Below, in pieces: positions 1-64,000 of a DNA stretch of 64,000 nt. Each line of letters begins with the position of its first letter. Positions within the stretch are counted from its first letter, which is position 1. This DNA comes from Comamonadaceae bacterium (GTDB lineage: Bacteria > Pseudomonadota > Gammaproteobacteria > Burkholderiales > Burkholderiaceae_C). Location of the stretch: NCBI GenBank assembly GCA_947375135.1, contig CANCER010000019.1, positions 1-64,000 of the forward strand, written 5' to 3'. The position numbers were made by a program, and so were the translations under genes. A model generated the notes under the pieces. That model saw only the letters and a program-made list of their open reading frames with translations. It made no database searches and had not been told where the DNA came from.

Positions 1-336
1 TTTGGGCAAATCAAAGGGCTTGGGCAAATACTCAAACGCGCCATTTTGGAAAGCTGACACAGCACTGTCCAAGTCCGAGAAAGCCGTCATGATGATCACC
101 GGCAAACCGGGATGCTTGGCCTTGATTTTTTCCAGCAGGTCCAGCCCCGAGCCACCGGGCATGCGGATGTCGCTGACCAGAATCTGCGGGCCTTCGTCGT
201 CTGCGGCGGTGCTCAGGGCCGCCAGTACATCGCGTGAATTGGAAAAGCTGCGGGTGGGTAAATGCTCGCGCAGCAGTGCCTTCTCCAGCACGAAGCGTAT
301 GGACTGGTCATCGTCAACGATCCAAATCGGCTTCAT
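1..336 (-). CDS. ntrC: Nitrogen regulator NtrC (NR-I), N-terminal part, cut by the window edge
   Basis: Response regulator that is phosphorylated by NtrB under nitrogen limitation and activates sigma-54 promoters such as that of glnA. Only the first 112 residues are in the window. They form a receiver domain, with the acidic pocket in WIVDDDQS (residues 5-12), the phospho-acceptor Asp56 in SDIRMPG, the conserved Thr in IIMTAFSD and Lys106 in LPKPF. The AAA+ and Fis-type DNA-binding domains lie beyond base 1. The gene starts 26 bp after ntrB, the usual ntrBC arrangement. The identification as NtrC rests on the receiver sequence plus the adjacent ntrB and glnA. Confidence 0.9.
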   Translation of the reverse strand, partial: MKPIWIVDDDQSIRFVLEKALLREHLPTRSFSNSRDVLAALSTAADDEGPQILVSDIRMPGGSGLDLLEKIKAKHPGLPVIIMTAFSDLDSAVSAFQNGAFEYLPKPFDLPK

Positions 337-362
337 GGTCTTCTCATTCCTCGTATCAGGCA

Positions 363-1463
363 TTACGGTAACGGAATCAGAATTTTGAAATCCGTACGGC
401 CGGGCACGCTATCGACCTCGATCATTCCCTGGTGCTGCTGAACAAAGGTTTGCGCCAATGTCAGCCCCAGGCCCGAACCACCGTCCCTGCCCGACACCAG
501 CGGGTAGAAAATGCGGTCTCTGATCGAATCTGGCACGCCAGGTCCGTTGTCTATGACATGCAATTCCAATGCCAACCGGTAACGCTTCTTGCCGAAAGTA
601 ATTTGGCGCATGACGCGGGTCTTGAAGGTCAGCTCCGCGTCCCCGGCAGCAATGCGCTCGTTCAAGGCCTGCGCGGCGTTGTGCGCGATATTGAGCACGG
701 TTTGAATCAGTTGCTCGTGGTCGCCACGGAACTCGGGAATGGAGGTGTCGTAGTCCCGCACCACCTTCAGGCCCTTGGGAAACTCGGCCACGATCAGCGA
801 GCGCACCCGCTCGCAAACCTCATGGATATTGACATCACTCACCATGTGTGGCCGCCGGTGCGGTGCCAGCAGGCGATCCACAAGGCTTTGCAAGCGGTCC
901 GCCTCGTGGATGATGACCTGGGTGTACTCGGTCAGGTCCGGCGAATCCATCTCCAGCTCCAGCAACTGGGCTGCACCGCGAATGCCGCCCAACGGGTTCT
1001 TGATTTCATGCGCCAGATTGCGGATCAACTCCTTGTTGGTTTGGGCCTGCTCCAGGATGCGCTCTTCGCGGTCCTGGCGGGTTTGCTGCTCCAGCGGCAC
1101 CAGTTCCACAATGATGTCTTCCGCCGGGTCGGTGCGGGTGATGATGACGTGTACCGGCAGGGCCTCGTAGCCCACGCGCTTGAGCCAGGCGTCATATCGC
1201 AGGGCGCCAAATTCATTTTCGACGGCGCCTTCCAAGGCGTTTTGCAACTGACCGGGATCGGTAAAGGCTTCTGTAAAGGACGAACCGACAATGCTGCGAC
1301 GCGAAATGCCCAGCATATCTTCCAGTGCCGCATTGGCAAACAGCACCCGACCCCTGCGGTCCACCACGGTGACCAGGGTGGCCAACAGGTCAAAGGGGTG
1401 GTAGTTGGATGCAGCAGCGTCCTTGGGGTCAGCCGATAGCGGCAGTTGACTGTGTTTGGACAA
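363..1463 (-). CDS. ntrB: Nitrogen regulation sensor kinase/phosphatase NtrB (NR-II)
   Basis: Cytosolic histidine kinase that controls NtrC phosphorylation in response to PII. The 366 residues have a PAS domain (about 25-125), the HisKA box RNLAHEIKNPLGG with His152, and an ATPase domain with N-box residues NIAHNAAQAL, DNGPGVPD and GSGLGLTLAQ. There is no membrane segment, as expected for NtrB. The only start upstream of the PAS domain is a TTG at 1463, preceded by AAGGTAGG. It follows the DUF4124 gene by 5 bp and is probably co-transcribed with it and with ntrC. Confidence 0.93.
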   Translation of the reverse strand: MSKHSQLPLSADPKDAAASNYHPFDLLATLVTVVDRRGRVLFANAALEDMLGISRRSIVGSSFTEAFTDPGQLQNALEGAVENEFGALRYDAWLKRVGYEALPVHVIITRTDPAEDIIVELVPLEQQTRQDREERILEQAQTNKELIRNLAHEIKNPLGGIRGAAQLLELEMDSPDLTEYTQVIIHEADRLQSLVDRLLAPHRRPHMVSDVNIHEVCERVRSLIVAEFPKGLKVVRDYDTSIPEFRGDHEQLIQTVLNIAHNAAQALNERIAAGDAELTFKTRVMRQITFGKKRYRLALELHVIDNGPGVPDSIRDRIFYPLVSGRDGGSGLGLTLAQTFVQQHQGMIEVDSVPGRTDFKILIPLP

Positions 1464-1468
1464 GTTGC

Positions 1469-1969
1469 CTACCTTGCACTGGAGGCGCTGAATAAACTGC
1501 CCCCGGCTTGCGTCGGCAGGCGCGAGAGCTCACGCTTGATGCCGGCAATATCGGCCTCGCTGCGGCCAAGGGCTGCCTTCATTTCAGCCACCCGGTCCAG
1601 GTATTTTTGGTTGTTACGCGTCTCGGGCCCCATGCGCTCGGGTTCGCCGCTGTTGTATTCCTTCTGCAGCTCGGTCTGCCGGGCGATGGCCTTCTTGAGT
1701 TCAGCTTCCAGGATCAGCCGGGCATCCGAATCCTTGGCGCGCTGATCCGGCGCGTCGGCCCGCTGTCCGGACACCACCGCCTTGCCCGGCGGTGGCTTGA
1801 CCGCCTGGATCACGGTCACATTGCCACCGGAAATCAACTTGCAGGTCTTGGCCTGGGCCTCGGACACGGTGTTGGTGTATTCGTTGCCGCAACGGTAAAC
1901 GCGGTCGTCTGCCGCCTGCGCGCCAGAAACACCCATAGCCGTCAAACAAAGGATAAAAACAGATTTCAT
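1469..1969 (-). CDS. DUF4124-type exported protein
   Basis: Protein of 166 residues with an N-terminal signal peptide (hydrophobic stretch then GAQA at about residues 17-20), a short DUF4124-like segment (VYRCGNEYTN and a second Cys in KTCKLI), and a charged C-terminal half rich in Glu, Lys, Arg and Ala that could form a helix or coiled coil. Function unknown; such proteins are common between glnA and ntrB in Burkholderiales. The ATG at 1969 is chosen because it gives a clean signal peptide; an upstream extension to 2071 has none. It sits 3' of the glnA terminator and 5 bp before ntrB. Confidence 0.75.
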   Translation of the reverse strand: MKSVFILCLTAMGVSGAQAADDRVYRCGNEYTNTVSEAQAKTCKLISGGNVTVIQAVKPPPGKAVVSGQRADAPDQRAKDSDARLILEAELKKAIARQTELQKEYNSGEPERMGPETRNNQKYLDRVAEMKAALGRSEADIAGIKRELSRLPTQAGGSLFSASSAR

Positions 1970-2086
1970 TTTCAGTCCAACCCTGGCGAATGCCGGGTCA
2001 TTCCAGAAGTATGCGTCAAAACTGCCGCCGACCGGAATTTGCCCGGGACCGCTGCAATGCACGCTCTTCAAACCCTAACAAGCCCC

Positions 2087-2119
2087 ATAAAAAAAGGACT
2101 GCCAAAGCAGTCCCTTTTT
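2087..2119 (-). terminator. Intrinsic terminator downstream of glnA
   Basis: Perfect stem GGACTGC / GCAGTCC with a 4-nt loop, flanked by an A-run on one side and a T-run on the other, so it can work in either direction. It lies 40 bp after the glnA stop and before the DUF4124-ntrB-ntrC genes, which should limit read-through from the strong glnA transcript. Confidence 0.85.
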
Positions 2120-2159
2120 GTTGCACCTCCCTCGCAGGAGGTGCTGTTCAACCCGCCAA

Positions 2160-3575
2160 TTACAGCGAGAAGTACATGTCGAATTCGACAGGGTGCACCG
2201 ACATGCGGTAGCGGGTTACTTCCTGCATCTTCAGTTCGATGTAGGCATCGATCATGGAGTCAGTGAACACGCCGCCCTTGGTCAGGAAGGCACGGTCCTT
2301 GTCCAGGTGCTCAAGGGCCTGATCCAGGCTGTGGCAGACGGTTGGCACCAAAGCATCTTCCTCGGGAGGCAGATGGTACAGGTCCTTGGTGGCTGCTTCG
2401 CCGGGATGGATCTTGTTTTCCACGCCGTCCAGGCCCGCCATCAGCAGGGCCGCAAAGCCCAGGTAAGGGTTCATCAGAGGATCGGGGAAACGTGCTTCCA
2501 CGCGACGGCCCTTGGGGTTGGCCACGAACGGGATACGGATCGAGGCGGAACGGTTCTTGGCGGAGTACGCCAGCTTGACCGGTGCTTCGAAATGCGGAAC
2601 CAGGCGCTTGTAGCTGTTGGTGCCGGGGTTGGTGATGGCGTTCAGGGCACGTGCGTGCTTGATGATGCCGCCGATGTAGTACAGCGCGAAGTCCGACAGG
2701 CCGGCATAGCCGTCACCAGCGAACAGGTTCTTGCCGTCTTTCCAGACCGACTGGTGCACGTGCATGCCGGAACCGTTGTCGCCGTGGTAGGGCTTGGGCA
2801 TGAAGGTGGCAGTCTTGCCGTAGGCATTGGCCACGTTGTGGATCACGTACTTTTGCAGCTGTGTCCAGTCAGCGCGCTCCACCAGGGTGGAGAAGCGGGT
2901 GCCGATTTCGTTTTGACCGGCGCCAGCCACTTCATGGTGGAACACTTCGACCGGGATGCCCACGGATTCGAGGATCAGGGACATTTCAGCGCGCATGTCT
3001 TGCGTGCTGTCAACGGGAGGCACGGGGAAGTAACCGCCCTTGACCGTGGGACGGTGGCCGCGGTTGCCGCCTTCGAGCTTGGTGCCGGTGTTCCAGGGGG
3101 CTTCGTACTCGTCGATTTCGTAGAAGGTGTTGTTGGGTTCGGTGCTCCAACGCACGCCGTCGAAGATAAAGAATTCTGGCTCGGGACCGAAGAAGGCCGT
3201 GTCGCCGTTGCCGGAAGCCTTGAGGTAGGCTTCAGCGCGCTTGGCGATGGAGCGGGGGTCGCGGTCGTAAGCCTTGCCGTCGGCAGGCTCCACCACATCA
3301 CAGGTCATGATGATGGTGGTTTCTTCGAAGAAGGGGTCGATGTTGGCCGTGTTGGGATCAGGCATCAACAGCATATCGGAAGCTTCAATGCCCTTCCAGC
3401 CGGCGATGGAGGAACCGTCAAACGCGTGACCGGAGGTGAACTTGTCTTCGTCAAAATGCGAAACAGGCACGGTGGTGTGCTGCTGCTTGCCACGGGTATC
3501 GGTGAAGCGGAAGTCAACAAACTTGACTTCGTTCTCTTTCACCATCTTCATCACGTCTGCGACGGTCTTGGCCAT
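2160..3575 (-). CDS. glnA: Glutamine synthetase type I
   Basis: Condenses glutamate and ammonia to glutamine with ATP; the dodecameric central enzyme of nitrogen assimilation. The 471 residues match the type I length. Visible signatures are DGSSIAGW (about residue 53), [16 protein letters not shown], the ATP-site segment [11 protein letters not shown], the [10 protein letters not shown] and [10 protein letters not shown] substrate-site strands, and the adenylylation loop [10 protein letters not shown] whose Tyr lies near residue 400, so GlnE-type control is expected. The ATG at 3575 is preceded by AGGAG at 6 bp; an in-frame TTG one codon earlier has no better site. A sigma-54 promoter and NtrC-like sites lie upstream and a terminator follows. 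Confidence 0.98.
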
Positions 3576-3620
3576 CAATTACTCCTATTGCACTGTTAAA
3601 AAAGGTTGCCGAACTCTCAA

Positions 3621-3636
3621 TGCAGTATTTGTGCCA
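3621..3636 (-). promoter_or_regulatory. Sigma-54 (-24/-12) promoter of glnA
   Basis: Read on the minus strand the site is TGGCAC-N5-CTGCA, which differs from the RpoN consensus TGGCAC-N5-TTGCA at one position and has the exact GG-to-GC spacing. It is about 46 bp upstream of the glnA start codon. Being in front of glnA, with ntrB and ntrC nearby, makes NtrC-dependent transcription the natural reading. Confidence 0.8.
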
Positions 3637-3737
3637 GAAGCATCCGGCAAACCATTTTGAGAAAGCGCTCCATTTTGCCTCGAGATTGCATGCTTTCCGG
3701 GACATCATGGATTCAAGTTGCGATCACACGCCCAATT

Positions 3738-3797
3738 TGCACCAAAGTAAGGCGCAATGCACTTGCATTCATCTGGTGCAGTGCTATTTGCGCACCA
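3738..3797. promoter_or_regulatory. NtrC-type enhancer palindromes upstream of glnA
   Basis: Half sites resembling the NtrC operator (TGCACY and RGTGCA) cluster here: TGCACC at 3738-3743 facing GGCGCA at 3751-3756, TGCACT at 3758-3763 facing GGTGCA at 3775-3780, and TGGTGCA at 3774-3780 facing TGCGCACCA at 3789-3797. Half-site spacing is longer than the classical 5 bp, so exact operator borders are uncertain. They lie about 100-160 bp upstream of the -24/-12 element, the usual enhancer distance, and overlap the last codons of the preceding gene. Confidence 0.55.
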
Positions 3798-4593
3798 TTT
3801 CAGGGCCCAATGGAATTGCCATGGCTTGGAGCGACGCAACCAGGTCTTGGTAGGCAGCATCCACGACACCAGGCGCACCTTTAACACCCAACTCGATGTG
3901 GCGGCCGTATTCAGGATGGTCCACGCTGGGCAAGCTAAAGACCTTGACATCATGGGCCGCCTCGATGCGCTCCATCAGGGGGGTGAGTGAGGCCTCCATG
4001 GCGCCGAACACAATGACGGAATTTTCCTGCCAGGCATCGCGACGGAAATGCGCCGGGTACTGCGTGTCCAGCACCGACTCCACCATGGGCCAGGCCATGA
4101 CCGGAAAGCCGGGCACGAAATGGACGGCGCCGGCACCAGCGCCCGCACAGCTGAAGCCGGGAATTTTGTTGTAAGGGTTGGGAATGATGCGCGCGCCCTC
4201 GGGGAACATGCCCATGTTGAGACGGTGCAGGTTGTCGTCGCGCTCGGGCTCGTAGGGAAGGCCCTTTTCAAGCGCCAGATCCTGCATGCGCTCACGTATC
4301 AGTGCCTTGGCTTGGGGATGCAGCCGCAACGGGCACTGCAAGGCAGCAGCGGCACACTGGCGGGTGTGGTCATCCGGCGTGGCACCAATGCCACCAAACG
4401 AAAACACCACGTCGCCCGAAGCAAAGGCACGCTTCAGGGTGGCGGTAATGCGCGCGGGTGAATCACCCACATAGTCGGCGTACGCCAGTTGCAGGCCACG
4501 CGCGCCGAACAAGGCAATCGTCTTGGCCAGGTGCTTGTCTTCGCGCCGACCCGACAGGATCTCGTCGCCGATGATGATGATTCCAAAGTTCAT
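3784..4593 (-). CDS. Molybdopterin-binding / CinA N-terminal domain protein
   Basis: Protein of 269 residues that is essentially one MoaB/MogA-like domain as found at the N terminus of competence/damage-inducible CinA. Signatures are GIIIIGDEILSGRREDKH at the N terminus and FSFGGIGATPDDHTR near residue 70. The C-terminal nicotinamide-nucleotide deamidase domain of full-length CinA is absent, as in the short COG1058 proteins. Biochemical role unclear; pyrophosphatase activity is known for some CinA domains. The start ATG at 4593 overlaps the stop of the EI24 gene (ATGA), so the two are translationally coupled. Confidence 0.85.
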   Translation of the reverse strand: MNFGIIIIGDEILSGRREDKHLAKTIALFGARGLQLAYADYVGDSPARITATLKRAFASGDVVFSFGGIGATPDDHTRQCAAAALQCPLRLHPQAKALIRERMQDLALEKGLPYEPERDDNLHRLNMGMFPEGARIIPNPYNKIPGFSCAGAGAGAVHFVPGFPVMAWPMVESVLDTQYPAHFRRDAWQENSVIVFGAMEASLTPLMERIEAAHDVKVFSLPSVDHPEYGRHIELGVKGAPGVVDAAYQDLVASLQAMAIPLGPEMVRK

Positions 4594-5447
4594 TGCGCGT
4601 CTTTCCAGGTAATGGGGATGGCATCTGGCACCGGTGCGCTCTGCACCGAACTGGCCTCGTAACGCAAACCCTGCAGGGCTGCAAGGCAGTAATGGCTGAA
4701 CCAGAGCGAGGCGAAGGCGAATACCAGGGTGTAAATCCAGATCGCCACCGGCACCAGCAGCACAAAGGCCGGGGCAAAACCGGCGCCCATGGCCCAAATC
4801 AGATTCGGTGAGGCACCCAGATAGCCGCAGACCACACCGATCAGCAACAGCCATCCGCCATGGCGCTGGAACAGCACTTTGCGCTCCTCGCGGCTGGCAT
4901 GCTGGGACAAAGCGTCAAAAGCCATCACCCGATAGGTCAGCCAACCCCAGATCAGCGGTGGCAACACCAGCACCAGCGGTGGCACCAGCCACAGTGGTAC
5001 CGACAGCAGCAGTGCAATGGCAGCCAACAGCGAGGACGACAGGGACCACCACAGGCTCGCCACAAAGCCCCCTCCCCGCTTGGCCTCCAGCGCGGCAAAG
5101 CGCTTCTGTGCCACCAGGCCAACCAGTGCGGGGGTCATCAACAAAGCCACTGCCAGCAGGGACATGACAACAATCAGGGGCGTGACACCAAGCACCACCA
5201 GCAAGGGCACCAGCACGGCTTTGAACTTCCCTGCACCGACGCTCTCCAGCCACTGCCAGACGATGCTGATGTAGGGGAATGTGTCCATCCAACTGCGCAC
5301 CTGATCGAGCGCCGCATCCCAGAAAAAATACCCTGCGCCAAGGCTCAGCCCGACCATCAGGATGAGCGGCAGCAGGGACAGCACGATCACGCGCGGATGC
5401 ACACAGTGGGCCGCTGCACGCCAAAAAGAGTCCAAAAACAGGTTCAT
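4590..5447 (-). CDS. EI24-family integral membrane protein
   Basis: Membrane protein of 285 residues with about five or six hydrophobic segments (roughly residues 22-42, 78-105, 135-170, 195-212 and 218-245) and the conserved N-terminal pattern LDSFWRAAAHCVHPRVI seen in betaproteobacterial EI24-domain proteins, a family distantly related to the sulfate transporter CysZ. The substrate is not known. It is coupled by a 4-bp overlap to the CinA-type gene. Confidence 0.8.
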   Translation of the reverse strand: MNLFLDSFWRAAAHCVHPRVIVLSLLPLILMVGLSLGAGYFFWDAALDQVRSWMDTFPYISIVWQWLESVGAGKFKAVLVPLLVVLGVTPLIVVMSLLAVALLMTPALVGLVAQKRFAALEAKRGGGFVASLWWSLSSSLLAAIALLLSVPLWLVPPLVLVLPPLIWGWLTYRVMAFDALSQHASREERKVLFQRHGGWLLLIGVVCGYLGASPNLIWAMGAGFAPAFVLLVPVAIWIYTLVFAFASLWFSHYCLAALQGLRYEASSVQSAPVPDAIPITWKDAQ

Positions 5448-5501
5448 GCGCCGAGCATACCGCGCTGACCTGTGACGCCAGAGACCAACGGCCAGCCTGC
5501 G

Positions 5502-6254
5502 CTAGGTTGCTGTGCCCGCTATGCGGGCCAGGTCCTGGGCACTCAGCCAACGCCATTGGCCCGGCGCCAGATCCGCAGGCAGCACCAGGCCGCCAATTTG
5601 CGAGCGATGCAGCCCCTCCACCCGATTGCTAACCGCAGCCACCATGCGCTTGACCTGGTGGTACTTGCCTTCGGTCAAGGTCAGGCGTAAATCGAACTCG
5701 CCCACTGCTTCGCAGGCTGCGGCCCGCACCGGCTTGGGGTCGTCGTCCAGCACCACGCCGTCCAACAGTTTTTGCACCTGCCGCGCGTCCAGCGCATGCT
5801 TGACCCGCACCGCATACACCTTGGGCACATGGTGGCGCGGTGAGCTCATGCGATGGATGAACTTGCCGTCATCGGTCAGCAAGAGCATGCCGGTGGTGTC
5901 CTGATCCAGGCGGCCCACTGCTTGCACGCCTTGCACGGATGCTTTTTGCGGCCGGGTGCGCAAAGGCGAAGGCAGCAAGGTATAGATGCTGGGATAGGTC
6001 GAGGGCTTTTGCGAGCACTCGGTAGCGGTCGGCTTGTTGAGCACCAGATAGGCTCTGTCCGCGTAAGGCCAGTCCACGCCCTGCACCCTGAAGCGCAGAT
6101 CGGTAGTGTCAAATTCGGAAGCGGCGTCGGTGCATGGCAAGGGGGCGCCGTCGGCACCCTTTGCAAAGACCTGCACATGGCCTTGCTGTACCAGACCCGC
6201 GCAAACACGCCGTGTACCAAAGCCTTGGGTATAAAGTATTTCCTGCAGTTGCAT
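5502..6254 (-). CDS. rsuA: RsuA-family 16S rRNA pseudouridine synthase
   Basis: Predicted to isomerise a uridine in 16S rRNA (U516 for RsuA). The 250 residues have an S4-like RNA-binding start (ILYTQGFGTRRVCAGLVQQG), the VLNKP motif near residue 71, the catalytic motif VGRLDQDTTGMLLLT with its Asp near residue 118, and the LTEGKYHQVKRM motif typical of the RsuA/RluB/E/F subgroup. It lies alone between the EI24 gene and a small barrel protein. The exact target base cannot be read from the sequence. Confidence 0.88.
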   Translation of the reverse strand: MQLQEILYTQGFGTRRVCAGLVQQGHVQVFAKGADGAPLPCTDAASEFDTTDLRFRVQGVDWPYADRAYLVLNKPTATECSQKPSTYPSIYTLLPSPLRTRPQKASVQGVQAVGRLDQDTTGMLLLTDDGKFIHRMSSPRHHVPKVYAVRVKHALDARQVQKLLDGVVLDDDPKPVRAAACEAVGEFDLRLTLTEGKYHQVKRMVAAVSNRVEGLHRSQIGGLVLPADLAPGQWRWLSAQDLARIAGTAT

Positions 6255-6320
6255 GGAACGTAGTATCGCCGCGCCGCAAGCCGGCGCAGCCCTCGATTCA
6301 CAATTTGCCGGCAGAGCGCG

Positions 6321-6932
6321 CTAAAACTTGACGCCTATGCCCAGCATGGCGTTCGTGCTGGTTGGCTTGAACACCAGACCTGCATCGGAAACCACGTCAC
6401 CGTAATTCACTTGGCTTAACTCTCCCTGGACATAGGTGCCACGCCACAGGGCACGTCGGTATCCCACACCATATCCCAAACCGTTTGCTCTGAGAGCGCC
6501 ATCAATGCCGGCACCGCCGCCAGTGACCGTGGCCGTCAACTTGTTCAACGAGACCTTGCCATAGGCCATGGACTTTGTGTCGAGTGCATAACCAAGCTCG
6601 GAGTACAGGGCATAGGTGCTCATTGACGTCAATTCCATCGGACCAATGGAGGCCGACTTCATATCGCCTAGGTTGACGGAAAATCCAAAGTTTGCCACGC
6701 CGTTGCTGCCAAACGCCACGCCATTTGCCACTTGAACAACCAGGTTCTGGCCCGCGGTACTGACGTTGCCGGCGCTGTTGCCGAGCGCATCCGAAGTGTT
6801 CACGCTCAGCGTGGGGAAGTTGAGGTTGATGGCTGCACTGAGTCCGTTGAAACTCGAGGCAATGGTTTGCGCATCGGAAGCGCTTGACGCGAAGGTAAGA
6901 ACAGAAAAAAGGGCTGCGATGACAGGTTTCAT
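6321..6932 (-). CDS. Small outer-membrane beta-barrel protein, function unknown
   Basis: Protein of 203 residues with a signal peptide (MKPVIAALFSVLTFASSASDA) and a mature part rich in Gly, Asn, Ser and alternating aromatic/hydrophobic residues, ending in GIGVKF with a C-terminal Phe, the usual signal for insertion by the BAM complex. The C-terminal half resembles OmpA-like or porin-like eight-stranded barrels in which YSELGYALD and GYGVGYRRAL would be strands. Start chosen at ATG 6932 because it begins the signal peptide; upstream codons are not protein-like. No specific ligand can be inferred. Confidence 0.7.
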   Translation of the reverse strand: MKPVIAALFSVLTFASSASDAQTIASSFNGLSAAINLNFPTLSVNTSDALGNSAGNVSTAGQNLVVQVANGVAFGSNGVANFGFSVNLGDMKSASIGPMELTSMSTYALYSELGYALDTKSMAYGKVSLNKLTATVTGGGAGIDGALRANGLGYGVGYRRALWRGTYVQGELSQVNYGDVVSDAGLVFKPTSTNAMLGIGVKF

Positions 6933-7355
6933 AATGTGAACATTTATTTTGTTAATACGCCGTGCGTTGGTTACACGGTCCGCCGGGCCTTCAATTTCAA
7001 GCGTGCCGGACGCTGTTTCCAGCCCGCAAGATGCACATTGCTTGGACTTCCTTGGCATGTGCACAAGCGCGAAGGCATAGAACATACCGCCCCTATAGCC
7101 TACCTGAATTTGCAGGGCAGCGCAGCCCTTCCGATTGGATTTCGACGCCGGAATGTGTGGTCGCTGGTTGGTGCTGAAGTAATGGGCGCACAAGCCACGA
7201 CCGGCTTAGAATAATACCGGGACCCAAAAATCCCAGCAGCACTGTGCGTCGGCCCGCTCCAACCCCGGAACCAAGGCACTCACGCCATGGTTTGCATCGC
7301 CGCTTCAGGGTACACACTTCAAATAAAAAGCCCCAAAACAGCCACAGGAGTCCTC
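6933..7355. other. Gene-free intergenic region
   Basis: A 423-bp gap between the divergent small barrel gene and the YdcH-type gene. I see no credible coding frame, RNA gene or long palindrome. It should contain both promoters; an AT-rich patch TAGAATAAT near 7207-7215 could be part of one but no convincing -35 element is visible. Confidence 0.5.
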
Positions 7356-7577
7356 ATGTTTCCAGAATATCGCGACCTCATTTCCAAGCTCAAAACCACT
7401 GACCACCATTTTGGCCGTCTCTTTGAGCAGCACAATTCACTGGATCAGAAAATCAAAAATATGGAAAACGGCCTAGAACCGGCCAGCCATGAGCAAATCG
7501 AGCTACACAAAAAGGAAAAACTTCACCTGAAGGATCAGCTTCACGCCATCCTTCGCAAGGCCAGTGCGCTGGCCTGA
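7356..7577 (+). CDS. YdcH family (DUF465) small protein
   Basis: Highly charged helical protein of 73 residues with the DUF465/YdcH pattern: FPEYRDLISKLK at the start, FxxLFEQHNSLDQKI in the middle and LHKKEKLHLKDQL near the end. Family members are short coiled-coil proteins of unknown function. Start ATG 7356 follows CAGGAG by 7 bp. It converges with the SulP gene, whose stop is 8 bp away. Confidence 0.88.
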   Translation: MFPEYRDLISKLKTTDHHFGRLFEQHNSLDQKIKNMENGLEPASHEQIELHKKEKLHLKDQLHAILRKASALA

Positions 7578-7584
7578 GGCAAGG

Positions 7585-9366
7585 CTAAATCACATAGAGG
7601 CCGGTCTCGACCATTCGTTCTGCAGCCAGCGCTTCGAAGGCACTGTTGACGGATAGGTGGACCTTGCCCGACAGGGCTTTCCAAAGCGGTGAACTCATCA
7701 GTCGGTCCTGCACCGGCCCCTTGACCTCGGCCAGGTGCAAACGGATGCCACGCCCGTCCAGATCGCGGTTCAGATCCGTCAGCACCTCCATCGCGGTGGT
7801 GTCCACCCGGTTCACTGCGCTCATGATCAGCACCACGTTTTCGACTCGCGCATCCTTCGTTAGCTCTGCCGCCAACCGCGCCTCGATCGCGTTCAGGTTG
7901 CCGAAGAACAGGCTCTCGTCGATGCGCAGGAACAGCACGCCGGGGATGGTCTCCACACCGTGGCGTTCGATATTGCGAAAGTGTTCCGTACCCACAATGC
8001 GCCCGATGACGGCAATATGCGGTGTGCTGGCGCGCACCAGCAGCGTGATCAAAGACAGCAAAATGCCGGCCGCAATGCCCAGTTCCAGGCCCAGCATCAA
8101 CACACCGGCGGCAGTGCCCAGCAGAGCGAAGGCATCGGCGCGGTCATAGCTCCATGCTTGGCAAAAGGCTTTTACATCCACCATGCTGATGGCGGCCACC
8201 ACAATGCTGGCCGCCAGCACCGCCAGCGGCAGGCGCGCAAACCAATGGGTGCCAGCCAATACGATGAACAACATACTGAGGGCGGCAACCAAGCTCGCCA
8301 TGGGCGTTTGCGCCCCCGCAGCGAGATTGATGGCAGAACGCGACAAACCGCCACCCACCGGCATTCCGCCGTAGAACGCCGACACCACATTGGCCGCACC
8401 CAGGCCCACCAGTTCGCGGTTCGGATCCAGTCGCTCGCGCCGCTTGGCTGCCAGCGCCTGACCCATGGTGATGTTTTGCACCGTGCCGATAAAGGCCATG
8501 GTGAGTGCCGGGATCAGCAGTACGCGCAAGGCATCCAGACCGGGAAAGAAAAGGTTGACCGTACCCAGCCCTTCCTGCACAGCACCCACCACAGCCACAT
8601 GGTGCTGGGTATCCAAATCCAGGGTCACCACCGCAGCGCTCGCTACGCCCAGCACAAGCAAGGGCATCACGCGCACCCAGACCTCTGCCTTTTTTGCCGC
8701 CAAGCCCTGGCGTAGGGCGACTTTGATCAGGCCGTAACGCGAAAGCAACAAGCACAGCATGGCGATAGCCGACAAAGTCAGCGTCGCTGGATTGGCTTGC
8801 CCCAGATGGAACAACGTCGACTGCAGCGCCTGCCAGCTGGTGGAACCAACGGCCTGCACGCCCAGCAAGAGCTTGAGCTGGCTGATGATGATCAACACCG
8901 CTGACCCGGAGATAAATCCGCTGACGACCGGACGGCTGAGCAATTGCGACAAAAATCCCAGACGCAGGGCACCAAAGGCCAGCGTCAGCAGGCCGGAACA
9001 CAAGGCCAGGCCGGCTGCCAGCGCGATGTACTGCGGGCTGCCCGGTGCGGCCAGTGGACTGAGGACCGAAAAAGTCATGATGGCGGTAATGGCCACCGGG
9101 CCGACGGCCTGCAGCGCACTGCTGCCGAGCCAGGCGTAGGCCATGACGGGAAAGATGCTGGCATACAAACCGGCTTGTGGGGGCAAGCCTGCCAGCAAAG
9201 CGTAGGCCAGACTTTGTGGAATCACCAGCACAGACACGATAACGCCGGCCAGCGCATCGCTGGAGAGGTTTTCTCGACGGTAATGGGCAAGCCAGGCAGG
9301 TATCACAGTGGGAACAGACCGATGAAATAACCGGGGCAGGTTAGCATACCCCCTTCCCGCAAACAT
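7585..9366 (-). CDS. SulP family inorganic anion transporter with STAS domain
   Basis: Inner-membrane permease of the SLC26/SulP family (sulfate, bicarbonate or other anions). About 593 residues. The N-terminal transport domain shows the SulP signature IPQSLAYALLAGLPPQAGLYASI, cut here only as the segments SLAYALLAGLPP and GLYASIFP, followed by 10 or more hydrophobic segments. A cytoplasmic STAS domain occupies about residues 470-585, with VNRVDTTAMEVL matching the conserved STAS loop. Start at ATG 9366 is a choice; a GTG further in (near VIPAWL) is possible, since only 24 bp separate it from the divergent PAP2 start. Substrate not deducible. Confidence 0.87.
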   Translation of the reverse strand: MFAGRGYANLPRLFHRSVPTVIPAWLAHYRRENLSSDALAGVIVSVLVIPQSLAYALLAGLPPQAGLYASIFPVMAYAWLGSSALQAVGPVAITAIMTFSVLSPLAAPGSPQYIALAAGLALCSGLLTLAFGALRLGFLSQLLSRPVVSGFISGSAVLIIISQLKLLLGVQAVGSTSWQALQSTLFHLGQANPATLTLSAIAMLCLLLSRYGLIKVALRQGLAAKKAEVWVRVMPLLVLGVASAAVVTLDLDTQHHVAVVGAVQEGLGTVNLFFPGLDALRVLLIPALTMAFIGTVQNITMGQALAAKRRERLDPNRELVGLGAANVVSAFYGGMPVGGGLSRSAINLAAGAQTPMASLVAALSMLFIVLAGTHWFARLPLAVLAASIVVAAISMVDVKAFCQAWSYDRADAFALLGTAAGVLMLGLELGIAAGILLSLITLLVRASTPHIAVIGRIVGTEHFRNIERHGVETIPGVLFLRIDESLFFGNLNAIEARLAAELTKDARVENVVLIMSAVNRVDTTAMEVLTDLNRDLDGRGIRLHLAEVKGPVQDRLMSSPLWKALSGKVHLSVNSAFEALAAERMVETGLYVI

Positions 9367-9390
9367 GCATTGACTGGCCGCACCGCGCAC

Positions 9391-10101
9391 ATGACCTCCC
9401 CCACCCCGCCTGAACAGCAGGCCAACGCGACACCCGGCCTGTATGTGTGGATTCTTGCGCTATCGATTCTGGTGGCGTTGGTACCTACGCTGTGGACCAC
9501 GCTGGACCTGCAGGCCGCTGCAGTTTTTGCGGGCCCGCAAGCCCCTCTGAAGGTTCTCAACTGGTGGTGGGTGGAGCTGATCAATGGATGGGTTCCCGCT
9601 GCATTCCGAACCGGCCTGGTGATCGCCTTGGTGGGCTGGGTAGCGTCCCATGTCCGCGCCCGCTGGCAGGCCTGGCGCCTGCCCTTGGCCTTTGTGGTGG
9701 CGGCCGGCATGCTGGGGCCGGGCATGGTGGTCAACTGGGGCTTCAAGGAAAACTGGCAACGCGCGCGCCCCTACCAGGTGGAAAACTTCGGGGGCACACA
9801 GAAGTTCAGCCGTGCCGCTGTGATGACCGACCAATGCAACAACAACTGCTCGTTTGTCAGTGGTCATGTGGCCTGTGGCGTGTTTTTGATTTCGCTGGGC
9901 CTGGTACACCGCCGACGCCAGCGCATCTGGGCAGCGTCGGGTGTCGTGTCCGGCCTGGTCATTGGCTTTGCCCGCATGGCCGACGTGGCGCATTGGTTGA
10001 GCGATGTGCTGTGGGCCTTCCCCATCACGCTGCTGAGCAGCTGGCTGGTCTGGAAGGCTCTGTTGCTGCTTTACCGCAAACCCTCGCCTACCGTCGGGTA
10101 G
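9391..10101 (+). CDS. PAP2 superfamily membrane phosphatase
   Basis: Membrane phosphatase of 236 residues carrying the three PAP2 motifs: KENWQRARP (motif 1), CSFVSGHV (motif 2, with the catalytic His) and GFARMADVAHWLSDV (motif 3). About five or six transmembrane segments. The family includes PgpB, LpxE/LpxF-type lipid A phosphatases and undecaprenyl-pyrophosphate phosphatases; which substrate is used cannot be told. ATG 9391 is preferred over an upstream TTG at 9370. The last 31 bp overlap the convergent SDR gene. Confidence 0.83.
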   Translation: MTSPTPPEQQANATPGLYVWILALSILVALVPTLWTTLDLQAAAVFAGPQAPLKVLNWWWVELINGWVPAAFRTGLVIALVGWVASHVRARWQAWRLPLAFVVAAGMLGPGMVVNWGFKENWQRARPYQVENFGGTQKFSRAAVMTDQCNNNCSFVSGHVACGVFLISLGLVHRRRQRIWAASGVVSGLVIGFARMADVAHWLSDVLWAFPITLLSSWLVWKALLLLYRKPSPTVG

Positions 10102-10982
10102 CGCAAGCGCAGGCCCAACTCCTGCTTGAGGCGCACGTTCTCCAAGCGGCGTGACTCGCTCATAAAGCTCAGCAGCATCACCGGCAACTGTTGCTGCGCA
10201 CCGTCGCGTGCCACGCGCGGCGGCCTGGGCAACTGGTACAGATCGGCGGCCAGATCAAAGTAGTCGCCCATCTTCATTTGGGTGTCGTCACTGACGTTGT
10301 AAATGCGCTGCGGCCGGCCCTTCCACAGGGCTACCAGGCAGGCGCGTGCCAAGTCATCCGAATGGATGTGGTTGGTATAGACGTCGTCTTCCGAGCGCAA
10401 TACCGGTGTGCCCTTGAGAAGTCGTTCGCGTGGCGTGCCACCCTCGCGATCCGGCGCGTAAATACCGGGGATGCGCAGAATCTGGGCGCTGACGCCCGCC
10501 GAACGGCCGAAGAAACGCACCTGATTTTCGGCATCCACACGGCGCATGGCGCGCGGCGTCCCGGCGTTGACGGTGCGCGTTTCATGGACCCAGGCACCGT
10601 CACAGTCGCCGTATACACCGCTGGTGGATCCATAGACCAGCTGAACCGGTGCACTGCGCCTGCGCAAGGCGCGCAACAGTGCCAGCACGCGCGGGTCGCG
10701 CCAGCCCTCGCTGGGCGGCGGCGCCAGATAGACCACGCGCTGCGCCAGGCCCGCCAGCCGTGACAAGGTTTTGGTCCGATCCAGATTGCCCAACAAAGGC
10801 ACCATGCCTTGGCTGCGCAAATCGGGCACACGCGCATCAGACGAGGTCAAGGCCATTACCTTGGTACCTGCAACCAGGCTGCGTGCTACACGGGTGCCGA
10901 TGTCACCGCACCCCACGATCAGGACACGCTGGCGTCGAAAGCGCGCGGGTAGCGCACCGAGGGGAGTTTGGTTTGAAGGCAC
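10071..10982 (-). CDS. NAD(P)-binding SDR/epimerase-like protein
   Basis: Protein of 303 residues of the extended/atypical SDR type (YeeZ-like). The Rossmann motif is VLIVGCGDIGTRVAR near residue 20, and YGSTSGVYGDC near residue 118 carries the substrate-side Ser/Tyr region. YTNHIHSDDLARA is the usual sugar-nucleotide-epimerase-type histidine motif. Function unknown. The start must be a GTG at 10982, since no ATG occurs before the Rossmann motif. It is divergent from the flavin reductase gene. Confidence 0.75.
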   Translation of the reverse strand: MPSNQTPLGALPARFRRQRVLIVGCGDIGTRVARSLVAGTKVMALTSSDARVPDLRSQGMVPLLGNLDRTKTLSRLAGLAQRVVYLAPPPSEGWRDPRVLALLRALRRRSAPVQLVYGSTSGVYGDCDGAWVHETRTVNAGTPRAMRRVDAENQVRFFGRSAGVSAQILRIPGIYAPDREGGTPRERLLKGTPVLRSEDDVYTNHIHSDDLARACLVALWKGRPQRIYNVSDDTQMKMGDYFDLAADLYQLPRPPRVARDGAQQQLPVMLLSFMSESRRLENVRLKQELGLRLRYPTVGEGLR

Positions 10983-11026
10983 AATTCAGGCTGCTTGAAA
11001 ATACAGATCACAGGATACCCAAAAAG

Positions 11027-12079
11027 ATGACGACAAACGGAGCCGGCGCAGCCAACTTCTCGGTCACAGTGCAGCCTAGCGGCCGCACCTTTTCAGTTGA
11101 AAGCGGCGAAGCGGTGTTGCCCGCCGGCATACGCCAGGGCATCAACCTTCCCTATGGCTGCAAGGACGGCGCTTGCGGCAGTTGCAAATGCAAAATGATC
11201 AGCGGCAAGGTGACGCATGGCGCGCACCAGGAAAAGGCGCTCACCCAGGACGAGGAAGCTGCCGGCCTGATCCTCACCTGCTGCGCTGTTCCGCAGAGTG
11301 ACCTGCTGCTCGAATCACGCCAGGTGACCGAAGCCGGCGCCCTGCCGATCAAGAAAATGCCGGTGCGTGTCGCCAGCATGGAAAAAAAATCGGACGATGT
11401 GATCGTCATGAAGCTGCAACTGCCAGCCAACGACACCTTCCAGTACCACCCCGGCCAGTACATTGAATTTTTGCTGCGCGATGGCGCGCGGCGCAGTTAC
11501 TCCATGGCCAATGCACCCGCCGAAGGTGTGCAAATGGAACTGCACATTCGCCACATGCCGGGCGGCAAGTTCACCGACCTGGTGTTCGGCTCCATGAAAG
11601 AGAAAGACATTCTGCGCATTGAAGGACCCTTCGGCTCCTTCTTCCTGCGCGAGGATTCCCGCGCCCCTGTCGTGATGCTGGCTTCCGGCACCGGTTTTGC
11701 ACCGATCAAGGCGCTGCTGGAGAACATGCAGCAAAAGGGCATTACGCGCGCCAGCACCCTGTACTGGGGTGGACGCCGGCCGTCGGACCTGTACCTGGAT
11801 GCTTGGGTGCGCGAGTTTGCCGCAACGCATGCCTGGCTGACCTACGTGCCCGTTGTGTCCAACGCCCTGCCACAAGATAGCTGGAGCGGCCGTACCGGCT
11901 TTGTGCACCAGGCGGTGCTCGACGACCTGCCCGATCTTTCGGCCTACCAGGTCTATGCCTGTGGCGCCCCCATCGTGGTGGACTCCGCCCAGCGGGACTT
12001 TTGCTTTATGGCCGGACTGTCGGAAGAAAACTTCTTTGCCGACTCGTTTACCAGCGAAGCGGACAAGGCGCAGGCCTGA
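11027..12079 (+). CDS. 2Fe-2S / FAD oxidoreductase (CDP-6-deoxy-delta-3,4-glucoseen reductase family)
   Basis: Soluble electron-transfer protein of 350 residues. An N-terminal plant-type ferredoxin domain binds 2Fe-2S through Cys in YGCKDGACGSCKC and LTCC; this is followed by an FAD domain (RSYSMANAP) and an NAD(P) domain (GTGFAPIKALLE, YACGAP). This order matches AscD-like reductases and phenol/toluate reductase components. No partner oxygenase or deoxysugar gene is adjacent, so the acceptor is unknown. Start ATG 11027 places a short leader before the ferredoxin fold. A terminator follows. Confidence 0.87.
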   Translation: MTTNGAGAANFSVTVQPSGRTFSVESGEAVLPAGIRQGINLPYGCKDGACGSCKCKMISGKVTHGAHQEKALTQDEEAAGLILTCCAVPQSDLLLESRQVTEAGALPIKKMPVRVASMEKKSDDVIVMKLQLPANDTFQYHPGQYIEFLLRDGARRSYSMANAPAEGVQMELHIRHMPGGKFTDLVFGSMKEKDILRIEGPFGSFFLREDSRAPVVMLASGTGFAPIKALLENMQQKGITRASTLYWGGRRPSDLYLDAWVREFAATHAWLTYVPVVSNALPQDSWSGRTGFVHQAVLDDLPDLSAYQVYACGAPIVVDSAQRDFCFMAGLSEENFFADSFTSEADKAQA

Positions 12080-12090
12080 TTCGGTCACAG

Positions 12091-12113
12091 GCAAGGCCCG
12101 AGCGGGCCTTGTT
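12091..12113 (+). terminator. Intrinsic terminator after the flavin reductase gene
   Basis: Stem AAGGCCCG / CGGGCCTT with a short loop, followed by GTTTCTTGT. It lies 12 bp after the reductase stop codon. The T-run is interrupted, so strength is uncertain. Confidence 0.65.
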
Positions 12114-12124
12114 TCTTGTCACTC

Positions 12125-12973
12125 TCATGACGCAGACGTCCACTCGCTGAACACCACGGCAAACACCACCACCGCGCCGCCCAGGGCGGCCCGCAGGGTC
12201 AGCCCTTCGGACAGCCAGACCTAGGCAAACAGCGCGGCAAACACCGGCTCCATGGCATAGATCAGCGCGGCTTTTTCGGCCGCCACATGGCGCTGCGCGC
12301 GCGCCTGCAAGAACAGCATGCCGGATGTGGCGATCACACCCAGATAGGCCAGGCCCCAGAGAATTTCGACGTTCAGTCGGCTGCCCAGGGTCTGCAGCTT
12401 ATCGGTACCCTGCGCATCAGCCAGCATCCACAAGCCACCCAGCACGGCCATCCAGACAATTTGCGTAGCGGCCAGGTTGCGCGCCTCGTGACGACCGGCA
12501 CGGGCCGACAACACAATCACATACAGGGCGTAGCCCAGCGCACCGGCCACCGTGGCGGCATCCGCGAGGAAGTGGGCACCGCCATCCCAAGACATCAGGC
12601 CTATTCCGGCACATGCCATCACAGCGGCAATAACGACACGCCACGACAGGGTGCGGCCAAACACCAGGCCCAGCAGCGGCACCATCAACACATTCAGGCT
12701 GGTCAGAAAAGCGCTGCGGTTGGAGGAGATGAATTGCAAGCCAAAAGCCTGTGCCACATAAGAAAACAACACCAGCGCGCCCAGCAGCGCGCCGTCTATC
12801 CAAGCCCGGCGTGGCGCCCGCAGCGCCCAGGGCAACATGCACAGGGCTGCCAACAGAAAGCGCAGCGCAGACGTCTCGACCCCGCTGAGCTGAGCCGTAG
12901 CGATCTTGAGCACGGGGAAGGTCGCGCCCCACACCACGGTGACAAACAACAGGGACAGAACGGAAATATTCAT
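12125..12973 (-). pseudogene. EamA/DMT-family transporter interrupted by an in-frame TAG
   Basis: Drug/metabolite transporter of the EamA fold, with about nine hydrophobic segments before a TAG at 12221-12223 after residue 250. The reading frame continues without frameshift for 31 more codons (VWLSEGLTLRAALGG... to a TGA at 12125-12127), and these are exactly the last transmembrane helix expected after the conserved MEPVFAALFA box. The interrupted codon sits where the family usually has Trp (FAW-xWL-E), so a single TGG-to-TAG change is the simplest explanation. The last helix and C terminus would be lost, probably inactivating the protein. Could also be a base-calling error. Confidence 0.75.
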
Positions 12974-12980
12974 GGGAGGC

Positions 12981-13025
12981 TTTTAAAACAGCAAAGCCAC
13001 ACGGTTATGCGCCGTGTGGCTTTGC
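12981..13025 (-). terminator. Strong intrinsic terminator of the liv operon
   Basis: Perfect 14-bp stem (12991-13004 with 13012-13025) and a 7-nt loop, followed on the minus strand by TGTTTTAAAA. It lies 18 bp after the livF stop codon and ends the livHMGF transcript before the EamA gene. Confidence 0.88.
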
Positions 13026-13043
13026 AGGAACGCAAGGGCGGGC

Positions 13044-13763
13044 TTATTCGCCCAGATACGCGGCGCGTACTTTCGGGTCGTTCAGCATTTCCTTGGCATC
13101 ACCGCTCATGGTCACAATGCCCGACTCCATCACATAGCCACGGTTGGCAATGCCCAAGGCACGGCTGGCGTTTTGTTCCACCAACAGCACGGTCACGCCC
13201 TGCGCGTACACGTCTTTCACCACCTCAAAAATCTTGTCGACCATAATGGGCGACAGGCCCATGGAGGGCTCATCCAGCAGCAGCACCTTGGGGCGGCTCA
13301 TCAGCGCTCGGCCCATGGCCAGCATTTGCTGCTCGCCGCCCGACATGGTGCCAGCCAGCTGGTCGCGCCGCTCTTTGAGGCGCGGAAAAATGGTGAACAC
13401 CTTGTCGATGTCGGCCAGGATGTCGGCCTTGTCGTCACGGATGTAGGCGCCCATCTGCAGGTTTTCGAGGATGGTCATGCGGGTAAACACACCGCGGCCT
13501 TCCGGCACCATGGCTAGGCCCTGCTTGACCAGATCCCAGGGACCCTGGCCCTTGATGCTCTTGCCCAGGTACTCGATGTCGCCGGCCTTGATGGGCAGCG
13601 TGCCGGTAATGGCTTTCATGGTGGTGGTCTTGCCGGCGCCGTTGGAGCCGATCAGGGACACCAGCTCGCCCTCGCGCACCTCGAAATCCACACCCTTGAC
13701 GGCCTGGATTCCGCCGTATGCGACCTGCAGCCCGGTAACCTTGAGTAATACTTTTGTTGTCAT
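13044..13763 (-). CDS. livF: Branched-chain amino acid type ABC transporter ATP-binding protein LivF
   Basis: ATPase of 239 residues of a LIV/HAAT importer. Walker A is GSNGAGKTT, the ABC signature is MSGGEQQ, and Walker B is VLLLDEPSMGL. The short length and the signature TGxLPxxxGxIxY context are typical of LivF as opposed to LivG. It is the last gene of livH-livM-livG-livF, with 8 bp to livG, and is followed by a strong terminator. Substrate may be branched-chain amino acids, urea or other amides; the binding protein that would decide this is not in the window. Confidence 0.93.
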   Translation of the reverse strand: MTTKVLLKVTGLQVAYGGIQAVKGVDFEVREGELVSLIGSNGAGKTTTMKAITGTLPIKAGDIEYLGKSIKGQGPWDLVKQGLAMVPEGRGVFTRMTILENLQMGAYIRDDKADILADIDKVFTIFPRLKERRDQLAGTMSGGEQQMLAMGRALMSRPKVLLLDEPSMGLSPIMVDKIFEVVKDVYAQGVTVLLVEQNASRALGIANRGYVMESGIVTMSGDAKEMLNDPKVRAAYLGE

Positions 13764-13771
13764 ATCTATCC

Positions 13772-14542
13772 TTAGTGCCCGCTGGTGCCCAGATAGGCCT
13801 CAATCACTTTTTCGTTGCGCTGCACATCGGCTGGCGTGCCCTCGGCAATCTGCTTGCCGTAGTCCAGCACGGTGACGCGGTCACACAGGCCCATCACCAG
13901 CTTCACATCGTGCTCGATCAGCAGAATGGTGCGGTTGTCCTTGCGGATGCGGTCAATCAGCTCGCGCAGCATGACCTTCTCGGTGGCGTTCATGCCGGCG
14001 GCGGGCTCATCCAGCGCAATCAGCTGCGGGTCGGTGGCCAGGGCGCGGGCGATTTCGAGTCGGCGCTGATCGCCGTAGCTCAGCGTGCGCGCCTTGTAGT
14101 CGGTGAACTTACCAATGCCCACATAGTCCAGCAACTCTTGTGCACGCTGGGCGATTTCGGCCTCTTCCTTTTTGAAGTTCTTGGTACGCAGCATGGCGCC
14201 GAACAAACCGCTGTGGGTGCGGATGTGGCGGCCCACCATCACATTTTCCAGCGCCGTCATTTCAGAGAACAAGCGGATGTTCTGGAAGGTGCGGGCAATG
14301 CCAGCCTTGGCAACCAGGTGCACGGCTGTGGGCTGGTAGGCCTTGCCGGCCAGCTCGAAGCTGCCACTGTCCGGCGTGTAGAGGCCGGTCAGCACGTTGA
14401 AAAAAGTGGTCTTGCCGGCGCCATTCGGCCCGATCAGGCCATAGACCTGGCCACGTTTGATTTGGATGCCCACATCGCTCAGGGCTTGCAGGCCACCAAA
14501 GCGCTTGGAAACGCCGGAGACGTTCAATACGGTATCTGTCAT
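13772..14542 (-). CDS. livG: Branched-chain amino acid type ABC transporter ATP-binding protein LivG
   Basis: ATPase of 256 residues, partner of LivF. Walker A is GPNGAGKTT, the signature region is LSYGDQRRLEIARAL and Walker B is LIALDEPAAGMN, the last being characteristic of LivG proteins. ATG at 14542 is preferred to an upstream GTG at 14554. Follows livM by 15 bp. Confidence 0.93.
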   Translation of the reverse strand: MTDTVLNVSGVSKRFGGLQALSDVGIQIKRGQVYGLIGPNGAGKTTFFNVLTGLYTPDSGSFELAGKAYQPTAVHLVAKAGIARTFQNIRLFSEMTALENVMVGRHIRTHSGLFGAMLRTKNFKKEEAEIAQRAQELLDYVGIGKFTDYKARTLSYGDQRRLEIARALATDPQLIALDEPAAGMNATEKVMLRELIDRIRKDNRTILLIEHDVKLVMGLCDRVTVLDYGKQIAEGTPADVQRNEKVIEAYLGTSGH

Positions 14543-14557
14543 ATTCGTTCCCACTGC

Positions 14558-15643
14558 TTAGGATTTGGCCGTCTGCAAGGACTTGCCATGCTCGGGTGAG
14601 GGCCAGAGGCCGCGCGGACGCATCAGCATGATGGAGATCATGGCCAGGGCGATCAACAATTGGCGCAGGATGGACGCATCCAGGCGGCCGCCGGTGGCAG
14701 CTTGCAAGGGGCCTGCCACATAGCGCAGCACCTCAGGCAAGGCAGACAAAAGCACCGCGCCCAGAATCACGCCGGGAAGGTGACCCACACCGCCCAACAC
14801 CACCATGGCCACAATCATCACCGACTCCATCAGCGTGAAGGACTCGGGCGAGATAAAGCCCTGGAAGGCTCCGAACATCACACCAGAAACACCGCCGAAG
14901 GTAGCGCCCATGCCGAAGGCCAGCAGCTTCATGTTGCGGGTGTTGATGCCCATGGCCTTGGCGGCAATTTCATCTTCACGAATGGCCATCCAGGCACGGC
15001 CCACGCGGGACAGTTCCAGGCGGTGGCAGATCACAATGCTGACCAGCACCAGGGCCAGGAACAGGTAGTAGTAAAGCGAGACCGAAGCCAGCTCGATGCC
15101 GCCCACTACCACCTTCTTCCCCAGATCCAGGCCGAAGAAGTGCAGGGAGTCAATCTGGTTGATGCCCTTGGGTCCGTTGGTAATGTTGATGGGCGCGTCC
15201 AGATTGTTCAGGAACACGCGGATGATTTCACCAAAGCCCAGGGTCACGATGGCCAGGTAGTCACCGCGCAGGCGCAGCGTGGGCGCGCCCAGCAGCACGC
15301 CGAACAGACCAGCCAGACCGGCCCCAGCCGGAATGATCACCCACAGTGGCGTGTGCAGCCCGTCCGGGAATGCGGCTGCAATCGCGGGGAAGGACTCGGT
15401 CAGCTGCGGCGAAGACATAAGCCCGTACATATACGCGCCGATGGCAAAGAAGGCCACATAGCCCAAGTCCAGCAGACCGGCATAGCCGACCACGATGTTC
15501 AGGCCCAGCGAGAGCAGCACGTAGAGCAGGGCCACATCAGCAATGCGTACCCAGGCATTGCCAAAGGTTTGCAGCAGCAGGGGCAGCACCAGCAGTGCGA
15601 TGCCGGTGGCAATGAAGGCGAGGATTTTCTTTTGTTGTGTCAT
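14558..15643 (-). CDS. livM: Branched-chain amino acid type ABC transporter permease LivM
   Basis: Inner-membrane permease of 361 residues with about ten hydrophobic segments. The LivM signature is LSLGLNIVVGYAGLLDLGY around residues 47-65, and the EAA-like cytoplasmic loop is GRAWMAIREDEIAAKAMG. The C-terminal tail RPRGLWP is typical. The ATG at 15643 has GGAG 9 bp upstream; an ORF extension to 15682 would overlap livH and lacks a signal. Confidence 0.92.
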   Translation of the reverse strand: MTQQKKILAFIATGIALLVLPLLLQTFGNAWVRIADVALLYVLLSLGLNIVVGYAGLLDLGYVAFFAIGAYMYGLMSSPQLTESFPAIAAAFPDGLHTPLWVIIPAGAGLAGLFGVLLGAPTLRLRGDYLAIVTLGFGEIIRVFLNNLDAPINITNGPKGINQIDSLHFFGLDLGKKVVVGGIELASVSLYYYLFLALVLVSIVICHRLELSRVGRAWMAIREDEIAAKAMGINTRNMKLLAFGMGATFGGVSGVMFGAFQGFISPESFTLMESVMIVAMVVLGGVGHLPGVILGAVLLSALPEVLRYVAGPLQAATGGRLDASILRQLLIALAMISIMLMRPRGLWPSPEHGKSLQTAKS

Positions 15644-15656
15644 GGGGGAGTTCTCC

Positions 15657-16586
15657 TCAGGCACGGTCAGCAACACGCTCACCCAGCAGACCCGAGGGAC
15701 GCAGGGTCAGCACGACGATAAGCACGATGAAGGCAAAGATGTCAGAGTAGTTGCTGCCCAGTACACCACCGGTCAGGTCACCGATATAACCAGCACCAAT
15801 CGACTCGATCAGGCCCAGCAGAATGGCACCGACCACGGCGCCGGCCAGGTTGCCGATGCCGCCGAACACGGCCGCGGTAAAGGCCTTCAGGCCAGGCAGA
15901 AAGCCCATGGCATGTTGGGCCGTGCCGTAGTTGGAGGCATACATCACGCCGGCGATGGCCGCCAGAATGGCGCCGATGATGAAGGTGGCGGAAATCACCA
16001 TGTCGGGCTTCACACCCATCAGGCCGGCCACGCGGGGGTTTTCTGCCGTGGCGCGCATGGCGCGACCGAGCTTGGTGTAGTTCACCACCCACATCAGCAG
16101 GGCCAGTGAGACCGCAGTCACACCCAGAATCATCACCTGGGTCGGTGTGATCACCGCACCACCGATTTCAAACGGCGTGTTGGGCAGCAGCGTCGGGTAC
16201 GACTTGTAGTTGGGCTTCCAGATGATCATGGCCAGGGTCTGCAGCAGGATGGACATGCCGATGGCGGTGATCAGCGGGGCCAGCTTGGGGCTGTTGCGCA
16301 GCGGACGGTAGGCGACTTTTTCGATGATGAAGTTCAGAGACGCGGCCACTATGCAGGCAATGATCAGCGCGATGATGAGAATGATGGCAGCGGGTGTACC
16401 GGGCATGGCCGATTGCATCCAGCCGATGATGGTCCAACTGGTGAGGGCCCCAACCATCATCACTTCGCCGTGGGCGAAATTGATCAGGTTGATGATGCCG
16501 TACACCATGGTGTAGCCCAGCGCAATGAGCGCATACATGCTACCCAACACCAGACCGTTGATGATCTGCTGCAACAAAATATCCAT
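15657..16586 (-). CDS. livH: Branched-chain amino acid type ABC transporter permease LivH
   Basis: First gene of the operon: a permease of 309 residues with about eight hydrophobic segments. The N-terminal box LVLGSMYALIALGYTMVYG and the NFAHGEVMM motif identify LivH, and the loop GRAMRATAENPRVAGLMG is the ATPase-contact region. ATG 16586 has GGAG 9 bp upstream. Unusually, no livJ/livK periplasmic binding protein gene lies upstream or downstream. Confidence 0.93.
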   Translation of the reverse strand: MDILLQQIINGLVLGSMYALIALGYTMVYGIINLINFAHGEVMMVGALTSWTIIGWMQSAMPGTPAAIILIIALIIACIVAASLNFIIEKVAYRPLRNSPKLAPLITAIGMSILLQTLAMIIWKPNYKSYPTLLPNTPFEIGGAVITPTQVMILGVTAVSLALLMWVVNYTKLGRAMRATAENPRVAGLMGVKPDMVISATFIIGAILAAIAGVMYASNYGTAQHAMGFLPGLKAFTAAVFGGIGNLAGAVVGAILLGLIESIGAGYIGDLTGGVLGSNYSDIFAFIVLIVVLTLRPSGLLGERVADRA

Positions 16587-16808
16587 AAAACTTATCTCCG
16601 ATTTGTGGCCGGCGCCTGAAGCAACAAGCTGTGTTCGCAATTTGTTGACAAGCGGCTCGGCCTTGTGGGCTCTACCTGTTCCTAAGCAAGAAACTCGCCA
16701 CTTAAGATTGCGTGGCGCTTGAGTGGGACGGATTGTAACGAACGGGGGGACAGGTCAATGGCAGCACCGGCGGGGGTTTACCCTCGCGCTGGCGTGAATC
16801 ATGAAGCA

Positions 16809-18125
16809 TTAGTCGCTCTTATGTTTCTTTTGGTTGAGCGCATGCAAAGTCCGCATTTTTTCGGCAATGCGGATTTCCAGTCCGCGCTCCACCGGTTGGT
16901 ACAGACTGAGTCCCTGCAGGCCATCGGGCATGTACTGCTCACCCGCCGCGAAACCGTCTTCTTCGTCATGCGCGTAGCGGTAGCCCTTGCCATAGTCCAG
17001 CTCTTTCATCAACTGGGTGGGCGCATTGCGCAGGTGCATGGGCACCGGTCGGGTGCTGTCCTTCTTGATGAGCGCCTTGGCCGCGTTGTAGGCCTTGTAG
17101 ACCGCATTCGACTTGGGCGCGATGGCGAGATAAACCACGCATTCGGCCAATGCCAACTCACCTTCAGGCGTGCCCAGGCGCTCATAGACTTCGGCCGCAT
17201 CCAGCGCCAGGCGCAGGGCACGCGGGTCGGCCAGGCCGATATCCTCGCTAGCCATGCGGACGAGTCGACGCGCCATATAGCGGGGATCGGCACCGCCATC
17301 GAGCATGCGCACAAACCAGTACAGAGATGCGTCGGGGTCGGAACCACGCACGCTTTTGTGCAGTGCAGAGATCGTGTCGTAAAACTGCTCGCCCCCCTTG
17401 TCATAGCGGCGCATGCGTTCGCCCAGCACTTTGAGCAGCCAGACATCGGTGATCTGTTCCGTCTTTTCCTGCATGGAGGCAATCGCCAGCGTCTCCAGCG
17501 TGTTGAGCAGCCGTCTGGCATCGCCATCGGCATAGGCAATCAGGCGATCCACGGCCGCCGCTTCCACGGGCGGTATGGCACTTTGTGTCAAGGCACGGTC
17601 CACGATTTGCTGCAGGTCTTGGGCAGTGAGCGGCTGCAGCACATAAACCGCTGCCCGTGACAACAGTGCCGAGTTCACCTCAAAAGAAGGATTCTCGGTA
17701 GTCGCGCCAATAAAGGTGAAAAGCCCGCTCTCCACATGCGGCAAAAAGGCGTCCTGCTGGCTTTTGTTGAAGCGGTGGCACTCGTCTACGAACACGATGG
17801 TGTGGCGCTGCTCCAGGCCGTCGCGCGCAATCTGCGCCTGCTCGACCGCCTCGCGGATGTCTTTCACGCCACCGAGCACCGCACTGATGGTGATGAACTG
17901 GGCATCAAAGGCATCGGCCATCAGCCGCGCGATCGTGGTCTTACCGGTGCCGGGCGGGCCCCAAAGAATGCAGCTATGCGGCTGACCGGACTCAAAGGCC
18001 AGCCGCAAGGCCATGCCCTCGCCCAGCAAATGCTGCTGGCCTATGACCTCGCCCAGGCTTTTGGGACGCAGGCGTTCCGCCAAGGGCTGGTGCGTGGGGA
18101 CGTGCTTGCGCGGGGCTTGGGCCAT
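16809..18125 (-). CDS. rarA: Replication-associated recombination protein A (MgsA/RarA AAA+ ATPase)
   Basis: Clamp-loader-like AAA+ ATPase of 438 residues that acts at stalled replication forks with SSB and RecA. Walker A is [15 protein letters not shown] near residue 58, Walker B with sensor is [16 protein letters not shown], and the C-terminal tetramerisation region contains [15 protein letters not shown] and [11 protein letters not shown]. It is the third gene of ftsK-lolA-rarA, an order conserved in many proteobacteria, 16 bp after lolA. Confidence 0.95.
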
Positions 18126-18141
18126 TCGGAAAACGCTGGCG

Positions 18142-18777
18142 CTATTGCTGAATCAGGTCGGCGCCAGCAGGCGGTTTGAACTGGAACGTAGCGGGCTCCA
18201 GCGGCATGTTGGTGCGCAGGGCGCTAAACGACATGACCGAGCGCTGTCCAAAACTGTCCACGATTTCCAGCACCGCCAGATCCGCGCCCTTGAAGCCGAC
18301 ACGCACCGACTGCAGCATGCCCTCTTTGGCCTTCGGGCTCGCCAGCACCCATTCCAGGCCCTCCTTGTCAGGTGCCGCACTCAGGGTGAAGTCTGCTTGC
18401 AAGGCCTTGACATCTGCGGCCGAGGCAATCAAGGCTGCCGGGCTGGAGGCCAGTACAGAAGACTGCTTGCGCGCGGTCACCTGGTTCAGGTCCAGGTCGT
18501 ACAGCCACAAGGTCTGACCGTCGGCGACGATGGTTTGCTCGAAGGGCTTGCGGTAGACGAACTTGAAACGGCTAGGCCTCGAAAACTCGAACGTTCCGCT
18601 GGAACTCTTGCTGCGCGCCGCCTGGCCCTCCTTAGCAGGTGCCGTCACGACCTGTGTGAAGTCGGCGCGACCGGTCTTTGCGGTTTTGACAAAGGCTTCC
18701 AGACTGTCCAGACCCGAGGCGCTGGCAAGCGCCATAGAAGAGAACAGAAAACACACTGCGATTTTTTGGATGAACAT
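18142..18777 (-). CDS. lolA: Outer-membrane lipoprotein carrier protein LolA
   Basis: Periplasmic chaperone of 211 residues that carries lipoproteins from the LolCDE ABC transporter to LolB. It has a cleavable signal peptide (MFIQKIAVCFLFSSMALASA), and the mature part shows FTQVVTAP, GTFEFSRPSRFKFVYRKPFEQ and LWLYDLDLNQVT, the hydrophobic half-barrel segments typical of LolA. ATG at 18777 follows the ftsK stop by 3 bp. Confidence 0.94.
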   Translation of the reverse strand: MFIQKIAVCFLFSSMALASASGLDSLEAFVKTAKTGRADFTQVVTAPAKEGQAARSKSSSGTFEFSRPSRFKFVYRKPFEQTIVADGQTLWLYDLDLNQVTARKQSSVLASSPAALIASAADVKALQADFTLSAAPDKEGLEWVLASPKAKEGMLQSVRVGFKGADLAVLEIVDSFGQRSVMSFSALRTNMPLEPATFQFKPPAGADLIQQ

Positions 18778-18780
18778 GGA

Positions 18781-21129
18781 TTACTCGTTGCGCACGGGCA
18801 CAAGAATGTCGCGCTGACCGCTGCTGCTCATGGAACTGACCAGACCGGCCTTCTCCATGTCTTCCACCAGACGTGCGGCGCGGTTGTAGCCGATCTTGAG
18901 GTGGCGTTGCACCAGCGAAATGCTGGCCTTGCGATTCTTGAGAACGATTTCGACAGCCTGGTCATACATCGGGTCTTTTTCGCCCGTCGCATCGCCCGCG
19001 CCGCCACTCCCGTCTTCGTTGTCCACGGTACCGCCTTCGAGGATGCCCTCGATGTAATTGGGCTCGCCCTGGGCTTTGAGGTAATCCACCACCCGGTGCA
19101 CTTCCTCGTCGCTGACAAAGGCGCCGTGCACCCGGATCGGCAGTCCGGTTCCACTGGGCATGTAGAGCATGTCACCCATACCCAACAGCGCCTCGGCACC
19201 CATCTGGTCCAGAATGGTGCGGCTGTCGATCTTGCTGGAAACCTGGAAGGCAATGCGAGTCGGGATATTGGCCTTGATCAGCCCGGTAATCACGTCCACG
19301 CTGGGACGTTGTGTGGCCAGAATCAAGTGGATGCCGGCGGCACGTGCCTTTTGCGCCAGGCGGGCGATCAACTCTTCAATCTTCTTGCCCACCACCATCA
19401 TCAGATCGGCCAGCTCATCGATCACCACCACGATGTGCGGCAGGCGCTCCAGCGGCTCAGGCGCCTCGGGCGTCAGGCTGAAGGGGTTGCCGATCAACTC
19501 GCCACGGGCCTTGGCCTCGTCCATCTTGGTGTTGTAGCCGGCCAGGTTGCGCACGCCCATTTTGCTCAGCAGTTTGTAGCGCCGCTCCATTTCCATCACG
19601 CACCAGTTCAGCCCGTTGGCAGCCTGCTTCATGTCGGTGACCACCGGGCAGAGCAAATGCGGGATGCCTTCGTAGATCGACATTTCCAGCATCTTGGGGT
19701 CGATCATCAAGAGGCGCACATCGCGCGCTTCGGCCTTGTAGAGCAGGCTCAAAATCATCGCATTGATACCCACCGATTTGCCGGAGCCGGTGGTGCCGGC
19801 CACCAGCACGTGCGGCATCTTGGCCAGATCGGCCACGATAGGGTTGCCGATGATGTCTTTGCCCAAGCCCATGGTGAGCATGGACTTGGCTTCGTTATAG
19901 ATTTGCGAGCCCAGAATCTCCGCCAACCGGATGCTCTGGCGCTTGGCATTGGGCAACTCCAGGGCCATGTAATTCTTGCCCGGAATGGTTTCCACCACAC
20001 GGATAGACACCAGACTCAGTGAACGCGCCAGGTCCTTGGCCAGGCCCACAATTTGCGCGCCCTTGACGCCGGTGGCAGGCTCAATTTCGTAACGGGTAAT
20101 CACCGGGCCGGGCTGGGCCAGCACCACGCGGGCTTCCACGCCAAAGTCCTTCAGCCGCTTTTCGATCATGCGGCTGGTCATCTCCAGCGTGTCCGGCGAG
20201 ACGGTTTCCTGGCGCATCAAGGCCTCATCCAGCAAAGCCACCTGCGGCAGCTTGCTGTCTGGCATTTCGGTAAACAAGGGCTTCTGACGCTCCTTGGCGA
20301 CACGCTGGCTCTGAGGCACTTCAACCTGCATCGGCGGTTCCATGATGACCGGTGCGGCGTGGTGGTGTTGAACGATCACTTCGCGCTCGTCCAACACGAT
20401 TTCCTCGCGTTCGCGCATGGCCTGCAGCCCGATTTCTATATCCTGCGCCATCTCGCGCTTCTCACGTTGCTGCTCGATAAAGGAGTAGGCCCAGGCCCCC
20501 AGACGCTCGGCCACCTGCATCCAGGAAAAACGGAACACCAGCGCGCAACCCACCAGGCCCAGCACAATGGCCACCAGCGCGGAGCCGGAAAAGCCCAGCC
20601 AGCGTGCACTCCAGGCGCCCAAGGCATAGCCCAGCACGCCACCGCTGTGCCCGGGCAAGAGGGACTCAAAACGGAACATACGGGTCCACTCCAGGGTCGC
20701 ACTGCTATAGAGCAGCAGGCCCAAACCCAGCCAGAAGGTCCAGCGTTGCGAGAGCAAGGGCGTCCGCCCTCCGGGTACCGGCGACTCCTGGGGCTGTAAC
20801 TCATCACCGCGCAGGCGTTGTGCCAACAGGGCAAGCCATTGGCGCAACGCCACGGCCAGGCACCACCAGGCGGAGAAGCCGAGCAAGAAGTAGCTCATAT
20901 CCGCAATCCACGCACCCAGGCGCCCGGCGCGGTTGAACACACCGGCCACGGCACCCGAAGTCGTCCATGCCGCGTCCTGCGGCGAATAGCTCAACATGGC
21001 GATCAGCCAGATGGCAATCAGCACAAAGCCTGCGACCAGGGCCGTTTCATGGGCGAAACGTGCAAAGCCCGTAGGCGGCTCAGCCGCACGTGACGCGGAA
21101 GATTGGGGCGTATGGAGCGAATATGTCAT
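18781..21129 (-). CDS. ftsK: DNA translocase FtsK
   Basis: Division-septum DNA pump that clears chromosome termini and activates XerCD at dif. 782 residues: four N-terminal transmembrane segments, a short linker with charged residues (about 200-300), then the RecA-like motor with Walker [11 protein letters not shown] and Walker [15 protein letters not shown], and a C-terminal winged-helix gamma domain ([23 protein letters not shown]) that reads KOPS. The linker is short, as in SpoIIIE/FtsK of many Burkholderiales. ATG 21129 is chosen because it opens the membrane domain; the ORF extends further without coding character. Divergent from trxB. Confidence 0.95.
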
Positions 21130-21269
21130 TTGAAAAACCAGTGCCTGTAAGCTTAACCCAAGCCAAAAACTCGCATAACCTGACCCGAAGGGGGTCAAGT
21201 CCCACTTATTTACAATCCAAGACACGGGCGGCAAGCGCACTTGCCCGACCCTTTGTCACCAATCTCTGA

Positions 21270-22229
<960 letters not shown>

Positions 22230-22269
22230 GACGCCAGCGGGCTGTAAGAGGCCCGCTGCGCCTTCAGGC

Positions 22270-22275
22270 TATAAT
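22270..22275 (+). promoter_or_regulatory. Possible -10 element for rpmB-rpmG
   Basis: A perfect TATAAT lies 141 bp upstream of rpmB, just past the trxB 3' hairpin (AGCGGGC / GCCCGCT near 22236-22257). No good -35 hexamer at 17 bp is visible. If used, the ribosomal protein mRNA would have a leader of about 135 nt. Confidence 0.35.
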
Positions 22276-22415
22276 CTCAGGCTTTGCTGGAAACAGCATC
22301 AGGGTTACCGCCACCCTTTTTCTTGGCGAGGTGAGGCTACAGCGAGATCAGGCAATTTTGCACACCGCAAATTGTTTTGATCGCCAGTAATAGCCGTAAA
22401 TATCGGAGTGTCCTC

Positions 22416-22649
22416 ATGGCACGCGTATGCGAAGTAACGGGTAAAGGCCCGATGGTCGGAAACAATGTTTCCCACGCCAATAACAAAACCAAACGCCGGT
22501 TCCTGCCGAACCTGCAATACCGCCGTTTCTGGGTCGAGTCAGAAAACCGTTGGATCCGTTTGCGGATTTCGAACGCGGGTCTGCGTTTGATCGACAAAAA
22601 CGGTATTGATGTTGTGCTCGCAGATCTGCGCGCACGTGGCCAAGCTTAA
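22416..22649 (+). CDS. rpmB: 50S ribosomal protein L28
   Basis: Basic ribosomal protein of 77 residues with the L28 pattern [33 protein letters not shown] and [17 protein letters not shown]. The upstream ATCGGAG sits at a suitable distance from ATG 22416. It precedes rpmG by 11 bp; the pair is a conserved two-gene operon. Confidence 0.97.
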
Positions 22650-22660
22650 GGAGTAGCACC

Positions 22661-22831
22661 ATGGCAACCAAAGGCGGACGCGAAAAAATCAAGCTTGAAT
22701 CTACAGCTGGCACCGGTCACTTCTACACCACCAGCAAGAACAAGAAAACCATGCCCGAGAAGATGCTGATCAAGAAATTTGATCCCAAGGCTCGCAAGCA
22801 TGTGGACTACAAGGAAATGAAGCTGAAGTAA
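22661..22831 (+). CDS. rpmG: 50S ribosomal protein L33
   Basis: Short gene of 56 codons: [19 protein letters not shown] at the N terminus, then [16 protein letters not shown] and [19 protein letters not shown]. This is the zinc-free (Cys-less) form of L33 common in Proteobacteria. An AAGGAG sequence lies 9 bp upstream of the ATG. A strong terminator follows 24 bp after the stop. Confidence 0.97.
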
Positions 22832-22853
22832 TTCTTCGCTTTGCTCTACAAGA

Positions 22854-22877
22854 AGGCCCGCTTAGGCGGGCTTTTTT
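22854..22877 (+). terminator. Intrinsic terminator of rpmB-rpmG
   Basis: GCCCGC (22856-22861) pairs with GCGGGC (22866-22871) across a 4-nt loop and is followed directly by six T residues. Confidence 0.92.
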
Positions 22878-22966
22878 GCGTCTGCTTGTTTTGTCTGTGC
22901 GCGCGTGTCCGACAGAGTGACGTGACTTCTAGGCACTGCAGTCGGAGAGACGTTTCTTCTGGCGCT

Positions 22967-23042
22967 GCGGGATGGATGGCATGGGCAACTTCCTCATGGT
23001 GGAGTAACACAAATCGTCAGCAGCCCATGCCATCCATCCCGC
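22967..23042 (+). repeat. Conserved-core hairpin, copy A (subtype 1)
   Basis: Perfect 20-bp inverted repeat (22967-22986 with 23023-23042), extended by one T-G pair, around a 36-nt loop. The loop contains the 25-nt core (22992-23016) that starts CCTCATGGTGGAGTA and ends CACAAATCG. The same core recurs at 23266-23290, 52022-52046 and 52247-52271 on unrelated stems. Within the core GTG and CAC can pair around AGTA; copy A has one change (A for C) that weakens this inner stem. The core is on the plus strand, downstream of the rpmG terminator. No T-run follows, so it is not an ordinary terminator. Family not recognised. Confidence 0.85.
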
Positions 23043-23238
23043 GACATTTGGGAGATCCAGCGCATTCAGACACGCGCTTCGGTCGAACAACTTCTTGCGA
23101 AAGAGGGAGTCCGGAACGTGCTTGGCGCTTGGGTCTGTGCGCGTGACGTTGAACGTCAAGCAGGTGGCGTTTGGCGTTATACGTCCAGCACTCGGCGCCA
23201 CGGTATTTGGTATTGCAATGCAACCCGAGCCAATCACT

Positions 23239-23316
23239 GGCGGGGGATGGGGTGTCGGCGCTGGCCGATTTGTGGTACCCCACTATGAGGCCGGCGCCGA
23301 TACCCCATCGCCCGCC
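23239..23316 (-). repeat. Conserved-core hairpin, copy B (subtype 2)
   Basis: Inverted repeat with 28-bp arms (23239-23266 with 23289-23316): 25 Watson-Crick pairs, two differences that are G-T pairs on the plus strand, and one G-G mismatch. The 25-nt core at 23266-23290 reads, on the minus strand, CCTCATAGTGGGGTA then CCACAAATCG, identical to copy D. In the core GTGG and CCAC can pair around GGTA. It lies 45 bp beyond the stop of the minus-strand desaturase gene, with its core in the same sense as that gene, and forms an inverted pair with copy A, 196 bp away. Confidence 0.83.
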
Positions 23317-23361
23317 CGACCGGAGTAACGCAGCGTATGCTCCCCCGAACGACCTAAAACA

Positions 23362-24576
23362 CTAAACCCGCGCAGCCCGCAAGCGCATAGAGAACTCGCA
23401 CAGCGCAGCAATACCGCTGGCTTCCGCCCGGTGACACCAGGCCTGCAACTCAAGCGCCAGTTGGTCACGCGACACATGCGTGTTCAGCCACATCTGACGC
23501 AACTCCTCGCGCATCGTCACCATCTTGTCCAGCACCGGCGAAGCGGCCAGAGCCCTTACCAATACAGGCATCACAGCAGCAGGCACCTTCTCCTGATCGC
23601 GGTGCATCCAACGCTTGGCGGCCTTGCAAACGGCCGCATCGGCGCTGCGGGACTTCATGGCTTCAAACTCATCACGCGCCGCCTGGCGCACACCCTTGGC
23701 GTAACTTGCCATGATCTCGTAGCGGTTGGCAATCAGCGCTTCCAGCGTCTTTTCATCGGCCACCGGACGAATGTCACCGTAGGCAGCCTTGGGCGGTGTC
23801 TTCTTCACCCTGGCCAGGCCAACCATCTGCATCAGGCTGATATACATCCAGCCGATATCGAACTCGTAGGGCTTGACCGACAACTTGGCAGAGGTCGGAT
23901 AGGTGTGGTGGTTGTTATGCAACTCCTCACCGGCAATCAGAATGCCCCAGGGGGAGATATTGGTGCTGGCATCGGGCGCCTCGAAATTGCGGTAACCCCA
24001 GTAGTGCCCGGCGCCATTGATAATGCCGGCCGCCATGATGGGCGTCCAGGCCATTTGCAGGGCCCACACGGCCACACCGGCAGCACCGAACAGAGCCAGA
24101 TCAATGATCATCATGAGCCCCACACCCTGCCAGGAGAAGCGCGTGTACAGATTGCGCTCCAGCCAGTCATTCGGCGTGCCGTGGCCGTAGCGGGCCAGGG
24201 TTTCCAGGTTTCTGGATTCGGCACGGTACAGCTCGGCGCCTTGCAGCAGTACGGTCTTGATGCCATACACATGCGGGCTGTGCGGGTCTTCGGGTTGCTC
24301 GCACTTGGCGTGGTGCTTGCGGTGGATGGAAGCCCACTCCTTGGTCACCTGACCGGTGGTCAGCCACAGCCAGAAGCGAAAGAAGTGCGATGCAAGGGGG
24401 TGCAGATCGAGTGCGCGGTGGGCCTGATGCCGGTGCAAAAACACGGTCACGCTGATCATGGTGATATGCGTCATGCCCAGAGCCGCCAGCACAATCTGCC
24501 ACCAGGTCCAAGCCAGGGCACCATGCGCCAGCCACTCGATTGCTGCGTTCAGCACAGCCCAGTCAGGAAACAACAT
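23362..24576 (-). CDS. Membrane fatty acid (delta-9 type) desaturase
   Basis: Integral di-iron desaturase that introduces a double bond into acyl chains, probably for membrane fluidity. The 404 residues contain the three His boxes HRHQAHR (48-54), HRKHH (85-89) and HNNHHTYP (220-227) between hydrophobic segments, as in acyl-CoA/acyl-lipid desaturases. A basic, helical C-terminal region of about 120 residues extends past the catalytic domain, a common feature of proteobacterial DesA-like proteins. Start at ATG 24576. Single gene; converges on rpmG across the hairpin pair A/B. Confidence 0.92.
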   Translation of the reverse strand: MLFPDWAVLNAAIEWLAHGALAWTWWQIVLAALGMTHITMISVTVFLHRHQAHRALDLHPLASHFFRFWLWLTTGQVTKEWASIHRKHHAKCEQPEDPHSPHVYGIKTVLLQGAELYRAESRNLETLARYGHGTPNDWLERNLYTRFSWQGVGLMMIIDLALFGAAGVAVWALQMAWTPIMAAGIINGAGHYWGYRNFEAPDASTNISPWGILIAGEELHNNHHTYPTSAKLSVKPYEFDIGWMYISLMQMVGLARVKKTPPKAAYGDIRPVADEKTLEALIANRYEIMASYAKGVRQAARDEFEAMKSRSADAAVCKAAKRWMHRDQEKVPAAVMPVLVRALAASPVLDKMVTMREELRQMWLNTHVSRDQLALELQAWCHRAEASGIAALCEFSMRLRAARV

Positions 24577-24688
24577 ACATTCACCAATTTATATAAGAGT
24601 AATGCGCATTCGGCCGGCGCCCCATCCAACGAGGCGCCGCGCCATTTTAGGACGCAGGGCGGGCCTGCCAAGCCGCGTTTTCCCTGCC

Positions 24689-25960
24689 CTACTTCTTTTG
24701 CCAGACGGCCGCAAAGAACCCGTCGGTCTGGTGCAGATGCGGCCACAGGCGCAAGTAAAGTTGCCCGTCCTCGCCGCCGCTGCACAGGCTTGCAGCGTCC
24801 GCCACTTTCAGCCCGGTCAACACCTCTCTCACTGACATGGGGGTGAAGTCCGGGTTGGCAAGGCTGAAGGCTTCGGCAATGGCCTCGTTCTCCTGCGGCA
24901 GCACGCTGCAGGTGGCGTAGACCAGTCGACCGCCGGACTTCAGCAAGCGCGCAGCACTTTGCAAAATCGAAGTCTGCTTGACCGTCATCTCTTCCACGGT
25001 CTGCAGGGTCTGGCGCCATTTCAGATCGGGGTTGCGCCGCAGCGTCCCCAGGCCGCTGCAGGGTGCATCCACCAGCACACGGTCGATCTTGCCGGCCAGG
25101 CGCTTGACGCGCTCGTCCCGTTCGTGGGCGATGGCTGCGGGGTGCACATTCGACAAGCCGCTTCGCGCCTGGCGCGGCTTGAACGAGTCGAGGCGGTGCG
25201 CCGAGGTATCAAAGGCGTACAGACGTCCGGTGCTGCGCATGGCAGCACCCAGGGCCAGGGTCTTGCCACCGGCACCGGCACAAAAGTCCACCACCATTTC
25301 GCTGCGCTTGGCATCCACCAGCATGGCCAGCAGCTGTGAGCCTTCGTCCTGCACCTCGAAGTCGCCCCGTGTAAAGGCTTCCATCTTGTTCAAGGCCGGG
25401 CGTCCGGAAATACGCAGACCCCAAGGGGAATACGGCGTGGGCACGGCCTTGATGCCGGCCTTGGCCAGTTCCTTCTGGATGTCAGCGCGCTTGGCTTTGA
25501 AGTCATTGACGCGCAGATCCAGGCCGGCGCCTTTGTTCAGGCTTTCCACCAGGGGCCAGAAACCGGCACCCAGTTGGTCTTTGAGGGGCTGCACCAGCCA
25601 CTCGGGCAGGTTGTGTCGATGGCGCTCCATGAGGTCGGCTGGGTCGACTTTTTCGCAATCGTCGATCCAGCGGGTTTCCTGGTCGGTCAGCGCACTGCGC
25701 AAAAAGTCACCGGGACCATAAAAGCCCAGAATCGCCATGCGGCGTTCCTTAGGGCCACTCCCCGAGGGGGCGAGGTGGTCAAACAACTGCTTTTTGCGCA
25801 GCACGGTGTATACGGTTTCGGCCATGGTGGCACGCTCGCGTGGCCCCAGACCGCGGTTGTCGCGGAAAAAGCGGGCCACAATAGCGTCCGCCGGATGATC
25901 GAATTTAAGAGACAGCCTGACCAGTTCGGCGCAGGCATCCAACAAGGCTTTTGGGTGCAT
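24689..25960 (-). CDS. RsmB/NOP family rRNA (cytosine-C5)-methyltransferase
   Basis: SAM-dependent m5C methyltransferase of 423 residues from ATG 25960. SAM motif I is VDFCAGAGGKTLALG, motif IV with the first conserved Cys is DAPCSGLGTLRRNPDLKW, and motif VI with the catalytic Cys is YATCSVLPQENE. The N-terminal region is short and is not a clear NusB domain, so it may be an RsmB-like paralogue and not RsmB itself. Two upstream ATG/GTG codons (25978, 26011) overlap the divergent DUF1653 gene and are less likely starts. Confidence 0.85.
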   Translation of the reverse strand: MHPKALLDACAELVRLSLKFDHPADAIVARFFRDNRGLGPRERATMAETVYTVLRKKQLFDHLAPSGSGPKERRMAILGFYGPGDFLRSALTDQETRWIDDCEKVDPADLMERHRHNLPEWLVQPLKDQLGAGFWPLVESLNKGAGLDLRVNDFKAKRADIQKELAKAGIKAVPTPYSPWGLRISGRPALNKMEAFTRGDFEVQDEGSQLLAMLVDAKRSEMVVDFCAGAGGKTLALGAAMRSTGRLYAFDTSAHRLDSFKPRQARSGLSNVHPAAIAHERDERVKRLAGKIDRVLVDAPCSGLGTLRRNPDLKWRQTLQTVEEMTVKQTSILQSAARLLKSGGRLVYATCSVLPQENEAIAEAFSLANPDFTPMSVREVLTGLKVADAASLCSGGEDGQLYLRLWPHLHQTDGFFAAVWQKK

Positions 25961-25976
25961 AACCGAGTATTGTCCC

Positions 25977-26228
25977 ATGACTGAAGAAAACCTCCCGCCA
26001 CTGATCACCACAGCACCCGGTTTGTACCGGCATTACAAGGGCAATTTGTATGAAGTGGTGGACACCGTGCGCCACAGTGAAACCTGTGAACCCATGACCC
26101 TGTACCGCGCGCTTTATGGCGAACGCGGCCTGTGGGTGCGCCCAGCGGCCATGTTTCAGGAAGACATTGCGTTCCAGGGCATACGCCAGCCGCGCTTTGC
26201 CAAAGTGCCTGACGACACCGCCTCCTGA
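25977..26228 (+). CDS. DUF1653 domain protein
   Basis: Protein of 83 residues with the DUF1653 pattern PGLYRHYKGNLYEVVDTVRHSE (segments PGLYRHYKG and YEVVDTVRHSET), TLYRALYG and WVRPAAMF. The family is widespread, short and of unknown function. It starts 17 bp from the divergent methyltransferase start and converges with purN. Confidence 0.88.
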   Translation: MTEENLPPLITTAPGLYRHYKGNLYEVVDTVRHSETCEPMTLYRALYGERGLWVRPAAMFQEDIAFQGIRQPRFAKVPDDTAS

Positions 26229-26238
26229 GTTCCTAAGG

Positions 26239-26832
26239 TCAACTGCCCTGCAGCAGGCGCGCAATGGCACGCGGGTAGATCAGGTGCTCCTGGGTGAGCA
26301 CCCGGGCGGCCAGGGTAGCCTCGGTATCGTCCGGCAACACCGGTACCACGGCCTGCTCCAGGATCGGGCCGTGGTCCAGTTCGGCTGTCACCCAATGCAC
26401 CGTGGCACCGGCGAACTTGCAACCCGCCTCAATGGCGCGCAGGTGCGTATGCAGCCCGGTGAAGGCCGGCAGCAGGGACGGGTGGATGTTGGTCAGGCGC
26501 CCGGCAAAGCGATCCACAAAGGCAGGCGTGAGGATGCGCATGAAACCGGCCAGCACCACCAGCGCGGGATGCTCCTGCGTGTCATAGGCGCTGATGCGCT
26601 CTGCCAACGCCGCATCAAAGGCTTCGCGACTGGGGTAGGTCTTGTGGTCCAGCACTTCGGCGGCAATGCCTTGGGACCGCGCAAACTCCAGGCCCTTGGC
26701 ATCGGCCTTGTTGCTCATGACCGCAGCGATCTTCGTGCCATAGCGCTTGGCCCAGTTCTCGCGCTCGGCAACACGCACCAAAGCCGCCATGTTGGAGCCG
26801 CCACCGGAAATCAGAATGACAATGTTTTTCAT
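26239..26832 (-). CDS. purN: Phosphoribosylglycinamide formyltransferase 1
   Basis: GAR transformylase that transfers formyl from 10-formyl-THF to GAR, third step of purine synthesis. The 197 residues show the phosphate loop ISGGGSNM at 8-15, LAGFMRILTPAFV, the catalytic Asn/His in NIHPSLLPAF and the Asp in ELDHGPILEQ. Stands between DUF1653 (convergent) and the exported ligase upstream. Confidence 0.96.
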   Translation of the reverse strand: MKNIVILISGGGSNMAALVRVAERENWAKRYGTKIAAVMSNKADAKGLEFARSQGIAAEVLDHKTYPSREAFDAALAERISAYDTQEHPALVVLAGFMRILTPAFVDRFAGRLTNIHPSLLPAFTGLHTHLRAIEAGCKFAGATVHWVTAELDHGPILEQAVVPVLPDDTEATLAARVLTQEHLIYPRAIARLLQGS

Positions 26833-26865
26833 GTGGCGCCGATTTTGTCACGCTACGGTCACGGC

Positions 26866-27762
26866 CTACTCCGTATCCCTGACGCGCAGGAAGCTGGCGA
26901 ACCGGGGCAGACCGGTTGCGGTGCGATCCCGGTAGCGGTAGGTGACCACTGCCCCCACCGGCGGTGGGCTGGTGCGCAGCGCATCGCTAAAGCCGCTGCC
27001 CAAGGCAAACTGCCGTCCGTCCGGGGTTTGCAGCAGCAGCGCGCCCATACGGCCCTGGTATTTGCCGGCGCCGGCGGTGTGTGCCAGCACCACACCTTCT
27101 TCATCCGGCACCGGCTTGAGCTTGCGCAGTGCGTCGCTGCGCCCCGGCGCCCAGAGGGCATCGGTGCGGTGCAATACCAGCCCTTCGCCACCAGCGGCCA
27201 CCACCTCGTTCAAACGCACCCGCAGGCTTGCGGCATCGGCAACCCTGGTTTGCGCAACGGGTTCAAGCCAAGGCTGTGCGGCAGACTCCACCAGGTCGCG
27301 GAGGCGGGCAGCCCGCTGCGCAAAAGGAGCCGACTCGCGCGGCAGATCAAACAACATGTAACGCACAGCCTGCCATTCAGCGTCCACCGGCAAGCCCTTG
27401 CGCACAATCGCGGACAGTGGATCAAAGCTATGCCGCCCCATCCACAACTCGCCATCCAGGGCCGCCGCGGGCAAGCCCGCCAAAAACCAGGGCGGCGCGG
27501 CAATCGGCCGGCCGCTGCGAAAGCGCAACATGCCGCCATCCCACAACGCGCGCACGCCATCGAGCTTTTCACTCACCAGATAATCGGCCGGGTTCAGTGA
27601 AGCCTGCCACGCCTTCGCAAGCATCACACCCGGGGCCCTGCCATCGGAGGTGCGCGCGCTGCTTGCGGCCAGCCCCCCGCCAGGCAAAAAAGACCAGACA
27701 CCCAAGGCCGCAACGCTTAGCAGCGAGCGACGTTGGCGATTGACAGGCACTGCAAAGGACAT
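26866..27762 (-). CDS. Exported ATP-dependent DNA ligase (LigE type)
   Basis: Minimal ATP-dependent DNA ligase of 298 residues. It has the adenylation Lys in SEKLDGVRALW (motif I, about residue 65), LDGELWMG (motif III), GGEGLVLHR (motif IV) and LRKLKP (motif V), then an OB domain. An N-terminal stretch with RRSLLSVAALG and a cleavage-like GGGLAASSA indicates export, possibly through Tat. Known LigE proteins act in the periplasm and are thought to join extracellular or incoming DNA. The predicted HNH gene lies immediately upstream. Normal length and all motifs intact. Confidence 0.88.
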   Translation of the reverse strand: MSFAVPVNRQRRSLLSVAALGVWSFLPGGGLAASSARTSDGRAPGVMLAKAWQASLNPADYLVSEKLDGVRALWDGGMLRFRSGRPIAAPPWFLAGLPAAALDGELWMGRHSFDPLSAIVRKGLPVDAEWQAVRYMLFDLPRESAPFAQRAARLRDLVESAAQPWLEPVAQTRVADAASLRVRLNEVVAAGGEGLVLHRTDALWAPGRSDALRKLKPVPDEEGVVLAHTAGAGKYQGRMGALLLQTPDGRQFALGSGFSDALRTSPPPVGAVVTYRYRDRTATGLPRFASFLRVRDTE

Positions 27763-27850
27763 GGGAAATGCACTCCATCACAAAAAGAGTACCTCCCTGA
27801 AGGCGAACAGCCCGAGCCCCGTGCGGTCCCGGCTGCGATCTGCGAAAAGC

Positions 27851-28408
27851 TTATTCCAAAAGCCGGGACGACTTGGGCACATGGGCCATCAAAAACTCCA
27901 TCTGGTCCGCCAGTATGCGGCGGTTGCGCAGAATGAAGTCTTCCCACAGGCTGGGCACATAGGGCGTGTAGAGCAGCGGCATATGGGCCTGCTCGGGCGT
28001 GCGGCTGCTCTTGCGGTGGTTGCAGGGGCGGCAGGCGGTGACGACATTCATCCACGTATCGATGCCGTGTTGCGCAAACGGGATGATGTGCTCGCGCGTC
28101 AGGTCCGTCTCGTGAAAGTGGCTGCCGCAGTAGGCGCAGACATTGCGGTCGCGCACAAACAGCTTGCTGTTGGTCAGGCCCGGGCGCAGGTTGAATGGAT
28201 TGATATTGGGCACACCACGCGTGCCAATGATGCTGTTGACGCGGATGATGGATTGCAGCCCGGTGCGCGCGTTGTAACCGCCATGGAACACCGCGACTTC
28301 GCCACCCGACTCCCAGCGCACCTCGTCCGAGGCATAGTGGATCACCGCCTGCTCCAGCGTGATCCAGGACTGGGGTAGCCCCTGGGCCGACAACTTCAAG
28401 ACTTTCAC
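27851..28408 (-). CDS. HNH endonuclease
   Basis: Protein of 185 residues. The C-terminal HNH fold contains the zinc pairs CAYCG and CRPCNHRK with the catalytic segment TREHIIPFAQHG and WMNVVTACRPCN between. The N-terminal 80 residues (LTLEQAVIHYASDEV region) form the extension seen in housekeeping HNH proteins of Betaproteobacteria, not phage terminase-linked ones. Cellular role unknown; restriction, repair or defence cannot be distinguished. The next gene downstream encodes the exported ligase, 88 bp away. Confidence 0.85.
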   Translation of the reverse strand: MKVLKLSAQGLPQSWITLEQAVIHYASDEVRWESGGEVAVFHGGYNARTGLQSIIRVNSIIGTRGVPNINPFNLRPGLTNSKLFVRDRNVCAYCGSHFHETDLTREHIIPFAQHGIDTWMNVVTACRPCNHRKSSRTPEQAHMPLLYTPYVPSLWEDFILRNRRILADQMEFLMAHVPKSSRLLE

Positions 28409-28584
28409 TCAAGACCTCCATCAACGGTTAAAAACCACCAACACGGACTGCAAACGTCTGACGCGCCAAGCCCCCCAACAGAGTGGGTGCGGCGCTCGGT
28501 GACAATATACAGGGTTTCAATGACAACCTGGCTTCACAGGAAAGGCGCACAGGCGCCGCCCGCTATCAAAAAGATACCCCATTC

Positions 28585-29679
28585 ATGCAAGTTTTTCGCG
28601 GCTTCAAGCACCCCGGCGTCGCAAGCGCCTGCGCCCTCACGATTGGCAACTTTGACGGCGTGCACCGCGGCCACCAGGCCATGCTGGCACTCCTGCGCGG
28701 CGAGGCAGCCCAGCGCGGCGTGCCCAGCTGCGTGCTGACCTTTGAGCCCCATCCACGCGACTTCTTCGCCGCCGCGCAACACCAACCCGAGCTGGCCCCG
28801 GCCCGCGTAGGCACGCTGCGCGACAAGCTCGAAGACCTGTCCCGCTGCGGCGTAGACCAGACCGTGGTCCTGCCCTTTGATGCACGGCTGGCAGGCCTCA
28901 CGCCCGAGGCCTTTATCCAGACGGTGCTGGTCAACGGGCTGGGCACGCGCTATGTGCTGGTGGGGGATGACTTCCGTTTTGGTGCCAAGCGCGCCGGGGA
29001 CTACGCCACCCTCGACGCCGCCGGTGACGCCCTGGGCTTTGACGTGGCGCGCATGAACAGCTACGAAATCTCCTACCGCCATGCAGCGGCTGCCCCGCAG
29101 CCCGACGCAGCCGGGCGCCCTGGCGCCGCCAACCCGCCAGCCGCCGCCATCACCACAGAACCCGCCACCCGGCGCGCCACGGATACTGCGCACGGCCTGC
29201 GTGTGTCCAGTTCCGCCGTGCGCCAGGCTCTGGGCGAGGGCCGCATGCAGGACGCCGCCCGCCTGCTGGGCCGCCCCTACTGCATCTCCGGCCATGTGGT
29301 GCATGGTCGCAAACTGGGCCGCACGCTTGGCTTCAAAACCCTGAACATGCGCTTTGCCCACTGGAAGCCGGCTGCCAGCGGCATCTTTGTGGTGCTGGTG
29401 CATGGCATGTCCGAGCAACCCCTGCGTGGTGTCGCCAACCTGGGCGTGCGCCCCTCGATTGACCCGAATGACGTCAACGGCGGCCGTGTGCTGCTGGAGA
29501 CCCATTGCCTGGACTGGCCCGACACGCTGGGAGCCGAAGGTGCCTACGGTAAAATCATCCGGGTGGAACTTTTGCACAAACTGCACGACGAGCTCAAATA
29601 CGACGGTCTGGACGCCTTGACCCAAGGCATACACAAGGACTGTGACGACGCACGTGCCTGGTTAGAGCGCCGAATTTGA
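28585..29679 (+). CDS. ribF: Bifunctional riboflavin kinase / FAD synthetase
   Basis: Makes FMN and FAD from riboflavin. The N-terminal adenylyltransferase domain has IGNFDGVHRGHQ and TFEPHPRDFF; the C-terminal kinase domain has HGRKLGRTLGFKTLNM and GVANLGVRPSI. 364 residues, longer than the usual 310-330 because of an Ala/Pro-rich insertion at about 170-205 between the two domains, just before the SSSAVR segment. ATG 28585 begins the conserved strand; the ORF upstream is not protein-like. First of ribF, ileS, lspA. Confidence 0.95.
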   Translation: MQVFRGFKHPGVASACALTIGNFDGVHRGHQAMLALLRGEAAQRGVPSCVLTFEPHPRDFFAAAQHQPELAPARVGTLRDKLEDLSRCGVDQTVVLPFDARLAGLTPEAFIQTVLVNGLGTRYVLVGDDFRFGAKRAGDYATLDAAGDALGFDVARMNSYEISYRHAAAAPQPDAAGRPGAANPPAAAITTEPATRRATDTAHGLRVSSSAVRQALGEGRMQDAARLLGRPYCISGHVVHGRKLGRTLGFKTLNMRFAHWKPAASGIFVVLVHGMSEQPLRGVANLGVRPSIDPNDVNGGRVLLETHCLDWPDTLGAEGAYGKIIRVELLHKLHDELKYDGLDALTQGIHKDCDDARAWLERRI

Positions 29680-29789
29680 CGGGGCCACCCTGACGCACCT
29701 GGCCCCGCGTCTCCTGAACCAGCCCGGTGGCAGCCCGTATTGCGCCCTGCCCCACCCCAGCCTTTAGCGCCCCTACCCGAGAATTCGCC

Positions 29790-32678
29790 ATGTCCGAAAA
29801 AGTTGATTACCGCAGCACCTTGAACCTGCCCGATACCGCCTTCCCCATGCGCGGCGACCTGCCCAAGCGCGAGCCGGCCTGGGCCAAGGCCTGGAGCGAC
29901 CAGGGCATCTACAAAAAGCTGCGCGATGCCCGTCTGGGTGCGCCCCTGTTTGTGCTGCACGACGGCCCACCGTACGCCAACGGCAAGCTGCACATCGGCC
30001 ACGCCCTGAACAAGGTGCTCAAAGACATGATCGTCAAGTCCAAGCAGCTCGCTGGCTTTGACGCGCAATACATCCCCGGCTGGGACTGCCACGGCCTGCC
30101 GATCGAAAACGCCATCGAAAAACTGCATGGCCGCAACCTGAGCCGTGACGACATGCAGGCCAAGAGCCGCGCCTTCGCCACCGAGCAGATCAACCAGCAG
30201 CGCGAGGACTTCAAGCGCCTGGGCGTGTTGGGCGACTGGGAGCGCCCCTACCGCACCATGGACCCGGCCAACGAAGGCGGCCAACTGCGCGCCTTCAAGC
30301 GCGTGATCGAGCGCGGCTTTGTCTACCGTGGCCTGAAGCCCGTGTACTGGTGCTTTGACTGCGGCTCGTCCCTGGCCGAATTCGAGATCGAATACGCCGA
30401 CAAGAAGAGCGACACATTGGACGTGGCCTTTGAAGCCAACGATGCCGCGGCCCTGGCAGCGGCCTTTGGCCTCTCGTCCCTTCCGGGCGACGGCAACAAA
30501 AAAGCCTTTGCCGTGATCTGGACCACCACCGCCTGGACCATCCCCGCCAACCAGGCTTTGAATGCGCACCCGGAGCTGGAATACGCCCTGGTGGACACGC
30601 CGCGTGGCGTGCTACTGCTGGGTGCCAACCTGGTGGAAAAAGCCCTGGAGCGTTACCAGCTTGAAGGCAACATCATCGCCACCGCCAAGGGCGAAGCCCT
30701 GCGCGGCCTGGTGTTCCGCCACCCGCTCTACGACGTGGACAGCGGGGAAGGCGAATACAGCTACAAGCGCCTGTCGCCCCTGTACCTGGCCGACTACGTC
30801 AGCGACACCGACGGTACCGGCATCGTGCACTCGGCCCCTGCCTATGGCGTGGACGACTTCAACAGCTGCGTGGCCCACGGCATGGCCTATGACGACATCC
30901 TCAACCCGGTGCAGGGCAATGGCGCCTATGCCGCCGAGTTGCCGCTGTTTGGCGGCATGCACATCTGGAAGGCCTGCGCCCGCATCCTCGAAGTGCTGGC
31001 GCAAAGCGACCGTTTGATGGCCACCAGCCCCATCACCCACAGCTACCCGCATTGCTGGCGCCACAAGACGCCGGTGATCTACCGCGCCGCTGCCCAGTGG
31101 TTCGTCCGCATGGACGAGGGCGAAGGCGTGTTCACCAGCGACAAGGCGCCCAAGACCCTGCGCCAGCTGGCCCTGGACGCCATCGAGCAGACCCGCTTCT
31201 ACCCCGAGAACGGCAAGACCCGCCTGCGCGACATGATCGCCAACCGGCCCGACTGGTGCATCTCCAGGCAGCGCAGCTGGGGCGTGCCGGTTCCCTTCTT
31301 CCTGCACAAGGATTCGGGCGAGCTGCATCCGCGCACCATGGCCATCCTGGACCAGGCGGCCGACATCGTCGAACAGGGCGGCATCGAGGCCTGGAGCCGG
31401 GTCAGCACCGAAGAAATCCTGGGCGCCACCGACGCACCCCACTACACCAAGAGCACCGACATTCTGGAAGTCTGGTTTGACTCCGGCTCCACCTTCCAGC
31501 ATGTGCTACGCGGCAGCCACAAGGATGCCTATGGACGCCCGCCCTTCCACGCCGAAGGCCCCGAGGCGGACCTGTACCTCGAAGGCCATGACCAGCACCG
31601 CGGCTGGTTCCACAGCTCGCTGCTACTGGGCTGCGCCCTGTACGACCGCGCGCCCTACAAGGGACTGCTGACGCACGGCTTTGCCACCGACGGCCAGGGC
31701 CGCAAGATGAGCAAGTCGCTGGGCAACACCATCGAGCCGCAAACCGTGAGCGACAAGATGGGCGCCGAAATCGTGCGCCTGTGGGTGGCCTCGACCGACT
31801 ACTCGGGCGACCTGAACATCGACGACAAGATCCTGGCCCGCGTGGTCGACACCTACCGCCGCGTGCGCAACACCTTGAAGTTTCTGATGGCCAACGTCAG
31901 CGACTTTGATCCGGCCACCGACACCGTGCCTGCTGACCAACTGCTGGAAATCGACCGCTATGCGCTGAGCCGCCTCTCGCAATTGCAGGATGACATCCTC
32001 AAGCACTACAACGTCTACGAGTTCCACCCCGTGGTCTCCAAGCTGCAGGTGTATTGCAGCGAAGACCTGGGTGCCTTCTACCTCGACATCCTGAAGGACC
32101 GCCTTTACACCACCGCCACCGGCTCACTGGCCCGCCGCTCGGCCCAAACCGCGCTGTGGCAGATCACCCAGGCCATGCTGCGCTGGATGGCGCCTTTCCT
32201 GAGCTTCACCGCCGAAGAAGCCTGGACAGTGCTGGGTGCGGCAGGCAAGGTCGCCGCCGGCCAGACCATCTTCCTGGAAACCTATTCCAAGCTGCCAGCC
32301 GCCGAAGAAGCGCTGCTGGCCAAGTGGGCCCGCATCCGCGAAATTCGCGAGGCGGTAAACAAGGACATCGAAGTCCTGCGTGCCACCGGCCAGGTGGGTG
32401 CGTCCCTGCAAGCCGAAGTCACACTGGCGGTCAACGCCGCCGACTACGCCCTACTATCCAGTCTGGGGGCTGACCTGAAGTACGTGTTCATTACCTCCGC
32501 TATTCAACTGGTGGCGGGCGACGCACTGGCGATTGCAGTGAAGGCTTCCGACGCCACCAAGTGCGAGCGCTGCTGGCATTACTGCCTGGATGTGGGTACG
32601 GTAGCCGAGCACCCCACCCTGTGCGGGCGCTGCGCCAGCAACCTCTACGGTGCGGGTGAAACCAGAGCATTTGCCTGA
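29790..32678 (+). CDS. ileS: Isoleucyl-tRNA synthetase
   Basis: Class Ia synthetase of 962 residues charging tRNA-Ile. HIGH motif in [16 protein letters not shown] in RKMSKSLGN, the CP1 editing domain between them ([11 protein letters not shown]), and a C-terminal zinc motif CERCWHY with CGRCASN. ATG 29790 starts the family-typical [13 protein letters not shown]. Its TGA overlaps the ATG of lspA, so the two are coupled. Confidence 0.97.
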
Positions 32679-33202
32679 TGGCCCGCGGCGCAAAAAAATC
32701 CGGCGGTACAGGGCTGCAACGCTCCAGTGGACCCGGCATGCTGCACTGGTTGGGCCTGGCCTTCATCGTCATCCTGGTGGACCAGTTCACCAAGGTGCTG
32801 ATCGTCGGCTACTACCGCCTGGGCGACAGCACGTACGTCACCAGCTTCTTCAACGTGGTGCGCGCACACAACCAGGGCGCAGCCTTTTCCTTCCTTGCCG
32901 ATGCCTCCGGTTGGCAGCGCTGGTTCTTCACCGGCCTGGGTGTGGTCGCAGCGGGCGTGATCATCTGGATGCTGAAATCCCATGCCGGCCAGCGTCTGTT
33001 CGGCTTTGCCCTGGCCTGTGTGCTGGGCGGCGCCATCGGCAATGTCATTGACCGCATGGTGCATGGCTATGTGGTGGACTTTCTGGACTTCCACACCCAC
33101 GGTTATCACTTCCCGGCCTTTAACGTGGCCGACAGCGCCATCAGCGTAGGTGCCGCCTGTCTGATCCTGGACGAGTTTTTGCGGGTGCGGCGCGCGCGTT
33201 GA
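32678..33202 (+). CDS. lspA: Lipoprotein signal peptidase (signal peptidase II)
   Basis: Inner-membrane aspartic protease that removes the signal peptide from diacylated prolipoproteins. 174 residues with four transmembrane segments. Catalytic Asp residues lie in [16 protein letters not shown] and FPAFNVADS. An N-terminal basic stretch (ARGAKKSG) of about 20 residues precedes the first helix. Overlaps ileS by one base (TGATG). Confidence 0.96.
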
Positions 33203-33299
33203 TGTGGGTCAGTCCCGGCTTACACCGCATGGGGATAATGTCCGGAAGTCGAATCAACGGCCGGCATTTGCAGCGCTTAACTCTTACTTCGTCACGAGA

Positions 33300-34193
33300 A
33301 TGAAAAAACAATTTCTTCATGCACTGTCCAGTACCGCACTGGCTCTAGTGGGCACGCTTGCCTGCAGCAGCGTCTACGCGCAATCGGCCGCCCTGGAAGA
33401 TACGACCCAGGCGACTTTCGATCGCGCGCTGAACGAAAAAAACAACTGGTACTTCTCCTGGGGCTATAGCCGCCAGCAATACGCCCCCTCCGACATCCAC
33501 GTGTCCCAACCGGGCTTGGGTAACGACTTCACGGTGCACCAAGCGGCCGCCAGTGATTTCCCCTCCAGCCCGTCAGACACGATTAACTCTTTGTTCAATC
33601 TGGATTTCACCAACCCCCAAGAGAATGTGCGGGTTGGCAAGTTCATGAATCCGGAGAAAACCTTCGCCATCGAGTTTTCCCTGGACCACAGCAAATACAA
33701 CACCGACTTCGGTCAAACCGTATCGGTTACGGGGACCAAGGCCGGCCAGCCCTACAACCAGAACCTGGTGCTGGACAAGCAGAATTTCAATTACGCCCTG
33801 CACAATGGTCTGAACCACCTCATGGTCAATGCGGTCTGGCTGAACCACTTGGCCGGGCCGGTACACAAGCCAGGCGATTTGCAGCTGATCAGCCGTGTCG
33901 GCGCGGGCATTTTGTTGCCCCATGCCGACAACACCATTTTTGGCAACGAGAACCAGGTTGGCCCCAAGAATCAAAACATTTGCTGCTTCGCCAGCAACGA
34001 CTGGTGGCAAATCAACGGCTGGACGGCCGGTGTGGAAGTGGGTGTGCGTTATACGGTTTACAAATCGATTTATCTGGAGCTGACGCAGAAGGTGGCTTAT
34101 GGTTCGCTGCGGAGCGTGCCGGTTTACCAAGGGACTGCCGATCAGACGATTTGGATGAGTGAGCAGGTGTTGTCTACCGGATTTTTGTTCTGA
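33300..34193 (+). CDS. Exported beta-barrel protein of unknown function with a YAPSDIHV-GNDFTVH motif
   Basis: Protein of 297 residues with a signal peptide ending near SVYAQ and a terminal STGFLF with aromatic C terminus, which suggests an outer-membrane barrel. The mature start, NWYFSWGYSRQQYAPSDIHV then GNDFTVHQAAASD, looks like a family motif I have seen in uncharacterised Bacteroidetes and proteobacterial proteins, but I cannot name the family. Two adjacent Cys (ICCFAS) occur near residue 222. ATG 33300 opens the signal peptide. Single gene, between lspA and a MITE-like palindrome. Confidence 0.7.
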   Translation: MKKQFLHALSSTALALVGTLACSSVYAQSAALEDTTQATFDRALNEKNNWYFSWGYSRQQYAPSDIHVSQPGLGNDFTVHQAAASDFPSSPSDTINSLFNLDFTNPQENVRVGKFMNPEKTFAIEFSLDHSKYNTDFGQTVSVTGTKAGQPYNQNLVLDKQNFNYALHNGLNHLMVNAVWLNHLAGPVHKPGDLQLISRVGAGILLPHADNTIFGNENQVGPKNQNICCFASNDWWQINGWTAGVEVGVRYTVYKSIYLELTQKVAYGSLRSVPVYQGTADQTIWMSEQVLSTGFLF

Positions 34194-34227
34194 TTACTTC
34201 CGATTTTTTTTGTAGATTTCCTAGGGG

Positions 34228-34530
34228 TTTTAACTCCCCCATCCCCCCCGCCCCTTACCCCCCGCCGGGGTAAGGGGTGCCTAAATCGGACAGCCCATTT
34301 GACCTTTGCGCGCCGAATACGGAATCATGAACGGGGCGGTGTCACCGTTTTTTCGCCCGAATCCATGCCCGGAGTGCCGAACGCCGACCACAACGCAGGC
34401 TAAGCGCCAACAGCAAAGAATCGACCCCAGTAAGGCCCTGGCCGAAGCGACGTCACCAAATGGGCTGTCCGCTCCCGGCACCCCTTACCCCGACGGGGGG
34501 TAAGGGGCGGGGGGGATGGGGGAGTTAAAA
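34228..34530. repeat. MITE-like palindromic element
   Basis: Two long inverted arms: 34228-34281 with 34477-34530 (53 of 54 paired) and 34287-34301 with 34457-34471 (15 of 15), separated by a 5-nt internal mismatch. The centre, 34302-34456, has no ORF I can support. Each outer arm contains its own small palindrome (CCCCTTACCCC / GGGGTAAGGGG). The termini are TTTTAACTCCCCC and its complement. TAGGGG occurs directly before the left end (34222-34227) and 2 bp after the right end (34533-34538), compatible with a target duplication. It fills the gap between two convergent genes. No transposase is present, so it would be non-autonomous. Confidence 0.7.
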
Positions 34531-34566
34531 GGTAGGGGAGTAAACAAGCCCCCCCGCAAAAAAAAC

Positions 34567-35562
34567 CTACAAAGTCAGAATCGTGCAGCCCGTAGTCTGC
34601 CGCGCTTCCAAAGCCCGATGCGCCGCCTGCACATCTTCCAGCGCAAACCGCTGGTCAATGCGAATCTTCACCGCGCCCGACAACACCACCGTAAACAAAT
34701 CATCCGCCATCGCCTGCGTGCTTTCGCGCGTGGCAATGTGGGTAAAGAGGGTCTGGCGCGTCACGTAGATCGAACCCTTGGGGCCGAGCATCGCAGGCGA
34801 GAACGGTGCCACCGGGCCGGAGGCATTGCCAAAGCTGGCCATCAGACCAAACGGGGCCAGGCAGTCCAGCGACTTGTCCCAGGTGTCTTTGCCCACCGAG
34901 TCGTACACCACCTTCACACCCTTGCCGCCGGTGATTTCCTTGACGCGCGCCTGGAAGTCTTCGGTGGCGTAGTTGATCACATGGGCCGCACCGTGCTCCT
35001 TGGCCAGGGCGCATTTGGCGTCCGAACCGGCCGTGCCGATCAGCTGCAGCCCCAATGCCTTGGCCCATTGGCAGGCAATCAGGCCCACGCCACCGGCGGC
35101 GGCATGGAACAGCACGAAGTCGCCGGCTTGCAGCCCGCCCTGGGGCAGGGTGCGCTTGAGCAGGTACTGGGCGGTCAGGCCCTTGAGCATCATGGCCGCG
35201 CCGGTATCAAAGTCGATGCCGTCGGGCAGTTTGCACACGCACTTGGCCGGCATCACCCGCACTTCGCAGTAACTGCCGGGGGGCTGGCTGGCATAGGCTG
35301 CGCGGTCGCCCGCCTGCAGGTGGGTCACGCCCTCGCCCACGGCTTCAATCACGCCGGAGGCTTCCATGCCCAGCTGAACCGGCAGGTTCATGGGGTACAG
35401 GCCGCTGCGCTGGTAGACGTCAATGAAGTTCAGGCCCACGGCCTTGTGGCGGATGCGGATTTCGCCGGGGCCGGGCTCGCCCACCGTGACGTTCACCAGG
35501 GTGAGTTGTTCGGGGCCGCCTTGCTGGCTGATGTGGATGGCTTTGGAGCTGATGTGCGTCAT
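34567..35562 (-). CDS. NADPH:quinone oxidoreductase (zinc-independent MDR family)
   Basis: Medium-chain reductase of 331 residues similar to quinone oxidoreductase QorA. GLNFIDVYQRSGLYP near residue 47, EASGVIEAVGEGV and the nucleotide motif AAAGGVGLIACQWAKALG are all present, with no structural zinc Cys cluster. Probably a one- or two-electron quinone reductase. ATG 35562 is used; the five codons to 35577 are unlikely. Confidence 0.88.
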   Translation of the reverse strand: MTHISSKAIHISQQGGPEQLTLVNVTVGEPGPGEIRIRHKAVGLNFIDVYQRSGLYPMNLPVQLGMEASGVIEAVGEGVTHLQAGDRAAYASQPPGSYCEVRVMPAKCVCKLPDGIDFDTGAAMMLKGLTAQYLLKRTLPQGGLQAGDFVLFHAAAGGVGLIACQWAKALGLQLIGTAGSDAKCALAKEHGAAHVINYATEDFQARVKEITGGKGVKVVYDSVGKDTWDKSLDCLAPFGLMASFGNASGPVAPFSPAMLGPKGSIYVTRQTLFTHIATRESTQAMADDLFTVVLSGAVKIRIDQRFALEDVQAAHRALEARQTTGCTILTL

Positions 35563-35752
35563 GGATTGTCTCGTCAAAAGTCACTGTAAATTTTGCCTGT
35601 TAAGCCTGAGACCCTCAGGGCTTACGGGAGGCCATGGTGCCACGAAATGCCGCTTGGCGTACTGCTTGTGGGGCATTGCCTTGTACAGTGGGCGACATGC
35701 TCCAAGGCATGGTCATAACAGCACAGGCGGCGGGCTGGTCTCCAAAAGCCGG

Positions 35753-36544
35753 CTAGAAAACCCCGGGGAAGGCGCCGCCATCGGCCAGTATGTTTTGTCC
35801 GTTGATATAGCCGGCCTGCTGGCTGCACAAGAAGGCACAGATGGCGCCGAATTCAGCTGCGGTACCAAAGCGCTGTGCCGGTATGTTCTGGCGTGCACGC
35901 CGGGTCAGCAACTCCACCGGCTCGCCAGAACGCTGCGCCGCAGCCTGGTAATTGGCCTTCAAGCGATCGGTATCAAACGCGCCGGGTAGCAGGTTGTTCA
36001 TGGTGACGCCACGGGATGCGAGTTTGCTGCGCGCCGCGCCGGCCACAAAGCCGGTCAGTCCGCAGCGTGCGCCACTGGACAGACCCAGCGCATCGATGGG
36101 CGCCTTGACCGCACTGGAGGTGATGTTGATGATGCGCCCGAAACCCCGCTCCGCCATGCCGTCCACCGTGGCCTTGATCAGTTCAAACGGCGTGAGCATA
36201 TTGCTGTCCAGCGCCTTGATCCAGTCTGCGCGCTCCCAGTCATGGAAGTCGCCCGGCGGTGGACCGCCGGCATTGGTGACCACGATGTCAAAGTCGCGCA
36301 GCAAGGCAAACACGGCGCTGCGCCCGGCCTCGGTCGTGATGTCCTGCGCGCAGTACAAGACGGTGGAACCACTGTGCTGCGCGTCTATTGCCAGACGGGC
36401 CGCAGCCTGCTCCAGCACCAGGTTGCCGCGCGCCACGATCAGCACGTTCACACCCTCCTGCACCAGCGCCTGCGCACAGCCAAAGCCCAGGCCCTTGCTG
36501 GCGCCGCACACCAATGCCCACTTGCCCTTGATACCCAAATCCAT
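35753..36544 (-). CDS. SDR family oxidoreductase
   Basis: Classical short-chain dehydrogenase of 263 residues. Cofactor motif CGASKGLGFGCAQAL, NAG motif VVTNAGGPPPGDF and the catalytic region NITSSAVKAP in which the Ser is present but the usual YxxxK is replaced by a Leu/Ser/Gly segment (ALGLSSGARCG), as in the 3-oxoacyl-ACP reductase-like divergent SDRs with PPxGxF. Substrate unknown; it could be a catalytically atypical member. Followed upstream by an EamA transporter with a 14-bp gap, probably an operon. Confidence 0.82.
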   Translation of the reverse strand: MDLGIKGKWALVCGASKGLGFGCAQALVQEGVNVLIVARGNLVLEQAAARLAIDAQHSGSTVLYCAQDITTEAGRSAVFALLRDFDIVVTNAGGPPPGDFHDWERADWIKALDSNMLTPFELIKATVDGMAERGFGRIINITSSAVKAPIDALGLSSGARCGLTGFVAGAARSKLASRGVTMNNLLPGAFDTDRLKANYQAAAQRSGEPVELLTRRARQNIPAQRFGTAAEFGAICAFLCSQQAGYINGQNILADGGAFPGVF

Positions 36545-36558
36545 TGCTACGCCTCCTA

Positions 36559-37491
36559 TTACCGGTCCGGGGAACGCCTGGCCCGGCTGCATACAAAAAC
36601 GCCCAGCAGCACGCACACCGTGCCTGCCACCACCCAGGCCGTGAACGGCTCACCCAGCAGCACCACGCCCATGGTGATGGTGGACATGGGCCCCACCATA
36701 CCCACCTGCGCAGCCAGCCCCGAACCGATGCGCTCAATCGCCATCATCACCAGCAGCACAGGAATCACGGTGCAACCTATGGCATTGAGCAGCGACAGCC
36801 AGACCACTTCCGGCGCTATCGCAAAGGCCACGCTGAGGGGCCGCATCAGGACAAACTGCAGGATGCAGCAGACGCAGGCCACGCTGGTGGCCAGCCCCAC
36901 CAGGCGCAGCGAACCCAGGCGCATGACCAGTTCACCGCTGTACGAGAGGTAAATGGCATAGCTCACCGCACTCAGAAACACCAGCAGCGCGCCCAGCGCC
37001 ACGTCGCCACCTGCCAATTGGATCTCATGGCCGAACACCAGCAGCACACCGCCATAACTGATAGCCATGCCCAGCAGCTGGTTGCGGCCAATGGCCTTGC
37101 CGTACAGGGCACGCCCCAGCAGCAGCACCAGCGTCGGGTTCAGGTAAAGGATGAGGCGCTCCAGCGAGGCGCTGATAGAGGCCAGGCCGGCAAAGTCCAG
37201 AAAACTCGCCAGGTAGTAGCCGGTGAAGCCCAGACCCAGCACGCCCAGCGTGTCGCCTCGCGTGAGGGCTACCGGCGCAACACCGTTGCGCGACCGGCTG
37301 GTCCACCAGGCAATAGCCAGAAAAAAAGGCAGCGCAAACAGCATGCGCAACATGATCAGGGTGATGGCGTCCACGCCGTGCCGGTAAGCCAGTTTGACGA
37401 TGATGGCCTTGGCACTGAAGGCAATCGCGCCCACCACCGCCAGCGTCAGCCCGGTGGCCAGCGACGGCGCGACGCTCTGCTTGACTTCCAC
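36559..37491 (-). CDS. EamA/DMT-family transporter
   Basis: Inner-membrane transporter of 310 residues with ten hydrophobic segments and two EamA repeats (VVGAIAFSAKAIIVKLAY in the first, VSYAIYLSYSGEL in the second). Substrate unknown. No ATG occurs before the first helix; the start is a GTG at 37491, 10 bp from the stop of the DUF808 gene. Together with the SDR gene it probably forms an operon. Confidence 0.85.
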   Translation of the reverse strand: MEVKQSVAPSLATGLTLAVVGAIAFSAKAIIVKLAYRHGVDAITLIMLRMLFALPFFLAIAWWTSRSRNGVAPVALTRGDTLGVLGLGFTGYYLASFLDFAGLASISASLERLILYLNPTLVLLLGRALYGKAIGRNQLLGMAISYGGVLLVFGHEIQLAGGDVALGALLVFLSAVSYAIYLSYSGELVMRLGSLRLVGLATSVACVCCILQFVLMRPLSVAFAIAPEVVWLSLLNAIGCTVIPVLLVMMAIERIGSGLAAQVGMVGPMSTITMGVVLLGEPFTAWVVAGTVCVLLGVFVCSRARRSPDR

Positions 37492-37501
37492 GCCTGCGAT
37501 C

Positions 37502-38449
37502 TCAGGCGCGCTGGAACAGGCCCACCAGCCTTTGCACCGCAGTCACCAGCAGCAACACGATCGCACCGGCAGCCAGCCCCACCAGCGCATCCAGACTCAG
37601 GCCCACCACCGGCCCCAGCACAGCACCGGCAGCGCCCGCACCAGTGACAAACCCTTGCGTCAGGGCCCACACGGCGTGGTGCAAAAAGGGCAAGCCATGC
37701 GACAGAATGCCGCCGCCCACCAGAAACATGGCCGCCGTGCCCACCACCGACAGCGCCTTCATCAACCAGGGCGCCATGTCCAGCAACCACATGCCCAGGG
37801 TCTGTTTCCAGCGGCTGCCCTTGACCGGCAGGCGGCTCAGATGCAGGCCCAGATCGTCGATCTTCACAATGCCGGCCACCAGCCCGTATACGCCCACCGT
37901 CATGACAATAGCCACACCAGCCAGCACGGCCAACTGCGTCCCCCAGGGGCTGTTCTGCACCGTGCCCAGGGTGATGGCAATGATCTCGGCCGACAGCACA
38001 AAGTCGGTACGGATAGCGCCTTTGATCTTGTCTTTTTCCAGCGCAACCAGGTCCACCGCGGGGTCGGCCAGCGCCTGCATCAACTCATCGCTCAGGTCAT
38101 CCGGATGGTCTGCGCGGTACAAAAACGAATGCGCCAGTTTCTCAAACCCTTCAAAGCACAGGTAAGCGCCGCCCAGCATCAGCAGCGGCGTGATGATCCA
38201 GGGCAGGGTCAGGCTCAGGATGAGCGCAGCGGGCACCAGGATCAGCTTGTTCACCATCGAGCCCTTGCCCACGGCCCAGACCACGGGCAGTTCGCGGTCG
38301 GCGGCCACACCGCTGACCTGCTGCGCATTGAGCGCCAGGTCATCGCCCAGCACACCGGCGGTTTTCTGGGCCGCAATCTTGGTCAGCAGGGCCACGTCAT
38401 CAAGCAGGGTGGCAATGTCGTCAATCAGGGCAAAAAGGCTGCTGGCCAT
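37502..38449 (-). CDS. DUF808 family inner-membrane protein (YedI type)
   Basis: Membrane protein of 315 residues with the DUF808 signature: [25 protein letters not shown] at the N terminus (segments [10 protein letters not shown] and [11 protein letters not shown]), [12 protein letters not shown] and [15 protein letters not shown]. Five or six hydrophobic segments. Function unknown. First gene of a probable DUF808-EamA-SDR operon. Confidence 0.9.
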
Positions 38450-38534
38450 GGGCTTCCTAGGTGTGCGTGCGTGCGGTCGTTATGGATGCGCTGCAGCATA
38501 GCAAATTGGAATAGGCCCTCGTTACACTCCTGCC

Positions 38535-39413
38535 ATGCACTCCACCCGCCCCCCTCTTCGCCCCTCCTCCTGCTCAGGCCTATGCACCTTGCTCACCCTG
38601 TGTGTCGCGCTGGCTGGCTCGTCCCTTGCCTGCGCCCAAGAGAGTGAGGGCGCGGCCTTGCCGCTGTGGGAGGCGGGCTTGTTTGCCGGCGCCCTGTCCA
38701 GCCCCGCCTACCCTGCCTCCAGCCAGCCCAACCGGCGCGCCCTGGTGCTGCCGTTTCTGGTCTACCGCGGTGAGGTGCTGCGTGCCGACCGCAATGGCGT
38801 GGGTGCGCGCATGGTGCATACCGACCGGGTGGAGTTCGACATCGGGTTTTCCGGATCACTGCCGGCCAGCTCCAACGACGTGGAACTGCGCCAGGGCATG
38901 CCGGATCTGGGCACGCTGATCGAGTTCGGCCCGCGTGTGAAGGTCAAGCTGTCCGAGCCAGCGCCCGGACAGCGCCTGACCCTGGAAGTGCCCCTGCGCG
39001 CGGTGCTGGAATTCAATGGGGGTGTGCGTCAGGTCGGTTACGCGCTGGAGCCCAAGCTGGCCTATGAGTGGCAGGAGCGCGGCAACTGGCGGCTCAAGAG
39101 CGCCTTCAGCCTGGTGCTGGGCGACCAGCAACTCAACCAGTATTTTTACGCGGTGCCGGCGGCCTACGCCACAAGCGCACGGCCGGCCTATTCGGCTCAG
39201 GCCGGTCTGATCGGCTCGCGCTTGTCGCTGGACGGCAGCACGCGCCTGGGGCCGGACGTGAACCTGTTCGCCTTTGCCCGCTATGACCTGCATGAGGGCG
39301 CAGCCAACCGCGCCAGCCCCCTGTTTGCGCAAAACCAGGGCACCTCCATCGGCCTGGGCCTGACCTGGACGCTGGGCCGCTCGCAGGCGCTGGCCGGAAG
39401 CGATGCACGCTAG
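38535..39413 (+). CDS. MipA/OmpV family outer-membrane protein
   Basis: Protein of 292 residues with a signal peptide (hydrophobic stretch ending in LACAQ at about 34), then the MipA/OmpV features LWEAGLFAGALSSPAYPAS, NRRALVLPFLVYRGEVLRADRNG and an amphipathic barrel to the end, GLGLTWTLG. In E. coli MipA is linked to murein synthesis scaffolding; other members are porin-like. A few residues follow the last strand, so the classical C-terminal Phe is absent. Confidence 0.85.
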   Translation: MHSTRPPLRPSSCSGLCTLLTLCVALAGSSLACAQESEGAALPLWEAGLFAGALSSPAYPASSQPNRRALVLPFLVYRGEVLRADRNGVGARMVHTDRVEFDIGFSGSLPASSNDVELRQGMPDLGTLIEFGPRVKVKLSEPAPGQRLTLEVPLRAVLEFNGGVRQVGYALEPKLAYEWQERGNWRLKSAFSLVLGDQQLNQYFYAVPAAYATSARPAYSAQAGLIGSRLSLDGSTRLGPDVNLFAFARYDLHEGAANRASPLFAQNQGTSIGLGLTWTLGRSQALAGSDAR

Positions 39414-39460
39414 GCAGCAAGCCAACCCGTCGTCCGCACCCTCTCACCAGGAGAACCTTT

Positions 39461-39931
39461 ATGGCTATCACCGTTTCCATCGATCTCGGGTATGAATTTG
39501 AAGTCAAGGCGAAATTCGCCGAGGTCTTCGACCTGCTGTCCGACGTGCCCACCTCGGCCAGCCACTTCCCCAAGGTAGACCAGTTAGTGGACCTGGGCGG
39601 CGGCGCCTACCGCTGGGAGATGGCCAAAATCGGCATCGCCTCCATTCACCTGCAAACCATTTACGCCTCCCAATACGTGTCCAACAAAGCCAAGGGCTCG
39701 GTCGTGTGGACGCCCGTGCAGGGCGAGGGCAATGCGCTGGTCTCGGGCAGCTGGGCCATCAAGGACAACAAAAAGTCCACCCACCTCACCCTGCTGGTGC
39801 AGGGCGAACTCACCGTCCCGTTGCCGGGTTTGATGAAGCGGGTGGTGGCACCCCTGGTGGAATCCGAGTTTGAAAAAATGACCGAGCAATACATCACCAA
39901 CCTGACCCAGCGTTTTGGCGGCGAAGCCTGA
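39461..39931 (+). CDS. SRPBCC (START-like) domain protein
   Basis: Protein of 156 residues in the Bet v1/START-like fold: a first helix (VEFDLLSDVP-like segment FAEVFDLLSDVPTSASHFPKVDQLV, here cited by its ends), a curved sheet and a long C-terminal helix (VESEFEKMTEQYITNL). Members bind hydrophobic ligands; no ligand can be named. An AGGAG lies upstream of the ATG. Partly overlaps or abuts dusC. Confidence 0.78.
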   Translation: MAITVSIDLGYEFEVKAKFAEVFDLLSDVPTSASHFPKVDQLVDLGGGAYRWEMAKIGIASIHLQTIYASQYVSNKAKGSVVWTPVQGEGNALVSGSWAIKDNKKSTHLTLLVQGELTVPLPGLMKRVVAPLVESEFEKMTEQYITNLTQRFGGEA

Positions 39932-39953
39932 GCGACCCGCGCAGCGGCGCAGC

Positions 39954-40958
39954 GTGGGGGCGGATGCCCTCGTCCTCGCGCCCATGGAGGGTCTGCTGGA
40001 CTTTGTGCTGCGCGACATCCTGACCCGCTCGGGCGGCGTGGACCGGTGTGTATCCGAGTTCATCCGCGTCACCAACACCCTGCTGCCCGCGCGCGCCTTC
40101 GAGCGCATCGTCCCGGAGCTGCTCAACGGCGGGCGCACCTTCGCCGGCGTGCCGGTGCGGCCGCAGTTGCTGGGCTCGGACCCGGTGTGTCTGGCAGAAA
40201 ACGCCGCCGTGCTGGCCAGCCTGGGCCCGTTTGGGGTGGACCTGAATTTCGGCTGCCCGGCCAAGGTGGTGAACCGCCATGGCGGGGGTGCCGCCCTGCT
40301 GGAAGACCCCGAGCTCCTGTCCCGCATCATGGCTGCCGTGCGCCGTGCCGTACCGGCCCACATGCCGGTGTCCGCCAAGATGCGCCTGGGCCTGTATGAC
40401 GACAGCCGCGCCGAAGAATGCGCTCTGGCCTTGCAGGAAGGCGGAGCCGAAGAACTGGTGGTGCACGCCCGCACCAAGGCCGACGCCTACCGGCCCCCGG
40501 CCTACTGGGAACGCATTGCCGATATCTGCGCCGTGGTCAAGATACCGGTGATTGCCAATGGCGAGATCTGGAATGTGCAGGACGCGCAGCGCTGCCGTGC
40601 CCTGTCGGGGTGCCACACGCTGATGCTGGGCCGCGGCATGGTGACCGACCCCGGCCTGGCGCTGGCGATTGCCTCTGCGGGCGTGGACGGCTACCCCGCC
40701 ACGGAGGCGGACGCACCCCATCTCGCATGGCCCACCCTGCTGCCCTTGATCGCTGACTTTTGGGAACTGGTGCGCACCCGCCTGGAGAAGAAAAAACAGG
40801 CCGGTCGACTCAAACAGTGGCTGAACTTTTTACGCCGCCGCTATCCCGAGGCCGACACGGCCTATCTGGCCTTGCGCACGGTCACTGACACAGTGGAGAT
40901 TGACCGCTGGATGGCACAGCATGTGCCATCCAAAGCCGCCCTTACAGGGGGCGCTTGA
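39954..40958 (+). CDS. dusC: tRNA-dihydrouridine synthase (DusC type)
   Basis: FMN enzyme that reduces uridine to dihydrouridine in tRNA (U16 for DusC). LAPMEGLLDFVLRDIL at the N terminus, NFGCPAKVVNRHGGG with the catalytic Cys, KMRLG, VHARTKADAY and LMLGRGMVTDP are typical. The DusC subgroup is suggested by the ADAYRPPAYWE loop and C-terminal extension. No ATG precedes the first strand; GTG 39954 is used here, and a TTG at 39915 inside the SRPBCC gene is the alternative. Its last 17 bp overlap the convergent GNAT gene. Confidence 0.9.
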   Translation: MGADALVLAPMEGLLDFVLRDILTRSGGVDRCVSEFIRVTNTLLPARAFERIVPELLNGGRTFAGVPVRPQLLGSDPVCLAENAAVLASLGPFGVDLNFGCPAKVVNRHGGGAALLEDPELLSRIMAAVRRAVPAHMPVSAKMRLGLYDDSRAEECALALQEGGAEELVVHARTKADAYRPPAYWERIADICAVVKIPVIANGEIWNVQDAQRCRALSGCHTLMLGRGMVTDPGLALAIASAGVDGYPATEADAPHLAWPTLLPLIADFWELVRTRLEKKKQAGRLKQWLNFLRRRYPEADTAYLALRTVTDTVEIDRWMAQHVPSKAALTGGA

Positions 40959-41469
40959 GGCGGATTTCTTCGATCTTGACGCCGGCCACGGCCACGGTCT
41001 TGGCACTGGCCATTTCGCGCTTGAGGCCGGCCAGTTCGAAAAAGCGCATGGCACGGTCGTTGGTAATGGGCACCCATACGCTGACATGCGTACAGCCTTC
41101 GTCCTGCAGGCCTTCACGTGCGGCATCCCACAAGGCCAGGCCCACACCCTTTTCCCAATGGCTGGCGGCCACATACAGGGCCCAGATTTCACCCATGGTC
41201 TGGGGCGTGCCCTTGTCGCGCGAACGGTCAAAACCGACAAAGCCGACGATGCGGTCCTCGTCCACCGCCACATGGACCTGCGGCTCGCTGTACTCAATGG
41301 CTTCGCGCCAATAGGCCTGGCGCTTGTCCAGGGGCATCACCGGAAGCGGCGTGTCGGTCACCAGGGTGGTCTTGAAAGCATCGCGAACCGTGGCGTTGTG
41401 CAATTCTGCGATTTGTTTGGCGTCGCGCAAAGTGGCGGGACGCACGAGGTAAGTTGTCGTGCTGGACAT
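40942..41469 (-). CDS. GNAT family N-acetyltransferase
   Basis: Protein of 175 residues with GNAT motifs: LRDAKQIAELHNATVRDAF near the N terminus, IWALYVAASHWEKGVGLALWDAARE (the acetyl-CoA loop GVGLALWD) and FFELAGLKRE near the C terminus. Acceptor substrate unknown; similarity to phosphinothricin acetyltransferase-like and amino-acid acetyltransferases is general. Confidence 0.83.
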   Translation of the reverse strand: MSSTTTYLVRPATLRDAKQIAELHNATVRDAFKTTLVTDTPLPVMPLDKRQAYWREAIEYSEPQVHVAVDEDRIVGFVGFDRSRDKGTPQTMGEIWALYVAASHWEKGVGLALWDAAREGLQDEGCTHVSVWVPITNDRAMRFFELAGLKREMASAKTVAVAGVKIEEIRLKRPL

Positions 41470-41591
41470 GGATAGCGTTATTCGGGTGCGGAATTACAAA
41501 GGTGTGGATTGTCGCCGCAAATCCTTGTATCCGGTTTACAGCGGGTCCTCGAGGGCATGGCGCAGCGGATTCATGCGGTAAGCTTTGCGCC

Positions 41592-43475
41592 ATGAATTGT
41601 TGGCTTATGCGTCGTGTCTTGCTTGGTATTTTTCTGGTTGCCGGCGCGGGTGCCGTCGCGGCAAGGCCTTTTGAGGACAGCATGGCGCAGCGCACACTGG
41701 CCTGCACCGGCTGCCACGGAGACCAGGGGCGCGCCGGGCCCGACGGCTACTACCCGCGCCTGGCGGGCAAGCCCGCGGCCTACCTGGTGCAGCAGTTGCG
41801 CAACTTCCGCGACGGACGCCGCCACTATGGCCCGATGACGGGTTTGCTGGACTCCCTGGATGAGGCCTACCTGCAGGCACTGGCAGACTATTTTTCTGGC
41901 CTGTCCGTTCCCTACCCGCTGCCCAAACCCGCGCCTGCCAGCACAGCCGAACAGGAACGCGGACGCCAACTGGTGCGAGAAGGCAAGCTGGCGCAGGGCC
42001 TGCCCGCCTGCACCCAATGCCATGGCCTGGAACTGACGGGGGTGAAGCCCGACATTCCAGGGCTGCTGGGCCTGCCGGGTGACTACCTGAACGCCCAACT
42101 CGGCGGATGGCAAACCGGGCAGCGCGGCACCAGCGCGCCGGATTGCATGGCCACCGTTGCCAAGCGCCTGTCGGCTGCTGACATCCATGCCGTGTCCCTT
42201 TGGCTTTCGGCCCAACCCGTCCCCTTGAACGCACACCCGGCCGATCACAAACCGCCAGCCACCCGGGCCCATGTGGACCTGCCCTGCGCAAAACTGCCTG
42301 CCAGCGAACCGGCAAAAGCCGAGCCACAGCCACGCGGCGCCTACCTGGCGCGCCTGGGCAATTGCGCCCACTGCCATACGGCGCGCGGCGGTGCGGCCTA
42401 TGCCGGCGGCCGCGCCATCGACACGCCCTTCGGCGCCGTGCTGAGCAGCAACATCACCTCCGACCGCGTGCACGGCCTAGGCGCATGGACGGCGGATGAC
42501 TTTTGGCGCGCGCTGCACCACGGGGAGTCCAAAGACGGGCACTTGCTGAACCCGGCCTTCCCCTACACCAGCTTTACCCGCGTCAGCCGGGCCGATGCCG
42601 ATGCGCTGTTCGCTTACCTGCAAACCGTGCCGGCGCAGCCTCAGCCCAACCAGCCGCACGCACTGCCGTGGCCACTGAACACGCAACTGGCATTGCGCGT
42701 CTGGCGTACCCTGTACTTCAGCCCGGCACCCGCTGCCGCGTTAACGGCCGGCCCGGTGCCCTCCGGCACCGCCGCATGGCTGCGCGGCGAATACCTGGTG
42801 CAGGGCCTGGGCCACTGCATGGAGTGCCATGGCAGCCGCAACGCGCTCGGTGCGCTGACCGGGGCGCGGGATGGCTACGTGCTGCCGGGCAGCCAGTGGT
42901 TTGCCCCTTCCCTGAACGACCCGGCGCAGGCCTCGGTGGCAGCCTGGTCCGTGGATGAAACCGCGCGCTTCTTGCAAACCGGCGTCAACAGCAAGGCACT
43001 GGCCAGCGGCCCGATGGCCGACGTGGTGCGCCATGGCACCCAGTACCTGAACGACGCCGATGCCAGCGCCATGGCGCAGTACCTGCGGGCCCTGCTGCCG
43101 CAGAGCCCCAGCGCGGCCGGGAACGCAGCGCACGCCACGGCGGCACCGGCGGGCGTGAAGCTGTATGAGAAACACTGTGCCGATTGCCACGGCCTGCAAG
43201 GCCAGGGCCGGGACAGCGTCTATCCGGCACTGGCCGGCAACCGCGCTGTGCTGCTGGCCAACAGCAACAACCTCGTCCACAGCGTCCTGGGCGGCGGCTT
43301 CGCCGCAGCCACCGCCGGCCATGCGCGCCCCTATGGCATGCCGCCCTTTATGCTGGAATTGGGTGACAGCGAAATCGCCGCTGTGCTGAGCTACGTGCGC
43401 AGCGCCTGGGGCAACCGGGCTGGCGCAGTGAGCGAATTCGATGTCAACAAATTACGCCGCTCCCGCGCCCCCTGA
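41592..43475 (+). CDS. Pentahaem cytochrome c: fused di-haem c4-like and tri-haem dehydrogenase-subunit-like modules
   Basis: Exported electron-transfer protein of 627 residues with five CxxCH haem sites: CTGCH (38-42), CTQCH (140-144), CAHCH (258-262), CMECH (409-413) and CADCH (529-533). The first two, with the spacing and FRDGRRHYGPM segment, look like cytochrome c4/c553; the last three look like the tri-haem subunit of alcohol/gluconate/aldose dehydrogenases (NCAHCHTARGGAAYAGG, IDTPFGAVLSSNITSD). A signal peptide (about residues 1-24) exports it to the periplasm. The partner dehydrogenase is not in the window. ATG 41592 opens the signal peptide; Met axial ligands were not assigned. Confidence 0.9.
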   Translation: MNCWLMRRVLLGIFLVAGAGAVAARPFEDSMAQRTLACTGCHGDQGRAGPDGYYPRLAGKPAAYLVQQLRNFRDGRRHYGPMTGLLDSLDEAYLQALADYFSGLSVPYPLPKPAPASTAEQERGRQLVREGKLAQGLPACTQCHGLELTGVKPDIPGLLGLPGDYLNAQLGGWQTGQRGTSAPDCMATVAKRLSAADIHAVSLWLSAQPVPLNAHPADHKPPATRAHVDLPCAKLPASEPAKAEPQPRGAYLARLGNCAHCHTARGGAAYAGGRAIDTPFGAVLSSNITSDRVHGLGAWTADDFWRALHHGESKDGHLLNPAFPYTSFTRVSRADADALFAYLQTVPAQPQPNQPHALPWPLNTQLALRVWRTLYFSPAPAAALTAGPVPSGTAAWLRGEYLVQGLGHCMECHGSRNALGALTGARDGYVLPGSQWFAPSLNDPAQASVAAWSVDETARFLQTGVNSKALASGPMADVVRHGTQYLNDADASAMAQYLRALLPQSPSAAGNAAHATAAPAGVKLYEKHCADCHGLQGQGRDSVYPALAGNRAVLLANSNNLVHSVLGGGFAAATAGHARPYGMPPFMLELGDSEIAAVLSYVRSAWGNRAGAVSEFDVNKLRRSRAP

Positions 43476-43561
43476 ACTCCAGCGCATGCCGAAATCTGCC
43501 ACCCACCCGCACGCAGCGTGCGCGCGATGCGATACCGCGCAGGGCCCGACCCCGGGTGCCC

Positions 43562-44215
43562 ATGCCGCTTGACCTGGTATATGCCGATGCCGGCATCGTG
43601 GTGCTCAACAAACCCTCCGGCCTGCTCTCGGTGCCCGGCAAGACCTGCAACGAATGCCTGAGCCTGCAGGTGCAAGCGCAGTTTGAAGACGCGCTGGTCG
43701 TGCACCGGCTCGACATGTCCACCTCCGGCCTGCTGGTGATGGCGCGCGGCCTGGCGGCACAACGCGTACTCAACGACCACTTTGCCCGGCGCCTGGTTCA
43801 CAAACGCTATGTGGCCATGGCACATGGCGATTGCCGCGTGGCGGAACCCGACAGCGAACCATGGCAGACCATCGACCTGCCCATCCTGGTGGACTGGCCG
43901 AACCGCCCCCTGCGCAGGATTGACTTGGAATCCGGCAAGGCCAGCCGCACGCGCTGGCGCTGCCTCCACTTTGCGCCGGCCCTGAACGCCTCGCGCCTGG
44001 AACTCGAACCGCTAACCGGGCGCAGCCACCAATTGCGCGTGCACCTGCAGGCCATAGGCCACCCCATTTTGGGTGACGCACTTTACGCCCCGCCGGAACT
44101 TGCCGCAGCCAGCCCCCGCCTGCTGCTGCACGCCACCGAGCTGGCCTTTGCCCACCCCGTCAGCGGCGCATGGATAAGTTTCCAAAGCCCGGACGCATTC
44201 GGGCTACAGGCCTAA
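43562..44215 (+). CDS. RluA-family pseudouridine synthase
   Basis: Protein of 217 residues with VLNKPSGLLSVPG, the catalytic motif VVHRLDMSTSGLLVMA and TGRSHQLRVHL near the C terminus, as in RluA-type 23S rRNA/tRNA synthases. It lacks an S4 domain, like RluA. The ATG at 43562 is preferred over the GTG two codons before it. Next gene is 9 bp downstream. Confidence 0.9.
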   Translation: MPLDLVYADAGIVVLNKPSGLLSVPGKTCNECLSLQVQAQFEDALVVHRLDMSTSGLLVMARGLAAQRVLNDHFARRLVHKRYVAMAHGDCRVAEPDSEPWQTIDLPILVDWPNRPLRRIDLESGKASRTRWRCLHFAPALNASRLELEPLTGRSHQLRVHLQAIGHPILGDALYAPPELAAASPRLLLHATELAFAHPVSGAWISFQSPDAFGLQA

Positions 44216-44224
44216 AATGGCCGT

Positions 44225-45079
44225 GTGAACAACCTACTTAACGCCGATCTGCATTGCCACTCCGTGGTCTCGGATGGCACCCTCACCCCCGAAGAACTGG
44301 CTGCGCGCGCCAAAGCCCATGGCGTGGAACTCTGGGCGCTGACCGACCACGACGAAGTGGGCGGCCAGGCGCGCGCCCTGGCAGCCGCCAAGGCGCAGGG
44401 CATGCACTACCTCACGGGCGTGGAAATTTCCGTCACCTTCATCGGGCAGACGGTGCACATCGTCGGCCTGGGTTTTGATGCAGACAACGCAGCCCTGGTG
44501 CAGGGCCTGCGTGACACGCGCGGCGGGCGCAAGCAACGCGCCCTGGAGATGTCCGACGGCCTGGCCAAAGCCGGCATCACTGGCGCCTATGAAGGGGCCC
44601 TGCCCTATGTCGGCAACCCGGAGCTGATCTCGCGCACGCACTTTGCCCGCTTTCTGGTGGAGAGCGGCGTGTGCAAGGAAACCAATGAGGTGTTTCGCAA
44701 ATACCTCACCGAAGGCAAGCCCGGCTACGTGCCGCACCGCTGGGCCTCGCTCAAGGACGCAGTGACCTGGATTACCGGGGCCGGTGGCATGGCTGTGATT
44801 GCACACCCGGCACGCTACAAGTTCACCCCGAATGAAGAGTACGCACTGTTCACCGAATTCAAGGGCCATGGCGGCCAGGGTGTGGAAGTGGTGACCGGCA
44901 GCCACAGCGCAGCCGAGTACGTCACCTACGCCCACACCGCCAAAGAGTTCGGCCTGGCAGCATCGCGCGGCAGCGACTTTCACAGCCCCGACGAGAGCCA
45001 CACCGAACTGGGCACCCTGCCCCTGCTCAGTAGCGAACTCACCCCGGTGTGGCACCTGCTCAGCAACCGCATTCAATAA
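44225..45079 (+). CDS. PHP-domain phosphoesterase (RNase AM / YciV-TrpH type)
   Basis: Protein of 284 residues with the PHP metal-binding motifs DLHCHSVVSDG, LTDHDEVGG, VIAHPARY and RGSDFHSPDE. Members of this subgroup are 3',5'-nucleotide bisphosphate phosphatases or 5'-3' exoribonucleases that trim rRNA 5' ends. Starts with GTG 44225. Its immediate neighbour is a YciO protein, matching the E. coli yciV-yciO pairing, which supports the assignment. Confidence 0.88.
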   Translation: MNNLLNADLHCHSVVSDGTLTPEELAARAKAHGVELWALTDHDEVGGQARALAAAKAQGMHYLTGVEISVTFIGQTVHIVGLGFDADNAALVQGLRDTRGGRKQRALEMSDGLAKAGITGAYEGALPYVGNPELISRTHFARFLVESGVCKETNEVFRKYLTEGKPGYVPHRWASLKDAVTWITGAGGMAVIAHPARYKFTPNEEYALFTEFKGHGGQGVEVVTGSHSAAEYVTYAHTAKEFGLAASRGSDFHSPDESHTELGTLPLLSSELTPVWHLLSNRIQ

Positions 45080-45101
45080 CGCCGATAACCACAAGAACAA
45101 G

Positions 45102-45725
45102 ATGGCACAGTACTTTGAAGTCCACCCCGAAAACCCGCAGCCCCGCTTGCTCAAGCAGGCCGTAGCCCTGCTGGAAAAAGGCGGCATCCTGGCCGTACCC
45201 ACCGACTCCAGCTATGCCCTGGTCTGCCACCTGGACGACAAGACGGCGGTGGACCACCTGCGCCGCATCCGCGGCGTAGACGACAAGCACCAGCTCACCC
45301 TGCTGTGCCGTGACCTGAGTGAGCTGGCCAACTACGCACGCGTGGACAACCGCCAGTACCGCCTGCTCAAGGCGGCCACGCCGGGCCCCTTCACCTTTAT
45401 TCTGGAGGCCAGCAAGGAAGTGCCGCGCCGCGTGAGCCACCCCGCGCGCAAAACCATTGGCCTGCGGGTACCCGAGCACAAGGTGCTGCAGGAGTTGCTG
45501 GCCCTGCACGGGTCAGCACTGCTGGCCACCACGCTGATCCCGCCGGGCGACACGCACCCACTCAACGATGCCGAAGACATCCGTGAACGCTTCGAAAAAG
45601 TGATTGCCGGTGTGCTGAACGCCGGCGCCTGCGCGCAGGAGCCCACCACCGTGGTCGACCTGACGGGCGACGCACCCGAGATCGTGCGCCAGGGCCGTGG
45701 CGACGTGGCACTGTTGGGGTTGTAA
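45102..45725 (+). CDS. YciO family protein (Sua5/TsaC-like)
   Basis: Protein of 207 residues with the YrdC/Sua5 fold: GGILAVPTDSSYALVCHLDD at the start (segment VPTDSSYALV), ATPGPFTFILEAS and RRVSHPARKTIGLRVPEH. Sua5/TsaC proteins make threonylcarbamoyl-AMP for tRNA t6A; the YciO subgroup has this fold but a separate or unclear function. Sits 22 bp after the PHP gene. Confidence 0.88.
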   Translation: MAQYFEVHPENPQPRLLKQAVALLEKGGILAVPTDSSYALVCHLDDKTAVDHLRRIRGVDDKHQLTLLCRDLSELANYARVDNRQYRLLKAATPGPFTFILEASKEVPRRVSHPARKTIGLRVPEHKVLQELLALHGSALLATTLIPPGDTHPLNDAEDIRERFEKVIAGVLNAGACAQEPTTVVDLTGDAPEIVRQGRGDVALLGL

Positions 45726-45860
45726 GTGCCGCAGCAGCATCCGCTGCACAAGCCAGGCATTGGCGTTCGCCACCAGGGGACACTGTGTTTGCAAATAACC
45801 ACACCCTGAGCGGCCACAGGCAACAATCTGCGACACTTGAGACGCCCCGAACCACACACA

Positions 45861-47924
45861 ATGCGTCTCCATCTTCAAGCCCTTCTCGATGCGATCCCGG
45901 ACCTGCTGTTTGAAGTGGGCTTGGACGGACGGATTTACGACTTTCACTCGCCCCGCACCGACTTGCTGGCCATGCCGGCCGAACGGTTTATGGGCAAGCT
46001 GATTGCCGAGGTTATGGCCGCAGAGACGGCTGCCGTCTGCATGGACGCAATCGACGAGGCATCCCGCCGAGGCTACTCCGGTGGTGGTATTTACAGCCTC
46101 GAGTTGCCGATCGGCAAACGCTGGTTTGAAGTTTCGGTCTCAGCCATCTCCCTGGAAACCGGCACCGACCGGGACCCGCGTTTTGTGTTTCTCAGCAGGG
46201 ATGTGAGCTTCCGGATCCATGCCGAAGAGGAGATGCGCATTGCAGCCGCGGCCTTTGAATCGGAACAGGGCATGTTCATCACGGATGCCCGCAACACCAT
46301 CCTGAAATCGAACCGGGCCTTCACCCGTATTACCGGCTACAGCACGGAAGACGTGCTGGGCCAGACGCCCAGAATGTTCAGTTCCGGACGGCATGGCCCG
46401 TGCTTTTTCGCAAACCTGTGGACCAGCCTGTTGTGCAACGGCAGTTGGCAGGGCGAGATCTGGAACAAGCGCAAGAATGGCGAAACCTATCCACAGTGGA
46501 TGAGCATCCATTGCGTGCACAACGCACAAGGTGTCACCACCAACTATGTGGCCTCGTTCAGCGACATCAGCGTGCTGAAGACCGCCGAGGAGCAGATTGA
46601 AAGCCTGGCCTTCTCTGACGCGCTGACCCAGCTGCCCAACCGCAGGCATTTGGTGATCAAGATGCAACAGGCCTTGCTGCAATCCGCCTTCAGCCACACC
46701 CATGGCGCACTGGCGGTGTTGGATCTGGACGATTTCAGGTCCCTCAACGAAAACCTGGGCCAGGGCAACGGCGACTACGTACTGCAGCAAGTCGCCAAAC
46801 GGCTATGCGCCTGCCTGAAGGAACCGGACGCGCTAGCGCGCATAGGCGGTGACTCTTTTGCGGTACTGCTGCCCAATGCGGGTATGGATGCACCAACAGC
46901 CAGGCAGCACGTCGAGCACGTCATAGGCCACCTGCTGGCGGCCCTGCGCCTGCCGCATGTGCTGGCTGGGGTCAGCCATTACAGGACGGCCAGTATCGGC
47001 GTCGTGATGTTTGATGGCGCGTCCGAGCAGGATATTGACGAGTTACTCAAGCGCGGCGAACTCGCCACCTACCAGGCCAAAGCGGCGGGAAAGAACCGCT
47101 TCAGCTTCTTTGACCCCAAGATGCAATCGGATCTCCATGCGCGCATCGCGCTGGAGAACGACTTGGGCAACGCCATTGCCAAAAAGGAGTTGCATCTGGT
47201 GTTTCAGCCGCAGGTCACACAAGACCATGCGCTCATGGGTGCCGAGGCACTGCTGCGCTGGATACACCCGGTGCGTGGCCACGTACCCACGGCGGATTTC
47301 ATACCGCTGGCCGAGGAGTCGGGTCTGATTCTCCAGATTGGCGCCTGGGTCATGGACGCGGCTTGCCTGCAACTGGCCGAATGGGCCGGGCACGCCGGTT
47401 TATGCGACCTGACGATCTCCGTCAACGTCAGCGCATTGCAGTTTCAACAGGATGATTTCGTCGCGCAAATTCTGTCCGCGCTGGCCCGCACGGGTGCCCG
47501 TCCCGACCGCCTCAAGATGGAACTGACCGAGTCGCTGATGGTGACGGATGTGGAAAGCACGATTGCGAAGATGCATGTGCTGCGCGGTGCCGGTGTGAGT
47601 TTTTCACTGGATGACTTTGGCACCGGTTTCTCATCCTTGTCCTTGCTCAAGCGGCTGCCGCTGGACCAGTTGAAGATCGACCAGGGCTTTGTGCACAACA
47701 TTCTGACCGACAGCAACGATGCCGCCATCGCCAAAATGGTGATTGCGCTGGGGCAGAGCATGGGGCTGGAAGTCATCGCAGAAGGCGTGGAGTCTGCCGA
47801 CCAACGCGCCGCATTGGCCGACTTGGGCTGCCATGCCTTCCAGGGTTATCTGTTTGGCCGACCGCTGCGGATCGCGTCCTTCGAAACCCTGGCCTTGGGC
47901 ACTCAGGCCGCGAACTTGGCGTAG
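45861..47924 (+). CDS. PAS-PAS-GGDEF-EAL protein, likely c-di-GMP phosphodiesterase
   Basis: Soluble signalling protein of 687 residues: two PAS domains (about 5-115 and 130-245), a GGDEF domain (about 255-415) and an EAL domain (about 430-680). The GGDEF site is degenerate (IGGDSF), so synthase activity is doubtful. The EAL domain is intact, with AEALLRW, ELTESLMV, DDFGTGFSSLSLLKRLP and EGVES, which suggests hydrolysis of c-di-GMP to pGpG. ATG 45861 is preferred over an upstream TTG at 45837. Its 3' end overlaps the convergent GST gene by 22 bp. Confidence 0.87.
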   Translation: MRLHLQALLDAIPDLLFEVGLDGRIYDFHSPRTDLLAMPAERFMGKLIAEVMAAETAAVCMDAIDEASRRGYSGGGIYSLELPIGKRWFEVSVSAISLETGTDRDPRFVFLSRDVSFRIHAEEEMRIAAAAFESEQGMFITDARNTILKSNRAFTRITGYSTEDVLGQTPRMFSSGRHGPCFFANLWTSLLCNGSWQGEIWNKRKNGETYPQWMSIHCVHNAQGVTTNYVASFSDISVLKTAEEQIESLAFSDALTQLPNRRHLVIKMQQALLQSAFSHTHGALAVLDLDDFRSLNENLGQGNGDYVLQQVAKRLCACLKEPDALARIGGDSFAVLLPNAGMDAPTARQHVEHVIGHLLAALRLPHVLAGVSHYRTASIGVVMFDGASEQDIDELLKRGELATYQAKAAGKNRFSFFDPKMQSDLHARIALENDLGNAIAKKELHLVFQPQVTQDHALMGAEALLRWIHPVRGHVPTADFIPLAEESGLILQIGAWVMDAACLQLAEWAGHAGLCDLTISVNVSALQFQQDDFVAQILSALARTGARPDRLKMELTESLMVTDVESTIAKMHVLRGAGVSFSLDDFGTGFSSLSLLKRLPLDQLKIDQGFVHNILTDSNDAAIAKMVIALGQSMGLEVIAEGVESADQRAALADLGCHAFQGYLFGRPLRIASFETLALGTQAANLA

Positions 47925-48523
47925 TACTGGGCAATCGCCGGTGTCTGCGCCATGCGCTCCAGATGGGCGTTGAGCAGGGGTGCCACCTTCTCCACCAGGT
48001 CCGCAGGCACATGGTCCAGGCGTCCGGAGTTAAGGCCCTTCACGTAGGTGAACGCCTTCAAGTCGGCAATGGTGAGGCGATCGTCTGCGAAGTAGATGCC
48101 GCCATGGGCTTGCAGCTGACCTTGCAGCCAGCCCAGGTAGCGGGGCAGCGGACCATGGACCAGTGCGGTGCGGGCATCTTTCAACGCCTCACCGGTCAGG
48201 CCGAAGGTGGTGCCCATTTGGGCAATCGCATCTTCCAGAACGTCCAGCACTTCGTCACACAGCAAGGCCTGGAATGCGTCTTGCGGGTACAGACCGGCGA
48301 GCTTGCCAGCGTAGCGCGTAATCGCGTCACTTTGTGTCACCTGCACACCATCCACATGCAGCGTGGGCACCTGGCCCAGCGGCGTGGTCTTACGCACCTC
48401 GGCGAATTCCGGGAACGCGAAACGGGAGTCCTCAAAGGCGATGCCGCCGATGTGCAGTGCCAGACGTGCCGGCTCGGCGCGGCCACCGTGGAAATCGAAA
48501 TAAGTGAGTTTGAGTTGGGACAT
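47903..48523 (-). CDS. Glutathione S-transferase family protein (sigma-like)
   Basis: Protein of 206 residues. The thioredoxin-like N-terminal domain starts LKLTYFDFHGGRAEPARLAL, with the Tyr residue expected to activate glutathione and TTPLGQVPTLHVDG and QSDAITRYAGKLAGL for GSH binding. The C-terminal half is all-alpha. Resembles prostaglandin-D/sigma class GSTs. ATG 48523; the ORF runs further upstream without coding character. Converges with the EAL gene. Confidence 0.87.
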   Translation of the reverse strand: MSQLKLTYFDFHGGRAEPARLALHIGGIAFEDSRFAFPEFAEVRKTTPLGQVPTLHVDGVQVTQSDAITRYAGKLAGLYPQDAFQALLCDEVLDVLEDAIAQMGTTFGLTGEALKDARTALVHGPLPRYLGWLQGQLQAHGGIYFADDRLTIADLKAFTYVKGLNSGRLDHVPADLVEKVAPLLNAHLERMAQTPAIAQYYAKFAA

Positions 48524-48649
48524 GGTAGGAACCTGAAGAGGAACCGCAACAGACCTGCTGCGGCAAACGTGGCGCATTCTATGCCGCAAACGCAAGACGG
48601 CGCGCACGGCAAAGCGTGTCGCACACACACTCTCTGAGACAATGCCACC

Positions 48650-49318
48650 ATGGACATTGCACAACTGATTCAAACCATCGCCATTTACGCCCTGCCTGTG
48701 TTGTTTGCCATCACAGTGCACGAAGCAGCCCACGGCTATGCTGCGCGGCACTTCGGTGACAACACGGCCTGGAAGATGGGGCGGGTCACGCTCAACCCCA
48801 TCCCCCACATCGACCCCATGGGCACCATCCTGATGCCGCTGCTGCTGTACTTTGCCACCTCCGGTGCCTTCCTGTTTGGCTATGCCAAGCCGGTTCCGGT
48901 GCGCTTTGGCAACCTGCGCTACCCCAAGCGCGACATGGTCTGGGTGGCGCTGGCCGGGCCGGCTGCCAACCTGGCGATGGCCTTGATCTGGGGCGCACTG
49001 TTTTATGTGCTGCACGCAGCGGGCGTCACCGAAATTTTCTTTCTCAAGATGTGTCAGGGCGGTGTCACCGTGAACGTGGTGATGTTTGCCTTCAACCTGT
49101 TCCCCCTGCCCCCCCTGGATGGTGGTCGCATTGTGGTCGGCCTCTTGCCGCTGAAACAGGCGATGGCCTTTTCGCGCATAGAACCTTACGGCTTCTTTAT
49201 CGTGCTGGCCCTGGTGGTGACCGGGTTAGTGAACAGTTTGTGGATGCAACCTGTGCGCGACCTGACCTTGACGCTGATCGGCTTCGTACTGTCCCCATTG
49301 GTGGCGCTGTCGCACTAA
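48650..49318 (+). CDS. Site-2 protease family (M50) membrane protein
   Basis: Membrane metalloprotease-like protein of 222 residues with HEAAHGY near residue 24 (zinc-binding HExxH) and the second zinc motif NLFPLPPLDGGRI near residue 145, with five or six hydrophobic segments. It lacks a PDZ domain, like FtsH-neighbour/YwhC-type members of M50. Cellular substrate unknown. It lies upstream of trpS with a 47-bp gap, an arrangement common in Betaproteobacteria. Confidence 0.9.
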   Translation: MDIAQLIQTIAIYALPVLFAITVHEAAHGYAARHFGDNTAWKMGRVTLNPIPHIDPMGTILMPLLLYFATSGAFLFGYAKPVPVRFGNLRYPKRDMVWVALAGPAANLAMALIWGALFYVLHAAGVTEIFFLKMCQGGVTVNVVMFAFNLFPLPPLDGGRIVVGLLPLKQAMAFSRIEPYGFFIVLALVVTGLVNSLWMQPVRDLTLTLIGFVLSPLVALSH

Positions 49319-49365
49319 GCGCCGCACCCTCACCCCGTTTCACCCCTGTTTTTGCGTTGGATTGC

Positions 49366-50670
49366 ATGAGCCCCACACCCTCCCCCGTTCGCTTTCTTAC
49401 CGGCATCACCACCAGCGGCACGCCGCACTTGGGCAACTATGTGGGCTCCATACGCCCCTCCGTGCGCGCCAGCCAGACCGATGGGGTGCAAAGCTTTTAC
49501 TTTCTGGCCGACTACCACGCCCTGATCAAAATTGACGAACCGGCGCGCATCCAGCGCTCCACGCTGGAGATTGCCGCCAGTTGGCTGGCTGCAGGACTGG
49601 ACCCCGAGCGGGTGGTGTTTTACCGCCAGTCGGATGTGCCCGAGATTCCCGAACTCACCTGGTTCCTGACCTGTGTCACCGGCAAGGGCGTGCTCAACCG
49701 CGCCCACGCCTACAAGGCCTCGGTGGACAAGAACACCGCGGCCGGTGTGGATGCCGACAGCGACGTGACCGCCGGCCTCTTCATGTACCCGGTGCTGATG
49801 GGGGCGGACATTTTGATGTTCAATGCGCACCATGTTCCGGTGGGGCGTGACCAGATCCAGCACATCGAGATGGCGCGCGATATGGCCAACAGCTTCAACT
49901 ACCGCTACGGCCAGCACTTCGTCGCGCCGGAGGCCGTGATTGAAGAGTCGGTGGCCACCCTGCCCGGCCTGGACGGGCGCAAGATGAGCAAGAGCTACGA
50001 CAACACCATCCCGCTGTTTTCCAGCCGGGAGCAGTTGAAAAAACTCATTGCCGGCGTCAAAACCGATTCGCGCGCACCCGGCGAGCCCAAGGACACCGAG
50101 GGCTCCGCCCTGTTCCAGATTTACCAGGCCTTTGCCTCTGCCGAAGAGACCGAGGCCTTGCGCACGGCATACGCCCATGGCATTGCCTGGGGCGATGCCA
50201 AGCAGCTGCTGCTGGAGCGCATTGACCAGGAGATTGCGCCCATGCGCGCGCGTTACCAGCACCTGATGGAAAACCCCGCCGAGGTGGAAGCCTTGCTGCT
50301 GACCGGCGCGCAAAAGGCGCGCGCGATTGCCACGCCCTTCATGGCCCAACTGCGCCATGCGGTGGGCTTGCGCAGCCTGACCTCCGGAGCGGTGCAGGCC
50401 CCAGTAAAAGCAGCCAAGTCGGCGCTGCCCTCCTTCAAGCAGTACCGCGAGAAGGACGGCAAGTTCTACTTCAAGCTGGCCGATGCCAAGGGAGCGTTGC
50501 TGTTGCAAAGCCTGGGCCTGGAGTCACCACAGACTGCGGGCAAGAGCATTGGTCTGCTGCAGAAGGACGGCGCATGCGCATTGGATGCACTGGCGGACCA
50601 GCTCGAACCGTTTGCCGACCGGGATGCAGTACTCGCTGCCCTCGACACGTTAAGGCCGGAGGCCACCTGA
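49366..50670 (+). CDS. trpS: Tryptophanyl-tRNA synthetase with C-terminal extension
   Basis: Class Ic synthetase of 434 residues, against about 330-340 in E. coli. ITTSGTPHLGNYVGSIR is the HIGH-like motif, GRDQIQHIEMARDMA and LDGRKMSKSYDN carry the ATP site. The extra 90-100 residues after LRHAVGL (KAAKSALPSFKQYREKDGKFYF onwards, cited by its first part) form a small domain also seen in other Burkholderiales. ATG 49366; the ORF upstream overlaps the M50 gene and is not coding. Confidence 0.94.
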   Translation: MSPTPSPVRFLTGITTSGTPHLGNYVGSIRPSVRASQTDGVQSFYFLADYHALIKIDEPARIQRSTLEIAASWLAAGLDPERVVFYRQSDVPEIPELTWFLTCVTGKGVLNRAHAYKASVDKNTAAGVDADSDVTAGLFMYPVLMGADILMFNAHHVPVGRDQIQHIEMARDMANSFNYRYGQHFVAPEAVIEESVATLPGLDGRKMSKSYDNTIPLFSSREQLKKLIAGVKTDSRAPGEPKDTEGSALFQIYQAFASAEETEALRTAYAHGIAWGDAKQLLLERIDQEIAPMRARYQHLMENPAEVEALLLTGAQKARAIATPFMAQLRHAVGLRSLTSGAVQAPVKAAKSALPSFKQYREKDGKFYFKLADAKGALLLQSLGLESPQTAGKSIGLLQKDGACALDALADQLEPFADRDAVLAALDTLRPEAT

Positions 50671-50750
50671 TTCCGTTGGCGCGCCCGGGCTGAAACCCAC
50701 GGCTTTGCCTTGTTTTTGCGCTGCAGTACCAAATAAATTTTTGGAAGTCC

Positions 50751-51902
50751 ATGCGTTCCAATCCGTCCACAAAGCCGCACTGGATCGTTTCCACCCACTA
50801 CCGCATGCGGGCTGGCTTCTTCGCCTACGCCTTCCTGTTCTGTGGTCTTTACTTGCGGGGTATAGCCTGCCCGGCCTGGGCTTGGGGTCTGCTGGCGTTG
50901 CAGTTCCTGGTATATCCGCACCTCGTCTACTGGCGTGCGCTGGTGGCCAGGGACTCGCGCAAGGCAGAACTGAACAACCTGCTATGGGACAGCGCCTTTT
51001 TGGGAACCTGGTGCGCTGCCCTGGGATTTCCGCTCTGGATCAGTTTTACGCTGTTCATATCGTCGGCCATCAACAGCGTCATCAGCTCGGGACGCAGCGG
51101 CCTGCTGAGTTCGATTGCCACCTTTCTGGCAGGTTCCGCCGCAGGGCTCGGCGTTTTCGGATTGCGGGCCGCGCACCCGGATCCCCGGGTCGATTGGATG
51201 TGCGTGCTGGGACTGTTCGGCTATCTGACAGGCATAGGCCTGATTGCGTACCGGAGAAACACGACGCTGAGTTCGGTGCGGATGAAGTTAAAAGCCAGTG
51301 AGCAGGCCATGTCGCAGGCCAATGAGGGTCTGCAGCGGCAACTGGCTGAAATTCATGTGCTCAAGGAGCAGCTGCATGACCAGGCCAATCGTGATCCCTT
51401 GACCGGCCTGTTCAACCGCCGCTACCTGCGGGCCACCCTGGAGCGGGAACTTGCACGGTGCAGGCGCAATGGCACCCCGATGACCTTGATGATGCTGGAC
51501 ATTGACCACTTCAAGTCCATCAATGACCGCTACGGCCACGTAGCCGGCGACGAGGTGCTGCGGCAAATGGGTGAGGTTCTGAAGAACGGTGCGCGCCAGG
51601 AAGATATTCCCTGCCGGTTCGGGGGCGAGGAATTTGTGTTGCTGTTGCCGGATATGCCCATGGATGTTGCCTTCGCGCGCGCCGAGATTTTGCGCGCAAC
51701 ATTCGCCGAGGTGTCGGTTCCGTCGCCCCGTGGGGAGGTGCGGACCACGGTCTCCATTGGCGTAGCTACGTTTCCCCGCAACGGCAACACCATGGACGAG
51801 CTAACCCACAGCGCGGATCTCGCCCTGTATGCCGCCAAGCGGCACGGGCGCAACGGCGTGCGTGCTTACCGGACGGATTTCGGCGCTATGGGGCCGACTT
51901 GA
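50751..51902 (+). CDS. MASE2-GGDEF diguanylate cyclase
   Basis: Membrane-bound c-di-GMP synthase of 383 residues. The N-terminal 170 residues contain about five hydrophobic segments and resemble a MASE2 sensor (HYRMRAGFFAYAFLFCGLYL). A helical linker (175-215) leads to a GGDEF domain with intact active site RFGGEEF and an upstream RQED that fits the RxxD inhibitory I-site at 5 residues. DPLTGLFNRR and LDIDHFKSINDRYGHVAGDEVL are typical. Gene layout resembles AdrA/DgcC-type cyclases. Followed by the hairpin pair C/D. Confidence 0.9.
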   Translation: MRSNPSTKPHWIVSTHYRMRAGFFAYAFLFCGLYLRGIACPAWAWGLLALQFLVYPHLVYWRALVARDSRKAELNNLLWDSAFLGTWCAALGFPLWISFTLFISSAINSVISSGRSGLLSSIATFLAGSAAGLGVFGLRAAHPDPRVDWMCVLGLFGYLTGIGLIAYRRNTTLSSVRMKLKASEQAMSQANEGLQRQLAEIHVLKEQLHDQANRDPLTGLFNRRYLRATLERELARCRRNGTPMTLMMLDIDHFKSINDRYGHVAGDEVLRQMGEVLKNGARQEDIPCRFGGEEFVLLLPDMPMDVAFARAEILRATFAEVSVPSPRGEVRTTVSIGVATFPRNGNTMDELTHSADLALYAAKRHGRNGVRAYRTDFGAMGPT

Positions 51903-51940
51903 AGCTTGCGCCGGGCTATGGGTTATGTGCGATGAGTTTG

Positions 51941-51964
51941 CTTTTGTGCTTTTGTGCTTTTGTG
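51941..51964. repeat. Three tandem copies of an 8-bp repeat
   Basis: CTTTTGTG occurs three times without gap. It lies between the diguanylate cyclase stop and hairpin C, followed by two copies of GCTACCT (51970-51983). Confidence 0.8.
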
Positions 51965-51999
51965 CCAAGTGCTACCTGCTACCTGCTGCGTGTGGGCGC

Positions 52000-52069
52000 G
52001 CAGGAGGGGTGAGGGTGGGCTCCTCATGGTGGAGTACCACAAATCGTCACCCACCCTCACCCCTCCTGC
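52000..52069 (+). repeat. Conserved-core hairpin, copy C (subtype 1)
   Basis: Perfect 20-bp inverted repeat (52000-52019 with 52050-52069) around a 30-nt loop with the 25-nt core at 52022-52046, starting CCTCATGGTGGAGTA. It differs from copy A at one core base; GTGG and CCAC pair fully around AGTA. The left arm is purine-rich, like those of the other copies, but its sequence is different. The core is sense to the upstream diguanylate cyclase gene, whose stop is 97 bp before it. Confidence 0.85.
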
Positions 52070-52103
52070 TCCTTGGTGCGTTGCTGCGCTTGCGGGGGAT
52101 ACC

Positions 52104-52131
52104 AGAAGACAGAAGACGGAAGACGGAAGAC
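52104..52131. repeat. Four tandem copies of a 7-bp repeat
   Basis: Copies of RGAAGAC (two with A, two with G) in the 153-bp spacer between hairpins C and D. Low-complexity; no function inferred. Confidence 0.8.
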
Positions 52132-52222
52132 AAAAAGCAGTATCGCGAGGGAAGTTCCACATTCGCGTGGCACGGTTTACGTCACTGAAGGGGGTTGAAA
52201 AGTGGCGTCAACTCACACTCGC

Positions 52223-52294
52223 GGTGGAAGGGGGTATGCCGGGCGGCGATTTGTGGTACCCCACTATGAGGCGCCCGGCATACCCCCTTCCACC
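52223..52294 (-). repeat. Conserved-core hairpin, copy D (subtype 2)
   Basis: Perfect 23-bp inverted repeat (52223-52245 with 52272-52294) around a 26-nt loop. The 25-nt core at 52247-52271, read on the minus strand, is identical to copy B. It lies 67 bp past the nadB stop and is in the same sense as nadB. With copy C it forms an inverted pair 153 bp apart in a convergent gap, the same layout as A/B. Confidence 0.86.
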
Positions 52295-52360
52295 TTAGCG
52301 AGAGAAGAACGAGGGAGGAACCAGAGAAGAATGAGAGGGGAACGCGAGAGTGACCCAAGG

Positions 52361-53932
52361 TCAGCCCGGCGTCAAAACCGTAGGCAGCGCCTCCCCCAGT
52401 GTCTCCGGATAGTCCTTGGTGAAATGCAAGCCCCGGCTCTCGTGCCGGGCCTGGGCGCAGCGCACGATCAGGTCGGCCACCAGCACCAGGTTGCGCAACT
52501 CCAGCAAATCCCGCGTCACATGGAAATGTGCGTAGTACTCGTGAATCTCGGACTGCAACAGCGCAATGCGGTGCGCCGCGCGCTCCAGGCGCTTGTTGGT
52601 GCGCACAATGCCCACGTAGTCCCACATGAAGCGCCGCAGCTCGTCCCAGTTGTGGGAGATCACCACCGCCTCATTGGCATCCGTCACCCGGCTGTCGTCC
52701 CACAGCGGAATAGCCAGCGGATGGGCCAGACCGGCATGCTCGATGGCATGCGCCGTGGCCTTGGCAAACACCATGCACTCCACCAGCGAATTGCTGGCCA
52801 GGCGGTTGGCACCGTGCAGACCGGTGCAGGCGGTCTCGCCCACCGCGTACAGGCCAGCCAGATCGGTGCGCCCGGCCAGGTCGGTCGCCACACCGCCGCA
52901 GGTGTAGTGCGCGGCCGGTACCACGGGAATCGGCTGCGTGGTGATGTCGATGCCGAGTTGCCGGCAGCGCTCCAGGATGTTGGGAAAGTGCTCTTTAAGA
53001 AAGGCCGGGCTCTTGTGCGAGATATCCAAATAGACACAGTCCAGCCCCTGCTTCTTCATCTCAAAGTCAATCGCACGGGCCACCACATCGCGCGGGGCCA
53101 GTTCGGCGCGCGCATCGTGCGTGGGCATGAAGCGCGTGCCGTCGGGTAATTTCAGCAGGCCGCCCTCGCCGCGCACCGCTTCGCTGATCAGGAAAGACTT
53201 GGCATGCGGGTGGTACAGGCAGGTGGGGTGGAACTGGATGAACTCCATGTTCTGCACCCGGCAACCGGCGCGCCAGGCCGCTGCAATGCCGTCGCCGGTG
53301 GCGGTATCGGGGTTGGTGGTGTAGAGGTAGACCTTGCCGGCACCGCCCGTGGCCAGAATGGTGTGCGGCGCGCTGAAGGTGACCACGCTGTCGGTCTGCT
53401 CATCCAGCGCATACAGACCCACACACTGCTGGCCAGGCAGGCCCAGCTTCTGGTGCGTGATCAGGTCCACCAGCATGTGGTGGTTGAAGATGCGGATGTT
53501 GGGTGCTGCCAGCACCTTTTTGATCAGCGTCTGCTGCACGGCCGCACCGGTGGCGTCGGTCACATGCACGATGCGCCGCTCGCTGTGGCCGCCCTCGCGC
53601 GTCAGGTGCAGGGCGCCGTCCTCCTCGGTGAAGGGCACGCCCAGCGACATCAGCCAGCGAATGGCCTCGGGCGCATGTTCGACCACAAACTGGGTGGCGG
53701 GCAGATCGCACAGGCCGGCACCGGCCACCAGCGTGTCCTGCACATGGGCGTCAAAGCTGTCGCCCTCGGCCATCACGGCGGCAATGCCGCCCTGGGCCCA
53801 GGCGCTGGCGCCTTCGTTGAGCTCACCCTTGGTCAGCAGGGCGATGCGCAGGTGGGAGGGCAGTTGCAGGGCGGCGCTTAAGCCCGCCAGACCGCTGCCC
53901 ACGATCAGGACATCAAAGTGTTTGGAGGACAT
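52361..53932 (-). CDS. nadB: L-aspartate oxidase
   Basis: FAD enzyme of 523 residues that oxidises aspartate to iminoaspartate, the first step of de novo NAD synthesis. GSGLAGLSAALQL (FAD motif), SAWAQGGIAAV near residue 50, EFIQFHPTCLYHP, and HYTCGGVATDLAGRTDLAGLYAVGE (cited by its ends) identify it. ATG 53932 begins the FAD strand. Last gene of nadC-nadA-nadB, 13 bp after nadA. Confidence 0.96.
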   Translation of the reverse strand: MSSKHFDVLIVGSGLAGLSAALQLPSHLRIALLTKGELNEGASAWAQGGIAAVMAEGDSFDAHVQDTLVAGAGLCDLPATQFVVEHAPEAIRWLMSLGVPFTEEDGALHLTREGGHSERRIVHVTDATGAAVQQTLIKKVLAAPNIRIFNHHMLVDLITHQKLGLPGQQCVGLYALDEQTDSVVTFSAPHTILATGGAGKVYLYTTNPDTATGDGIAAAWRAGCRVQNMEFIQFHPTCLYHPHAKSFLISEAVRGEGGLLKLPDGTRFMPTHDARAELAPRDVVARAIDFEMKKQGLDCVYLDISHKSPAFLKEHFPNILERCRQLGIDITTQPIPVVPAAHYTCGGVATDLAGRTDLAGLYAVGETACTGLHGANRLASNSLVECMVFAKATAHAIEHAGLAHPLAIPLWDDSRVTDANEAVVISHNWDELRRFMWDYVGIVRTNKRLERAAHRIALLQSEIHEYYAHFHVTRDLLELRNLVLVADLIVRCAQARHESRGLHFTKDYPETLGEALPTVLTPG

Positions 53933-53945
53933 GTGTGTTGGGGTC

Positions 53946-55070
53946 TCAGGCGGCGCCAATATTCGGCACCAGGCCGGCCGCCTGTTTGGCGCGGCTGGCG
54001 GTGAAGTCCAGCATGCGGTCAATCGGCAGCCGGGCACGCAGGCCCAAAACCGGGTCCACCTGAATCTGGTTGGCGCCCGACAGCAGCACGGCTTCGAGCC
54101 CCTGCAGGCTGTTCATGGCCATCCAGGGGCAATGCGCGCAGCTCTTGCAGGTGGCGCTGTTGCCGGCGGTGGGCGCCTCGATAAAGGTCTTGCCGGGATT
54201 GAGCGTGCGCAGCTTGTGCATCAGGCCGTTGTCGGTGGCAACGATGAAAACGCTGGCGTCCATCTCACGCGCCGCCTTCAGGATGCCGGAGGTGGAGCCA
54301 ATGGCATCGGCACATTCCAGCACCGCCGCCGGGCTCTCGGGATGGGCCAGCACCTTGGCGCCGGGATGCTCGGCCTTGAGGGCGGCCAGCTCAAAGGCCT
54401 TGAACTCGTCGTGCACGATGCAGCTGCCGTTCCACATCACCATGTCGGCACCGGTCTCGCGCTGGATATAGGCACCCAGATGGCGATCCGGCGCCCAGAG
54501 GATTTTCTTGCCCTGGTCTTTGAGGTGCGTGACCACATCGAGCGCACAGCCCGAGGTCACCATCCAGTCGGCGCGTGCCTTGACGGCCGCGCTGGTGTTG
54601 GCATAGACCACCACGGTGCGGTCGGGGTGCAGGTCGCAAAAGGCGCTGAAGGCCTCGGTGGGGCAACCCAAATCGAGTGAACAGGTGGCTTCAAGCTCGG
54701 GGACGATCACCGTCTTGTGCGGCGACAGAATCTTGGCCGTCTCGCCCATGAAGCGCACCCCGGCCACGACCAGCGTCTGCGCGGCGTGGTCGCGTCCGAA
54801 GCGCGCCATCTCCAGCGAATCGCTCACCAGCCCGCCGGTGCGCTCGGCCAGGTCCTGCAAGTCCGGGTGCACGTAGTAGTGCGACACCAGCACCGCATTC
54901 TTTTGCTGGAGCAGTGCGGCTATGCGGTCCATCAGGACGGCACGTTCGGCCTGCGAGGGCTCCACCGGCACCTTGGCCCAGGCATGCTGGGTGTTGGTAG
55001 CGCCGTCGGTGCGGGAAAAGTCCGGCAGCTCGTAGTCAACGCTGATCGAAATGGTTGGGGCGGTAGTCAT
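53946..55070 (-). CDS. nadA: Quinolinate synthase
   Basis: [4Fe-4S] enzyme of 374 residues that condenses iminoaspartate with DHAP to quinolinate. Cluster Cys candidates lie in [19 protein letters not shown] and [26 protein letters not shown] is the N-terminal substrate motif. Middle gene of the NAD operon, with 8 bp to nadC. Confidence 0.96.
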
Positions 55071-55078
55071 GCAGTGGT

Positions 55079-55969
55079 TCAGAGCGCGGCAAAGCGCATG
55101 GAGAAGTCGGTGGCGCTGACGTCTTTGGTCAAGGCTCCGATGGAGATGCGGTCGACTCCGGTTTCTGCAAGGGTACGCAAGCCTTCGAGTTTGACGCCGC
55201 CGGAGATTTCCAGAATGGCCGCTCCGGCCGCACGCGTGGCGCCGATTTCGCGGTTGATGGCCACGGCCTGGCGCAGCGTGGGCAGGCCCATGTTGTCCAG
55301 CAGAATCATGGCCGCGCCGTGCTGCAGGGCTTCACGCAGTTGCTCCATTGTTTCCACTTCGATCTGGATAAAAGAGGCGGCGTCCTTGAAGGCCGCAGCC
55401 TGGGCCAGTACCTGCGGGATGCCACCGGCCGCAGCGATGTGGTTTTCCTTGATCAGGATGGCGTCATACAGGCCAATGCGGTGGTTCACACCGCCGCCGG
55501 TGCGCACGGCGTATTTCTGTGCCAGGCGCAGGCCCGGCAGGGTTTTGCGGGTGTCCACAATCTGCGTGCCGGTGCCGGCGATGGCGGCCACATAGATGGC
55601 GGTCTTGGTGGCCACGGCGCTGAGCAGTTGCAGGAAGTTGAGTGCGGTGCGCTCGCCGGTGAGCAGGGAGCGGGCGTCGCCCTGCATTTCCAGCACGGTC
55701 TGGTCGGGTTGGCAGCGCTGGCCTTCCTGCACATGCCAGGTGAGTTGCACTGACGGGTCGAGCGCGGTGAAGGCGGCGTTGACCCACGGGGTGCCGCAGA
55801 GTACGGCGTCTTCGCGGGCGATGATTTTGGCCTTAGCGGTTTTGCCCTGCGTTATCAGCCCGGCGGTGAGGTCACCCATGCCCACATCTTCGGCCAGAGC
55901 AAGAGCCACGTCGCGACGGGCCAGTTCTGCAAGGGCTGCAGTGGCTGGCGTAGCAGTAAATGTTTTCAT
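55079..55969 (-). CDS. nadC: Nicotinate-nucleotide pyrophosphorylase (carboxylating)
   Basis: Quinolinate phosphoribosyltransferase of 296 residues, third step of de novo NAD synthesis. Motifs [49 protein letters not shown] (cited by its ends) and ILDNMG-like LLDNMGLP are present. ATG 55969 is used: the ORF runs to 56350 but the upstream part overlaps the palindrome at 56113-56414 and is not protein-like. First gene of the operon. Confidence 0.96.
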
Positions 55970-56112
55970 AGGCGGGCAGCATAAGCCCATTTGTGTCAGT
56001 TTCAAGACGGCACAGGGGGAAATTCGTGCATGCGTGTGCTGGGTCAGTGGCATGACTTGCAATGCTCTTTTGGTCGGCTCGACCTCGGGGGCGGCGGGCG
56101 GCGTGACTCGCG

Positions 56113-56414
56113 TTCTCCGGCCTGCTCGCGGGCGCCTGCTTCTGGTGCGCCCGCACCACTTGGTGAACGCCGGTGTTGGGGCGCTGACTCTGTGGCAACC
56201 GCAAATGGGGCCTGCGCCCGCGAGTCCCACCACCCGCCTTGGAGTAGCGTTTCTGGATTGCTGCTGAATACCAACTACCGCTCTGGGCAGGCGGATCGGG
56301 AGTCCCTTCGCAGGCCCCCATTCGCGGTTGCCACAGAGGATGCACGCCAAACACCGCGTTAATAAAGAGGTGCCGGCCTACCAGAAGCAGACGCCCACGA
56401 GCAGGGCCGGAGAA
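56113..56414 (-). repeat. Long imperfect palindrome upstream of nadC
   Basis: Arms 56113-56239 and 56289-56414 are about 80% complementary, with long perfect runs such as CTCTGTGGCAACCGC and CTGCTTCTGGT, and enclose a 49-nt loop. Three simple transitions between arms become G-U pairs in a minus-strand transcript but mismatches in a plus-strand one. It occupies most of the 536-bp gap between nadC and the outer-membrane protein fragment. It carries no credible coding frame. It could be a diverged inverted-repeat element or a structured RNA. Confidence 0.65.
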
Positions 56415-56505
56415 GGGATACCCGGTTCGCCTGCCTCACCAAACCCAGTGGTGGGAAATGCTTGCCCCCTCATTCATCGCAAAGACAGAGGGGGGTATAT
56501 CGACC

Positions 56506-56889
56506 TTAGAAGTGGTATCCGACGCGCACCATGGGCGTGTTGGCAGTGGCACCCTTGATCTTGTCGCTGTTGTTACCAAACTTGTTTTGCCAGTACGGGT
56601 AGGCCACGCCTACCTTCAGGCTCTTGGGTGCAGCGCCGATCACGGGGCACACGTCGTACATCAGTTGCCTGTCGATATTGGTTTCTGCGGCGGTATCCGC
56701 GCCGGATTCATTCTTGCCCTTGCCATCGATGAAATTGGCAAACCCCTCAAACGACAGACCGCTACCCCCCAAGGGGATGCCCCAGGCTGCACCCAGCATG
56801 GCATGGGCGTCATAGCCGTAGCGCGGCGTGGATGTCTTGGTAAAGGTGCTGTAGCGCGCGTATCTTTTGTGGCCCAGGCGAATTGGCAT
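56506..56889 (-). pseudogene. 3' fragment of an outer-membrane (outer envelope / Tsx-like) protein
   Basis: 127 codons whose last 100 residues look like the C-terminal half of a betaproteobacterial outer envelope protein: GYDAHAMLGAAWGIPLGGSGLSFEG (cited by its ends), KGKNESGADTAAETNIDRQLMYDV, KVGVAYPYWQNKFGNNSDK and the terminal MVRVGYHF with C-terminal Phe. The signal peptide and the N-terminal strands, which should take another 130 or so residues, are missing; only 82 bp separate the fragment from the next gene. A truncated remnant is the likely reading. Confidence 0.65.
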
Positions 56890-56971
56890 TTTGCAGGCGT
56901 AAAAGTGGGCACCGTTCTTGCAGGCTTGTCCGGTTATCCACTTTTATGTATGTCCACTTGCCGGAGTCCCC

Positions 56972-58000
56972 ATGAAAAAACGCAACTTCCTCACATGCAC
57001 CACATTCGCGCTCCTGGCCTTGGCCACGAGCAGCGTAAACGCCCAGACCACAGCCATCAAATTCCAGCTTGACTGGCGCTTTGAAGGTCCCTCGGCCCTG
57101 TTCCTGACTCCTGCTGCCAAAGGCTATTTCAAGGACGCCAAACTTGACGTCACGATTGATGCCGGCAACGGCTCCGGTGGCACGGTGACGCGTGTGGCGT
57201 CCGGCGCCTACGACATGGGCTTGGCCGACCTGGCAGCCCTGATGGAATTCCATGCCAACAACCCGGAGGCGCCCAACAAGCCCATCGCGGTCATGATGGT
57301 TTACAACGACACACCAGCCTCGGTGATGGCACTCAAAAAGTCCGGCATCAAGACACCGGCAGACCTCAGCGGCAAGAAGCTGGGTGCGCCCGTTTTTGAT
57401 GCAGGCCGCAAAGCCTTTCCCATTTTTGCCAAGGCCAACGGCATCACCGGCGTGCAGTGGACCGCCATGGACCCGCCGCTGCGTGAAACCATGTTGGTGC
57501 GTGGCGATGTGGACGCCATCACCGGCTTCACCTTCACCTCGCTCTTGAACCTGGAGGCCCGTGGCGTCAAGGCCGAAGACGTGGTGGTCATGCCCTACCC
57601 CAACTTTGGCGTGAAGCTGTATGGCAACGCCATCATCGTGTCGCCCAAACTCCTGAAAGAAAATCCGGCTGCAGTGAAGGCCTTTTTGCAGGCCTTCACC
57701 AAGGGCACCAAAGACGTGCTGGCCAACCCGGCCGCTGCCATTGCCGATGTAAAAGCACGCGACGGCATCATCAATGTGGAGTTGGAAACACGCCGCCTCA
57801 AGCTAGCGATTGACACCGTGGTCAACAGCCCCAACGCCCGCGCCGAGGGCTTTGGCCAGATCAACGGCCCGCGCATGGCGCTGATGGCCAGCCAGGTGTC
57901 GGACGCATTCAACACCAAGAGCCGCATCAATGCCGACACGATCTGGAACGGCAGCTTTCTGCCGTCCAAGGCCGAACTGGCCATCCTGCCCACGAAGTAA
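56972..58000 (+). CDS. ABC transporter periplasmic binding protein (NMT1/THI5-like)
   Basis: Exported binding protein of 342 residues with signal peptide MKKRNFLTCTTFALLALATS (ending near VNAQ). The mature part has the NMT1/SsuA pattern IKFQLDWRFEGPSALFLTPAAKGYF (segments FQLDWRFEGP and LTPAAKGYF), GSGGTVTRVASGAYDMGLADL and a type II binding-protein fold. First gene of a three-gene importer. Likely ligands are thiamine-pyrimidine precursors, taurine/sulfonates, nitrate or related; not decidable here. An GGAG lies upstream of ATG 56972. Confidence 0.9.
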   Translation: MKKRNFLTCTTFALLALATSSVNAQTTAIKFQLDWRFEGPSALFLTPAAKGYFKDAKLDVTIDAGNGSGGTVTRVASGAYDMGLADLAALMEFHANNPEAPNKPIAVMMVYNDTPASVMALKKSGIKTPADLSGKKLGAPVFDAGRKAFPIFAKANGITGVQWTAMDPPLRETMLVRGDVDAITGFTFTSLLNLEARGVKAEDVVVMPYPNFGVKLYGNAIIVSPKLLKENPAAVKAFLQAFTKGTKDVLANPAAAIADVKARDGIINVELETRRLKLAIDTVVNSPNARAEGFGQINGPRMALMASQVSDAFNTKSRINADTIWNGSFLPSKAELAILPTK

Positions 58001-58011
58001 AGCAGTCCTGC

Positions 58012-58848
58012 ATGACCGCAACACACGAAAAACCCGAGCCCTGGTTTGTTGATTTCCAGGACGTCTGGCTGGCCTACAACGAAGAGCTGCTGCAGCAGAA
58101 CCACTTTGCCGTGGAGGCCATTGACCTCAAGGTGCGCCAGGGCGAGTTCATCGCCATCGTCGGGCCTTCGGGCTGCGGCAAGTCCACCTTCATGAAGCTC
58201 ACGACCGGCTTGAAGATGCCCTCCATGGGCAAGATCCTGATTGACGGCCAGCCCGTGACTGGCCCGCTCAAAATTTCCGGCATGGCGTTCCAGGCACCGT
58301 CTTTGTTGCCCTGGCGCACCACGGTAGACAACGTGCTGTTGCCGCTGGAAATTGTGGAGCCCTACCGCAGCAGCTTCAAGGCCAAGCGCAAGGAGTACGA
58401 AGCGCGTGCGCGCGCCCTGCTGCAAAAAGTGGGTCTGGCTGGCTACGAAGACAAGTTCCCCTGGCAGCTGTCGGGTGGCATGCAGCAGCGCGCCAGCATT
58501 TGCCGCGCCCTGATTCACGAACCCAAAATGCTGCTGCTGGATGAACCTTTTGGTGCACTGGACGCCTTCACACGCGAGGAGTTGTGGTGCATTTTGCGCG
58601 ACCTCTGGACCGAGCAGCAGTTCAACGTGATTCTGGTGACGCACGATTTGCGCGAGTCGGTTTTTCTGGCCGACACGGTGTATGTGATGCGCAAGAGCCC
58701 GGGCCGCTTTGTGGTGAAAAAAGAGATTGAACTGGCGCGTCCGCGTGACCTGGAAGTCACTTACACCAAGGAGTTCTCCGACATCGTGCACGAGCTGCGC
58801 GGCCATATTGGTGCCATTCGCCAAACCAGTGCGCTGGCGGCTGCATAA
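58012..58848 (+). CDS. ABC transporter ATP-binding protein (TauB/SsuB type)
   Basis: ATPase of 278 residues: Walker A GPSGCGKST, Q-loop FQAPSLLPWRT, signature LSGGMQQRASICRAL, Walker B MLLLDEPFGALD and switch His VTHDLRE. It starts 11 bp after the binding protein gene. Confidence 0.94.
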   Translation: MTATHEKPEPWFVDFQDVWLAYNEELLQQNHFAVEAIDLKVRQGEFIAIVGPSGCGKSTFMKLTTGLKMPSMGKILIDGQPVTGPLKISGMAFQAPSLLPWRTTVDNVLLPLEIVEPYRSSFKAKRKEYEARARALLQKVGLAGYEDKFPWQLSGGMQQRASICRALIHEPKMLLLDEPFGALDAFTREELWCILRDLWTEQQFNVILVTHDLRESVFLADTVYVMRKSPGRFVVKKEIELARPRDLEVTYTKEFSDIVHELRGHIGAIRQTSALAAA

Positions 58849-58869
58849 AACAAGCTATTGGATAAACAT

Positions 58870-59637
58870 ATGAACAAGAAGTTGGTTGAGGCCTGGGCGC
58901 CGTGGCTCCTGCTGGTCGTGATCTTGCTGACCTGGCAGATCCTGTGTTCGGCGCTGGACGTGTCCGAATTCATCTTCCCCAGCCCGTGGCGCATCTGGAC
59001 GCAGTTTCTGGAGTTCAAGGGCATCATCGGCGCGCACGCTTGGCGCACTTATTGGGTGACGATGACGGGCTTCGGCCTGGCGATCGTGGTGGGCGTGCTC
59101 CTTGGCTTTGTGATCGGCAGCTCACGCCTGGCCTACGCCGCGGTGTACCCGCTGATGACCGGCTTTAACGCCCTGCCCAAGGCGGCCTTTGTGCCGATTC
59201 TGGTGGTGTGGTTTGGCATTGGTGTGGGGCCGGCGATTCTCACGGCCTTCCTGATCAGCTTCTTCCCCATCATGGTGAACATCGCCACCGGCCTGGCCAC
59301 GCTGGAGCCGGAGCTGGAAGACGTGTTGCGCGTGCTGGGCGCCAAGCGCTGGGATGTGCTGGTGAAGGTGGGGCTGCCGCGCTCCATGCCCTACTTCTAC
59401 GGCTCGCTCAAGGTGTCGATCACGCTGGCCTTTGTGGGCACCACGGTGTCGGAGATGACCGCTGCGAACGAGGGCATTGGTTATCTGCTGATCTCGGCCG
59501 GTTCAGCCATGCAGATGGGCTTGGCATTTGCAGGGCTGGTGGTGGTGGGGGCGATGGCGATGGTGATGTACGAGTTGTTCAGCGTCATTGAGCGCCACAC
59601 CACGGCCTGGGCACACCGGGGGTCGCACAACACCTAA
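58870..59637 (+). CDS. ABC transporter permease (TauC/SsuC type)
   Basis: Permease of 255 residues with six hydrophobic segments and the cytoplasmic ATPase-contact loop LRVLGAKRWDVLVKVGLPRSMPYF (EAA motif). Third gene of the importer. ATG 58870 preferred over TTG 58858. Overlaps the convergent dctM stop by 4 bp. Confidence 0.93.
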   Translation: MNKKLVEAWAPWLLLVVILLTWQILCSALDVSEFIFPSPWRIWTQFLEFKGIIGAHAWRTYWVTMTGFGLAIVVGVLLGFVIGSSRLAYAAVYPLMTGFNALPKAAFVPILVVWFGIGVGPAILTAFLISFFPIMVNIATGLATLEPELEDVLRVLGAKRWDVLVKVGLPRSMPYFYGSLKVSITLAFVGTTVSEMTAANEGIGYLLISAGSAMQMGLAFAGLVVVGAMAMVMYELFSVIERHTTAWAHRGSHNT

Positions 59638-60932
59638 TGCGTGGCGTATCCCATGGTTTGCGGTAACCACAGCACGATTTGCGGGAACACCGTCATAGCC
59701 AGCAACAAGAGCAGGAGCATGACGAGGAAGGGCCAGCCTTCTTTCATCATCTCGCCGATCGGGATGCCGGTCAGTGCTTTGGTGACAAACAGCAGCATGC
59801 CAAACGGCGGGTGGATCAGGCCAATCATCATGTTCAGCACCACCAGCACGCCAAAGTGCACCAGGTCCACACCCAGCAGCTTGGCTGCGGGCAGGAGCAT
59901 GGGCACAAACACCAGCAGCAGCACCGACACATCCAGAAAACAGCCCAGCACCAGGAACATCAGGTTCACCAGCAGCAGGAATTTCAGCTGGGACAGCTGC
60001 ATGGCGTCCACCCACAGCGCCATGGACTGGGGCACGCCCTCGGCGGTGAAGGCGTAATTGAGCATGAAGGAGCCTGCCAGTATCAGCGTGATCACGGCGC
60101 TGCCGCGGGTGGACTCCATCACCACACCCCAGAAGCTGCGCCAGGTGAGCGCGCGGTAAACCACACCGGCCAGAATCAGCGCATGCAGGGCCGCCACGGC
60201 CGCCGCCTCGGTGGGCGTAAAGGCGCCGGAGTAAATGCCGCCCAGCAGGACGATGGGCATGGACAGCGGCAAGGCACCGCGGTACAGAATGGCCGGCCAT
60301 TCGCGCAGCGGAATCTTGTCTTCGCGCGGCATGTTGCGTTTGGTGGCGATGATGTGCACCACGACCATCATCAGGAGGGCCATCAGCGCACCAGGCACCA
60401 CGCCACCCAGAAACAAGGCACCGACGGAGGCGCCCGACACCAGGGCGTAAATCACCATCGGGATGCTGGGCGGGATGATGGGCCCCAGCGTGGCGCTGGC
60501 CACCACCACGGCACCGGCAAAGCCGCGCGAGTATTCGGGCTTTTTGAGCATCTGCTTGATGGTCACCAGCCCCGGCCCGGCGGCATCGGCAATCGCACTG
60601 CCGCTCATACCCGAGAAGATCACGCTGACCAGAATGTCCACCTGCGCCAGACCTCCGCGCAGGCGGCCTACCAGAATGCGGCAGAAGTCGAAAATGCGCT
60701 CGCTCACGGTGCCGGCATTCATGATGTTGGCGGCAAACACAAACATGGGCACGGCCAGCAGCACATAGCTGTTGTACAGGCCGTTGCCCACCTGCTCGGC
60801 CACCAGGCCGATGTCCTGCCCCTTGACCAGGAGATAGGCCACACCCGAGGCCAGCATGGAAAAACCGATGGGCATGCGCAGCAGCATGCCCCCCACCAGC
60901 ACGAGGGCCAAGGCGCTTAAAGAATGGTTCAT
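59634..60932 (-). CDS. dctM: TRAP transporter large permease DctM
   Basis: Membrane permease of 432 residues with about 12 hydrophobic segments, of the DctM/SiaM TRAP family. Signatures include MPIGFSMLASGVAYLL, VPMFVFAANIMNAG, MSGSAIADAAGPG and TPTEAAAVAALHALI. Overlaps dctQ by 4 bp (ATGA). Third gene of a DctPQM-type, ATP-independent, Na+-driven uptake system. Confidence 0.95.
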   Translation of the reverse strand: MNHSLSALALVLVGGMLLRMPIGFSMLASGVAYLLVKGQDIGLVAEQVGNGLYNSYVLLAVPMFVFAANIMNAGTVSERIFDFCRILVGRLRGGLAQVDILVSVIFSGMSGSAIADAAGPGLVTIKQMLKKPEYSRGFAGAVVVASATLGPIIPPSIPMVIYALVSGASVGALFLGGVVPGALMALLMMVVVHIIATKRNMPREDKIPLREWPAILYRGALPLSMPIVLLGGIYSGAFTPTEAAAVAALHALILAGVVYRALTWRSFWGVVMESTRGSAVITLILAGSFMLNYAFTAEGVPQSMALWVDAMQLSQLKFLLLVNLMFLVLGCFLDVSVLLLVFVPMLLPAAKLLGVDLVHFGVLVVLNMMIGLIHPPFGMLLFVTKALTGIPIGEMMKEGWPFLVMLLLLLLAMTVFPQIVLWLPQTMGYATH

Positions 60933-61417
60933 GACAGGTGCAACTCGGTTTGCAGCCCCTGGCCGCGCACAGCGCCCCAAATGGCCCAGGCACTGCGCAG
61001 CACCAGCGCGGCCATCAAAATCACAAACGGCATAAACACCCACATGAAGCTGACGCCCAGCACCGGCGTGCTTTCACGCTGCATGAAGTGCACATAGTCC
61101 CAGGTGGCAGGCACAGCCACCGCGGCCAGTCCACCCACCATCAGGTTGCCCGCAATGCGCATCGCCATGCGGGTACGTTGGCCCGCCATGTTCCATAACA
61201 GGTCAAACACGACGTGCTCGCGCTCGGGGACGATGGTGGCAGCCGACCAGAGGATGACCCAGACGTAGAGCACGACTGCGGCCTCGTCGGTCCAGGGCAT
61301 GGGTTTGTTAAAGCCAAACCGTGCCGTGACTTGCAGAATGAAGACCACAAACAGGGCAAGAAACAAGCCGCCGCCCAGGGCACGGGCAGCCACCTGCGAA
61401 TAGCGCAGCAACTTCAC
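60929..61417 (-). CDS. dctQ: TRAP transporter small permease DctQ
   Basis: Small membrane subunit of 162 residues with four hydrophobic segments and the DctQ pattern RFGFNKPMPWTDEAA and REHVVFDLLW. Starts with GTG 61417. Stop overlaps the dctM start (ATGA). Confidence 0.92.
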   Translation of the reverse strand: MKLLRYSQVAARALGGGLFLALFVVFILQVTARFGFNKPMPWTDEAAVVLYVWVILWSAATIVPEREHVVFDLLWNMAGQRTRMAMRIAGNLMVGGLAAVAVPATWDYVHFMQRESTPVLGVSFMWVFMPFVILMAALVLRSAWAIWGAVRGQGLQTELHLS

Positions 61418-61426
61418 GGTGTGCCC

Positions 61427-62455
61427 TTACTTGGTGGCATTGATGCGGTCGAGCAGGCCCTTGGGCCAGACCTTGGCGTAGTCCGAGTTCTGGTAGGCCG
61501 CCTGCACCGTTTTGTGGAAGGCGTCCAGATCCGGGGTGCTGACCTGCAGGCCTTCCTTCTTGAAGAAGGCGACCAGCTCAGCCTCTTCCTTGACGCGGTT
61601 CTCGTTGTTGTAGCTGGAGGCCGCTTGCGCTGCGGCCAGCACCTTCTGCCTTTGGGCGGGCGACAGGGCAGCCAGGGTCTTGCTGGCAATGGCGATGAAC
61701 AGCCCATCCACCAGGTGGCTGGTCAGCACGATCTGCTTGGTCACCTCGTAAAACTTGGCGGCCCGCACGGTGGGCAGCGGGTTGTCCTGCCCGTCGATGG
61801 TGCCGCTTTTCAGGCCCAGATAGACCTCGCCAAAGGCCAGCGGCGTGGGCGTGGCACCCAGTGCCTCACCCAGGAACAGCCACTCCTTGGAGCCGGGCAT
61901 GCGCAGCTTCACGCCTTTGAGGTCGGCCGGCACCTTGACATTGCGCACATCGCGCAGATTGACCTGGCGCGTGCCGTAGTAACAGGTGGCCAGGGGCGTG
62001 ATGTCCATCTTGTCGTGCACCAGCTTGAACATCTCGGTGCCAATCGGGCCGTTGAAGATTTTTTGCTGCTGCGCCGGGTCGCGCACGATGTAGCCGGCGG
62101 TGAAGATGGAAAACTCCGGCACCTGTTTGGCAATGTCCTGCGCCGAGACCGTGGTCAGTTCCAGGTTCCCGCGCGCCATGGCGGTGGGTTCAGCGCCCTG
62201 CTTGAAGAGCGAAGCGTTCAGGTTGATCTGCACATCAAACTCACCCGGCGCGCTTTTCTCCAGCGTGTCCTTGAACACGGTCCACATCCTGGCGTGCCAG
62301 TCGTCCGGCACGGCCGGGGTGGAAACGCGCAGCACGATTTTGCTTTGGGCCAGCGCGGGCAAGCCGCCAACCGTCAAAGCGGCAGCAGCAGTGGCGCCCA
62401 GCAGCTTGCGGCGGTTGAGACGGATCGAAGCGGAGACAAATTCGGAGTGTTTCAT
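61427..62455 (-). CDS. dctP: TRAP transporter substrate-binding protein DctP
   Basis: Periplasmic binding protein of 342 residues. The signal peptide carries NRRKLLG, a Tat-like motif, and cleavage near ALAQ. The mature part has LRVSTPAVPDDWHARMW and the substrate Arg region GVKLRMPGS, and GTIDGQDNPLPTVR. Likely binds an organic acid or sugar acid. The adjacent DHDPS-family enzyme gene is 36 bp upstream and probably co-transcribed. Confidence 0.93.
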   Translation of the reverse strand: MKHSEFVSASIRLNRRKLLGATAAAALTVGGLPALAQSKIVLRVSTPAVPDDWHARMWTVFKDTLEKSAPGEFDVQINLNASLFKQGAEPTAMARGNLELTTVSAQDIAKQVPEFSIFTAGYIVRDPAQQQKIFNGPIGTEMFKLVHDKMDITPLATCYYGTRQVNLRDVRNVKVPADLKGVKLRMPGSKEWLFLGEALGATPTPLAFGEVYLGLKSGTIDGQDNPLPTVRAAKFYEVTKQIVLTSHLVDGLFIAIASKTLAALSPAQRQKVLAAAQAASSYNNENRVKEEAELVAFFKKEGLQVSTPDLDAFHKTVQAAYQNSDYAKVWPKGLLDRINATK

Positions 62456-62491
62456 GGTGTGGGCTTGGGGTGAAAAGACGGCAGGTAAGGC

Positions 62492-63406
62492 TTAGCGGGC
62501 TTGCAGCAAGGGGCCTATGGCGCGGTAGGCCGTGCGCACCAGGGCATCCTCGGTGGGCTCCAGGGGGGACAGGGGTGGGCGCAAACGCAACCAGCCTGCG
62601 TCGCCGCTTTGCTCGGCCAGAATGGTCTTGTACAGCGCGACAAAAGGCAGGTCGGACTGCAGCGTCTGCAAGGCCAGCAGGCGGCCCATCAACGCAGCGT
62701 CCTGCGCCGACACCAGTGCCGGCTGGCTGACGATGCGGCGCATCAGATGCGGGGCCAGGTTGGCCAGGCCGCAAATGGTGCCGGCGCCACCAGCGCACAT
62801 CACGGGCGCCACATGCGCCTCGGCACCCACCAGCACCGACAGGCCGGGAAAGGCGCGGACCAGGCCCAAGGTGTGCGCCAAGTCCGCACTGCTGTCTTTG
62901 ATGCCCACCACCTGCGCGGGATGGCGGCGTGCCAATTCGGCCACCGCAGCGTGCGAAAAGCCAGCCACGCTGATGGCCGGAAAGTGGTAGAGCACCAGGC
63001 GAAGCGCGTCGCTGCCAATGCCCTGAATCACCTCGCTCACGGCTTGTACGATGCCGGCGTCCCGCGGGTGTTTGAAGTAGAACGGCGGCATCAGCATCTG
63101 GCGCTGCACGCCGTGCGCAAGCGCATGCTGCCCGAGTGCTATCGCATCCGGTAGGGCCATGGCGCTGATGGTCACCACCAGTTGGTCGGGCCGCACACCG
63201 CCCTGCAGCATCGCCTCCAGCAGGGCCATGCGCTCGGTCGCGCTAAAAGCGGGGCCTTCACCCATGGTGCCAAACAGGGTCACGCCGTCGCAACCCGCCG
63301 CCAACAGGGCCTGGGCGTGCGCCAGTGCGTGCGCAGTGTCCAGGGCTGCGTCAGCCGTCAGGGGGAGCACCAGCGCGGGCCAAAGCCCGGAAATGGCAGG
63401 GTTCAT
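62492..63406 (-). CDS. DHDPS/NAL family class I aldolase
   Basis: TIM-barrel enzyme of 304 residues. The Schiff-base Lys is in VVGIKDSSADL (about residue 161), the Tyr lies in LVLYHFPAISV, and the GTMGEGPAFS motif replaces the GTTGE of DHDPS. The change of the second Thr to Met and the FHPP-like loop argue against dihydrodipicolinate synthase and for a keto-acid aldolase or dehydratase. Together with the TRAP transporter and the aldo/keto reductase next to it, a sugar-acid pathway is likely. ATG 63406. Confidence 0.85.
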   Translation of the reverse strand: MNPAISGLWPALVLPLTADAALDTAHALAHAQALLAAGCDGVTLFGTMGEGPAFSATERMALLEAMLQGGVRPDQLVVTISAMALPDAIALGQHALAHGVQRQMLMPPFYFKHPRDAGIVQAVSEVIQGIGSDALRLVLYHFPAISVAGFSHAAVAELARRHPAQVVGIKDSSADLAHTLGLVRAFPGLSVLVGAEAHVAPVMCAGGAGTICGLANLAPHLMRRIVSQPALVSAQDAALMGRLLALQTLQSDLPFVALYKTILAEQSGDAGWLRLRPPLSPLEPTEDALVRTAYRAIGPLLQAR

Positions 63407-63556
63407 GGGGATGTGTCTCGCTGTTTTTTGTCTTGGGCGAATAGTACTTGGCAAACGCCCCGCAAGTTGCGGCCGTGGTGCTGGTGCCGCAGCGGACCTA
63501 CTGAACTACACCACCGGGCAAGTCAAACCCTCTGCGGCGCGGCGCTGCACTCCAAC

Positions 63557-64000
63557 TCAATGCGTGCTCGCAGGCACCGCGATGCGGTCCAACGCGACCA
63601 GCGCCTCCGGCGACAGCGTCAGGTTCATGGCTGCCAAATTCTCGCGCAAGTGAATGAGCGAGGACGTGCCGGGAATCAGGAGAATATTGGGAGCGCGGTT
63701 TTGCAACCAGGCCAATGCCACCTGCATGGGCGTCGCGCCCAGGCGAGCGGCCACATCGGACAACGTGGAGGACTGCAATGGCGTAAAACCACCCAGCGGG
63801 AAAAACGGTACGTACGCAATGCCTTGGCGCGCCAGGGCATCTATCAGCAAATCGTCCTCGCGATGCACCAGGTTGTACAGGTTCTGCACGCAAACAATGT
63901 CGGTGATGGCTTGTGCCTCGACCACCTGCGCGGCCGTGACGTTGCTCAGTCCGATATGGCGTATCAGGCCTTGGCGCTTGAGATCGGCCAGTACCGTCAT
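63557..64000 (-). CDS. Aldo/keto reductase, C-terminal part, cut by the window edge
   Basis: 147 codons ending at 63557; the gene starts beyond base 64000. IRHIGLSNVTAAQVVEAQ, VQNLYNLVHRE, LARQGIAYVPFFPLGG and IPGTSSLIHLRENLAA are typical of the C-terminal half of the AKR barrel and NADP-binding loop. The catalytic Tyr/Lys/Asp half lies outside. Next to the DHDPS-family gene, 150 bp away. Confidence 0.9.
   Translation of the reverse strand: MTVLADLKRQGLIRHIGLSNVTAAQVVEAQAITDIVCVQNLYNLVHREDDLLIDALARQGIAYVPFFPLGGFTPLQSSTLSDVAARLGATPMQVALAWLQNRAPNILLIPGTSSLIHLRENLAAMNLTLSPEALVALDRIAVPASTH

What the first reader, a model, noticed from the sequence alone, without database searches (positions are those of the whole stretch)
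22967..52294. Hairpin family with an invariant 25-nt apical core and unrelated stems
Four hairpins (22967-23042, 23239-23316, 52000-52069, 52223-52294) share a 25-nt core with only three variable positions: it starts CCTCATRGTGG and ends CACAAATCG. Stems of 20-28 bp are perfect or nearly so but have no shared sequence. Normal repeats (REP, BOX, MITE) conserve the stem; here the loop is conserved and the stem is free to change while staying paired. This implies selection on a loop held by a helix (protein or RNA ligand, or a structure-specific recombinase), or a copying process that makes a fresh inverted arm at each site. The core can itself close as GTGG/CCAC on a tetraloop, leaving a conserved internal loop. 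I do not recognise the family.
Basis: partly seen in the sequence, partly recalled or inferred. Interest (0 to 1): 0.88.

Follow-up and report, generated by a model that had tools for sequence, protein, structure and literature searches.

The report
Paired hairpins with a conserved tip
These bacteria carry many copies of a small DNA element made of two outward-facing hairpins whose tips hardly change while their stems drift but stay paired, which points to an undescribed mobile element that something recognises by the shape of the hairpin tip.

Summary
The four hairpins (22966-23043, 23239-23316, 51996-52073, 52220-52297) are two elements, each a pair of 78-nt hairpins facing outward. The own genome has at least 21 copies; 58 of 299 family genomes have matches. 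Stems of about 24 bp are free in sequence but covary strongly (670 double changes, 0/500 shuffles). Stems are inherited, with compensatory change at orthologous loci. Imperfect pairs are G.U 160 against A.C 22 on one strand (5'-CGATTT..YATGAGG), also in both partners of a pair, which fold on opposite DNA strands: one folded strand is under selection. Copies avoid divergent gaps and show no sense preference. One genome has 27 further copies of a ~240-bp unit, 72-94% identical; one unit is missing at the same site in 9 of 12 relatives compared. A second family with another tip has the same architecture; 0 of 84 neighbours mix families. Best reading: a REPIN-like miniature mobile element recognised by its folded tip. 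The enzyme is unknown, RAYT genes are not linked, and RNA cannot be told from single-stranded DNA here.

The parts
22966..23043 (-). hairpin 1 (left hairpin of element 1); folded strand is minus
   Evidence: model match 80.2 bits on minus; core at 22992-23016; fold z -8.1
23239..23316 (+). hairpin 2 (right hairpin of element 1); folded strand is plus
   Evidence: model match 80.8 bits; core 23266-23290; fold z -11.0
22966..23316 (.). element 1: outward-facing hairpin pair in the convergent rpmG / desaturase intergenic region
   Evidence: orthologous pairs in L273, L276 and L281, the last with a degraded right hairpin
51996..52073 (-). hairpin 3 (left hairpin of element 2); folded strand is minus
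   Evidence: model match 86.4 bits; core 52022-52046; fold z -8.7
52220..52297 (+). hairpin 4 (right hairpin of element 2); folded strand is plus
   Evidence: model match 85.2 bits on plus, 36.1 on minus; core 52247-52271; fold z -8.8
51996..52297 (.). element 2: outward-facing hairpin pair in the convergent GGDEF / FAD-oxidoreductase intergenic region
   Evidence: same element in G014 (L154); related units in R. lacus and other genomes
22661..22831 (+). rpmG (ribosomal protein L33), left neighbour of element 1
   Evidence: PF00471
23362..24576 (-). fatty acid desaturase, right neighbour of element 1
   Evidence: PF00487
50751..51902 (+). GGDEF diguanylate cyclase, left neighbour of element 2
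   Evidence: PF00990, PF05230
52361..53932 (-). FAD-binding oxidoreductase (nadB-like by recall), right neighbour of element 2
   Evidence: PF00890, PF02910

Best explanation
The hairpins are the two ends of a miniature, non-coding mobile element (about 240 bp in G461, 302 and 351 bp in the window) that works like a REPIN/BIME: two hairpins in inverted, outward orientation around a variable spacer, spread by an enzyme encoded elsewhere. What is recognised is the folded outgoing strand of each end (5'-stem-CGAUUU-cap-YAUGAGG-stem-3'): a 5x5 internal loop with a tandem G.A/A.G step, set on a helix usually of about 24 bp whose sequence does not matter. Shown: pairing, covariation, strand-specific wobble tolerance, pair architecture, family-matched ends, many copies of one unit in one genome, presence/absence at one orthologous site. 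Inferred: that a protein reads the tip, that it acts in movement, and that the folded form is single-stranded DNA rather than RNA.
For: Covariation: in 69 non-redundant sequences 96.7% of cells pair, 670 cells change on both sides, covariation score 0.886 against 0.191 in shuffles, 0/500; these rows were selected for at least 20 of 23 pairs out of 78, and the unselected 78 show the same pattern. Stem length: paired sequences fall from 69 of 78 at position 24 to 39 of 78 at 27. Strand: G.U 160 v A.C 22 in 114 non-redundant hairpins, register fixed and chosen on Watson-Crick pairs only; left hairpins 63 v 5, right hairpins 82 v 8, so no strand bias of the locus explains it; a wobble-blind alignment gives 176 v 33. 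Architecture: 41 of 44 neighbouring pairs outward, 0 inward, 3 same-direction; wider set 68 of 72 outward, 1 inward. Matched ends: 72 first-family and 12 second-family neighbours, 0 mixed. Copies: in G461 27 further places with at least 200 aligned bases of one unit, 72-94% identical; 15 of 27 matches start at 990-1003 and 16 of 27 end at 1235-1236 of L259, where the hairpin feet lie at about 1000 and 1233. Presence/absence: a unit in G476 and G694 is missing in 9 of 12 relatives compared, which have 8-93 bp between the same flanks. Context: of 135 intergenic copies 6 in divergent gaps, 42 in convergent, tandem 45 sense v 42 antisense.
Against: No trans-acting gene was found: no such hairpin at 46 fetched PF01797 loci, of 68 matched places, with up to 1.5 kb on each side; the neighbour-gene families examined are ordinary. 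No target-site duplication was identified. In G461, 12 of 27 matches start and 11 of 27 end elsewhere than at the feet; five of the 27 start at about 870 and so share extra left flank. Stem length is not universal: Limnohabitans-type copies have much longer palindromes. Copies kept at orthologous sites also fit a retained function. Absence in relatives could be loss. G.U tolerance fits RNA at least as well as DNA. The measure 'pairs with a change on both sides' was reached by 29 of 500 shuffles (25 v 23.5).
Confidence: 0.55

Rival explanations
1. An RNA element: the hairpin acts in 3' untranslated RNA, binding a protein through its tip and stabilising or ending convergent transcripts. A transcript entering the pair from either side would meet its folded form at the far end.
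For: G.U tolerated and A.C not, on one strand; convergent gaps enriched (42 of 135 copies; 59 of 388 gaps); kept at orthologous sites; purine-rich internal loops are typical of RNA-protein sites (recalled).
Against: No sense preference in tandem gene pairs: 45 v 42; single first-family hairpins 29 sense v 21 antisense, single second-family 1 v 10. No run of T after the 3' foot. Does not explain family-matched ends or 27 further copies of one unit in one genome.
Confidence: 0.22
2. Ordinary REP/REPIN moved by the Y1-type transposase (RAYT) found in most of these genomes.
For: Inverted doublets, mostly intergenic, multicopy; a PF01797 match in 12 of 12 genomes of the genus tried and 26 of 30 of a family sample.
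Against: Stems of ~24 bp against 5-13 bp in described REPs (PMC3733652, passages); no conserved tag at the foot; no hairpin at the 46 PF01797 loci examined; a PF01797 match also in 12 of 16 genomes without hairpin matches, against 14 of 14 with them.
Confidence: 0.1
3. Fold-back copying: the second arm is repeatedly re-copied from the first (template switching or self-priming at the hairpin), so stems stay paired without selection.
For: Near-perfect arms of free sequence; quasi-palindrome correction is a known process (recalled); much longer palindromes in Limnohabitans-type copies.
Against: Copying gives no reason for a 7:1 excess of G.U over A.C on one strand, nor for stems of different sequence ending at about the same position.
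Confidence: 0.1
4. Chance or assembly artefact.
For: Many sources are metagenome bins; one hairpin (L281, right) shows homopolymer runs that suggest bad assembly.
Against: 0.03 expected; present in an isolate genome (Rhodoferax lacus) and in a single-contig genome (G476); covariation.
Confidence: 0.01

Closest known systems
REPIN / BIME (inverted doublets of REP sequences; PMC3116915, abstract and passages seen)
   Same: two ends in inverted orientation around a spacer, intergenic, multicopy, compensatory changes, the doublet proposed as the moving unit
   Different: here each end is itself a 78-nt hairpin with a long free stem; the conserved part is the apical internal loop; no conserved foot tag; no link to a RAYT gene
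GTAG and CGTC palindromic repeats (PMC3733652, start of abstract and passages seen)
   Same: palindromic dispersed repeats, dimers common, families differing in loop
   Different: 20-40 bp units with 5-13 bp stems and a terminal tetranucleotide tag; the words Rhodoferax, Comamonadaceae and Burkholderiales do not occur in its main text
MITE (general definition as given in PMC3116915, passage seen)
   Same: non-coding, about 100-400 bp, repeated, ends inverted
   Different: the two ends share the 25-nt tip, not their stems; no target-site duplication seen
Rickettsia palindromic elements (recalled; only a search listing seen)
   Same: palindromic repeats that also lie in frame inside protein genes, as the variant copies here in a UvrA gene
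   Different: not known to me for a conserved tip on free stems
Beta-proteobacterial repeat element BRE (PMC3110155, passages and section 14 seen)
   Same: ~90 bp, GC-rich, usually intergenic, in Rhodoferax, Polaromonas and other Burkholderiales; by size and range it could be the second family noted here
   Different: sometimes in tandem arrays; its sequence is in a figure and additional files that I did not see, so identity is open

Membership tests
REP / REPIN | inverted doublet of repeated ends | tested here: met
   41 of 44 and 68 of 72 neighbours outward
REP / REPIN | short palindrome (5-13 bp stem) with GTAG or CGTC tag at one end | tested here: not met
   stem ~24 bp; flank information at most about 0.4 bits at any position beyond the stem in 67 sequences, Limnohabitans-type copies left out
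REP / REPIN | linked RAYT gene with the repeats beside it | tested here: not met
   0 of 46 PF01797 loci fetched, of 68 matched places
REP / REPIN | RAYT-type gene somewhere in the genome | tested here: met
   12 of 12; 14 of 14 hairpin-positive, but also 12 of 16 negative
MITE | terminal inverted repeats and target-site duplication | tested here: inconclusive
   the tip is shared between ends, stems are not; 15-16 of 27 matches end at the hairpin feet; empty sites too diverged to show a duplication
intrinsic terminator | hairpin followed by a run of T | tested here: not met
   T is 3-12 of 67 at each of positions 26-45 after the folded strand
Rfam families | score above curated cut-off | tested here: not met
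   0 matches in the window and in six related loci; below cut-off, 26 matches in 501 bases, mostly microRNA models fitting a long hairpin
k-turn RNA motif (definition recalled) | tandem G.A next to a 3-nt bulge on one strand only | tested here: not met
   tandem G.A and U.U present, but the loop is symmetric 5x5
BRE (PMC3110155) | BRE consensus sequence | not testable with these tools
   sequence not in the text I could see
integron attC site | R/L boxes and adjacent integron integrase | not tested
   considered from memory only

The most novel reading that the evidence does not exclude
A new class of miniature element whose two outgoing strands each fold into a hairpin read by an undescribed enzyme through a non-canonical internal-loop 'address tag'. 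At least two tags exist (CGATTT/YATGAGG and AGGTMAAGGAGGAG/GGGGGACAC) on the same chassis; sister species carry one or the other in the same intergenic region, and no pair seen mixes them. The geometry (folded strand leaves the element with its 3' end outside at both ends) is also that of self-priming terminal hairpins.
Probability: 0.2. Interest if true: 0.88.

Novelty: new variant of a known kind. Interest (0 to 1): 0.72.

Why it matters
It separates structure from sequence in a natural repeat: over a hundred distinct stems differ while the fold and tip are kept, so the recognised unit is plainly visible. It makes testable what reads the tip, and whether as RNA or single-stranded DNA. Two tip families on one chassis allow clean swap experiments. 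It also warns annotators: copies can create spurious reading frames and some lie inside genuine genes.

Tried and rejected
Rfam at gathering cut-off and relaxed: no family above its cut-off. RAYT as the driver: no linkage. Neighbour genes in search of an autonomous partner: 774 neighbour proteins were clustered and the 28 largest clusters listed; Pfam named eleven families among the 19 proteins tried (aldehyde dehydrogenase, DUF1501, DUF779, TctC, gyrase-B type, topoisomerase-IV-A type, enoyl-CoA hydratase, acyl-CoA dehydrogenase, short-chain dehydrogenase, CoA-transferase, LysE), two proteins had no family, none is a transposase; the other clusters were not examined. Hairpin pairs at 1.8-2.1 kb intervals that first looked like cassettes lie within a UvrA-type reading frame. 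My first arm-pairing display used a register one base off; later counts use the right one. Taking the quoted strand as the functional one was overturned by the mismatch count. Viral contigs: 0 exact matches to one pattern. Literature: searches listed no paper that I could recognise as describing this tip; most subscription papers are not held, so this is no proof that it is undescribed.

Limits: the gene caller is my own (hexamer model; rebuilt), trained on the same loci; the intergenic control includes the hairpin loci. (65 of 100 genomes) includes chance three-mismatch hits, as its backwards control also hits some genomes. One search scores at most 15 candidates a genome, so copy numbers there are lower bounds, and its strict filters may lose weak matches. 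One search compares all hairpins of a locus with 50-97% stem identity, so a few left-right comparisons may be included. In one search, hairpins with fewer than 14 Watson-Crick pairs were dropped and stems at least 80% alike collapsed. One search examined 12 of the 20 loci fetched. Loci fetched were in part chosen because they hold the core, so frequencies are not genome-wide.
Full report
What is there. The core is present four times in the window, against 0.03 expected. The four copies form two pairs, 22966-23316 and 51996-52297, each between convergent genes: rpmG / fatty-acid desaturase, and GGDEF / FAD oxidoreductase. In the own genome (4.2 Mb, 89 contigs) the pattern gave 14 hits with up to 3 mismatches; 13 are also model matches, one on contig C67 is not, and the model adds eight (C63 five, C35 two, C8 one), 21 in all. 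One genome of the same genus, G078, corresponds to Rhodoferax lacus IMCC26218 (same 152,720-base contig) and has 32 pattern hits. With the model, 58 of 299 genomes searched in the family (37 of 141 genera) and 4 of 300 in the order have a match; the single match outside the family scores on both strands and is probably a generic palindrome. An exact pattern found nothing in viral contigs.

Anatomy of one hairpin. Read on the strand 5'-CGATTT...YATGAGG-3', the outer stem pairs symmetrically. In 78 non-redundant copies out of 166, 69 to 77 form a Watson-Crick or G.U pair at each stem position 2-24, falling to 39 at position 27. Inside follow C-G, G.A, A.G, U.U, U-A, U.Y, then a 4-bp cap and a TACY loop. 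C28-G51 and U32-A47 never vary in the 69 aligned sequences; the cap varies as GTGG/CCAC, GCGG/CCGC or CTGG/CCAG, changing on both sides at once. On these 69, 96.7% of cells pair, 670 cells differ on both sides, and the covariation score is 0.886 against 0.191 after shuffling and 0.13-0.16 with partners slid. The rows were chosen for at least 20 of 23 pairs out of the 78, so the percentage is inflated; the unselected 78 show the same pattern. The number of pairs with any double change (25) is hardly above shuffles (23.5; 29 of 500 reach it), because the columns are so variable. Limnohabitans-type copies are an exception in stem length: their palindromes run much further out.

Which strand folds. 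On the complement these are G.U and A.C. With register fixed and selection on Watson-Crick pairs only, 114 non-redundant hairpins give G.U 160, A.C 22, other 95; left members of pairs 63 v 5, right members 82 v 8, singles 67 v 9. Left and right members fold on opposite DNA strands a few hundred bases apart, so a strand-biased mutation process at the locus cannot produce this. In all four window hairpins the motif strand is also the more stable RNA fold. One folded strand is therefore under selection. G.T is also the best-tolerated mismatch in DNA (recalled), so this does not separate RNA from single-stranded DNA.

Architecture. Neighbouring hairpins within 500 bp are outward-facing in 41 of 44 cases, never inward; the other three belong to three-hairpin groups. 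In the wider set 68 of 72 first-family neighbours are outward and one inward. Core-to-core spacing of the 41 is 106-274. In R. lacus and relatives the unit is recognisable as a whole, with a partly conserved spacer. In G461 it is about 240 bp: besides the query, 27 places match over at least 200 bases at 72-94% identity, and two more are cut by contig ends; 15 of the 27 matches start at 990-1003 and 16 end at 1235-1236 of L259, where the hairpin feet lie at about 1000 and 1233; five start at about 870, sharing extra flank. Across those copies the stems differ while pairing is largely kept.

Descent of stems. At rpmG/desaturase, 23 of 30 loci fetched showed both genes; four carry the first-family pair (own, G006, R. 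lacus, G069), two carry one hairpin, 17 none. Between hairpins of one locus, stem pairs changed on both sides and still paired 90 times, changed on one side through G.U 32 times, and were broken in one partner 53 times; at the aldehyde dehydrogenase/DUF779 locus 537, 138 and 121; at the gyrase-B/topoisomerase-A type (parE/parC by recall) locus 223, 45 and 81. So arms are inherited and drift with compensation; they are not made afresh.

Gain or loss. For one unit of G476, relatives of the same genus were compared (12 of 20 loci fetched): G694 has it; nine have 8-93 bp between the same flanks where G476 has about 320; one lacked a flank and one had about 1.4 kb of other sequence. This is presence/absence variation; direction and target duplication are not resolved.

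Context. Of 179 hairpins, 6 overlapped called genes; 135 of the rest had a gene on both sides: convergent 42, tandem sense 45, tandem antisense 42, divergent 6; gaps of at least 80 bp in the same loci were 59 convergent, 243 tandem, 86 divergent. Singles alone in tandem gaps: first family 29 sense, 21 antisense; second family 1 and 10. This does not fit an element that must be in the sense of its neighbour's mRNA. Variant copies lie inside a 2329-residue UvrA-type reading frame in G557, with similarly spaced copies in G448, G633 and the own genome.

A second family. At rpmG/desaturase, 12 of the 17 loci without first-family hairpins hold another motif, AGGTMAAGGAGGAG...GGGGGACAC, seven of them as an outward pair; a thirteenth (L293) shows with a shorter pattern; none of the 23 loci holds both families. 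It too sits on free stems (51 of 55 with at least 18 of 26 pairs), outward-facing in 12 of 12 neighbouring pairs, with G.U 64 v A.C 10 on the motif strand in 36 non-redundant copies. Its pattern occurs in 68 of 100 genomes of the genus. No neighbouring pair mixes the families (0 of 84). Whether it is BRE of PMC3110155 is open.

Mechanism. Matched ends, outward strand-specific folds, many copies of a whole unit and presence/absence favour a two-ended mobile element read at its folded tips. The closest described kind is the REPIN, but the short tagged palindrome and the RAYT linkage were tested and not met. It works like a REPIN; it is not shown to be one. The enzyme is unknown. The RNA reading remains the main rival.

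Noticed in passing
L279, L283, L284, L290, L291, L294, L298 and others (rpmG/desaturase region); 18 pattern hits in G000: Second hairpin family with a different conserved tip (AGGTMAAGGAGGAG...GGGGGACAC), same chassis and strand-specific wobble; not found in the window with a short pattern.
   Followed up: partly
L394:342-7331 (-); L395, L396; L399:427-4546: Variant hairpin pairs lie inside a UvrA-type reading frame, about 1.9-2.1 kb apart, so they are translated through.
   Followed up: partly
L085, L119, L139, L147 (Limnohabitans-type bins): A subfamily with very long palindromes framed by ATTGGGGTCAG...CTGACCCCAAT; several copies appear to sit within the tip region of another hairpin.
   Followed up: no
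L258, L259, L265 interiors (G461): The spacer between hairpins contains GTAG-type palindromes (GGTAGCGCGCTACC), as if a REP doublet lay inside the unit.
   Followed up: no
L255-L262 downstream flanks and L377:807-836: Another dispersed repeat, like AATAAAAACCCGCGGGAGCAGCTAT, lies next to several units and near the RAYT-type gene of G461.
   Followed up: no
window 23362-24576: The C-terminal part of the desaturase scores above cut-off for a transposase family, PF01610 (E 3.4e-7, residues 282-400); meaning unclear.
   Followed up: no
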